From the NCBI GenBank assembly GCA_022844265.1, contig JALHMA010000008.1, positions 3,183-38,683 on the forward strand: a stretch of DNA of 35,501 nucleotides, in the 5' to 3' direction. A model generated the notes under the pieces. That model had not been told where the DNA came from. It did no database searches and saw nothing but the letters and a program-made list of their open reading frames with translations. The translations under genes were made by a program, and so were the position numbers. The stretch's first letter is position 1. The number at the start of each line of letters is the position of its first letter. Origin of the DNA: Saprospiraceae bacterium (GTDB lineage Bacteria > Bacteroidota > Bacteroidia > Chitinophagales > Saprospiraceae). This document shows, one piece after another, positions 1-35,501 of the stretch.

Positions 1-257
1 CCTTCGGCGCCCCGGTGGTGCTGGATTGCACCCATTCGCTGCAACAACCCAACCAGAGCAGCGGCGTGACCGGTGGCCGACCGGCCCTGATCGAAACGAT
101 CGCCCGGGCAGGCATCGCAGTAGGCGCCGACGGCCTGTTTATTGAAACGCATCCGAAACCCTCGGAAGCAAAATCGGATGGCGCAAATATGCTCCCGCTC
201 GACCGGCTCGAAGCGCTGCTGGAACGTTTGGTGCGTATCCGGCAAGCCATTCTTTGA
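1..257 (+). CDS. kdsA: 3-deoxy-8-phosphooctulonate synthase, 3' end only (KdsA)
   Basis: This is the C-terminal part of KDO-8-phosphate synthase, which condenses phosphoenolpyruvate with arabinose 5-phosphate in the cytoplasm to start KDO synthesis for lipopolysaccharide. The 5' end lies outside the window; the frame is open from base 3 and stops with TGA at 255-257. Visible family signatures are the segment around D-C-T-H-S-L-Q-Q-P (usually DVTHALQ), followed by GGRP, and the GLFIETHPKP segment with a conserved histidine and acidic residues, then the SDGANMLPL loop before the last helix. The next gene in the same direction is murF, so two envelope precursor genes are adjacent, but a 186-bp repeat-filled gap separates them. 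Identification rests on these motifs and is confident; nothing can be said about the missing N-terminal barrel. Confidence 0.93.
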   Translation, partial: FGAPVVLDCTHSLQQPNQSSGVTGGRPALIETIARAGIAVGADGLFIETHPKPSEAKSDGANMLPLDRLEALLERLVRIRQAIL

Positions 258-443
258 TGTGTATCGTGTTTAGTGTTTGGGGTTTGGGGTTTGGGGCGCT
301 TCGCCTAAGCTCTCATAAAAGGCCAAAGGCAATGCGCCCCAAACACCAAACACTACAGACTAAACACTAAACACTAAAAACGATACACGGCCAAAGGCGA
401 CGCGCCCCAAACACCAAACACCACACACGAAACACCCACACCT
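258..443. repeat. Inverted repeat of GTTTGGG-type heptamers, with a duplicated right arm
   Basis: The left arm (about 259-306) is built from GTTTAGT/GTTTGGG words. It begins GTGTATCG and ends GGGGCGCTTCGCC. The right arm carries complementary CCAAACAC/CTAAACA words and CGATACAC at 381-388, which pairs with 259-266. A block starting GGCCAAAGGC and running into GCGCCCCAAACACCAAACAC occurs twice, at 321-355 and 389-424. The second copy runs to within about 10 bp of the murF start, leaving no room for a normal ribosome-binding site. No gene is seen in this gap. Confidence 0.85.
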
Positions 444-1769
444 ATGGTTTCGATTGAACAACTATATTCCATTTACCTCCGACATTCGGTAGTCAGCACG
501 GATACGCGCCAGTTACCGCAGGGCTGCATTTTTTTTGCCTTGAAAGGCGCCAGTTTTGACGGCAACCTGTTCGCTGCACAGGCGCTCGAAAATGGCGCGG
601 CATATTCCGTGATCGACGACCCGGCCAAACAAACAGACGAGCGCCTGCTGCTGGTACCGGATGTCTTGACGGCCCTGCAACAATTGGCTACACACCACCG
701 GATGCAATTTGATATTCCGGTGATCGCTATCGGTGGCTCGAATGGAAAAACGACGACTAAAGAACTGGTTTCCAGTATTTTAACAAGCCATTACCCCTGC
801 CATTTTACAAAAGGAAACCTGAATAACCATATTGGTGTGCCGCTCACCCTGCTATCCATGCCCGCAAATACGGAAGTAGCCGTCATTGAAATGGGAACCA
901 ACCAACCCGGCGATATCGAACAGTTGTGCGAAATAGCAAGGCCCACGCACGGACTGCTTACGAATATCGGAAAAGAACACCTGGAGGGTTTTGGCAGCCT
1001 GGCCGGGGTGAAAAAAGCCGAAGGCGAATTGTATCGCTACCTGGCGCGGCATTCGGGTTGTGTATTTCTCAATCTTGATGAAAAACACCTGCCTGCCATG
1101 GCGCAGCGCAATCAGCGCCGGATTGAATACCGGCAATCGGATATGCTAAACCCTAATGATGGCACTATCGAGGTGCAAATGCTGCAGGAAATGCCGTTTG
1201 TCGAGGTGGCTTTTCTTTCTGATGAGGGACCGACTGTGGAAGTGCGGACACATCTGTTCGGACGCCACAACTTCAACAATGTGATGACGGCCATCGTGCT
1301 GGGTATTTATTTTAAAGTGCCTGCTTCCAAAATAAAATCGGCCCTGGAATCCTATCGGCCTTCCAATAATCGCTCGCAAATAGTTCAATACGGCAGCAAT
1401 ACCGTGTTGTTGGATGCCTACAATGCCAATCCTTCCAGTATGCAACCGGCGCTGGAAAGCCTGCGGGCCATGCCTGCCGAACGGAAAGTGGCCATTCTGG
1501 GCGATATGCTGGAATTGGGCGCGGATAGTAAAAAAGAACACGAAGCCATCCTGCGTTTCGCCGCTCGTTTGCATTTGGATCAGCTGGTACTGGTGGGGCA
1601 GGAATTTGCTCAAACGCCCTACAAACGCTACCATGCCTTGCATTTTCCTGATAATTCGGCAGCAAAAACGTGGCTGGAGCAACAACACTTCCAGAACACG
1701 CTGATCCTGATTAAGGGTTCGCGGGGAATTAGGTTGGAGAAACTGATTGAAAGGGTTGATGGAGGTTGA
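444..1769 (+). CDS. murF: UDP-N-acetylmuramoyl-tripeptide--D-alanyl-D-alanine ligase (MurF)
   Basis: This is the cytoplasmic ATP-dependent Mur ligase that adds D-Ala-D-Ala to the UDP-MurNAc-tripeptide, the last soluble step of peptidoglycan precursor synthesis. At 441 aa it has the family's usual length. An N-terminal substrate-binding domain (STDTRQL and FFALKGASFDGN near 18-41) precedes the ATP-binding loop GSNGKTTTKE at 98-107. The ligase-core signatures NHIGVPLTLL, EMGTNQPGDI and TNIGKEHLEGFG follow, then LDAYNANPSSM and AILGDMLELG in the C-terminal domain. The ATG at 444 is the first in frame and places the uridine-binding domain at its usual position. The last codons (V-D-G-G-stop) lie inside a GGTTGAT repeat array, so the array supplies the stop codon. 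The downstream gene is convergent. Confidence 0.96.
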   Translation: MVSIEQLYSIYLRHSVVSTDTRQLPQGCIFFALKGASFDGNLFAAQALENGAAYSVIDDPAKQTDERLLLVPDVLTALQQLATHHRMQFDIPVIAIGGSNGKTTTKELVSSILTSHYPCHFTKGNLNNHIGVPLTLLSMPANTEVAVIEMGTNQPGDIEQLCEIARPTHGLLTNIGKEHLEGFGSLAGVKKAEGELYRYLARHSGCVFLNLDEKHLPAMAQRNQRRIEYRQSDMLNPNDGTIEVQMLQEMPFVEVAFLSDEGPTVEVRTHLFGRHNFNNVMTAIVLGIYFKVPASKIKSALESYRPSNNRSQIVQYGSNTVLLDAYNANPSSMQPALESLRAMPAERKVAILGDMLELGADSKKEHEAILRFAARLHLDQLVLVGQEFAQTPYKRYHALHFPDNSAAKTWLEQQHFQNTLILIKGSRGIRLEKLIERVDGG

Positions 1770-1979
1770 TAAGGTTGATGAGGTTGATGGAGGTTGATAA
1801 GGTTGATGAAGGTTGATATACATCCGCTCGAAAATGAAGCGATTTTACTTTTTTCGAGCGGATGTATATCAACCTTCATCAACCTTATCAACCTCCATCA
1901 ACCTCATCAACCTTATCAACCTCATCAACCTTATAAACCTCCATCAACCTCATCAACCTTATCAACCTCCATCAACCTA
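1754..1979. repeat. GGTTGAT-array inverted repeat with conserved core hairpin, copy 1
   Basis: The left arm (1754-1818) has GGTTGAT words spaced every 9-10 nt. The core stem CATCCGCTCGAAAA (1821-1834) pairs with TTTTCGAGCGGATG (to 1864) around an asymmetric loop containing GAAGCGATTTTAC. The right arm is complementary to the whole left arm for about 60 nt, then continues with an extra block of similar words, so it has been extended relative to the left. The element lies between the convergent murF and NlpC/P60 genes, overlaps the murF stop, and ends a few bases from the other stop. Two further copies of the core occur at 3141-3300 and 22623-22780. It could act as a bidirectional terminator, but there is no T-tract. 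Confidence 0.93.
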
Positions 1980-1984
1980 TAAAT

Positions 1985-2488
1985 CTACTTCGACACCACA
2001 TCCCGCGCAAACAGGATTTTAGGTTTCCAGTAATTGGAAGTACTTACATTTTCCACAATCACCCCGCGGCTGGTGGTGCTGTGTACACAAACAATCCCTG
2101 CTTTGGAACGTTTGACTACCATGGCAACGTGCGAAATCCGGTTTTTGCTCTCGCCAAAAAAGATCAGGTCGCCGGGTTGCGTCCGGTCGATCGCTACGGC
2201 CCGGCCTTCTTTGGCTTGTGCCGATGAAGCAGGAGAAATTTTTATTTTAAATTCTTTCATCACATAACTGGTGAATCCGGAGCAGTCGAATCCCGAAGGG
2301 CTGGTTCCCGCATATTTATATGTGGAGCCGACATATTTCTGTGCATAATCAGTGATGCGATTGCGCAACTGCACAGAACTGCCGGAGCTGCTTGCGGGAA
2401 TTGGTTTATTATTTTTTTTAGCCGGCGAACAGGCTACACTGATCAGTACTAGGGTAAAAAAAGCGGCAGAAAGCAGGCGTTGGCTCAT
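1985..2488 (-). CDS. NlpC/P60 family peptidoglycan endopeptidase, probable lipoprotein
   Basis: The product is a 167-aa NlpC/P60 cysteine peptidase, a family that cleaves bonds in peptidoglycan stem peptides at the cell envelope. The catalytic triad is visible: Cys69 in GFDCSGF, His120 in RISHVAMV and His136 in VCVHSTTS. The typical PGDLIFF strand lies between Cys and His. I start the gene at the ATG at 2488, not the upstream in-frame ATG at 2539. This start gives a clean signal sequence (MSQRLLSAAFFTLVLISVAC) ending at a cysteine, which suggests a lipoprotein, although Ser at -3 is not the classical lipobox residue. A serine-rich linker (about 30-38) follows. The gene is convergent with murF, and its 3' end touches the right arm of the repeat at 1754-1979. 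Confidence 0.9.
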   Translation of the reverse strand: MSQRLLSAAFFTLVLISVACSPAKKNNKPIPASSSGSSVQLRNRITDYAQKYVGSTYKYAGTSPSGFDCSGFTSYVMKEFKIKISPASSAQAKEGRAVAIDRTQPGDLIFFGESKNRISHVAMVVKRSKAGIVCVHSTTSRGVIVENVSTSNYWKPKILFARDVVSK

Positions 2489-2638
2489 TACAGACGGATT
2501 GATTTTTGATATACTACAAACCGCGAAACAACACTGCAACGCACATTATTACACCATTTTGTCATTTGTTTAACATTGGAAAAAGGTTTTGCTTAATGTT
2601 TCCTGTCTCCTAAAGTGGGACAAATCAACAGATAGCCA

Positions 2639-2646
2639 TACCTTTG
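2639..2646 (+). promoter_or_regulatory. Probable -7 promoter box (TAccTTTG) for the HAD phosphatase gene
   Basis: TACCTTTG matches the Bacteroidota -7 consensus TAnnTTTG and lies 28 bp before the ATG at 2674. No convincing TTTG is seen about 20 bp upstream, so the -33 half is weak. Confidence 0.55.
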
Positions 2647-2673
2647 CGTCCATTTCACACCAATTAAAAAGTC

Positions 2674-3108
2674 ATGCAAGAGCAAACCGAGCAGGCGTTA
2701 CAAGAAATTTTCAATGAAAAGGGCGAGCGACTCAGCCCTGTTCTACCCAAACACATCAAAAATTTTCTCATCGATATAGATGGTACCATCTGCGATGACG
2801 TGCCGAATGAAGAGCCGGAGCGTATGGGTACCATATTGCCTTATCCCGATGCGCTGGAAATGCTTAATCGCTGGCACGATGAAGGTCATGTGATCTTTTT
2901 CTTCACCAGCCGCACCGAAGCGCACCGTGAAATTACCGAATACTGGCTGGCTAAACACGGCTTTAAATACCATGGTATTTTGTTCGGCAAACCGCGCGGT
3001 GGCAACTATCACTGGATCGACAACCATATCGTCAAGGCGACCCGTTTCAAAGGAAAATTTACTGACTTAGTGGTAAAAACACACGAAATAGAAGTTTTTT
3101 CTGAGTAA
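2674..3108 (+). CDS. HAD-superfamily hydrolase (small phosphatase-like protein)
   Basis: This 144-aa cytoplasmic protein carries the HAD motif I sequence DIDGTICDD (Asp34 and Asp36). Motif II lies in the stretch FFFTSRTEAHRE, near residue 79. A Lys in GKPRGGNYHWIDNH and the acidic WIDNH near 110 probably fill the role of motifs III and IV. HAD enzymes use the first Asp as nucleophile on phosphate esters. Close relatives in Bacteroidota are stand-alone proteins of this size without a large cap domain; the substrate cannot be read from the sequence. The start is supported by a TAnnTTTG box 28 bp upstream. The next gene is separated by a hairpin repeat, so the gene is probably monocistronic. Confidence 0.8.
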   Translation: MQEQTEQALQEIFNEKGERLSPVLPKHIKNFLIDIDGTICDDVPNEEPERMGTILPYPDALEMLNRWHDEGHVIFFFTSRTEAHREITEYWLAKHGFKYHGILFGKPRGGNYHWIDNHIVKATRFKGKFTDLVVKTHEIEVFSE

Positions 3109-3140
3109 ATAAAACATCGTTCATGGTTTTGAACGTTATC

Positions 3141-3300
3141 TAAAGTGACTGTCCAAAAAAGTTGATGAAGGTTGATAAGGGTTGATGGGGGTTGATATAC
3201 ATTCGCTCGAAAAAAAGTAAAATCGCTTCATTTTCGAGCGAATGTATATCACCCCCCATCAACCCTTATCAACCTTCATCAGCTTTTTGGCCCACTTTCA
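3141..3300. repeat. GGTTGAT-array inverted repeat with conserved core, copy 2 (core inverted)
   Basis: The arms are GGTTGAT words (left about 3161-3196) and their complement (right to about 3281), with a near-perfect match. The pairing continues into the flanks (AAAGTG...CCAAAAA on the left, its complement on the right). The core stem is CATTCGCTCGAAAA with TTTTCGAGCGAATG. The loop, containing GTAAAATCGCTTC, is the exact reverse complement of the loop in copy 1, so the core sits in the opposite orientation. One C-G pair of copy 1 is T-A here, a compensated change. The element lies between two genes reading the same way. Confidence 0.93.
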
Positions 3301-3324
3301 TTACGATAACCGAATCAATAACTC

Positions 3325-4161
3325 ATGAACCTGCTACTCCCGCTGTACCTGTTGTTGTCGTCCGCTCCACCGGATACCCTGCCTTACAACCTGGCAAATC
3401 CTTCACACATCATCAACCTCGTCAGCGAAGACCTGCAAGAAATCTCGGGACTTAGTCCTGCAGATGCGCAAGGTCAATACCTCGCTATTGCCGATGAAAA
3501 GGGCGAAATCTTCTTTGTCGACGGCAGCGGTGGAGCTATTACCCGTCGTGTCCTGTTTCGGGACAAAGGTGATTTCGAGGGCGTCGAAATGGTCGGCCAA
3601 TGCCTGTATGCTGTCAAAAGCAACGGTGACATCTTCGAAATAGGCGACTGGAAACAGAAAAAGATGTGCGTCAACATGTACGAAACCCATCTTGACAAAG
3701 AAGATGATGTCGAGGGTTTAGGATATGACCTGAAACGCCATTGTTTATTGTTGGTCGGCAAAGGCAACGCCGACAGCAGTTATATCCGCGATGTTTATGC
3801 ATTTGATCTGACAACCAAACTGTTGGGCGAACAACCTGTTTATTCCGTCAATCCGCTGGAAGTCAATCGATTGTTACCACCCGGCCCGGATGAAAACAGC
3901 CATTTTTTCAGCCCTTCCAGTATCGCTATTCACCCGATCACAAGGGATGTGTATATCACTTCCACTGCTCAGAAACGCCTCCTTGTGCTGGATTACGACA
4001 GCGGCGCTATCAAATATGTTGTTCGCCTGGATAAAAAAATGCTGCCGCAACCGGAAGGTATTGCTTTTGACTCAAACGGCGATATGCTCTTAAGCAGCGA
4101 AGGGAAAAAAGGAGAAGGGCTGGTGATACGGTTTACGTACCGGGGGAAAGTGAATGAGTGA
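3325..4161 (+). CDS. SdiA-regulated-like beta-propeller protein, exported
   Basis: The 278-aa product begins with a short hydrophobic leader (MNLLLPLYLLLSSAPP), suggesting export to the periplasm or surface. The rest fits the SdiA-regulated/phytase-like beta-propeller family: EISGLSP, YLAIADEKGEIFFVD, DFEGVEMVG, LYAVKSNGDIFEI, DDVEGLGYD, SSIAIHP and PQPEGIAFDSNGDMLLSSEG recur as blade-like repeats with acidic turns. Such proteins are often predicted to bind Ca2+ or act on phosphorylated substrates, but no activity can be assigned here. The final codons (K-V-N-E-stop) run into a GTGAATA/GTGAGTA repeat array that provides the TGA. Start choice: this ATG opens directly into the hydrophobic leader; the in-frame region further upstream is repeat DNA. 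Confidence 0.78.
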   Translation: MNLLLPLYLLLSSAPPDTLPYNLANPSHIINLVSEDLQEISGLSPADAQGQYLAIADEKGEIFFVDGSGGAITRRVLFRDKGDFEGVEMVGQCLYAVKSNGDIFEIGDWKQKKMCVNMYETHLDKEDDVEGLGYDLKRHCLLLVGKGNADSSYIRDVYAFDLTTKLLGEQPVYSVNPLEVNRLLPPGPDENSHFFSPSSIAIHPITRDVYITSTAQKRLLVLDYDSGAIKYVVRLDKKMLPQPEGIAFDSNGDMLLSSEGKKGEGLVIRFTYRGKVNE

Positions 4162-4289
4162 ATAGTGAATAGTGAGTGGTGAGTTGTGAATCGTGAATCG
4201 TGAGTCGTGAGTATACAATCACTCACAGTAACCGGTCACCACTAACGACTCGCGATTCACCACTCACTATTCACTACTCACTATTCACA
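4150..4289. repeat. GTGAGTA-heptamer inverted repeat with shared core, copy 1
   Basis: The left arm has tandem GTGAATA/GTGAGTG/GTGAATC heptamers starting inside the end of the upstream gene. The right arm has complementary CACTCAC/TATTCAC heptamers to 4289. The middle contains GTGAGTATACAATCAC (from 4207), then CACAGT, ACCG, AACGACT and CGATTCACCACTCAC. The same middle occurs at 8425-8545, with small differences and about 9 extra bases here. The two copies follow unrelated genes. Confidence 0.92.
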
Positions 4290-4362
4290 ACTATTGCTAA
4301 TTATGGCATCGCATTGGTCGCGCGTTGTCATTTGAATGTGCGCTCTTGTAGAGTGGAGCGGT

Positions 4363-4370
4363 TACTTTTG
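4363..4370 (+). promoter_or_regulatory. Probable -7 promoter box (TActTTTG) for the type IX cargo gene
   Basis: TACTTTTG matches TAnnTTTG and lies 41 bp before the ATG at 4411. The in-frame ATG at 4336 lies upstream of this box and would not be on the transcript, which supports the start at 4411. Confidence 0.55.
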
Positions 4371-4410
4371 GGTGAAACAAATTCCAACTTTCACCTTCAA
4401 AATTTCCGCC

Positions 4411-6105
4411 ATGCGAAAACCTTTACTTTTATGCTGTTGCCTGCTCGCAACGGCCCTTCCCCTTGCCTGCCAGGTTTACACGACCAATTTCCACCACATC
4501 ACGCAGCAAGTCTGCCCTTTCGACTCAACGAAAACCGTTACTTATCCAACAGGCTGGGTCATTTATCAAACCCTGGACGGCGCCTGGGATGGCATTGTGG
4601 ATAGCAGCCGCTGTATTTCCTGCGAAACGATGTCGGGTGGAGACCTGCAAATCGACCTGGGGCAGATCAATCCGACACAACCGATTTTTGTACGCGCACT
4701 ACCCGAGGAATTGGCGACAATGGGTGAATTGCCCGTCAACAAATTGATGGCCATAGACTTTTTCTGGGGAACTTCCGGGGACTTTATGTTGGGTAGCAAT
4801 TGTGTGCAGGATATGTGTTCAGGCGTGTTTGCCGGCGTTGATGTGGGCGTTCCCGGTGCCATGCGCATCCATACGGGGTTAGTCACGGAGGAGACCTTTG
4901 AACATTCCTGTTTTCCTACGGAATATTTTCCGGGACAAAACTTAAGGGAACTGATCCTGAAAATTACTTATTCACCGGACTTTGATCCTGTCAACAAGTC
5001 TCTGAATTTATATGGCGTGCTGGTATCCCCAAGTTGGTCGGAACCGGGTTTGATAGCTGCCGTTCCCGCATCCGGCTGGCAATACAATGACAATACCAAC
5101 GAGTATGATGTATATGTCAGCGACGCTGCCGATCCGACAGGTGGGGGAGAGCAATTTCTGATACTGTACACAGAACCTACATTCCCCAGTATAGCCACGC
5201 CTGCTTATGTCACAGGTAGCGTAGACCCGCCTTCCTCCCAGCAAGAAACCATCAATCTGGTAGTAGATTTCTGGCAATATCTTGAGATACAGCCTTTTAC
5301 ACACTTGCGCGGCGACTTGGTGGAAGGCAGTGATTCGATCCGGCATATTGTGAATTTATGGAATAACGGCGGCAGTTTATGTCTCAATTTTATTGATCTT
5401 ATTTTTAACGATGGCAGTCAATACCGGCATGGCAAAGGCGGCACGATCAACATGCACAATTCCTTTTCCTGCTTCCAGTTTCGCGACGGTAGCGCCCTGC
5501 GCGTACTGGAAGACGCCACCTTGCATTATGGCAACGAAGGCGCCGGGATGCTGGCGCTTTGTGCCAACAGCACGATTGTACTCGAACGGAATGCCACCCT
5601 GCTGGTCGACGCCGTACTCAACATAGCGGAATGCGACGATGCCACCGCCCCGACGCATATTTATATTGATCTGCCCAAAAGCGCCAGCCTGATTTTTACG
5701 GAAAATGCGCGGCTGACCAATCGTTTCAGCCAGGGGCAACAAATGGAACTCCACGTACGCATGCTGGGCGGCACACTCGACGACAGCAGGCTGTCAGCGG
5801 AAGACAAAGCGCTGATCCGGCGTATCTATCCTGCGCCATCGCCCGTATTTGCCGATAATTTTTCGCTGTCGCCCAATCCTTTCCAACATGCGCCGGTCCT
5901 GTCGTATCTCAGCGCCGGGGCGGAACAGCTGACCCTTCAATGGCTGTCTGTAGATGGTAAAATATTGGGTGAAAAGCAGCTCGCAGCGCAAGTCGGCATG
6001 AATGAATGGCTGCTGGAAAACACGCCGCCCGGAGCCGGCTGGCACTGGCTTCACATCAGCAATGCCAGGCACAGCGCTGTGCTTAAAGTGGTACAAATCG
6101 ATTAG
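4411..6105 (+). CDS. Secreted protein with type IX secretion C-terminal sorting domain
   Basis: This 564-aa protein has a clear signal peptide (MRKPLLLCCCLLATALPLACQ) and a C-terminal type A sorting domain of about 80 residues. That domain begins near residue 480 at NFSLSPNPF, continues through LQWLSVDGKILGEKQL and GWHWLHI, and ends LKVVQID. Such domains direct Bacteroidota proteins through the SprA translocon, whose gene lies 5 kb downstream. The middle is not a family I recognise. It is rich in beta-type sequence, has several cysteines in the first 200 residues, and near 345-450 resembles right-handed beta-helix repeats (for example DGSALRVLEDATLHYGNEG). I prefer the ATG at 4411 to 4336 because it opens directly into the signal peptide and lies after a TAnnTTTG box. 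Function unknown; probably surface-attached or released. Confidence 0.85.
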   Translation: MRKPLLLCCCLLATALPLACQVYTTNFHHITQQVCPFDSTKTVTYPTGWVIYQTLDGAWDGIVDSSRCISCETMSGGDLQIDLGQINPTQPIFVRALPEELATMGELPVNKLMAIDFFWGTSGDFMLGSNCVQDMCSGVFAGVDVGVPGAMRIHTGLVTEETFEHSCFPTEYFPGQNLRELILKITYSPDFDPVNKSLNLYGVLVSPSWSEPGLIAAVPASGWQYNDNTNEYDVYVSDAADPTGGGEQFLILYTEPTFPSIATPAYVTGSVDPPSSQQETINLVVDFWQYLEIQPFTHLRGDLVEGSDSIRHIVNLWNNGGSLCLNFIDLIFNDGSQYRHGKGGTINMHNSFSCFQFRDGSALRVLEDATLHYGNEGAGMLALCANSTIVLERNATLLVDAVLNIAECDDATAPTHIYIDLPKSASLIFTENARLTNRFSQGQQMELHVRMLGGTLDDSRLSAEDKALIRRIYPAPSPVFADNFSLSPNPFQHAPVLSYLSAGAEQLTLQWLSVDGKILGEKQLAAQVGMNEWLLENTPPGAGWHWLHISNARHSAVLKVVQID

Positions 6106-6119
6106 TAAATACAAGTACG

Positions 6120-6210
6120 ATATTAATTGATATTGGGATATTGAGATATTGTCACTCAACTTATTGATTGTCAATAGAATATCCCAATATTTTAATATCT
6201 CAATAATTTT
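6120..6210. repeat. GATATTG-array inverted repeat
   Basis: The left arm (about 6121-6151) has GATATTG words at 8-9 nt spacing. After about 20 nt, the right arm (about 6171-6208) has the complementary CAATA/ATATC words in imperfect register. It lies just after the type IX cargo gene. The remaining gap to comEC (6211-6332) is AT-rich, and I see no further gene or clear promoter in it. Confidence 0.75.
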
Positions 6211-6332
6211 GCCTTATACTTATATACCAATTTATTTTGAAATAAAGGATTGGGGTTTATATTTGCAAGGTATCCGACACATGCAAATGGCCGGATAACA
6301 AACACTGCTTCATATAATCAACATTTTTTCGA

Positions 6333-8435
6333 ATGAATCACCGGTACACCCCCTACCTGCGCTTCATCGTGCCCTTTTTGTTGGGTCTGGCCGTCGCCGG
6401 TCAGATAGATGAACCTGTTCCCAATGCGGGACCAATCCTGCTGTTCGGCACTTTCCTGGCTGTTGTTCTGGCCATCCGAAAAATTCCTTACCGGTATCGC
6501 TGGGTTTTTGGTGCATACCTGCATTTACTGCTCTTTTTTGCGGGCTATTATCACTGCACAGCGCACAACGAACTGCGCCGCCCGGGCCATTTTTCGGAAA
6601 AAATAACAGAGGAAGCGCAGTATGTCATTGGCACAGTGTACCAGGCGCCGTCGCATGGAACAAAGTTGAAAGTCCCTTTGCGGGTGGAAGCCATCGGAGC
6701 ATCGCCGGATTCTATGGAAACCTGCGTTGGCAATCTTCTGCTCTTTCTCGATATTTCACCCGATACGGATAGTATTCGGTACGGCGACCGGCTGGGAATT
6801 TATGCATCGGTACGTCCTTGTGAGCCGCCCAAAAACCCTTATGCGTTTGATTACCGGCGGTATTTGCATTTTCAAAATATTCATTACCAGGCATTTGTAA
6901 AGACAGAATCCCTGACTTTACTTTCCCGCAACCACGGAAATGCCCTCTGGCGGGCCGCATATAACAGCCGCGACCGCCTGCTGGCATTGCTGCGCAAACA
7001 TTTTCCCACGCAGGATGAATACGCGGTCGCATCGGCTTTGCTGGTGGGTTATACGGATGACTTGTCGGAAGATTTGCTGCTGGCTTATAAAGAAACCGGT
7101 TCCATGCACGCGCTGGCGGTGTCAGGCACACATATCGGCATGTTGTATGTCGGGTTAATGTTTCTCCTGGCGCGTTTTCGTTTCAAGGGGCGCTGGCGCT
7201 TGTTGGAAACGATCCTGATTTTGCTGGCTATCTGGGGTTTTACTTTTTTGACCGGGGCTACCGCTTCTGTGCTTCGGGCCTCCGTCATGTTCAGCACCTA
7301 CCTGCTGGGGAAAGCCTTCCGACGCGATGCCTCCGCCTGGAATGTACTACCCGCTTCAGCCTTCGGATTACTGTTGTACAATCCCTATTTTCTGTTTGAT
7401 GTCGGTTTCCAGTTATCGTATGCGGCCGTGGCGGGCATGGTGTTTTTTTATGCGCGGTTTTACAAAATGTTTCCACCCTTACCGCGCTGGGCCGATGAAT
7501 GCCTGAAAGTTTTGCTGGTCGGCATGGCGGCACAATTGGGCACGCTGCCCCTTTGTTTGTATTATTTCAACCAGTTTCCGGTGTATTTCTGGCTTTCCGG
7601 CTGGATCGTGGTACTCGGCGGCGCTATTTTTCTTTGGGGCGGCGCGATGCTGGTCATCCTTGATTTTGTTTTTCCCATGCTGGCCGACTGGCTTGGAACG
7701 GCCCTGTTTTATATGCTCTGGGGCATGAATAAAATCATCTTTTTTATCCAGTTGCTGCCAGGCAGCGTCATTGCCAATATATGGATTGCCGGTTGGGTAG
7801 CGGCTGTGCTGTATGCCTGCATTGCCCTGCTGGGCAGCCTGATCGTGTACCGGAAAGCACGATATCTGATGGGATTAATGGCAATACTGACTTTACTGGG
7901 TATTTATCGCATCACGACCCTTTCCGCAAAAAGCCGCCAACAGAAAATAGTGGTGTACCACCTGAATAAACAAAGTCTGATCGACTTCTGGGATGGTGGA
8001 AAAGTCTTTAGTTTATCTGACACCCTTTCACCCCGAAAGGAAATGTTCGCCGCTCAGGCGAACAGGGTCACTGGAGCAATGATCCAAAAAACCACTTTGT
8101 ATTTTTCTGCTGACACTTCTTTTTTACAAGATAACTTATTGATTGACTGGCCTTTTATTCAGTTTTTTGATAAAAAAATGATTCTCCTGGATCACGCACC
8201 GCCTGTTCTCCCGGCCGGTAATACGCAGATGAAGGCTGATGTCCTGCTTTTATGCAAAAATCCGAAAGTGACTATTGCCGAATGCCGGAAACGCTTCTCT
8301 TTCCAATGGCTGGTTTTCGACGCTTCCAACAGCCAATGGCAGACGGAGCGCTGGCGACAGGAATGTGAAAACGCGGGCTGGACCTACCACGACGTGCGCA
8401 GTCAGGGCGCCTGGGTGTGGACGCTGAGTGAGTAG
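6333..8435 (+). CDS. comEC: ComEC/Rec2-family DNA uptake channel protein
   Basis: ComEC forms the inner-membrane channel that brings single-stranded DNA into the cytoplasm during natural transformation. The 700-aa product has hydrophobic segments at the start and an N-terminal soluble domain (about 70-200). The Competence domain follows, with the hallmark ALAVSGTHIGMLY near residue 265, FLTGATASVLRA and RRDASAWNVLP, and the DVGFQLSYAAVAG segment, then several more membrane helices. I see no HxHxDH motif in the C-terminal 180 residues, so the metallo-beta-lactamase domain found in many long ComEC proteins is absent or unrecognisable. The stop (TAG at 8433-8435) falls inside a GTGAGTA repeat array. 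The next gene encodes helix-hairpin-helix repeats, as in ComEA, which supports a role in DNA uptake. Confidence 0.93.
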   Translation: MNHRYTPYLRFIVPFLLGLAVAGQIDEPVPNAGPILLFGTFLAVVLAIRKIPYRYRWVFGAYLHLLLFFAGYYHCTAHNELRRPGHFSEKITEEAQYVIGTVYQAPSHGTKLKVPLRVEAIGASPDSMETCVGNLLLFLDISPDTDSIRYGDRLGIYASVRPCEPPKNPYAFDYRRYLHFQNIHYQAFVKTESLTLLSRNHGNALWRAAYNSRDRLLALLRKHFPTQDEYAVASALLVGYTDDLSEDLLLAYKETGSMHALAVSGTHIGMLYVGLMFLLARFRFKGRWRLLETILILLAIWGFTFLTGATASVLRASVMFSTYLLGKAFRRDASAWNVLPASAFGLLLYNPYFLFDVGFQLSYAAVAGMVFFYARFYKMFPPLPRWADECLKVLLVGMAAQLGTLPLCLYYFNQFPVYFWLSGWIVVLGGAIFLWGGAMLVILDFVFPMLADWLGTALFYMLWGMNKIIFFIQLLPGSVIANIWIAGWVAAVLYACIALLGSLIVYRKARYLMGLMAILTLLGIYRITTLSAKSRQQKIVVYHLNKQSLIDFWDGGKVFSLSDTLSPRKEMFAAQANRVTGAMIQKTTLYFSADTSFLQDNLLIDWPFIQFFDKKMILLDHAPPVLPAGNTQMKADVLLLCKNPKVTIAECRKRFSFQWLVFDASNSQWQTERWRQECENAGWTYHDVRSQGAWVWTLSE

Positions 8436-8545
8436 TGAGTGGTGAGTAGTGAGTATACAATCACCCACAGTGACCGTAACGACTCACGATTCACCACTCA
8501 CTACTCACCACTCACTACTCACGATTCACCACTCACTACTCACAT
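8425..8545. repeat. GTGAGTA-heptamer inverted repeat with shared core, copy 2
   Basis: The left arm starts inside the last codons of comEC (GTGAGTAGTGAGTGG-type heptamers). The core GTGAGTATACAATCAC, then CACAGT, GACCG, AACGACTCACGATTCACC matches that of 4150-4289. The right arm of CACTCAC/TACTCAC heptamers ends about 2 bp before the next ATG at 8547. The right arm carries no stop codons in that frame, so an open frame runs back through it to 8439. Confidence 0.93.
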
Positions 8546-8546
8546 C

Positions 8547-9665
8547 ATGCGCCATCATTTTTTCCACTACCTCCACTTCACCCGTAAAGAGCGGAACGGG
8601 ACATTGGTATTGCTTTTGATCTGCATACTCGTATTTGCCACACCCGATATTTTGCGGCGGCGACGAGCGCCGGAGCATACTGATTTTTCCGGGTTCCGGC
8701 AGGAAATCCAGGCTTTTCGCGACAGTATCAGCAGCCGAACGGCCGCGAGTGAGCCGCAACTTTTTTACTTTAATCCCAACACTGCAAGCCTCGAAGATTT
8801 TATGCGGCTGGGTCTTTCGCAGAAAATATCTGCCATGATCTGCAAATACCGCGACAAAGGCGGCCAGTTCCGCCGGCCGGAAGATTTTAAAAAAATATGG
8901 GGCCTGCCTGAGGAGGATTTTGAACGCCTCTTGCCGTATATCCGAATGGAATCGGCAGCGCGGGAAGCGCCGGAAAAACGATGGGAAAGCAGGCAAGCCG
9001 AAGCATTTTCCTTTGACCCAAATACCGCTACGGAAGATGATTTCCAACGCCTGGGGCTACCGAAATGGACGGTACAAAGTATCCTTCGCTATCGTTCTAA
9101 AGGTGGAAAGTTCAGACGCGCACAGGATTTTCAAAAAATTTACAACCTTTCTGAAGAAGATTTTTCCCGCCTGGAACCTCACATCATGATCGGAGCAACG
9201 GCGGCGTCCCAGGCTGTTGCTTACCAACCGGGCACTGCGACTACACCGAAATGGCCCGCCAAAAAGCCCATAGATATTAACCTGGCTGACGTAGAAACCT
9301 GGTCGACCTTACCGGGTATCGGCGAAAAACGCGCCCAACAATTGGTCAACTACCGCGAAAAACTAGGCGGTTTCTTGTCGATCGATCAGGTTGGACAGAT
9401 GTACAACCTGCCGGATAGTGTATTTCAGGCCATTCGACCGCTGTTATTGTTGGAAAACCGGGATATCCGAAAAATAAACCTGAACACGGTCTCGGTAGCC
9501 GGGCTGGACGCGCATCCTTATTTTTCCAGGAAGCAGGCCGAATTGATTGTAAATTACCGGACGCAGCACGGCCCCTATCGTTCGGTGGATGATATTGACA
9601 AGATCATTCCTTTTACGGATAAGGTTTGGCTGGCCAAAGTGAAAGTGTATCTGGGAGTGCCTTAA
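8547..9665 (+). CDS. ComEA-like protein with four helix-hairpin-helix repeats
   Basis: The 372-aa product has one N-terminal membrane segment (about 18-34, TLVLLLICILVFATP). Four tandem ComEA-type helix-hairpin-helix units of about 60 residues follow, starting near FNPNTASLEDFMRLG, FDPNTATEDDFQRLG, IDINLADVETWSTLPGIG and INLNTVSVAGLDAHP. Each has the N-T/L-A..L pattern and then a YR...GGxF(R/L) segment. Such repeats bind DNA without sequence specificity, so a membrane-anchored, periplasm-facing DNA receptor is likely. It directly follows comEC in the same direction. The open frame extends to 8439, but that part is translated from repeat DNA; the ATG at 8547 starts a sensible protein. The third repeat keeps the classical GIG hairpin; the others diverge (GLS, GLP, YFS). 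Classical ComEA has one such unit; four is more like a structural or multivalent DNA binder. Confidence 0.87.
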   Translation: MRHHFFHYLHFTRKERNGTLVLLLICILVFATPDILRRRRAPEHTDFSGFRQEIQAFRDSISSRTAASEPQLFYFNPNTASLEDFMRLGLSQKISAMICKYRDKGGQFRRPEDFKKIWGLPEEDFERLLPYIRMESAAREAPEKRWESRQAEAFSFDPNTATEDDFQRLGLPKWTVQSILRYRSKGGKFRRAQDFQKIYNLSEEDFSRLEPHIMIGATAASQAVAYQPGTATTPKWPAKKPIDINLADVETWSTLPGIGEKRAQQLVNYREKLGGFLSIDQVGQMYNLPDSVFQAIRPLLLLENRDIRKINLNTVSVAGLDAHPYFSRKQAELIVNYRTQHGPYRSVDDIDKIIPFTDKVWLAKVKVYLGVP

Positions 9666-9797
9666 AGGCTGTTTTGGAACTTGTTTTTTGAAAAGTTCCG
9701 TAAATAGTTCACCTTTACATTTCTATTTCACCCAATTCCGTTTTTATTTTTTAATGAAACGGCATGTTCACTTACATTTTCACCTCATTCAGTTACC

Positions 9798-10175
9798 ATG
9801 AATCTCTTTGTTGCAAAATTAAATTTCGACACACAGGAAGACGATCTGCGCTCCGCATTTGAACAGTTCGGCGAAGTGTCATCCTGTTCTGTCATCACCG
9901 ATAAGTTTACAAATCGTTCCAAAGGTTTTGCTTTTGTCGAAATGCCGAACGACGACGAGGCACAGGCTGCTATCGACGCGCTCAACGAAACAGACTTTGA
10001 CGGACGTACCATCGTTGTAAAAAAAGCGGAACCTCGCGAAAGCCGTCCACCACGCGATAATCGCGGCGGCGGTGGTGGTTACGGCGGCGGCGGCAATCGC
10101 GGTGGCGGCGGTGGTTATGGCGGCGGCGGCGGTAATCGCGGCGGCGGCTATGGCGGCGGCGGCAATCGTTACTAA
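9798..10175 (+). CDS. RNA-binding protein: one RRM plus glycine-rich tail
   Basis: This 125-aa protein has one RNA recognition motif, with RNP2 at 3-8 (LFVAKL) and RNP1 at 42-49 (KGFAFVEM), followed by a glycine/asparagine/arginine-rich tail from about 83 to the end (repeated GGGGYGGGG and GNRGG units). The layout matches the short glycine-rich RNA-binding proteins of cyanobacteria and Bacteroidota, which bind single-stranded RNA and are often cold- or stress-responsive; regulation here is not visible. The tail is encoded by GGCGGCGG-type triplet repeats, so its length may vary between strains. The 132-bp gap before it shows no repeat array. A hairpin repeat follows within about 25 bp of the stop. 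Confidence 0.93.
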   Translation: MNLFVAKLNFDTQEDDLRSAFEQFGEVSSCSVITDKFTNRSKGFAFVEMPNDDEAQAAIDALNETDFDGRTIVVKKAEPRESRPPRDNRGGGGGYGGGGNRGGGGGYGGGGGNRGGGYGGGGNRY

Positions 10176-10198
10176 ATAGCGGCGTAACTGGCGCCCTA

Positions 10199-10296
10199 TA
10201 CTTGTACATTGTTAATTGAGCATTGTACATTGTACATTTTTAATTAATACGTCAAAAATGTACAATGCTCAATGTTCAATTAACAATGTTCAAGTA
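10199..10296. repeat. CATTGTA-heptamer inverted repeat
   Basis: The left arm (10199-10241) has ACTTGTACATTG, TTAATTGAG and CATTGTA words. The right arm (from about 10254) starts AAAAATGTACAATG and ends with AACAATGTTCAAGT. The arms pair over nearly their whole length around an AT-rich loop with AATTAATACGTC. It lies between two genes reading the same way, and its right arm ends 15 bp before the next ATG. Confidence 0.88.
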
Positions 10297-10310
10297 TTAA
10301 GTATCAACCT

Positions 10311-11096
10311 ATGAATACCCGTTACACAACCCTTACAGTCGTCAACCTGCTGAGCTTCGCAGCAGTGATTGTTGTCAATTACCTGTCCAATAGTTTGCCG
10401 CTCAACGGCAAAACGCCCGGAGAACTGTCCGACGAATATCCCAATTTGTTTGTCCCGGCAGGTCTCACCTTTGCCATTTGGGGCGTTATTTATTCCATCC
10501 TGCTCATCTGGGTACTGGCACAAACCATCGGTCTTTTTAACCGTAAACTTCGGGAGCAAGCCATGCCCGGTGTCGAAAATGTCGGGTGGGTATTCGCCTT
10601 CACCTGCATCGTGAACGTCATGTGGCTTTTTGCCTGGCACTGGGGAGAAATCGGTCTTTCTGTGGTTATTATGGTATCCCTGCTGGTTAGACTGGCCTAT
10701 CTCAACGAAAAAATTCTGAATGGCCGAGCTAAAGTCAACGCATTGGAAAAACGTATTGCGCACACGGCTTTCGGACTCTACCAGGGCTGGATCACCGTGG
10801 CGCTGATCGCCAATGTCACGGCTTTTTTAGTGGCTTTCGGCTGGCAGGGATTCGGCATTCCGGATGCTACCTGGGCGGTGTTGATGATCGCCATCGGTGC
10901 AGGATTGGCTATTTTTATCACCCTGAGCCGTAACATGATTTTCCACGGCATGGCAGTAGCCTGGGCTTTGCTGGGCATTTACCTCAAAAGAAATGCCGCC
11001 GGCGATGCCGAACTGGTAGCCTATGCAGCGCTGACCGGCCTGGCGCTGGTGCTGATTGCAATAGCCATGCGGATGCGGCGCTGGTGGGCGTATTGA
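10311..11096 (+). CDS. Polytopic membrane protein, TspO/MBR-like
   Basis: This 261-aa protein is almost entirely hydrophobic, with about seven or eight predicted membrane segments (for example near 8-24, 48-70, 92-110, 113-130, 160-180, 184-205, 208-222 and 235-250). The segment VPAGLTFAIWGVIYSILLIW resembles the FxxxWxxxY region of proteins annotated as tryptophan-rich sensory (TspO/MBR) relatives, and tryptophans recur (VMWLFAWHWG). The protein is longer than classical TspO (about 160 aa), so it is at best a distant, extended relative; ligand and role are unknown. Its 3' end runs directly into a GGGATGA heptamer array lying between it and the convergent sprA. Confidence 0.6.
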   Translation: MNTRYTTLTVVNLLSFAAVIVVNYLSNSLPLNGKTPGELSDEYPNLFVPAGLTFAIWGVIYSILLIWVLAQTIGLFNRKLREQAMPGVENVGWVFAFTCIVNVMWLFAWHWGEIGLSVVIMVSLLVRLAYLNEKILNGRAKVNALEKRIAHTAFGLYQGWITVALIANVTAFLVAFGWQGFGIPDATWAVLMIAIGAGLAIFITLSRNMIFHGMAVAWALLGIYLKRNAAGDAELVAYAALTGLALVLIAIAMRMRRWWAY

Positions 11097-11098
11097 AA

Positions 11099-11229
11099 AG
11101 GGATGAGGGATGAGGGATGAGGAACGAGGAACGAGGGATGACCGAGCGTGATGTCGGACATCACGCTCGGTCATCCCTCATCCCTCATCCCTCATTCCTG
11201 ATCCCTCATCCCTCATCCCTCATCCCTCT
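11099..11229. repeat. GGGATGA-heptamer inverted repeat between convergent genes
   Basis: The left arm is tandem GGGATGA with some GGAACGA variants. The core stem ACCGAGCGTGATGT pairs perfectly with ACATCACGCTCGGT around CGG (about 11140-11170). The right arm is tandem TCATCCC running up to the sprA stop codon at 11228-11230. The element occupies the whole gap between the TspO-like gene and sprA. Its strong GC core hairpin could stop transcription from both sides; there is no T-tract. Confidence 0.93.
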
Positions 11230-14200
11230 AATTCAACTGGAACTGCACCGTCACCCCCGAACTCAGGGTAGTGATCGGGAACGACTGCGATGTTTTCGGC
11301 ACCGTTTTGCGATAGTCGGTGAAAAAGCGCAGTTTCAGGCGGCGATTGAGCGCATATTCCACCGAAGGGTTGATCGCGATGGTACGGGCGCCCCGGGTAG
11401 GGATGGCTTCCACGAGTTGGTCGAGCTGGTGATTGATCGTGATATCGTCGCGTACCTCGAAGTCGAACTTGATATTCAGGTCGTTGGACTGCTGCCCGGC
11501 GCCGCCGGCAGGAGGTTTGGCGCCCGAAGCGGCATCCGTGGCCGGTTTCTTTTTCGACTTACTACTCGATTTTTTTGCCTTTTTCCCCATCAGGAATCCG
11601 ATTTTGACATCCTTGATCCGGTAGCCAAATCCAACGGTATAACTTTCCGACTGCGTTTCGGCCAGGCGATAGTCGATAAACGACATGGCCAGCGTGCGGC
11701 TTTTTTTGAAGTCCGTTTTGAAGGTCATTTCGTTTTTCAACTTGATGTCCACGCCCAGCAGCGGTTGCAATTGCTCCGTAATCACGATTTGCGGGATTTC
11801 ATACCGGGCAATATAGTTGGCGTTCAGCGGGTCGATGGTGTACGGATTCGACGGGTCGTAGAAAATATCCGTGTTGTAGGAATTGACAGTCAGGGTGCTT
11901 TTGTACCCGTGTGAAATCTGAACGCTGGCAAAAACTTTGCTTAAATTGCCCACTTTCGACAAGCCGTTGTAGTTCAGTTTCCAGTTGATGGCCGGGCGCG
12001 TTTTGAAGATATCGAGTCCTACGGTATTAGGATCGGCATCGGAATAGGCGGCAATAAAAGCCGGAACCAGCACCTGTTGCTGAATTTTGCCATATCCTCT
12101 TGCATATCCCTGATCCGATTCATGCGGGTCCGTCGCGCCGGATTCTACGCCGAGGCGTTGTGAAATGGTCTGGCGGTACTGCTCGTAACGGTCGAACAGG
12201 CCGTTAATATCGTTTCCGAACAGGGTATTCATGGCGAAATAAGATACCGTATAACTGCCGATATCGCGTTGGGCGCGGTGTTCAAACTGCGTGGCAGTGG
12301 GATCGAGATTGAAATCCTGGTCTTTGAACAACTCGGTACCATTGCGGGAATACTGCTTATTAGCCGTCAGTTCGATGCGGAAATCCTGAAATGGTTCGAT
12401 CGTCAGTCCGGCGTCGATATTTTGGGTGTAGTTGCGCGTTACCTGCTGGTTCAGTTCTGGGCGATGCGTGATCCATCCGTTCCGGCCCGCCTCATCCAGC
12501 CAGTCGCTGCCCGGCTGAATACCGGCAACAAATGCCCAGCCCGGCGCATTGAAACCTTCGCTCAGACCCATAAGTTTGGTATCAGGTGTAAAACCGGGTA
12601 TAACCGTATTAAAATTTTCACTGTAAGTAAAACGGCCTTTCCGGATCAGCATAAGCGGACGCAGGGCAATGCGTTCTGCCATGGACGGTTCGCGGTCTTT
12701 TTTGTTTTTGCCTTTTTCCGCCTTTTTATCTCCTTTTTTCGAGTTTTTATCTTCTTTCCCTCCGGCTTCTTCAGCGACACCTTCGATGGGTTTGCCATCC
12801 GGGCCTATCACAGGTTTTACCCCTTCTGCCGATTTTCGGTCGCTGTTGCGGCTGTTTTTTTCCGTTACATCCTTGCTGTCGGAAGGCAGGTCTTTTGCAT
12901 CTTTCCCCGACCTTTTGTTATTCCGCCCACCGGCTGCTTTACCGCCGGATGTTTCCTCATCGGGTGATATGCCGCCAGGGATCGTACTTTTACCCGGCCC
13001 GCCGGTGGCAGGACTGCTTTTACTTCCTTTCTTGGAAGGTTTGTTTATTTTCTGCAGGTACTTGCTCTTGTTGTACAAGCTTTCAAAGTTCAAATCCCCG
13101 TTGATCTGCCGCGTATTGTTGTTTTGAATCACATTGCCGAGGCTTCGGGAATTGGTGAACTCCGCATATTGTCCGGCATCCAGGTTTTGCAGTTTCAGCG
13201 ACTGAGCCGACCAGGTGTAACCGGCGGTGTAGGAAGCCTTCATCGAAATCCAGTCCATCATCGGGATCACCTTGAACGGCAGCGTCCAGTTCAGGCTGGC
13301 TGTGTGGTTGTAGTTTTTCGGTCGACCCAGGTTGCGCATATTGGCCAGGATGGAGTCGCGTCTTTCCGCTTTGGTCACACGACTGCCATCGGGATTGTAT
13401 TCGAGCGGCTCATCGATCAGGCTGCGGGCCGTTGCATCGTAGTTGAAACGCAGGGATTTGGAAATATCCCAACCAAGGTCATAGTTGCGGTCCCAGGTAA
13501 AACGCCGGTTGTAATACGTATTCAACGAGGGGTCTTCCCCTGAAAAACGATAGGTTGTCACACCTGCCAAACGCTCCAGGTTGGTATTGAACCCGTAGGT
13601 ATTCGGCAGGGGATTGAAATTGAACTCTGAAATAAATTTCAGGTACTTATCATTTTTAATCAGTTTTTTAAACGGGGTGATGGGTTTCATACCCGTTGCA
13701 TACTGCCAGTCGAGGGCTCCTTTATACCGGTTTTGCTGGTCGTTGATTAAAAATGGCGTGCGGCGTTTTTGCTGATTGAAGGCATAGGTAAGGCTGAAGT
13801 TTTCGATGTTCCAGGGCAATGGGATTTTGCGGCTTCCTCCTTTGCGTTCCTTGCGGACATTGGTAAAATTGTACCCGCGTACCACCGTTACATCCTGGGC
13901 CAGGGTGCGGATTTCCTCTTTTTTAACGGGATCCGTCTCGTCATTGATCTTGTCTTTCAATTTGATGTCCAGGTCATACGGATCGTATTCCGGGTTGCGG
14001 GTGATATTGGAGTACTGTGCATAGAACGGCACTTTTACACCCGATTTTTCCGGTAAAAACTTGCCTAATTCCAGGTTAGTAGATACATCCACCTGCATCA
14101 CTTCTTCCCGCTGGCGCTGGATCAGTTTTTGTTCGATACTACCCCAACCGATACTGGTATAGTTGCCGGCCATCGAAACATTGCCAAAATCGGCTAATTT

Positions 14201-17200
14201 CATATCGACGCGGGCCAGACCTGCGTAGCCGCCCTGTTCATTGAAACCATTCAGGCGCAGTTCGTTGAGCCAGACTTCCACGCAGTGCTGTTGTTTTTGC
14301 TCATCTATATTGCGCACGCCCACCATCACACCTTTCACGTATCCCAGGTTCGGGTTGCCCACTACTTTTACTTTGTTTCTAGGATTGTTCGGATCCGGCA
14401 TCACAAAAATAAGATCTGTGTTACCGCTGGCGTTGCGTTGTTTTTTTACATCCGTGAGCAGTTCCAGCGGAAAATCGAAACTGTTTTGTATTTTCCAGAC
14501 TTCTTCTTTGTAGGAGCGGCTGTCCGGATTCTGATTGCCTGCCAATCCTTGAATAGTTGAAGGGTGCAGGGGTATTTCATATTCGTAATAGTTGTTCACA
14601 TAGTCGGAACCGAGGCGCAAAAACACCGACAAGTCTGTGCTGTCGAAGGGGAAATTGTTCTCATCCAGTTGTTCCGCGTGTACAAACATTTTCAAGTTTT
14701 TGTACTGCCTCAAATCCAGGTTCAGGCTTTTGAAAACGGCCCGCGCATCACAATATCCCAGGCTGCACACGCTCATGGAAAGCGATTGCTCGTTTTGCAG
14801 GATATCGGGAAACGCGCCCACCGATTGTTCTCGCTGAATACCGAATGGAATCGTGTAATTAAACGGCGTTCGGGCCGAGTTTTCCTCGATACTCACCGCA
14901 TTTATATCGAAAGGAATGGGGCTGAAACCTACGTCGCAGACCGTCCCTGTCGGGGTGTCGATTTGAGGCAGGGGCTGTTTGAAACGGCGCCACTGGTTGC
15001 GACCCAGTTCGAGGGTAGCAAAACGGAAGGTCGTCTGTTCGGTAAATCCTTTCCACAACATGCGCACAAAACGCATGGAACGGAAGTCCTGGATACCGCC
15101 GATCTGCTGGCGCTGCGTATAGTCAAGTGGCAGTTTAAAACGATACCACACGTAGTATTCACCATTGCGCTGGAAAATAACCGTATCGGTGATCAGGTCT
15201 CGTAATTCAGGTGATTCCAGATCCAGCGCCCTGACAGGGGGGCCATTGAGGATAACCGGACGGTTTACACTTTTAAAATTGATTTTATACCGGTAATAAG
15301 CCTCGTTCTCGTTCAGCGAGTTGTTGCGGTCGAGGTCTTCCATATCGGGCAGGTTGGTCGCCGATGGGTTGAGGTTGTCGGTATTGTTCACCGGCGAGTT
15401 GCCTTCCTGGTTATTAAATTTGCGGTAACGCGTCAGCAAGCCCGGATTAACACCATTGAAACGGTCATCGCGGAAAAACACAAAGTCGTCGTTCGATACG
15501 TCTGCCATGATTTCAGCCTTGGCGTTGGGGCTGATCGAAGAGGCCATGATGGCGTTGACATAGGCGCCGAAGTACTCTAGTTCTTGTTCGTTGTTCAGGC
15601 CATCCAGCCCTACATCCTGAAAGGCGCGTTTTTCCGGGTCATTGTCAAATGCATTTACCACCGGCGTTTGAACAGGCACACGTCCCCAGGGAGTTGCAGC
15701 TGTTGCGCCGGTGCCGGGACCGGTTGGCAGGGTGTTTTCAAAATACTGGCGCGAATCGCGCATAATATCTTCCGAAATGGTACCCAGGTCGATAAACATA
15801 TTGCCGTCATCGGACACATCAGGGTCATCTCCTTTGTCCATGTACGGGTTGAGCATCCAGAATTCGACAAACTCGATATTGGCTGCCTCAAAGTCGTTGG
15901 TATTTAGTCCGCGCATAAAACCGGCCCAGCGGGTAGCAGGCTGGTCGAGTTCGCCCGACTGCGTGAGACCTGCAGAAAGGCCCGGATATCCATCCGGCAA
16001 ATCGAAGTTGTACGGCCCGCGGGATCGCGGATAGATCGTTACGTCCAGAGGGCGCAGCGCCGATTGTTCGAGGGGCGTGAGTTGGCGGTTGGGAAAAATA
16101 TCCTGAAACTGTATCTGGGTAGTGTAGGGATTGGTTCCATCTATTGCATCACGGGCGCTGGGGTCGGCGATGTACCAGGAAAGCCCGGCACGGTTGGCGC
16201 CGAGCGCCAGCGTGGTGTCGCTGCCTTCCGGGAATTCCGTCAGGTCGCCCTGTGGAACGGAGGCAATCACCCAGGAGTTGGCGGGATTGGATAGCGGCAA
16301 ATTGGCTGTGCTGCCCTCAAAGTCATCCAGGTATACGGTACCACCTTTATCGCCGCCCTGGTTGATGGCTTTGTTGTGGCCCGGTTGCAGAAAAGCGACT
16401 TCCGCCTGCGCTGAAATACTCGAGGGTTCTTTGGTGTCGATGAATGGAATTTTATCCACCATTTTAGTTAGCCAGGGCGCATCTTTGGAGATGCTGAAAT
16501 CCAGCCCGTACATCTTGTTGTTGATGGGGTCGTCGCCGAAGTTTACTTTCTGTGTAAGCGGGCGCTCAAACAGGTTCATATACGTGGCGCCGATATTGAT
16601 GTCTTTGCTCAGTTCGTAGTCGAAACGGGCGCCGAGCATCGTGCGGCTCTGGAAACCGAAGAGGGTATTGTCTTCAAAACTGACGTTTACATTCTGGCCC
16701 GACTGCAAAATGGCATCGTTCAGGATGCGCACTTTACCGATGTTGTAGTCAATCTGGTAGTCGACGCCTTCGCGGAGCAGCTGACCACCGGCTGTTACCC
16801 GTACGGATCCCTGCGGCAGGTTGAAGGTTCCCAGGGAAATATCCGAAGAGGTGCTGGATTTATAAGAACCTTTCAGGACAAAACGGTTGAATTGCTGAAA
16901 TTCACGGGCCAAAAAGGGCGTCAGGTCGTACAACTGCCGGTAGGCATATTTGTCCACCACCGGCTGGGGCGCGCCTGCGCCGGCCAAAGTATCGGCTAAA
17001 TAACTGCCGAAAGGCTCCAGTACCGGGAACATAATACGCCCGGAGCGCAGGTTGATGGTCAGGCCCGGCACGAAGTCGAAGATACCATCGGGGCCGGGGT
17101 CGCTTTGCAGGTTCAGGTTATCGAGGCCGAATAGTTGAAGCAGGGGTCTGGAGCGAATGGAAGCCGGGATGTCGGGGCTGCCTTCGCCGCCGAGGAAACG

Positions 17201-18970
17201 TTTCTGTCCTTTACCTGGATCTTCGTAGAAAATATCAAACCGGAATTCGTTAGGATCTACATTGGCCGTACCTACCGCGTATACGTTTTTCATCATCAGG
17301 TCCCAGATAGGGTACTGGATATTGGCTGTGGTACTTTTCAGCATTTTTACAAACAACACATTGGTATTCAGGGTGTCCTGGCTACTGGTGCGCGGAATAT
17401 CGCTGGAGAATTCCCCGATTTTATGCGGGATACCATTATAGGTGTATTCGACGGCCACCCCGATCACCTGGTCGGGCTGTACGTTCAGGTTGATACTCAC
17501 AAAACCGAGTTGTTCATTGTACGTATATTCAGAAGGAGAGAGCAAACGACCGCTCATTTTTTCAAAATCCTTGATCTGCGTGAGGCCCAGGTTGGTCAGG
17601 CGGCGCACCACTTTATCATTGTAACGGCCTGTAGGATCATCGCTCAGTCCATCTGTCAGTTCCGCGTATAAACTGTTGTTGTTATTATCAGGCAGCGGCC
17701 GGTTTTTGATGTCCAAAGCAGGTGGTGCGCCCAACAGCCAGGTCGAGTCAATTTTGATCGGTTCGCCCAGGTCGGTGATAGCAACGATGTCGCGAAACTG
17801 CTCGGTAGCCAGTTTGTCATTGGTGAGCCAGACCTCCATCCGGGTGATCGTGAAAAGCGATTGCGGGACGGGCAGGCACATCATGGCCGGCTCAAATTCG
17901 TCGCGGTTCCAGTGGCTGAGGAAGAAGTGGCGGTTTTCGTCGTATTCGTCGATGGGTTTTTCAAACGTTTGAATCTGAGATCCGCCCTGCACCGTTAGGC
18001 TTTGCTGCCTGGAGCGCTGCTGGCTGGCTATTAAAGTGGTGCGCAGGTGACCGAATTTTAATTCCGTTTTGATACCGAACAGGTTTTGCGCGCCTTTGAT
18101 CAATTGAGAGCGCAGCGGCATGGACACGTTGCCCGCTTCCACATTTTGTACAATTTCGTCTTCTGAAAAACCTTTCGTATCGTAGTTCAATTTCATCTGG
18201 TTATCGAAATCGAACGTAGCCTGGGTGTTGTAGTTGAAATTGAGGTTCAGTTTTTCCCCGATTTTGCCGGCAGCACTCATATTGATGTCCATATCAAAAT
18301 CGAAGTTGCCGTTGCGCTGCTGGCGAAGGGTCAGGATCGGGTTTTGAATTTTCTGGTAATCAAATCCAAAAGTGAGGTTGATATTACCCTGCGGTTTGAT
18401 GTTGACTTCCGTGCCGCCGAAAAGGCGATCGATCAGCGAATTTTTTATATCAAACTTGGCAATCGGATCGACGATGCCACTGCTGCTTTTCTGGTCGGAC
18501 GACACCACGCCCTGCAAGCGGTCAAAATATTCATTTTGCTGCTTCTGATCGCGCCAGCGCACATATTCGTCAAAAGTCATATAAGTCGGCGCCCGGTAGA
18601 AATCATCACCCACCTTCTCTGTGATGATATACATATTTGTTTCCGGGTCGTATTCAACCTGCTGCTCGACGGCTTTGGGGTCTTTCAGGTCGATCGGATT
18701 GTCGCCGCCGGAATGAATAAAATCATCATACCGGTCCCGCAAAGGCGGGAGCGTATCGGGCGCGGCAACCAGTTCGGCAGCTACTATATCTTCCGCATCA
18801 TCCGTTATTTCATCGGCGGAATGGTCGGTTGCAACTGGCAAGGTTCTGTCCGGGAAAAAAATCGTCAGAAAGTTATTGCGCACACGTTCCGGATGAGAGA
18901 AGGCGTACAGGGCGCAAACCGAAAACAGGCATATAGCCCCAAGAAGGAAGTTCCTCTTCGTCATTTTCAA
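11228..18970 (-). CDS. sprA: Type IX secretion outer-membrane translocon protein SprA (Sov)
   Basis: This 2580-aa protein is the very large beta-barrel through which folded proteins with C-terminal sorting domains cross the outer membrane of Bacteroidota. Size, signal-anchor-like N-terminus (NFLLGAICLFSVCALYAFS) and family stretches all fit: YDPETNMYIITEKVGDDFYR and PTYMTFDEYVRWRDQK near 110-145, repeated LNFNYNTQ/KLNYDTKGF barrel strands, GGDKGGTVYLDDFEGS near 890, and a final strand VTVQFQLN. Two lysine-rich stretches interrupt the C-terminal third, near residues 1970-2097 and 2457-2500. They are rich in K, S, G and E and look disordered. Start: ATG at 18970 or the second Met at 18964; both give the same leader. 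The gene appears monocistronic, with repeat-filled gaps on both sides. Two cargo genes (4411 and 25725) lie in this window. Confidence 0.95.
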   Translation of the reverse strand: MKMTKRNFLLGAICLFSVCALYAFSHPERVRNNFLTIFFPDRTLPVATDHSADEITDDAEDIVAAELVAAPDTLPPLRDRYDDFIHSGGDNPIDLKDPKAVEQQVEYDPETNMYIITEKVGDDFYRAPTYMTFDEYVRWRDQKQQNEYFDRLQGVVSSDQKSSSGIVDPIAKFDIKNSLIDRLFGGTEVNIKPQGNINLTFGFDYQKIQNPILTLRQQRNGNFDFDMDINMSAAGKIGEKLNLNFNYNTQATFDFDNQMKLNYDTKGFSEDEIVQNVEAGNVSMPLRSQLIKGAQNLFGIKTELKFGHLRTTLIASQQRSRQQSLTVQGGSQIQTFEKPIDEYDENRHFFLSHWNRDEFEPAMMCLPVPQSLFTITRMEVWLTNDKLATEQFRDIVAITDLGEPIKIDSTWLLGAPPALDIKNRPLPDNNNNSLYAELTDGLSDDPTGRYNDKVVRRLTNLGLTQIKDFEKMSGRLLSPSEYTYNEQLGFVSINLNVQPDQVIGVAVEYTYNGIPHKIGEFSSDIPRTSSQDTLNTNVLFVKMLKSTTANIQYPIWDLMMKNVYAVGTANVDPNEFRFDIFYEDPGKGQKRFLGGEGSPDIPASIRSRPLLQLFGLDNLNLQSDPGPDGIFDFVPGLTINLRSGRIMFPVLEPFGSYLADTLAGAGAPQPVVDKYAYRQLYDLTPFLAREFQQFNRFVLKGSYKSSTSSDISLGTFNLPQGSVRVTAGGQLLREGVDYQIDYNIGKVRILNDAILQSGQNVNVSFEDNTLFGFQSRTMLGARFDYELSKDINIGATYMNLFERPLTQKVNFGDDPINNKMYGLDFSISKDAPWLTKMVDKIPFIDTKEPSSISAQAEVAFLQPGHNKAINQGGDKGGTVYLDDFEGSTANLPLSNPANSWVIASVPQGDLTEFPEGSDTTLALGANRAGLSWYIADPSARDAIDGTNPYTTQIQFQDIFPNRQLTPLEQSALRPLDVTIYPRSRGPYNFDLPDGYPGLSAGLTQSGELDQPATRWAGFMRGLNTNDFEAANIEFVEFWMLNPYMDKGDDPDVSDDGNMFIDLGTISEDIMRDSRQYFENTLPTGPGTGATAATPWGRVPVQTPVVNAFDNDPEKRAFQDVGLDGLNNEQELEYFGAYVNAIMASSISPNAKAEIMADVSNDDFVFFRDDRFNGVNPGLLTRYRKFNNQEGNSPVNNTDNLNPSATNLPDMEDLDRNNSLNENEAYYRYKINFKSVNRPVILNGPPVRALDLESPELRDLITDTVIFQRNGEYYVWYRFKLPLDYTQRQQIGGIQDFRSMRFVRMLWKGFTEQTTFRFATLELGRNQWRRFKQPLPQIDTPTGTVCDVGFSPIPFDINAVSIEENSARTPFNYTIPFGIQREQSVGAFPDILQNEQSLSMSVCSLGYCDARAVFKSLNLDLRQYKNLKMFVHAEQLDENNFPFDSTDLSVFLRLGSDYVNNYYEYEIPLHPSTIQGLAGNQNPDSRSYKEEVWKIQNSFDFPLELLTDVKKQRNASGNTDLIFVMPDPNNPRNKVKVVGNPNLGYVKGVMVGVRNIDEQKQQHCVEVWLNELRLNGFNEQGGYAGLARVDMKLADFGNVSMAGNYTSIGWGSIEQKLIQRQREEVMQVDVSTNLELGKFLPEKSGVKVPFYAQYSNITRNPEYDPYDLDIKLKDKINDETDPVKKEEIRTLAQDVTVVRGYNFTNVRKERKGGSRKIPLPWNIENFSLTYAFNQQKRRTPFLINDQQNRYKGALDWQYATGMKPITPFKKLIKNDKYLKFISEFNFNPLPNTYGFNTNLERLAGVTTYRFSGEDPSLNTYYNRRFTWDRNYDLGWDISKSLRFNYDATARSLIDEPLEYNPDGSRVTKAERRDSILANMRNLGRPKNYNHTASLNWTLPFKVIPMMDWISMKASYTAGYTWSAQSLKLQNLDAGQYAEFTNSRSLGNVIQNNNTRQINGDLNFESLYNKSKYLQKINKPSKKGSKSSPATGGPGKSTIPGGISPDEETSGGKAAGGRNNKRSGKDAKDLPSDSKDVTEKNSRNSDRKSAEGVKPVIGPDGKPIEGVAEEAGGKEDKNSKKGDKKAEKGKNKKDREPSMAERIALRPLMLIRKGRFTYSENFNTVIPGFTPDTKLMGLSEGFNAPGWAFVAGIQPGSDWLDEAGRNGWITHRPELNQQVTRNYTQNIDAGLTIEPFQDFRIELTANKQYSRNGTELFKDQDFNLDPTATQFEHRAQRDIGSYTVSYFAMNTLFGNDINGLFDRYEQYRQTISQRLGVESGATDPHESDQGYARGYGKIQQQVLVPAFIAAYSDADPNTVGLDIFKTRPAINWKLNYNGLSKVGNLSKVFASVQISHGYKSTLTVNSYNTDIFYDPSNPYTIDPLNANYIARYEIPQIVITEQLQPLLGVDIKLKNEMTFKTDFKKSRTLAMSFIDYRLAETQSESYTVGFGYRIKDVKIGFLMGKKAKKSSSKSKKKPATDAASGAKPPAGGAGQQSNDLNIKFDFEVRDDITINHQLDQLVEAIPTRGARTIAINPSVEYALNRRLKLRFFTDYRKTVPKTSQSFPITTLSSGVTVQFQLN

Positions 18971-19210
18971 AAAAGCAGGTGGATTTGTCTATTCTATTAC
19001 TCTTACAAACGGCTGGAATGACGCACGTCTGCCCGAATAGGTTGCCTGAAACGGCATAATGTAGCAGGGATTGTGTGAATAGGGATTTATGAGGCCGGAA
19101 AAGGGTGGATGCGTTGGATGGTTTGATGGTTGGAAGGGTTTGATGGTTTGAGGTGGTAACGTAAAGCCAAGAGTTACCACCTCAAACCATCAAACCATCT
19201 CAAACCATCT
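18971..19210. repeat. GGTTTGATG-array inverted repeat in the sprA-tolC gap
   Basis: The repeat itself spans about 19115-19210. The left arm has GGTTTGATG-type words at 8-9 nt spacing. The core GAGGTGGTAAC (19150-19160) pairs with GTTACCACCTC (19173-19183). The right arm CAAACCATC words reach the stop codon of the tolC-like gene at 19211. The remainder (18971-19114) is the sprA upstream region; I see no TAnnTTTG box there. Confidence 0.85.
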
Positions 19211-20563
19211 TCATTTTTCCTTCAATTCCTCCAGTTTCCCCGTTGTTTTCAGCAGTTTTAAAACCGCCAGTTTATAGGTAAAAACCTGTTGCCAGTAGTT
19301 GGTTTCTGCTTCGGAAAGGGCTGTTTGTGCATTGAGCAGGTCGGTGAGCGGCACAACACCTTCTCTATACTGAAGCATCAGTTTGTCGCTGATTTCCCTG
19401 GCCAGACCGACATTATCCGTTTGGGTGCGCAGGGAGCGCAAGGCATTTTGAAGTTGTTCGCGGGCCTGCCTGAATTCCAGGCCTTTGGCGCTGTTCAGTT
19501 GCCGGCGGTCTTCGGCCAGTTTTTGGCCTTCAATGGCCAGGAAACTCGATTTATGCAAACGCCGAAAGCCGTCAAAAATCGGAATCTGCATTTTTAAACC
19601 AAAAGCGACGGCTCCATACCAGCGTCTGTCGAGGTCGAAAAAATTAGCGTTGGGGCGGAACGCTTGAGTTAAGGCGCTTGCATGCGCACTAAAATTGGGC
19701 AGGTTTTCGGCCCGCAGGCTGCTCAGTTGAATGCGGTTGAGTTCTACCTGGTGCAGCAACAGGCGGAATTCGGTGGTTGTTTCCGGTTCCAGCGCCAGCA
19801 CTTGCCAACGCGCAGAGTCGGCAGCCGGCGCCGACATTTCTTCCATCGGATCGAATGCTTCTTCAAAAGGAACGCCACAGAGGAATTGCAGGGTCTGGCG
19901 CAGGCCGCTGATGGCTGTGTACAAATTCTGGCGCTGTGTTTCGAGGTTTGTACGGGCTACTTTGATCCGTTTTACATCCGTTGGAATAGCGTATCCATTG
20001 GCCAATTGTAATTCTGCCATACGTTGCAGGGCGTCCAATTTATCGAGGTTGGCGTTCATGGCACGCAGCAACTGCTCCGTTTGCAGGGTCTGGTAAAAAA
20101 CCGTGGCAGTCGTGAAAACCACCTCTTCCTCCGAACGGGTAATCAGAAGATCGTAGATGTTTCTGGTAACATTGGCTGCGGGGGCAGCCCTGCGCATCGA
20201 CTCATTAAAAAGTTGTTGTTGCACCTGGATGGAGCCGGTCAGTTGCCAGGGCTGACCAAATTGTACCGGCAGGAAGGTGTTGTCTGCCATGCCAAACAGT
20301 TGGCCCGGAATGAGTTGTGTCGGCAGCACAGGCAGGTAATCCATTCCAAATCCCATACTGATCTGGGGGAACGCAGCGCTGCGTCCTTCCTGTATACGTT
20401 TGTCTATGCCCTGCCGGTCGAGGCGGGCTTTCTGCAATTGCGCACTGTTTTCGAGCGCGAGGTGCAGGCTTTCACTCAGTGTGATCGGGCGGAATGTGGC
20501 AGGCTGAGCGTATATTTTCCCGATAAAAACGCTCCATAGCAGGATACGGAATAAACATTTCAT
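19211..20563 (-). CDS. TolC-family outer membrane efflux protein
   Basis: The 450-aa product has a signal peptide (MKCLFRILLWSVFIGKIYAQ) and the TolC/OEP architecture. Two long alpha-helical repeats contain LSESLHLALENSAQLQKARLD near 29-50 and, at the C-terminal side, EGVVPLTDLLNAQTALSEAET near 405. TolC proteins trimerise into a channel spanning the outer membrane and periplasm and work with an inner-membrane pump and an adaptor. Neither partner gene is next to it, so substrate and partner are unknown. A NTF2-like gene ends 37 bp upstream in the same direction, and the two may be co-transcribed. A TAATTTTG sequence immediately before the ATG also resembles a -7 box. A shorter start is unlikely because the signal peptide begins at this Met. 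Confidence 0.9.
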   Translation of the reverse strand: MKCLFRILLWSVFIGKIYAQPATFRPITLSESLHLALENSAQLQKARLDRQGIDKRIQEGRSAAFPQISMGFGMDYLPVLPTQLIPGQLFGMADNTFLPVQFGQPWQLTGSIQVQQQLFNESMRRAAPAANVTRNIYDLLITRSEEEVVFTTATVFYQTLQTEQLLRAMNANLDKLDALQRMAELQLANGYAIPTDVKRIKVARTNLETQRQNLYTAISGLRQTLQFLCGVPFEEAFDPMEEMSAPAADSARWQVLALEPETTTEFRLLLHQVELNRIQLSSLRAENLPNFSAHASALTQAFRPNANFFDLDRRWYGAVAFGLKMQIPIFDGFRRLHKSSFLAIEGQKLAEDRRQLNSAKGLEFRQAREQLQNALRSLRTQTDNVGLAREISDKLMLQYREGVVPLTDLLNAQTALSEAETNYWQQVFTYKLAVLKLLKTTGKLEELKEK

Positions 20564-20567
20564 CCTG

Positions 20568-20575
20568 CAAAATTA
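20568..20575 (-). promoter_or_regulatory. Possible -7 box (TAatTTTG) abutting the tolC-like start
   Basis: Read on the minus strand, TAATTTTG ends about 4 nt before the ATG at 20563. If it works as a promoter the transcript would be almost leaderless. It may be chance; no clear -33 TTTG is present. Confidence 0.3.
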
Positions 20576-20600
20576 GCGCACCTGCATCACTTCTGACGTT

Positions 20601-21065
20601 TTACTTGCAAGCTTTTCGGCGCGTATCGAGGATGTACTGGATTTTCCAGCCCTCATCCATTTTCACCAACTGAAAAGAATTGGTGCCGCAATGCGATATT
20701 TTGCCGTTGAGGTAAAACTTGTATGGCGTCCAGACACTTGCCAGCGACGGCTCGCTCAGCACGGCGTCGAATTCAATTTGTTCTTTGTATTTGTCCTTGG
20801 TAGGCGTTCCGACGAATGTGACAAACTCATTAAAATCTTCGGTAAAAACCTGCCATTTGCCATCCCGGTCTGCCATGTAGGTTTGCATAACCGGCGCACT
20901 GGTGCAGGTGCTTTTCAACAATGCCGTATCACCTTTTTCCAGTCCTTCAAAAAACTGGTTGATCACGGCTTTAATGGCTTTTTCACTTTTTTCTTCTTTC
21001 TGGGCCATCAGCGGCAACACGAGGCAAACAGACAGAACAAGTAAGGGGAATCGAACGTTTTTCAT
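20601..21065 (-). CDS. Exported NTF2-like (lumazine-binding-like) protein
   Basis: This 154-aa protein has a signal peptide (FPLLVLSVCLVLPLMAQ) followed by a single NTF2-like domain. Features include an N-terminal helix pair AIKAVINQFFEGLEKGDTALL, then TWTxY-like strands with SVWTPYKFYLNGKISHCGTN, SFQLVKMDEGWKIQYILDTRR and a C-terminal basic end. Exported NTF2-like proteins of this kind (often called nuclear transport factor 2 or lumazine-binding family) are common in Bacteroidota. The fold makes a small pocket, but the ligand cannot be inferred. It precedes the TolC-family gene by 37 bp in the same direction. Confidence 0.78.
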   Translation of the reverse strand: MKNVRFPLLVLSVCLVLPLMAQKEEKSEKAIKAVINQFFEGLEKGDTALLKSTCTSAPVMQTYMADRDGKWQVFTEDFNEFVTFVGTPTKDKYKEQIEFDAVLSEPSLASVWTPYKFYLNGKISHCGTNSFQLVKMDEGWKIQYILDTRRKACK

Positions 21066-21386
21066 AAAAAAGGATTTGTACAGAAAAGTTTGAAATAAAA
21101 TAAGTGGCCAAAAATCGAAGTTCGCCCCGACCTCGCAGGCAAAAATAGCCGGAAAGCCGCTCTCGCTCTGTATTCAACCGCTTTAGGGCAGGTTATAACA
21201 AAGCCCTATCTTGCGCCCGTTTTGGGTCTTCATTTAATGTTTACCACATAGATACATAGCAAAAACATAGATCACATAGCCGGTTTTGATTGCCTTTTAA
21301 CATCTGTGAACTATGCAGCAAATAGGTGCAAACAAATCATAATTAAGTATTCAACCAAAATTAGTTTTGGCTAAATTCATTACAAA
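21066..21386. other. Gene-free gap holding a half array of CATAG words
   Basis: About 320 bp with no supported gene. At 21241-21280 there are unpaired words TTACCACATAGATACATAG and AACATAGATCACATAG. They match the left arm of the inverted repeat at 34783-34881 but lack a complementary arm here. The rest is upstream sequence of the NTF2-like gene, without a clear promoter box. Confidence 0.6.
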
Positions 21387-21427
21387 TGCTTGATTATCAA
21401 CACGGATAACTAATAACTGATAACTAC
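21387..21427 (+). repeat. AACNNAT-heptamer array, upstream flank of thioredoxin
   Basis: It begins TGCTTGATTATCAACAC and continues as AAC-T-A-AT/AAC-T-G-AT heptamers, ending at the base before the thioredoxin ATG. An inverted copy follows the gene at 21731-21780. Direct or inverted copies also lie at 24575-24622 and 35318-35368. Confidence 0.88.
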
Positions 21428-21727
21428 ATGACATCTTCCTTTGATCAGATCATCCAGTCTGACGTACCTGTGCTCATTGATTTTTGGGCGACCTGGTGCG
21501 GCCCCTGCCTCGCTATGACTCCTATACTGGATGAATTAAAGGCCGAATTGGGAGATCGTGTGCAGATTGTGAAAATTGATGTGGACGAGCATACAGACCT
21601 GGCCGTGCAGATGAAAGTGATGGGCGTTCCTACTTTTATGCTGTATAAAAGCGGGCAGTTATTGTGGAGCGAAGCGGGGACACAAACCAAAACAGCATTG
21701 AAAAAAATAATTGAAAGTGCTGATTAG
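21428..21727 (+). CDS. Thioredoxin
   Basis: This 99-aa cytoplasmic thioredoxin reduces protein disulfides. The active site is W-C-G-P-C at 23-27, the cis-proline follows VMGV (Pro68), and the buried acidic and lysine positions (DFWATW, VKIDVDEH) fit the family. At 99 residues it is slightly shorter than E. coli TrxA (about 108). The gene is odd in its setting: its ATG directly abuts a heptamer repeat, and an inverted copy of the same repeat starts three bases after its TAG stop. Thus the gene is bracketed by inverted copies of one dispersed repeat. No ribosome-binding site is visible. Confidence 0.95.
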   Translation: MTSSFDQIIQSDVPVLIDFWATWCGPCLAMTPILDELKAELGDRVQIVKIDVDEHTDLAVQMKVMGVPTFMLYKSGQLLWSEAGTQTKTALKKIIESAD

Positions 21728-21835
21728 TAAGTAGTTATCCGTTATTAGTTATTGGTTATCAGTGTTGATAATCAAGTATTTGTGAAAAATTTAATCTAAA
21801 CCGACTTTAAACACGTACTCAATTTTAACAAAACA
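21728..21835 (-). repeat. Inverted copy of the AACNNAT array, downstream flank of thioredoxin
   Basis: The repeat is 21731-21780 (read on the minus strand: TACTTGATTATCAACACTGA, then AACCAAT, AACTAAT, AACGGAT heptamers). Similarity to the upstream flank extends a little further, into AAATTTTTCACAAATA here versus AAATTCATTACAAATG there. The rest of the gap to 21835 is AT-rich and may hold the promoter of the next gene. Confidence 0.87.
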
Positions 21836-22615
21836 GTGAAATACGAGATGTATATATTTTTTTGGGCCATCAGCCTTTTTTTTCAGGCTTGCCAGGGTGC
21901 CGACCAATCATCGGAAGCCAGCGGTGTGCCGCTCAGCACCGCTACGCCTGCAACAAGCACAGCAGCCATGCCCGCACCCGATGCAGGCAGCGATTACCTG
22001 CTGGGCAAGTTTGATCCGGCTACACACCCCGACTTTGTAAAAGTTGGCAAACCTTATACGGACCGGACGGGTATGACGCTGCGAAAAGAAAGTTTTGAAG
22101 CATTTAAAAAAATGTGGGCAGCGGCCCAAAAGGATAAAATTGTACTGAAAATCATTTCTTCCACGCGCAGTTTCGGGCAACAAAAAAATATCTGGGAAGC
22201 CAAATGGGAACGTTTTGCCAAAGACGCGCCGCTGCCCAAAGACCGCGCCCTCAAAATTCTTGAATTTTCTTCCATGCCCGGCTCCTCGCGCCACCACTGG
22301 GGCAGCGACATTGATTTGAACGACCTGAACAATCCCGCTTTTGAAAGCGGCGGAAAATACCAGAAGGTATATGCCTGGCTCAATGAACACGCACACGAAT
22401 ACGGATTCTGCCAACCCTACACGGCAGGCCGCCCGAATGGCTACCACGAAGAAAAATGGCATTGGTCATATACACCCCTGAGTAAACCTTTGCTGGATGA
22501 ATATCAAAAAAACATCACAGAAAGCGACATCAAGGGGTTTAAAGGCGCCGAACTTGCCGCCGAAATCGGCATCATACAGCACTATGTGGGCGGGATTAAT
22601 CAACAGTGTAAATGA
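21836..22615 (+). CDS. VanY-like D-alanyl-D-alanine carboxypeptidase (peptidase M15), probable lipoprotein
   Basis: Peptidase M15 enzymes are zinc enzymes that trim D-Ala from peptidoglycan stem peptides in the periplasm. The zinc motif SRHHWGSDID (near 157-166, matching SxHxxGxxxD) and the later EKWHWSY with the third ligand are both visible, together with STRSFGQQKNIW near 109. The N-terminus is hydrophobic and ends at FFQAC, suggesting lipid attachment, followed by a Ser/Thr/Ala-rich linker. The frame starts at GTG 21836; an ATG at 21848 (MYIFFWAIS) is equally reasonable and would give 255 aa. A GGTTGAT-family hairpin follows the stop closely. Confidence 0.88.
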   Translation: MKYEMYIFFWAISLFFQACQGADQSSEASGVPLSTATPATSTAAMPAPDAGSDYLLGKFDPATHPDFVKVGKPYTDRTGMTLRKESFEAFKKMWAAAQKDKIVLKIISSTRSFGQQKNIWEAKWERFAKDAPLPKDRALKILEFSSMPGSSRHHWGSDIDLNDLNNPAFESGGKYQKVYAWLNEHAHEYGFCQPYTAGRPNGYHEEKWHWSYTPLSKPLLDEYQKNITESDIKGFKGAELAAEIGIIQHYVGGINQQCK

Positions 22616-22622
22616 ATGATAT

Positions 22623-22780
22623 TTATGGGTTTATGAAGGTTTATAAGGGTTGATGAAGGTTGATGTACATCCGCTCGAAATGAGTAAAATCGTTTCATTT
22701 TCGAGCGGATGTACATCAACCTTCATCAACCCTTATAAACCTTCATAAACCCATATAAACCCTAGTCAACCCTTATCAAC
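22623..22780. repeat. GGTTGAT-array inverted repeat with conserved core, copy 3
   Basis: The left arm mixes GGTTTAT and GGTTGAT words. The core stem CATCCGCTCGAAA pairs with TTTCGAGCGGATG. The loop with GTAAAATCGTTTC is in the same orientation as copy 2 (3141-3300) and opposite to copy 1. The right arm pairs perfectly with the left for about 50 bp and then extends further with CATATAAACC and CAACCCTTATCAAC, ending 6 bp before the next ATG. Confidence 0.92.
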
Positions 22781-22786
22781 AAAAAA

Positions 22787-23350
22787 ATGGCCTACACCGA
22801 ATCAAATATGCTTCCGCTGGGTACAGTGGCCCCGGATTTTGAATTGCCCGAACCTGCAACAGGCCGGACGCTGCGGCTCAGCGATGTGCCGAAAGGGCGC
22901 GCTACGGTGGTGATGTTTCTTTGCAACCACTGCCCGTATGTGTTGTATGTCAACCCGGAGATTGTGCGGGTCGTTTCCGACTATCAGGCACGCGATGTTT
23001 CTTTCATCGGCATCAGCAGCAACGACGCCGACAACTATCCGGAAGACGCCCCCCATAAAATGGCGGAACATGCCCGGGCTGTAGGTTATACATTTCCGTA
23101 CCTTTACGACGAATCGCAGGCAGTTGCCCGTGAATATGACGCTGCCTGCACCCCTGATTTTTATGTGTTCGACAGTGAGCGGAAGCTAGTCTACCGCGGA
23201 CAACTCGACCCCAGCCGACCCAAACGAAACCCCATTCCGAGCACCGGCGAAGATCTTCGCGCGGCATTGGATGCCGTTTTAGCCGATCAACCGGTTTCTT
23301 CCGTTCAGCGGCCTTCGGGCGGCTGTAATATCAAGTGGAAAACGGCGTAA
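22787..23350 (+). CDS. Thioredoxin-fold redox protein (AhpC/TSA-like, CNHC motif)
   Basis: The 187-aa protein has a peroxiredoxin/TlpA-type thioredoxin fold: LGTVAPDFELPEP near 11-23, then VVMFLCNHCPYV with a CxxC pair at Cys46 and Cys49, FIGISSNDADNYPED, and PYLYDESQAVAREYDAACTPDFYVFD before the C-terminal GGCNIKW. This pattern belongs to the widespread 'thioredoxin family protein' group with NHCPYV, generally assumed to act in thiol-disulfide exchange; the substrate is unknown. No signal peptide, so it is probably cytoplasmic. A second possible start is Met8. The gene follows a hairpin repeat almost directly, leaving no visible ribosome-binding site. Confidence 0.88.
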   Translation: MAYTESNMLPLGTVAPDFELPEPATGRTLRLSDVPKGRATVVMFLCNHCPYVLYVNPEIVRVVSDYQARDVSFIGISSNDADNYPEDAPHKMAEHARAVGYTFPYLYDESQAVAREYDAACTPDFYVFDSERKLVYRGQLDPSRPKRNPIPSTGEDLRAALDAVLADQPVSSVQRPSGGCNIKWKTA

Positions 23351-23460
23351 ACATAAAAGGTTCGTTTATTACAAATTTTTCGCAATGAACTGATTTTCAA
23401 CATATTTTGTATAAAATCATTCTCCAATCACCCTGTTACCTTATTAAAGTTTTTTAAATA

Positions 23461-24318
23461 ATGCGACCAGCACAAATTACTGATCAACAGATACACGACT
23501 TCATCGTAGCCGGTTTATACGAAGACATTCGCGAAGGCGACCACACTTCACTGGCAACCATTCCGGCGGAGAGCCGCAACCGGGCGGTTTTAAAAATTAA
23601 AGACTACGGCGTGATAGCCGGCGTGGAACTGGCCCAACAGATTTTTAAACACATAGACCCGACTTCAAAGGTAACCGTCCATAAACCCGACGGAACGGAT
23701 GTGCTTTTCGGCGAGGTGGCCTTCGAGGTGGAAGGCAATTCCCAAGCCCTGTTGCAGGCCGAACGCCTGGTACTCAACACGATGCAACGCATGAGCGGTA
23801 TCGCCACGCTGAGCAGTCGTTTTGCTTTTGAGGTGGGCGACTTGCCTGTAAAAGTGCTCGATACCCGCAAAACGACCCCGCTCATTCGTTTTCTGGAAAA
23901 ATGGGCGGTCAAAATAGGCGGCTGCGAAAACTACCGCTGGGGACTGTACGACTGGATGATGATCAAGGATAACCATGTCGACGCCGCGGGTGGTATCCGT
24001 AACGCCATCGGGCGGGCGCAGCAATACCAGCAGGAAAAAGGCCTTCAACTGGGCATTACCCTGGAAGTGCGCAACCTGGTGGAAGTAGAAGAGGTTCTCC
24101 AAATCGGAGGTATTACCCGCATTATGTTCGATAATTTTGAAATTCCGATCCTGGCAGAAGCCGTTGCTATGGTGGGCGATCTGTTTGAAACGGAAGCCAG
24201 CGGCGGTATCACCCTCTATAATGTTCGGAAATACGCCCAAACGGGTGTCAATTATATTTCTGCGGGCGCCCTGACACATTCAGCGCAACCGCTGGATTTG
24301 AGCCTGAAAATCGCTTGA
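23461..24318 (+). CDS. nadC: Nicotinate-nucleotide pyrophosphorylase (carboxylating), NadC
   Basis: NadC converts quinolinate and PRPP to nicotinate mononucleotide, CO2 and pyrophosphate in cytoplasmic NAD synthesis. The 285-aa length is normal. Family signatures in order are EGDHTSLATIP near 22-32, VLNTMQRMSGIATLSSRF, the catalytic VLDTRKTTPLIRFLEKWAVKIGG with its Arg and Lys, WMMIKDNHV, LEVRNLVEVEEVL, IMFDNFEIP and the final ASGGITLYNVRKYAQTGVNYISAGALTHS. The start ATG at 23461 follows a 110-bp gap with no repeat array and no clear promoter box. No nadA or nadB lies in the window. A 200-bp palindromic element sits 17 bp after the stop. Confidence 0.96.
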   Translation: MRPAQITDQQIHDFIVAGLYEDIREGDHTSLATIPAESRNRAVLKIKDYGVIAGVELAQQIFKHIDPTSKVTVHKPDGTDVLFGEVAFEVEGNSQALLQAERLVLNTMQRMSGIATLSSRFAFEVGDLPVKVLDTRKTTPLIRFLEKWAVKIGGCENYRWGLYDWMMIKDNHVDAAGGIRNAIGRAQQYQQEKGLQLGITLEVRNLVEVEEVLQIGGITRIMFDNFEIPILAEAVAMVGDLFETEASGGITLYNVRKYAQTGVNYISAGALTHSAQPLDLSLKIA

Positions 24319-24334
24319 GACGCACTGCATTATG

Positions 24335-24534
24335 TAACCCAAGTTGTGTGACCTATGGCCCGTAGGGTCAATATCTTTGTAGCATCATAAATGTCCAAGC
24401 GTTTTGCGGCCCAGCGGGCCGCTATATAAATTCATTTTTGATAAGATACCGGCCCGCTGGGCCGGGTGCCATTTGGCGCTGGAAAATGCTACAAAGATAT
24501 TGGCCCTACGGGCCATGGGTCACAACTTGGGTTA
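24335..24534. mobile_element. 200-bp near-perfect palindrome, MITE-like element
   Basis: The ends are inverted repeats of about 49 bp: the left starts TAACCCAAGTTGTG and runs to TTTGTAGCAT, and the right is its complement, ending CACAACTTGGGTTA. The arms differ by a 2-nt indel and two substitutions. Inside, GCGGCCCAGCGGGCCGC and CCGGCCCGCTGGGCCGG each form a hairpin and also pair with each other, so almost the whole element can fold as one stem. It contains no open frame of note. No target-site duplication is obvious. It looks like a non-autonomous miniature element, lying 17 bp downstream of nadC; it could also act as a terminator. Confidence 0.82.
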
Positions 24535-24574
24535 AGAAAAGGGCAGAATTACAAAGGGCAAAAAGCAGTGTAAA

Positions 24575-24622
24575 TGCTTGATTATCAACACTGATAACCA
24601 ATAACTAATAACTGATAACTAA
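24575..24622 (+). repeat. AACNNAT-heptamer array (thioredoxin-flank family), solitary copy
   Basis: It starts TGCTTGATTATCAACACTGA and continues as AACCAAT, AACTAAT and AACTGAT heptamers, ending about 8 bp before the ATG of the ABA4-like gene. No complementary arm lies nearby. Confidence 0.87.
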
Positions 24623-24629
24623 CAACAGC

Positions 24630-25058
24630 ATGTCTGCCGATAATTTCTACTGGTACGCGAGTATTCTTATTTTTCTACCCTGGCTGCTGCTCATTCTGGC
24701 GCCCAACAGTCGTTTTACCGAGCCGGTCGCTTTCGGCTCGGCCACTATTTTGCTGATCGCCGCCGCCGTATTTACTTTTCGCTACCTGACCCGCAGCGAA
24801 GGGGGAGGGAGTTTTTTGTCCCTGGAGGGTTTTGAAAATTTATTTCGCAGCAAGGAAATGCTGCTGACCGGCTGGCTCAATTACCTGTCGTTTTGCCTGT
24901 TGGTGGGTACCTGGCAAACCCACGATGCCCGGCAACTGAAAATCGGACATATTTTTGTCATTCCCAGCCTGCTGCTCACCATGCTCACCGGCCCGGCAGG
25001 CCTGCTGCTGTACCTGATGGTTCGTTTTTTTAAAACGAAAAAATGGGATATTCGCTGA
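24630..25058 (+). CDS. ABA4-like integral membrane protein (DUF4281)
   Basis: This 142-aa protein has four predicted membrane segments (about 8-24, 33-50, 73-95, 105-130) and the family features W(L/N)..L near the start (PWLLLILAPNSRFTEPV), MLLTGWLNYLSFCLLVGTW in the third segment, and IPSLLLTMLTGPAGLLLYLMVR at the end. It belongs to the ABA4/DUF4281 family; the plant member ABA4 is needed for neoxanthin formation, but bacterial members are generally uncharacterised. No carotenoid genes lie next to it here, so a pigment role is only a guess. The ATG follows a heptamer repeat directly. Confidence 0.8.
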   Translation: MSADNFYWYASILIFLPWLLLILAPNSRFTEPVAFGSATILLIAAAVFTFRYLTRSEGGGSFLSLEGFENLFRSKEMLLTGWLNYLSFCLLVGTWQTHDARQLKIGHIFVIPSLLLTMLTGPAGLLLYLMVRFFKTKKWDIR

Positions 25059-25263
25059 TCGCACACAAGCAGACAACTATTTCCACAGACTTTGCATCAA
25101 GTATCATCTTGTCCATCCTGAATCGGGATAAACAAATTGGATGATTTCTTTGTCTAATGTTAAAATTCAAAATATTAACCGCTGGAAAGCAATATACCGC
25201 CGCTACCTGTTGTTTAATTACCGTTTTTAACATCATAAATTTTTAAAATGCCTTTAAGGGCCT

Positions 25264-25500
25264 ATGGAAGAAACATACACATACGATGCTCTGGTACAAT
25301 TTCTCTACCATGAACTGTCTGCTCAGGAAGTTGCTGAAATGACCAATTCGCTGGAAGACGATATTGAAATGCTGGCCGTTTTTCACAGCCTGGCAACAGC
25401 AAAAGCCCAGTTCCCAAAAGTTCAGTTTGTACCGGCTACCGGAACGCTGAACAACATCCTGCAGTACAGCGCCAAATCCATGTTGGAAGCACAGTCCTGA
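25264..25500 (+). CDS. Small conserved hypothetical protein
   Basis: This 78-aa acidic, probably helical protein (YDALVQFLYHELSAQEVAEM, then EDDIEMLAVFHSL, then LNNILQYSAKSM) has no signal peptide or membrane segment. It resembles short Bacteroidota proteins of about 75-80 residues whose first helix pattern is like the N-terminal cytoplasmic part of anti-sigma factors, but no membrane anchor or sigma gene is adjacent, so I give no function. Reality as a gene is supported by good codon use, the ATG just after the 205-bp upstream gap and a textbook terminator 20 bp after the stop. The upstream gap (25059-25263) is AT-rich; I see no repeat in it. Confidence 0.7.
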   Translation: MEETYTYDALVQFLYHELSAQEVAEMTNSLEDDIEMLAVFHSLATAKAQFPKVQFVPATGTLNNILQYSAKSMLEAQS

Positions 25501-25520
25501 TTGGATGCACTACCCGATTC

Positions 25521-25570
25521 ATCCCGAATTTTTCTTCCCCCGAAGAAAAATTCGGGATTTTTATTTTTAT
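25521..25570 (+). terminator. Rho-independent terminator after the small hypothetical gene
   Basis: A perfect 17-bp stem, ATCCCGAATTTTTCTTC (25521-25537) with its complement (25542-25558), closes on a 4-nt CCCC loop and is followed by a T-rich run. This is a classical terminator, unlike the heptamer arrays elsewhere in the window. Confidence 0.9.
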
Positions 25571-25724
25571 CAACAATGGATCGTTGATTGAATGAAATGG
25601 GCATTTGGATGAAAATATACATTTATTTCCCGCCGGAATTTCAACTTTTGCAGGCGTTTGTTGTCCAAGCATTGCCCAACACTGGAGCAACATTTCATCT
25701 TTCTGTCCAATCTTCTTTTTTAGT

Positions 25725-26591
25725 ATGAAAATCCGCCTTTCCGTATTCTTTTTCCTGGCTTTTATTGGCCTGCTCACCTTGTCCGGCAACAAAAACGGCA
25801 GGGCTTCTCAATCGGGCGCCGGCAATACCGGCGCACCTGGCGACCAAACCCTGAACGGCGCCCCGCTCACTTGTACCGGATGCCATGATGACGGCGCCTT
25901 TAATTCCATCGTATTCATCAGTGTGCTGGATACAAGTGGTGTTGCCATTACGCATTATACGCCGGGCAAACTTTACAATGCACGGGTGAGCATCAATGCT
26001 TCCGGCACGGGTTTGTCTGGTTATGGTTTCCAGATGATCGCGCTGCGCGACACCGGCAACATCGACCTCGACGGATTCAGCGATATCAATCCCAACAACT
26101 ACAAAATCGCCACCATCAACAACGGACGCACCTACGCCGAACACGCCAATACTTCCGCTTCCAACACCTTTAATGTGCGCTGGACCGCTCCGGCAGCCGG
26201 AACCGGAAGCGTCACTTTTTACGCCGCAGGTAATGCCGTCAATGGAAATAGTAACAGCGACGGAGATGGCGCATCCAATACTTCACTCCGGCTTTTTGAG
26301 GAAATTACCCTCTCTTCTGGAGAAGAAGAGATTGGTTCTGCTCCCCTTGCAAGCATAAGCCCCAACCCGGTACGCGATGCGGCGCGGTTGGAATTGAACC
26401 TGCAGCAGGCCGGCCAATACCAGTTGACGGCCTACAACCTGTCCGGCGAATTGATCTGGTCATCTGAACGAACCCTGCCTGCCGGAATAAGTACCGAATG
26501 GATACCTACAGAAAACTGGGAGGCCGGCACTTACTTTTTATCCGTAAATGGTATGAAACACCGAAAGATTGTTAAAATTCTAAAACTTTAA
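25725..26591 (+). CDS. Choice-of-anchor V domain protein with type IX sorting domain
   Basis: The 288-aa secreted protein has a signal peptide (MKIRLSVFFFLAFIGLLTLS), then the choice-of-anchor V start GAGNTGAPGD and CTGCH (Cys50, Cys53, His54). A beta-rich Reelin-like domain (YTPGKLYNARVSI, GYGFQMIALRD, FNVRWTAPAAGTGSVTFYAAGNAVNGNSNS) follows. A type A sorting domain of about 75 residues closes it (SISPNPVRDAARLEL, YNLSGELIWSSE, GTYFLSVNG, HRKIVKILKL). It is therefore probable cargo of SprA. The CTGCH sequence matches the CxxCH haem c motif, although it is not known whether these proteins carry haem. I use the ATG at 25725 rather than 25605 because it opens into the signal peptide. An AACTTTTG at 25643 is one base off the -7 box. 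Confidence 0.88.
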   Translation: MKIRLSVFFFLAFIGLLTLSGNKNGRASQSGAGNTGAPGDQTLNGAPLTCTGCHDDGAFNSIVFISVLDTSGVAITHYTPGKLYNARVSINASGTGLSGYGFQMIALRDTGNIDLDGFSDINPNNYKIATINNGRTYAEHANTSASNTFNVRWTAPAAGTGSVTFYAAGNAVNGNSNSDGDGASNTSLRLFEEITLSSGEEEIGSAPLASISPNPVRDAARLELNLQQAGQYQLTAYNLSGELIWSSERTLPAGISTEWIPTENWEAGTYFLSVNGMKHRKIVKILKL

Positions 26592-26624
26592 CACTCAACA
26601 TCTTATAGCGAGTAGAAACGGCAT

Positions 26625-26632
26625 TAACTTTG
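26625..26632 (+). promoter_or_regulatory. Probable -7 promoter box (TAacTTTG) for the DUF4783 gene
   Basis: TAACTTTG matches TAnnTTTG about 100 bp before the ATG at 26734. No -33 TTTG stands out. Confidence 0.45.
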
Positions 26633-26733
26633 TATTGACACTACAAAGTCACTATTGACAGTTACATTGTTTAAGAATGACGTTTAAAATTCAAACGTTC
26701 GTTTCTTCGAACATCAAATCAACAACTGACGCA

Positions 26734-27123
26734 ATGAAAAATCTGCTTTTCTTCTTGCTTTTAGCCCCTGCAATTGCTTTTGCCGGTCAGGGTAATCCAA
26801 GTCTCGATGCAATCACCATTGCCTTGAGCGATGGTAATGCTGACGCGCTTTCCAAATATTTTGCCGACAAGGTGGAAATTTCCATTCAGGATAAAGAGGA
26901 AGTGTGTACTAAAGCGAAAGCAACCGAGGTAATCCGTTCTTTTTTCGGCTCCAACCAGCCCAAGTCTTTTACCCAGGTGCATAAAGGTACCAGCCGCGAA
27001 AACAGCGATCAATACTGTATCGGTAATTTGGTGGGCGCTTCCGGCAATTACCGGGTGTATCTCTACCTGAAAGTAAACGGCAATAACCTGAGTATCCAGG
27101 AAATCCGCTTTGATAAAGAATAA
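26734..27123 (+). CDS. DUF4783 family exported protein
   Basis: This 129-aa protein has a signal peptide (MKNLLFFLLLAPAIAFAGQG) and a single small domain of the DUF4783 type, NTF2-like in pattern: DAITIALSDGNADALSKYFADKVEISI, then EVIRSFFGSNQPKSFTQVHKG, and finally YRVYLYLKVNGNNLSIQEIRFDKE. Proteins of this family are typical of Bacteroidota and have no known function. An in-frame ATG at 26677 would add 19 residues ahead of the leader and is less likely. A rho-independent terminator follows 15 bp after the stop. Confidence 0.85.
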   Translation: MKNLLFFLLLAPAIAFAGQGNPSLDAITIALSDGNADALSKYFADKVEISIQDKEEVCTKAKATEVIRSFFGSNQPKSFTQVHKGTSRENSDQYCIGNLVGASGNYRVYLYLKVNGNNLSIQEIRFDKE

Positions 27124-27138
27124 AAAAACCACTATATG

Positions 27139-27176
27139 ATGGCTGTGGAGTTGCAAATCCACGGCCATTTTTTTTT
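27139..27176 (+). terminator. Rho-independent terminator after the DUF4783 gene
   Basis: ATGGCTGTGGA (27139-27149) pairs with TCCACGGCCAT (27158-27168), with one G-T wobble and an 8-nt loop, followed by a run of T. Confidence 0.88.
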
Positions 27177-27215
27177 CGACCTTGTCAAAACGCTCCTTTT
27201 TGATAAAAAACTGCT

Positions 27216-27223
27216 TAACTTTG
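27216..27223 (+). promoter_or_regulatory. Probable -7 promoter box (TAacTTTG) for the THX gene
   Basis: TAACTTTG lies 59 bp before the ATG at 27282, just after the preceding terminator. No clear -33 TTTG at the usual distance. Confidence 0.5.
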
Positions 27224-27281
27224 CCGGTCGTTCATAAAACCATTCATTATTTTCCAACACATTCAACTGATCTAACCACAC

Positions 27282-27404
27282 ATGGGCAGAGGTGATGCAA
27301 GAACCAAACGCGGTAAAATTACGCGCGGTTCGCACGGTAAAAGCCGTCCGAAATTAGAAAAACTCAAGACCATCATCAAAAAACAGGCTGCTGCAGCCAA
27401 CTAG
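27282..27404 (+). CDS. 30S ribosomal protein THX
   Basis: This is a 40-aa, strongly basic protein that starts MGRGDARTKRGKITRGSHGK and continues SRPKLEKLK to an Ala-rich end. It matches the small ribosomal protein THX, which in Thermus lies in a pocket of the 30S head and binds 16S rRNA; the G-K/R-G-D...T-R/K-R-G-K-I...G..G..R-P core is intact. Bacteroidota members carry an extended C-terminal tail like this one. The gene is short enough to be missed by length-filtered ORF searches. It has its own -7-like box and is followed by a strong terminator, so it is probably transcribed alone. Confidence 0.92.
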   Translation: MGRGDARTKRGKITRGSHGKSRPKLEKLKTIIKKQAAAAN

Positions 27405-27427
27405 TTTTTTTGATGCGTCTTCTTTAA

Positions 27428-27466
27428 AAGCCTTGCCTACTGACTTCGATCGGCAAGGCTTTTTTT
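27428..27466 (+). terminator. Rho-independent terminator after the THX gene
   Basis: AAGCCTTGCC (27428-27437) pairs with GGCAAGGCTT (27452-27461), followed by a T run. The following 190 bp (27467-27653) hold no gene; a short ATACC/GGTAT hairpin near 27546-27561 is the only structure I see. Confidence 0.9.
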
Positions 27467-27653
27467 ATGCCCTGTACCGCCGAACCCGATCGGCGGCGCT
27501 GCGGATCAAGGCTTAGCAGCACCGCTATACAGCAAATTAAAAAAATACCAGACAGGTATTTGCACATAGCAAGACGTGTCATTACCTTTATTGTGGTCTA
27601 CCACACAAATCTCTAAGTACCTCTACACAACAAAAATTTAAACCTTTGCTCCC

Positions 27654-28076
27654 ATGAAAAAACTGATTGTCCTATTCGTATTGTGTTTTTTTGGAAAACT
27701 GCAAGCACAGCAGTCCCTCTTCGGCATCTGGAAAACAACAGATGACGAAACAGGTGAAGTTAAAAGCCATATCCAGATTTATGAGTCCGGCGGAAAGGTA
27801 TACGGTAAAATACACAAGTTGCTTCGGGCGAATGCCCCCACCCACTGCGAAAAATGCCCCGGTGAACGCAAAAACCAGCCGCTGATGGGCATGGTTCTGC
27901 TGGTGGATATGGTTGTAAAAGATGGTATGCTTCAATCCGGCAATATCCTTGACCCGGAAAAAGGGAAATGGTACGACTGCAAAATGTGGATGAAAGAAGG
28001 CGACTACAATACGCTGGTGGTACGCGGATACGTGGGACCGTTTTACAGGACACAGTACTGGACGCGGGTGCAGTGA
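27654..28076 (+). CDS. DUF2147 family exported protein
   Basis: The 140-aa product has a signal peptide (MKKLIVLFVLCFFGKLQAQ) and a DUF2147 domain: GIWKTTDDETGEVKSHIQIYE near 24-44, GKVYGKIHKLL, CEKCPGERKNQPLMGMVLL with a Cys pair, GNILDPEKGKWYDCKMWM, and VRGYVGPFYRTQYWTRVQ at the end. The family is a small lipocalin-like beta-barrel common in Gram-negative bacteria, with unknown ligand; it lies in the periplasm or outer membrane. The sequence AACCTTTG near 27640 resembles a -7 box but differs at the first base. A tRNA gene follows 70 bp later under its own promoter. Confidence 0.88.
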   Translation: MKKLIVLFVLCFFGKLQAQQSLFGIWKTTDDETGEVKSHIQIYESGGKVYGKIHKLLRANAPTHCEKCPGERKNQPLMGMVLLVDMVVKDGMLQSGNILDPEKGKWYDCKMWMKEGDYNTLVVRGYVGPFYRTQYWTRVQ

Positions 28077-28096
28077 AAAATTTTTTTGAGCTATCA

Positions 28097-28128
28097 CTTG
28101 CACAGGTCTGTCAGTAAGCCTACTTTTG
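28097..28128 (+). promoter_or_regulatory. Bacteroidota promoter for tRNA-Gln (-33 CTTG, -7 TACTTTTG)
   Basis: CTTG at 28097-28100 and TACTTTTG at 28121-28128 are separated by 20 nt, matching the TTTG / TAnnTTTG layout of Bacteroidota housekeeping promoters. The expected start is about 15 nt before the tRNA. This is the best full promoter in the window. Confidence 0.7.
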
Positions 28129-28146
28129 CATCGCTTTTTAAAGCAT

Positions 28147-28217
28147 TGGGTCATGGTGTAATGGTAACACAGAAGTTTTTGGTACTTTTATTCAGGGTTC
28201 GAGTCCTTGTGACCCAA
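28147..28217 (+). tRNA. tRNA-Gln (anticodon TTG)
   Basis: The 71-nt sequence folds as a cloverleaf. The acceptor TGGGTCA pairs with TGACCCA plus a discriminator A. The anticodon stem GAAGT/ACTTT encloses loop TTTTGGT with anticodon TTG. The T stem CAGGG/CCTTG encloses TTCGAGT. The CCA end is not encoded. It reads CAA (and CAG by wobble). It has a matching promoter upstream and a terminator directly downstream, so it is a single-gene unit. Confidence 0.95.
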
Positions 28218-28221
28218 CAAA

Positions 28222-28257
28222 AAAGCCCTCCTGAAAAGGAGGGCTTTTTTATTTTCA
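28222..28257 (+). terminator. Rho-independent terminator after tRNA-Gln
   Basis: GCCCTCC (28225-28231) pairs with GGAGGGC (28238-28244), flanked by an A run and a T run, so it may also stop transcription of the convergent peroxiredoxin-like gene ending at 28271. Confidence 0.9.
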
Positions 28258-28270
28258 AGGGTTTGGCGGC

Positions 28271-28891
28271 CTAATTCGGCCATATTTTTTTACTGGCAAA
28301 ATGCGCAGGCCTGGGTTTATACACCATATCGATGGCATCCGATTGTTCGATAATGTCGATGGAAGTAAGGCTGGAATCCTGTGTTTCCTGTTTTTTCCCC
28401 TGCAAACGGTCTAATTCGCGTTCGATGTCCAATAATGCCCGTTCGATATTGGGCAGGGGACGGTGTATGATATACCGGATAATACCCTCCGGATCTATAA
28501 TCACGGCCAAACGGTCGCATCCCGCCTGCGGGCGACGGCCCGAAGCCAGCCCGTACATTTTTGCAATCCGGAAATCCAGGTCTTCGAGCACAGGCGCTTT
28601 CAGGTAAATACCAATAAAACGCCGCGCTTTGTTCGACCAGTCATTTTGCAGGATGGGTTCGTTGGACAAAGCCAGCACCTTGGTATTCCGCTCATTGAGC
28701 CAGCGTTCTTTCATGCCCAGAAAAGCGGAGAACATGGTCCACGTAGAGGTAAAGTTGGCCGGGTGAGCAAAAAAAATACACCAGTAGCCGGCGCTGTACG
28801 CCGGGAATTGTATAAGTCCCCGATCCGCCTGAAACTCAAATGAGGGTGCAGTATCCCCAACTTGTGGAAGATGATGGTTGGTATCTGACAT
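28271..28891 (-). CDS. Peroxiredoxin-fold (1-Cys Prx6-like) protein lacking the peroxidatic cysteine
   Basis: The 206-aa protein aligns by motif with 1-Cys (Prx6-type) peroxiredoxins: VGDTAPSFEFQADRG at 11-25, then YWCIFFAHPANFTSTWTMF. Intact enzymes have HPxDFTPVCTTE; here the catalytic Cys is Trp51 (codon TGG) and the following residues also differ, although the Pro and Thr of the loop remain. Later ALSNEP, RPQAGCDRLAVIIDPEGIIRYI with its Arg, and the C-terminal dimer region are kept. Peroxide reduction by the usual mechanism is not possible; Cys38 and the Cys near 149 are not at the catalytic place. The gene is intact, so it may have a scaffold or sensor role. The ATG at 28891 is chosen because a TACTTTTG box lies just upstream and the frame from 28993 adds unlikely sequence. 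Confidence 0.82.
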   Translation of the reverse strand: MSDTNHHLPQVGDTAPSFEFQADRGLIQFPAYSAGYWCIFFAHPANFTSTWTMFSAFLGMKERWLNERNTKVLALSNEPILQNDWSNKARRFIGIYLKAPVLEDLDFRIAKMYGLASGRRPQAGCDRLAVIIDPEGIIRYIIHRPLPNIERALLDIERELDRLQGKKQETQDSSLTSIDIIEQSDAIDMVYKPRPAHFASKKIWPN

Positions 28892-28913
28892 AATGCCGCT
28901 TGCTAATGCTTGC

Positions 28914-28921
28914 CAAAAGTA
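28914..28921 (-). promoter_or_regulatory. Probable -7 box (TActTTTG) for the peroxiredoxin-like gene
   Basis: Minus-strand TACTTTTG, 22 nt before the ATG at 28891. It falls inside the longer open frame that starts at 28993, which argues against that longer start. Confidence 0.55.
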
Positions 28922-29029
28922 ATGGCTTTGTGCAAGAGTTGCGCCAAATTTTTGGTTAAACGCCTGATTTTGACAGGAAGATATATGACCCATGAAGGAA
29001 AGCCGCCTCTTTGCTCCCGGAAAATCACC

Positions 29030-29037
29030 TACTTTTG
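29030..29037 (+). promoter_or_regulatory. Probable -7 box (TActTTTG) for the beta-mannosidase gene
   Basis: TACTTTTG lies 29 nt before the ATG at 29067, after the alternative ATG at 28992. A TTTG at 29010-29013 is present with 16-nt spacing, shorter than the usual 20. Confidence 0.5.
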
Positions 29038-29066
29038 CGGCTTTTCAATCCGATATTTATTTTTCC

Positions 29067-31589
29067 ATGTTCAAATATTTTCTGGTATTCGCTTTTTCGT
29101 TGCCCATGCTCCTGCAAGCCCAGCCTGTTTCTTTTACACCCGTCCACCAAAAAATACCCGTTTCCAACTGGACGTTCCGCCAGGCGCTTACCGGCGACTG
29201 GAAACCCGTGACGATTCCTGTCAGCGCGCATACGGCCCTGTTGCAAAACGGCATGATCGAAGACCCTTTTTACCGGGACAACGAAGAAAAACTGCAATGG
29301 ATCGAAAAAGAAGACTGGGAGTTTCAAACGACTTTCGATGTGTCGGAAACCATTCTTCAAAAGAAGCATATCGAACTGGTTTTTAGAAATTTAGACACCT
29401 ATACGCATATTTACCTCAACGACTCCCTGGTGCTGGAAACCAACAACATGTTCCGTACCTGGGAAGTGGACGTCAAAAAATGGCTCAAACCAACCGGCAA
29501 CCGGCTGCATATTTACTTTGAAAGCCCGATTCAAAAAGCGGCGGAAGACTGGAAAAACCTGGGATACGAATTGCCGGGAGGCGTGCGCACCATGTCGCGC
29601 AAAGCGCAGTTCCACTACGGCTGGGATTGGGGGCCGCGTTTTGTGGGCTGCGGTATTCTGGAGGTACCGGCCTTACGCGCCTGGGACGATATTCTGATTG
29701 AAAATATATTTATCACCACCCAGCGCTACACCCCGGAAGTGGCCAAAATGGTGGCCCGGTTCCGCTATCGCTCCGACTTTGCCGGGCCTGTCAGCGTGAC
29801 CGCCCGCGACGGACGCCGCGTGTCGATGGAAGACCGGAAATTCTCTGTCGGCGTTCACGAAGATTCTGTCACCTGGGAAGTGCCCAATCCAAAATTGTGG
29901 TGGTGCCGCGATCTGGGGGAGCCGCATTTGTACGATTTTACCGTGGAAATAAAAAAGGGAACCCGCGTGGTGGAAAAAGCACAGGTTCGCACGGGTATTC
30001 GCACCATCGAACTGGTGACTGAAAAGGATGGAAAAGGGGAATCTTTTTACTTTAAATTAAACGGGGTGCCTGTTTTTGCCAAAGGCGCCAACTATATCCC
30101 GCAGGATATTTTCCAGGACCGGGTCACGCCGCAGCATTATGAGCGACTGCTCGATGATGTCGTGGCTGGCGGCATGAATATGCTGCGCGTATGGGGCGGC
30201 GGTATCTACGAAGACGACATTTTTTACAATTTATGTGATGAAAAGGGCATTATGGTCTGGCAGGACTTCATGTATGCCTGCGCCATGTACCCGGGCAGCG
30301 GCAGTTTTTTAAAAACCGCTGCCAAAGAGGCGCTCGAACAAATCGAACGGCTCCGGCAACACCCCAGCATGGCCCTTTGGTGCGGCAACAACGAAAACAA
30401 CGAAGCCTGGAACCACTGGGGCTGGCAAATGCAGTTCAACGAATCGCAGCGCAAACAACTCTGGCGCGAATATGAAATTTTGTTCAATGACCTGCTGCCC
30501 ACCTACGTCGCCAACGATGGCGGCGGCATTCCTTATTGGGAAAGTTCGCCAAAGTTCGGGCGCTTTAACCCCAAATCGACTTCGGAAGGCGATTCGCACT
30601 ATTGGGGAATATGGCACGACGAAGAACCATTTGAGGCTTTTAACAAAAAAGTGCCGCGTTTTATGAGCGAATTCGGCTTCCAGAGTTTCCCCGAATGGCG
30701 CACCATTCAATCTTTTACCCTGCCGGAAGACCGGAAATTGGACAGCAAAGTGATGTTGCTGCACCAGAAACACCCGCGCGGCAATGCGCTGATCGCGGAA
30801 TATATGAAACGCGATTACCGGACGCCCGACAGTTTTGAAGATTTTGTATATGTGAGTCAGTTGTTGCAGGCGGAGGGTATGCGTACCGGAATCGAGGCGC
30901 ACCGGCGCAATAAACCGTACTGCATGGGCACGCTCTACTGGCAACTCAATGACGTGTGGCCGGTCGCTTCCTGGTCGAGCATCGATTACCTGGGCCGCTG
31001 GAAGGCATTGCACTATTATGTCCGCGAAGCATTCAGTCCGCTGGCTGCTTTGCCGATTGTGGAAAATGACAGCCTGATGATTTACGGCGTGAATGATTAC
31101 GCCACTTCGGATACGGTGATTTTGAAAATTCGCGCACTCACTTTTGATGGAAAAGTGTTGAGTGAAACCAGCATCCCCGATCTCGTCATACGCCCCGATT
31201 CGAGTATCCTGCTCTGGAAAAATGAACTGAAAAATGTCATTGACGGACGGAAACCGGAAAATGTTGTCGTCGAAATTGTGCTGAGCAAAGCGGATAATCA
31301 ACCCGTTTATCGCCGGCTTTTTTACCCGGCGTCGCCCCGCAAACAAAAACTGCCGCGGCCTGGTATCAACTGGGTGGCTACCCGCACAGAAAAAGGTTAT
31401 TCCATTGATATTCAAGCAGATAAACTGGCTAAAAATATACTCATCAGCACGGAGGCGGATGGATTTTTCAGCGATAATTATTTTGACCTCTTGCCCGGCG
31501 AACGCAAAACAGTTTTCTTCAGCAGCGCGTCGGCGCTCGACCTGCAAAAATCGTTTCAGGTAAAAAGTTTGGCGGATACCACGCATTGA
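29067..31589 (+). CDS. Beta-mannosidase, glycoside hydrolase family 2
   Basis: This 840-aa exported enzyme (signal peptide MFKYFLVFAFSLPMLLQAQ) should remove terminal beta-linked mannose from oligosaccharides. The GH2 plan is complete: an N-terminal sugar-binding domain (HIYLNDSLVLETNNMFRTW, then SRKAQFHYGWDWGPRFVGCG), an immunoglobulin-like domain, and a TIM barrel with MNMLRVWGGGIYEDDIFY and GIMVWQDFMYACAMYP. The acid/base is Glu443 in WCGNNENNEAW, and the nucleophile is Glu535 in FMSEFGFQS. YWQLNDVWPVASWSSIDY closes the substrate pocket. An ATG at 28992 is upstream of the promoter box and encodes no leader, so I reject it. No SusC/SusD pair or other polysaccharide-utilisation gene is adjacent. 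The ArnT-like gene starts 18 bp after the stop, so the two are probably co-transcribed. Confidence 0.93.
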   Translation: MFKYFLVFAFSLPMLLQAQPVSFTPVHQKIPVSNWTFRQALTGDWKPVTIPVSAHTALLQNGMIEDPFYRDNEEKLQWIEKEDWEFQTTFDVSETILQKKHIELVFRNLDTYTHIYLNDSLVLETNNMFRTWEVDVKKWLKPTGNRLHIYFESPIQKAAEDWKNLGYELPGGVRTMSRKAQFHYGWDWGPRFVGCGILEVPALRAWDDILIENIFITTQRYTPEVAKMVARFRYRSDFAGPVSVTARDGRRVSMEDRKFSVGVHEDSVTWEVPNPKLWWCRDLGEPHLYDFTVEIKKGTRVVEKAQVRTGIRTIELVTEKDGKGESFYFKLNGVPVFAKGANYIPQDIFQDRVTPQHYERLLDDVVAGGMNMLRVWGGGIYEDDIFYNLCDEKGIMVWQDFMYACAMYPGSGSFLKTAAKEALEQIERLRQHPSMALWCGNNENNEAWNHWGWQMQFNESQRKQLWREYEILFNDLLPTYVANDGGGIPYWESSPKFGRFNPKSTSEGDSHYWGIWHDEEPFEAFNKKVPRFMSEFGFQSFPEWRTIQSFTLPEDRKLDSKVMLLHQKHPRGNALIAEYMKRDYRTPDSFEDFVYVSQLLQAEGMRTGIEAHRRNKPYCMGTLYWQLNDVWPVASWSSIDYLGRWKALHYYVREAFSPLAALPIVENDSLMIYGVNDYATSDTVILKIRALTFDGKVLSETSIPDLVIRPDSSILLWKNELKNVIDGRKPENVVVEIVLSKADNQPVYRRLFYPASPRKQKLPRPGINWVATRTEKGYSIDIQADKLAKNILISTEADGFFSDNYFDLLPGERKTVFFSSASALDLQKSFQVKSLADTTH

Positions 31590-31607
31590 TAACGATCTTC
31601 GCGGCAG

Positions 31608-33320
31608 ATGAATGTGTTAAGATATAGTAGGAATCCCTGGGTTTGGCTGGCAGCCGGTTTGCTGGCTATTCTGGTTCGCGGTCTGTTGCTCGATGTGATG
31701 GATGTAGACGCCTCACAGTACGCTTCCATTTCCATGGAAATGATGCAAAACGGCTCCTGGCTCCAGGTGAAACACCGTTACGGCGATTACCTGGACAAAC
31801 CGCCGCTGCTGTTCTGGTCTTCAGCGCTTTCCTTTTTGCTGTTCGGACTCAGCAACTGGGCGTACAAATTGCCCTCGGTGCTGGCCGCATTGGCCGGTGT
31901 GTATGCCGTGTACCGTTTTTCCCTGCTGTTTTATACCGAAAAAACGGCCCGTCAGGCCGCATTCCTGCTGGCTTCTTCCACCGGTTTTATCCTGATTTGT
32001 AATGATGTGCGTACCGATACGCTGCTGCTCGGCACAACCAGCGTGGCTATCTGGCAATTGGCAGAATACCTGCAACACGGGCGCTGGAAAAACCTGATCG
32101 GCGCTTTTTTAGCCGTTGGTTTTGCCATGCTGGCCAAAGGCCCTATCGGTTTGGTGCTTCCCGCGCTGGCAGCCGGTTCACATTTGCTGTTGCAGCGCGA
32201 TTTCCGCGCGATTTTTCGATGGCAATGGCTGGCGGGTTTGGGTATCACGGCGCTGGTGTTGCTGCCCATGTGTTGGGGGCTTTACAACCAGTTCGACCTG
32301 CACCCGGAGAAACCGCTCAACGACCGCATCAGTACTTCCGGTTTGTATTTTTTCTTCTGGGAACAGAGTTTCGGACGCATCACCGGCAATAATATCTGGC
32401 GCAATGACGCCGGGCCATTCTATTTTTTCCACGTGTATGTATGGGCTTTTTTGCCCTGGGCGCTCTTGTTGCCCGCTGCCTTGTGGTTTCATGGCCGGAA
32501 AGCGCTGGGCAAAATGTTTTATTTCCGAAAAACCCTTTTGCCCGAAGCCTTTTCGCTGGGCGGATTTCTGCTGACGTTTATAGCGTTGTCGGCGTCCAAA
32601 TACAAACTGCCGCATTATATTTTTGTGACCTTGCCCTGGGCGGCAGTGCTGCTGGCTGCCTGGTTGAATGCGGAGGGGGACAAAAAAAAGGCGGAAGATA
32701 CCCCCTCGATGGTGCCTGCCGGGTGGGTAATGCTCGGTTACGCCGTTTTCCTCATTGCCCTCGCCGCTGCTTTTCTGCTGTTGGGTTTTGTTTTTCCGGG
32801 AAATCTGCCGGCCTGGGTCGTAATGCTTGCAGGTACTTCTTTTTTGCTGCTCCGCATCGTTCAAAACCCGTTAAAAATAGATTCGGACGTCTTCGTGCAA
32901 CGCGGCATAATGGTTGCCCTGCTCACGGGTTTTGCACTCAATTATCATTTTTACCCGCGTTTGTTGCCTTATCAAAGTACTGCGACCATCGGGCGTTATC
33001 TGCATGAACAAGGTATCCCGAAAGATAAAATTGCTTTTTTTAGGCGACACGGTCATGCCCTGGATTTTTACAGCCAAACCATCTCTCAAAGAATGGACAG
33101 CGCCGAACAGGTGCGCCAGACCGCCCGCAGTTTGGGTGAAGTCTGGGTGTACACCAATGAAAAAGGCAAAAACGAATTGAACACAGCAGGCGTACAGTAC
33201 GAAACGGTGTATGAAATGGGGCATTTCCAGGCGGCGCTGTTGAATGCCCGCTTTTTGAATCCGGCGACACGGGTGGGAAGTCTGGAGCCGGTGTGGTTGT
33301 TGAGGGTTGAGGGAGAGTGA
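31608..33320 (+). CDS. ArnT/PMT-family glycosyltransferase (GT-C fold)
   Basis: This 570-aa polytopic inner-membrane protein is a GT-C glycosyltransferase of the PMT/ArnT type. Such enzymes move a sugar from a polyprenyl-phosphate donor to a protein or lipid on the periplasmic side. The first periplasmic loop has the acidic motif VDASQYASISMEM near 35-46, followed by YGDYLDKPPLLFW, typical of the family. LAKGPIGLVLPA near 172 and KYKLPHYIFVTLPW near 325 are further family marks, and about 11-12 membrane segments precede a soluble C-terminal part of about 130 residues. Donor and acceptor are unknown. It starts 18 bp after the beta-mannosidase stop. A hairpin region and a broken dinD on the other strand follow. 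Confidence 0.88.
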   Translation: MNVLRYSRNPWVWLAAGLLAILVRGLLLDVMDVDASQYASISMEMMQNGSWLQVKHRYGDYLDKPPLLFWSSALSFLLFGLSNWAYKLPSVLAALAGVYAVYRFSLLFYTEKTARQAAFLLASSTGFILICNDVRTDTLLLGTTSVAIWQLAEYLQHGRWKNLIGAFLAVGFAMLAKGPIGLVLPALAAGSHLLLQRDFRAIFRWQWLAGLGITALVLLPMCWGLYNQFDLHPEKPLNDRISTSGLYFFFWEQSFGRITGNNIWRNDAGPFYFFHVYVWAFLPWALLLPAALWFHGRKALGKMFYFRKTLLPEAFSLGGFLLTFIALSASKYKLPHYIFVTLPWAAVLLAAWLNAEGDKKKAEDTPSMVPAGWVMLGYAVFLIALAAAFLLLGFVFPGNLPAWVVMLAGTSFLLLRIVQNPLKIDSDVFVQRGIMVALLTGFALNYHFYPRLLPYQSTATIGRYLHEQGIPKDKIAFFRRHGHALDFYSQTISQRMDSAEQVRQTARSLGEVWVYTNEKGKNELNTAGVQYETVYEMGHFQAALLNARFLNPATRVGSLEPVWLLRVEGE

Positions 33321-33367
33321 GTGGTTTTTCTGAGTTTATGGGTTTATGTAGTGGACACGGGTGCATT

Positions 33368-33431
33368 TAAGCTTGTCTCTTGGCAAAGCGCCAAGCTTAG
33401 TGACGGGGTGACTTGAAGTCACCCCGTCACT
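33368..33431. repeat. Two adjacent perfect hairpins downstream of the glycosyltransferase gene
   Basis: The first, TAAGCTTG...CAAGCTTA with an inner CTTGGC/GCCAAG stem, covers 33368-33399. The second is AGTGACGGGGTGACTT with its exact complement around a single G (33399-33431). The second hairpin overlaps the end of the broken dinD frame. It could terminate transcription from either side, but there is no T-tract. Confidence 0.85.
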
Positions 33432-33951
33432 ATACCACAGCAACAATTTTCTTCCGCAGGAGGAAGCGCTTCCGGCTGCACACCGCGTTCCTGTAATATT
33501 TTACGCACCGCCAGGTTGTTGTCGACATGTTCACGCTGGATAGCATGTTGCCCCTGCAAATTTTTATCAACCACATTGTGGCTGGTCAGTTCTGCTGCTT
33601 TTGGAAGGCAAAATAGGTTTGCGCAAAGGCGATTTCAGGTTTTTTAGTCGGGTCGCCGTTTTGTGCGATTAGATAACAGCCATAGCAGATGATAGCCATA
33701 TCGTCGATGCGGCGTTGGGCGCCTTTGGCGAGTTGGATCATTTTCCCGACGTCAGCAAAATGATGCTCCTCTTTTTCACCGGCGCCTTCGCAGGCATTTT
33801 TGGCCTTGTCAATGGCATAGAGAAAATTGCGCCATTCAGCATAACCAAGGATCACCTGGAGTTCGCGGGCGCTCCAACATTCAATGTCTTCGAGGCGGTA
33901 GCAAGCGGCTTCAAATTTGTGGAAGAGTTCGTCAATAAGTTCTTTTTTCAT
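33419..33951 (-). pseudogene. dinD: dinD-like gene, internally deleted and frameshifted
   Basis: The N-terminal 121 codons (33951 to 33586) match the DinD/BRO-like DNA-damage-inducible protein: WSARELQVILGYAEWRNFLYAIDKAKNACE, then HHFADVGKMIQLAKGAQRRIDDMAIICYGCYLIAQNGDP and QTYFAFQKQQ, then a stop. Downstream in another frame (about 33592-33419) lies a second stretch, KAAELTSHNVVDKNLQGQ, AIQREHVDNN and AVRKILQERGVQPEALPPAE. This looks like the C-terminal part of DinD-type proteins. The middle (roughly 100 residues or more in intact relatives of about 280 aa) is missing and the frame is shifted. The end then runs into a palindrome with CCC repeats at 33399-33431. I infer a decayed gene; the short N-terminal open frame might still be made. 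DinD-type proteins are linked to the SOS response and inhibit RecA in E. coli. Confidence 0.75.
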
Positions 33952-34239
33952 AAATGATAGCGTTGTTGCGATGATTGCAACAAAACTACAATTTGTTTTT
34001 TATATGGGAAATAGTGTTTTAAAAATAATTTGAGGGCGCGCTTGGGTGGGGAGGAAGCGGTGTTTTGTGTGAAGGTTGGCATCCTGCCTCCCGTTTGCCG
34101 GCATAGCCGGCGCGGATAAGCGGGCACGCGGCAAAGCCGACGCGCCAGCGCCACTCGGGTTAAGGGTTGGACAGCCTCGCGCGAACAGGGTTTATGAGCG
34201 GCCACCCTTTAAACCCATAAACTATAAACTCATAAACCA
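33952..34239. other. Gene-free gap with partial AAACTATAAACTC-type repeat
   Basis: About 290 bp with no supported gene. Near 34090-34145 there are GC-rich palindromic stretches (GCCGGCATAGCCGGC, GCGGCAAAGCCGACGCG). At 34185-34245 a GGGTTTATGAG word is followed by complementary CATAAACTATAAACTC words that reach the end of the gamma carbonic anhydrase-like gene. The AT-rich 33952-34030 part is probably the dinD promoter region. Confidence 0.6.
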
Positions 34240-34758
34240 TCACCCCCCCTTAAACCACCCCGAATACAACACATAATTATTCGCGATCCGCAGCACCTCG
34301 CCTTTGAATAATTCGGGGGTCATCTCTTTCACCCGCCGGGCTGGTACGCCTGCATACACACCGCCGGAGTGGCAAACGTTTTTTTCCAAAATAACGGCTC
34401 CGGCAGCAATCAGGCAATTTTCTTCCACCACCGCTTCGTCCATGATGATGGCGCCCATGCCGACGAGTACATTGTCATGCAGGGTGCAGCCGTGTACGAG
34501 CGCGCGGTGGCCGATGCTCACGTTGTTTCCGATGGTGGTACCACATTTTTGGTACGTACAGTGCAGAATCGCGCCGTCCTGTATATTGACCTTGTTGCCG
34601 ATGCGGATGAAATTCACGTCGCCGCGAACAACCGCCTGGAACCATACGGAGCATTGGTCGCCCATCACCACATCGCCGATGATGGTAGCGTTTTCGGCCA
34701 AAAAACAGTCTTCGCCAAATTGCGGGATGATGTCGTGACAAGGGAGAATTAGTGCCAT
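34240..34758 (-). CDS. Gamma carbonic anhydrase-like left-handed beta-helix protein
   Basis: The 172-aa protein is a trimeric left-handed beta-helix of the gamma carbonic anhydrase (YrdA/PaaY) type. Hexapeptide repeats run from about 20 to 140 (ENATIIGDVVMGDQCSVWF, RIGNKVNIQDGAILH). The three zinc-type histidines are present: His66 (AILHC), His84 and His89 (IGHRALVHG). This suggests a metal site, although many such proteins have little carbonic anhydrase activity. The C-terminal helix VKEMTPELFKGEVLRIANNYV matches the family. It is a cytoplasmic single-domain protein. The ATG at 34758 lies about 24 bp before an inverted repeat with CATAG words. An acyl-transferase of the hexapeptide type is a less likely alternative. 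Confidence 0.9.
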   Translation of the reverse strand: MALILPCHDIIPQFGEDCFLAENATIIGDVVMGDQCSVWFQAVVRGDVNFIRIGNKVNIQDGAILHCTYQKCGTTIGNNVSIGHRALVHGCTLHDNVLVGMGAIIMDEAVVEENCLIAAGAVILEKNVCHSGGVYAGVPARRVKEMTPELFKGEVLRIANNYVLYSGWFKGG

Positions 34759-34782
34759 AAACAGATATTTTGCTTGTGTTCT

Positions 34783-34881
34783 TTACCACATAGGACACAT
34801 AGAATATTTCACATAGAACACAGATAAGTTGACATCACTTCTATGTGTTCTATGTGGAAAACCTATGTACCTATGTGGTAA
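34783..34881. repeat. CACATAG-array inverted repeat overlapping the end of the VanZ-like gene
   Basis: The left arm starts TTACCACATAG (34783) and has further ACACATAG words. The right arm has CTATGTG words and ends CTATGTGGTAA (to 34881). The right end covers the last codons of the VanZ-like gene, whose stop TAG is the repeat's own TAG (ACC ACA TAG). A matching unpaired half array is at 21241-21280. Confidence 0.88.
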
Positions 34882-35266
34882 AAATATTACTCATTTTTAA
34901 TGACAGCCTGAAAAACAACCAACCCATAACAGCGCCGAAAGCATTGGCCAGCATATCGTCGTACTCATAAAACCGGCCCGGAATAAACGCATATTGCACA
35001 AATTCCATGAATACGCCATAAATGGTTGATAAACAAAGTACTATGATTTCTTTCCCGAAAGATAGCGGCGCCTGTCGGGTACGCGTATAGGCGCGCAGCA
35101 AAAGCCAGGTTAAAACGCCGTAGACAACAGCATGCGCCAGTTTATCCGCTGAAAAAAGATGAAAAGCGGGTAATTGAACGCCTGGCATCACAGAAAGTCC
35201 GGTAATAAACAACAACCACAAGAGGGCAGGCAGATAGGCTTTTATCATTTGAAACAGATTCGTCAA
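34871..35266 (-). CDS. VanZ-like membrane protein
   Basis: This 131-aa protein has four predicted membrane segments (about 10-28, 45-62, 75-97, 104-123) and the VanZ-like signature: FSADKLAHAVVYGVLTWLLL with the D-K..H pattern near 38-50, GVFMEFVQYAFIPGR with its E..Q near 88, and FYEYDDMLANAFGAVMGW near 99-115. VanZ gives low-level teicoplanin resistance in enterococci; chromosomal relatives in Bacteroidota have no established role, so resistance is not implied. The ATG at 35266 or the next one at 35248 (MIKAYLPALL) could be used. The last codons and stop lie inside a CACATAG repeat. Confidence 0.86.
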   Translation of the reverse strand: MTNLFQMIKAYLPALLWLLFITGLSVMPGVQLPAFHLFSADKLAHAVVYGVLTWLLLRAYTRTRQAPLSFGKEIIVLCLSTIYGVFMEFVQYAFIPGRFYEYDDMLANAFGAVMGWLFFRLSLKMSNIFTT

Positions 35267-35317
35267 AACAAGGACAAGGTATCTAAGTACTTCGTCAATA
35301 TTAGTTTAATTTCTTTG

Positions 35318-35368
35318 TAAATGCTTGATTATCAACACTGATAACCAATAACTGATAACGGATAACTA
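35318..35368 (-). repeat. AACNNAT-heptamer array (thioredoxin-flank family), after the SH3 gene
   Basis: Plus-strand reading: ATGCTTGATTATCAACACTG followed by AACCAAT, AACTGAT and AACGGAT heptamers. It lies 4 bp after the stop of the SH3-domain gene, in the same relation to that gene as the copy that follows thioredoxin (21731-21780). No complementary arm is near. Confidence 0.87.
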
Positions 35369-35372
35369 CTTT

Positions 35373-35501
35373 TCACATTACCCCCTTTCTTTTCATTTTA
35401 TAATAATGCACCCCTGCGCCGAATACCCAGCCATCTTTGCCGGATTTTGTTCGGATTTTCACCCAGTGATCCGTTACTTTTTCGAGGCCCAGGCTGATTT
35501 C
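35373..35501 (-). CDS. SH3-domain protein, C-terminal end only
   Basis: The last 42 codons of a minus-strand gene are present, and the frame is open to the edge of the window. The translation includes EKVTDHWVKIRTKSGKDGWV followed by FGAGVHYYKMK, which fits the last strands of a bacterial SH3 (SH3b) domain: W-V-K-I-R-T..G..GWVFG is the usual ending. SH3b domains bind peptidoglycan or other envelope parts, and in Bacteroidota they are often attached to exported proteins. Nothing is known of the missing N-terminal part. Confidence 0.75.
   Translation of the reverse strand, partial: EISLGLEKVTDHWVKIRTKSGKDGWVFGAGVHYYKMKRKGVM

Follow-up and report, generated by a model that had tools for sequence, protein, structure and literature searches.

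Hairpins of repeated words at gene ends in a Saprospiraceae bacterium suggest arms that template one another and a central loop that disperses through the genome

Three gaps between genes in a 35,501-nucleotide stretch of a Saprospiraceae genome (assembly GCA_022844265.1, contig JALHMA010000008.1; the whole stretch is called the window here, and its coordinates are contig coordinates minus 3182) carry hairpins with related non-palindromic loops in both orientations. What kind of element is this, how does it reach a gene end, and what keeps its arms complementary? The three copies lie where a sequence-only reading of the window had placed them (Table 1), and all have the core pattern CGCTCGAAA...TTTCGAGCG. 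That reading took loop 1 to be the exact reverse complement of loop 2 and copy 3 to resemble copy 2. The loops are indeed inverted, but not to the letter, as the T run of copy 2 is one T longer, and copy 3 has the loop direction of copy 2 with a few loop changes. The paired stem change that it described, from CATCCG/CGGATG to CATTCG/CGAATG, is present on both arms. Outward from the core, the arms of the three copies run for 48–63 nt with 0–2 mismatches. On the left of copy 1, a gene for a MurF-type ligase ends at 1769, within the words, and on its right an NlpC/P60 gene ends at 1985; the stem of copy 3 spans 22624–22755, with extra words on the right side up to 22780. The folding z-scores of copies 1, 2 and 3 are −24, −21 and −20, and the exact core pattern occurs at 11 genome places versus 0 for a reversed control pattern, which together exclude a chance origin.

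Table 1. Word-array hairpins in the window (window coordinates)
Feature	Position	Strand	Remarks
Copy 1, word-array hairpin	1754..1979		occupies the whole gap between two convergent genes
Copy 1, core and loop	1825..1860	+	orientation ATGAAGCGATTTTAC on +
Copy 2, word-array hairpin	3156..3288		between HAD-type and SdiA-regulated-type genes, both +
Copy 2, core and loop	3204..3240	-	orientation opposite to copy 1
Copy 2, outer flanks, imperfect pairing	3135..3310		GTTATC...GATAAC, AAAGTG...CACTTT
Copy 3, word-array hairpin	22624..22780		between VanY-type and AhpC/TSA-type genes, both +
Copy 3, core and loop	22672..22707	-	same loop direction as copy 2
Other-family hairpin	266..435		GTGTTTGG-type words, GCGCTTCGCC core
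Other-family hairpin	4158..4288		GTGAATA/GTGAGTG words, begins at the gene's stop
Other-family hairpin	8428..8522		GTGAGTA/GTGAGTG words, overlaps gene 3' end
Other-family hairpin	10198..10297		TACATTG-type words
Other-family hairpin	11099..11213		AGGGATG words, core CCGAGCGTGATGT, between convergent gene ends
Other-family hairpin	19137..19196		GGTTTGATG words, GGTGGTAAC core

We built a covariance model on 11 copies and searched it against the window's own genome and other genomes. It found 91 places in the former, in both orientations, so the three copies neither stand alone nor go back to a single local duplication, outcomes that would have spoken against a mobile family. With four sister species also yielding 19–88 strand-wise matches each, the finding is larger than first claimed. 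No match came from the 294 further genomes that sampled the class, with 17 candidates scored in each; G009 and G020 gave one model match apiece, on hairpins made of other words, and pattern matches in records from Prevotellaceae, Anaerolineae, Chloroflexi and Pseudomonas (L085, L091, L095, L116) were discarded as having no adjoining hairpin. The class of word-array hairpins reaches 10–20 per 100 kb in one small clade of uncultured bacteria.

The elements are non-coding, with a median length of 130 bp, and 87 of the 91 places lie between two called genes. In each, an outer word array encloses a short, conserved core stem that carries a non-palindromic loop of about 20 nt. The words are 9–10 nt long, GGTTGAT or GGTTTAT plus purines, and four per arm is the commonest number. 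At its gathering score, Rfam matched no element in the window, the sole match there being a tRNA at 28147–28217.

Each hairpin has its own word order, usually self-matching, and such hairpins stand at the ends of many genes. Four of the 91 copies, without a readable word chain, were dropped from the arm analyses, and window copy 2 is absent from the resulting set of 87. Among these 87 copies there are 84 distinct arms, and in 11 copies the arms are identical to their own partner over 38 nt, versus 0.03 expected on re-pairing. Arm identity averages 0.76 within and 0.63 between copies; many copies have therefore decayed. A 21-nt loop string is common to 12 of the 87 copies, with arms that differ among the 12; their own arms are fully identical in five, match over the shorter arm in two more and differ clearly in three. 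Within this set the 38-nt comparison was feasible in four copies only, giving a mean difference of 0.105 within and 0.186 between copies. The worst-matched stem pairs are those adjoining the loop.

Covariation extends well past the one pair first described: with one of the 91 copies dropped by length, two-sided Watson-Crick stem changes occupy 186 of 2070 cells. Mismatches read in the transcript direction comprise 41 G-U versus 51 A-C in the core, and 76 versus 77 in core plus arms. The paired change had been attributed either to selection on the hairpin or to correction of one arm by the other. Correction fits the 186 cells better, and the lack of a G-U excess favours arm correction at the DNA level over RNA selection, which was rejected as the source of the paired changes; selection on the DNA hairpin may also be compatible with this result.

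The placement of the elements resembles that of intrinsic terminators, with a hairpin just after the stop codon: the median distance is 3.5 bp to gene 3' ends (n=98) and 55 bp to 5' ends (n=76), leaving out three edge copies and one inside copy, and a stop codon lies within 15 nt in 64 of 91 copies. Convergent gaps make up 20/87 element gaps versus 6/83 other gaps (p=0.005), while loop orientation shows no bias relative to gene direction in tandem gaps (35 same, 23 opposite, p=0.15). Beyond the edge of the words, the third, fourth and fifth bases are A in 44–68%, partly explained by word linkers that are likewise A/G-rich, and the evidence for a U-tract is modest. Stop codons on the incoming strand number 5.04 per 40 nt versus 3.07 in shuffled sequence. 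The idea that the element always sits inside the loop of an older terminator was rejected. Outer flanks pair (score ≥8) in 7 of 87 copies, more than in 300 re-pairings, where the mean was 0.39 and the maximum 3. But in three of these seven (C26:25278, C357, C119) the outer stem is a TGTCTCAAAA-type motif that recurs and, since the genome holds no exact element-free hairpin of it (loop ≤30 nt), may be part of the element itself; C243, C365 and C72 have unique outer stems, C265 is weak, and the flanks of C7 score below the pairing threshold.

At orthologous gene ends, the sister species have either no hairpin, a plain one or one built of other words. Word arrays are missing from the sister genome in 63 of 102 site comparisons and hairpins of any sort in 48, according to a classifier that undercounts (it labelled the genome's own elements as same-family words in 75/91, plain hairpin in 14 and none in 2); one G030 locus (L325) stands for two own sites. 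The 48 comparisons imply that sites are gained too. The copy 2 site in G015, G027 and G034, for example, has no word array and keeps the flanking GTTATC/GATAA letters. Movement or copying, first suggested by the inversion, is supported by the many copies, by both orientations and by lineage-specific gain. Empty sites are present, but their flanks are too diverged to define edges, and no target-site duplication was found. Reuse of preferred sites by other families was also considered and set aside: other-family words occur in 28/102 comparisons versus 21/105 own background gene ends, no clear excess.

The main word arrays are one of several families dense in the same small clade, a multiplicity that the sequence-only reading had missed. 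The same gene ends can carry other families in sister species, which makes the element one family of a class. In the window, the words of these other families come closer to 7 nt. Core GTAGAGTRCRCC is combined with GAGTCCT words 9 times and with GTGAGAG words 6 times in plus-strand readings, a recount used in place of first counts that took arm readings from both strands and possibly counted twice. Hairpins nested within hairpins occur. SbcD and XseA were considered as palindrome-cleaving or template-switch-suppressing nucleases, and their loss was rejected as the cause of the expansion, their distribution not discriminating among 42 congeners: SbcD is above the cut-off in 5/42 and in 0/5 clade members, failure being the rule in the genus, and XseA is found in 40/42, all five clade members included.

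These observations suggest mutual copying between the two hairpin halves, with the central loop dispersing to new places in the genome. In the reading that we prefer, with a probability of roughly 0.5, the elements are dispersed non-coding terminator-like palindromes that gain sites via a putative carrier and in which template switching restores the match between arms and perhaps inverts the loop. A new copy would arrive as a unit via the carrier. Polymerase template switching in the hairpin would then copy one arm onto the other, making word changes two-sided, and the same switching, or insertion in either direction, could flip the loop. The transcript is predicted to form a very long terminator-like hairpin, and the stop codons in the words, entered from either side, would make it harmless to sit on a stop codon.

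The best-placed rival, although we consider it unlikely, is a non-autonomous transposon of conventional type (MITE- or REPIN-like) that a transposase mobilises in trans, with the word arrays as subterminal repeats and the outer TGTCTCAAAA as a terminal-repeat remnant. It would suit the identical loops at many sites, the lineage-specific sites, the lack of exact element-free TGTCTCAAAA hairpins and a loose GTYTYA motif ≤22 nt outside the words in 15/87 copies, four of them with exact TGTCTCAAAA. Against it, arms are not common to copies, no parent element was found among the Y1 families searched, and Y1 genes do not track the element. A REP-associated Y1 transposase had been proposed as support for mobility, and this linkage to RAYT/Y1 was not supported: Y1 is present in 34/42 congeners irrespective of the element. 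At the 12 of 22 Y1-type loci with readable frames, hairpins lie within 300 bp in seven, and those listed include no word array. In the own genome, a different hairpin flanks two of the three Y1 genes, and a contig end truncates the third; in G009, a Y1-type gene and a word hairpin are some 1.5 kb apart on one contig, not adjacent.

Slightly less probable again is that word-array palindromes are self-templating replicators that need no transposase of their own to spread. Intermolecular template switching via common words would bring one arm and the loop to a further gene end, and the second arm would then be synthesised by fold-back copying. Such spread would account for constant loops with rewritten yet self-matching arms, for the mixing of cores and word types and for nested hairpins.

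Ordinary terminator hairpins kept paired by RNA selection are improbable and already disfavoured. Gene-end placement, convergent enrichment, very stable folding and A/T-rich edges all agree with them, but they would not explain the missing G-U excess or the identical non-palindromic loops at unlinked sites, which require copying. We find it just as doubtful that cores spread by gene conversion between pre-existing word hairpins without insertion at new sites; the pairing of GTAGAGTRCRCC with more than one word type and site C7, where two sister species agree in the words but not in the core, point that way, against the 48 comparisons without any hairpin in the sister. Every genome with many copies is a metagenome bin, but an assembly or binning artefact of short-read bins is very improbable given copies with unique flanks and orthologous gene neighbours that are found again in four sister bins, each assembled separately and one of them in about 50 contigs.

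If palindromes gained by a carrier and re-matched by template switching are the true account, they can evolve as a population within a genome, with pairing imposed by the way they are copied, not by RNA selection. This would caution against covariation as proof of RNA structure, offer a natural setting, spanning the clade, in which to measure template switching, and reveal fast turnover of gene ends between related species.

Cyanobacterial STRR and other small dispersed repeats are short tandem words in intergenic DNA, with a 7-nt unit in STRR. The present elements share the tandem intergenic words, and the clade's other families come close to 7 nt, but main-family words repeat every 9–10 nt and form two complementary arms around a core, in a different phylum. 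REP, BIME and REPIN sequences are short dispersed extragenic palindromes that frequently follow genes and show stem changes complementary to each other (PMC3733652, PMC2817692), and our family matches them in its many dispersed extragenic copies, gene-downstream position and paired stem changes. Unlike REP/BIME/REPIN with RAYT (TnpA-REP), it is far longer, has word-array arms, lacks GTRG (GT[AG]G) at the core foot in all 174 readings and has no associated Y1 gene found; GTAG or GTGG stands at 10/174 outer ends and the CGTC tag of CGTC-tagged REP at 0/174, and membership in REP/RAYT is not supported. Bacteroidetes TnpA-Y1 subclass 2.6 is described with 'atypical secondary structures' and with hairpins copied elsewhere in the genome (PMC6006769), a likeness in the same phylum; compared by description, the readable Y1-adjoining hairpins in our genus are other sequences. 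The closest parallel in process is quasipalindrome template switching, which is reported to homogenise inverted-repeat arms and invert spacers (PMC8604942), as may happen in our elements; that is a mutation process, whereas the element is a dispersed family.

In the own genome (GCA_022844265.1; 6.05 Mb, 561 contigs), the hairpin element with GTTGAT-type word arms is dispersed. Its core pattern is matched exactly at 11 places, and the reversed control pattern at none. The three window copies (see the table) fit the description given in the sequence-only reading, apart from the exact complementarity of the inverted loops, as the copy 2 loop carries one extra T. A covariance model of 23 pairs, made from the 11 exact copies, matches at least 91 distinct places (E up to 0.0145; both strands merged, one match partial), a lower bound since the best 150 candidates were scored. 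Base changes in the stem are paired: five model pairs show two-sided changes and none one-sided changes, with two unpaired cells (10 distinct rows), whereas slid partners gave 0–1 two-sided pairs.

Repeat features of the window
Feature	Positions	Observation
Copy 1	1754-1979	Folding z -24, far more stable than shuffles
Copy 2	3141-3300	Folding z -21, likewise
Copy 3	22623-22780	Folding z -20, likewise
Inverted GTTATTA-type word stretches	21357-21808	81% complementary, 316 bp apart; enclose thioredoxin-like gene (21428-21727)
Stretch related to GTTATTA-type words	24544-24621	
Stretch related to GTTATTA-type words	35291-35371	
Word-free inverted repeat	24347-24524	39 bp (TGTGACCTATGGCCCGTAGGGTCAATATC...), spacer 100 bp
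Direct repeat	315-435	53 nt, 87% alike, 68 bp apart; within GTGTTT-type hairpin region

Occupancy is lineage-specific. The model matches 8 of 60 genomes, the own one included, with strand-wise counts of at least 88 in G015, 72 in G034, 24 in G027 and 19 in G030, the four sister species nearest to the own one in one conserved gene (94–97% identity; next 89–91%), and few matches in G033 (5), G009 (1) and G020 (1). A class-wide search of 295 genomes, taking the best 17 candidates per genome, found a match in the own genome only. Word-array hairpins of any kind reach 20 per 100 kb in G015 (20 kb fetched), 13.8 in G034 (80 kb), 10 in G027 (40 kb) and 14 in the own genome (100 kb, three of the five stretches already known to bear a copy), 0–10 in eleven other congeners (20–40 kb each) and zero in seven same-order genomes (148 kb). 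At orthologous gene ends (57 own sites, 65 of 73 anchors queried), a classifier that undercounts assigned 102 site-by-genome pairs to no hairpin (48), plain hairpin (15), other words (28) or GTTGAT-type words (11). The other words include GTGTTTTA, GTGAGAG, GGCAAGG, GTTATTA, GAGTCCT and GTTGTTGAG; as background, 21 of 105 own gene ends without GTTGAT words bear other-word hairpins.

Copies are placed at gene ends, according to a gene caller that we trained on the window. The 91 copies lie in 58 tandem, 20 convergent and 9 divergent gaps, with three at edges and one within a called gene, while other gaps at the same loci are 65 tandem, 6 convergent and 12 divergent (convergent excess, p=0.005). 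The element edge is close to 3' ends (median distance 3.5 bp, n=98) and farther from 5' ends (median 55 bp, n=76). Of the 98 3' ends, 18 extend 5 nt or more into the words, and a stop codon falls within 15 nt of 64 of the 91 copies. Stop codons number 5.04 per 40 nt on the incoming strand of 181 word-array arms, pooled over all families, against 3.07 in shuffles and 1.03 on the outgoing strand (3.29 vs 2.18 in the 68 arms of other word families); this enrichment is only suggestive because many arms are related. Transcription termination is the likely function predicted for the element.

Among 87 own-genome copies (median element length 130 bp), four words per arm is commonest (left 51, right 48, both 35). 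The arms are individual to each copy, with 84 distinct left arms. Left and right arms are identical over 38 nt in 11 copies, against 0.03 expected on re-pairing, and mean arm identity is 0.76 within and 0.63 between copies. The 12 copies sharing the 21-nt string AATGAAGCGATTTTACTTTTT have mutually different arms, yet in five the two partner arms match fully, in two over the shorter arm and in two with one difference; C7, C29 and C102 differ more between their own arms. In the four of these 12 comparable by script, 38-nt arm difference is 0.105 within and 0.186 between copies. The C content of 5' arms is low (mean 3.8% in a set of 188 distinct word-array hairpins that includes 118 of the GTTGAT type; others 1% to 23%).

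Cores and words combine variously: in small numbers, three of six core types carry more than one word type, namely GTAGAGTRCRCC (GAGTCCT nine, GTGAGAG six), GGTGGTAA (GTTGAG three, GGTTTGATG one) and CCGAGCGYGATG (two types, one occurrence each). Further pairing flanks enclose seven of the 87 copies, exceeding every one of 300 re-pairings, and in three of the seven these flanks may belong to the element itself, as its recurrent end. The sequence TGTCTCAAAA is found repeatedly along the outer border of elements with GTTGAT words (loci L033, L162, L185, L199), where it could represent either the end of the element or what is left of a transposon end. Nesting reaches three levels at L319 (G034, contig C35), where the element loop holds a GGTAACTATACCCATTTGCACC palindrome whose own loop holds a AAACCTATAAGG palindrome.

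No carrier was found among Y1 transposase genes of the congeners and own genome. Y1 genes were detected in 34 of the 42 congeners, whether or not the element is present; of 22 loci examined, 12 had a readable frame, and seven of these 12 had hairpins within 300 bp, with no word array among those listed. Candidate nuclease losses do not discriminate element-bearing genomes. Two own-genome IS200-type Y1 genes (L005 on C123, L006 on C3) lie near a GCGCCCTTTCAGGGCT / AGCCCTGAAAGGGC hairpin, a repeat distinct from the element, and RAYT-like genes in congeners (L364, L366, L370, L371) are flanked by their own REP-like hairpins, e.g. TCGCCAACTGAAAGTTGGCGTTACT and CCCCGGAACTCCGTTCCGGGG.

Selection on RNA pairing predicts a G-U excess, but none is seen. 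Stem cells of 90 copies (n=2070) include 186 two-sided Watson-Crick changes, 69 G-T, 72 A-C and 110 other mismatches; with the 58 tandem copies oriented by gene direction, the core has 41 G-U and 51 A-C, and core plus arms have 76 and 77, respectively. It is therefore more probable that pairing is restored, or selected for, in the DNA. The worst-matched pairs adjoin the loop. Inverted-repeat template switching is reported to homogenise arms and invert spacers (PMC8604942), which would account for both the inverted loop orientation and the paired changes that had puzzled the sequence-only reading. At site C341 the loops run in opposite directions in the own genome and G030, but the subfamilies differ. 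Maintenance of the arms by template switching is the best-supported interpretation.

A search of full-text literature, covering titles, abstract openings and few subscription journals, brought up no account of hairpins with the core-plus-word-array design in either Saprospiraceae or Bacteroidota. Among known systems, the STRR and small dispersed repeats of cyanobacteria serve for comparison.
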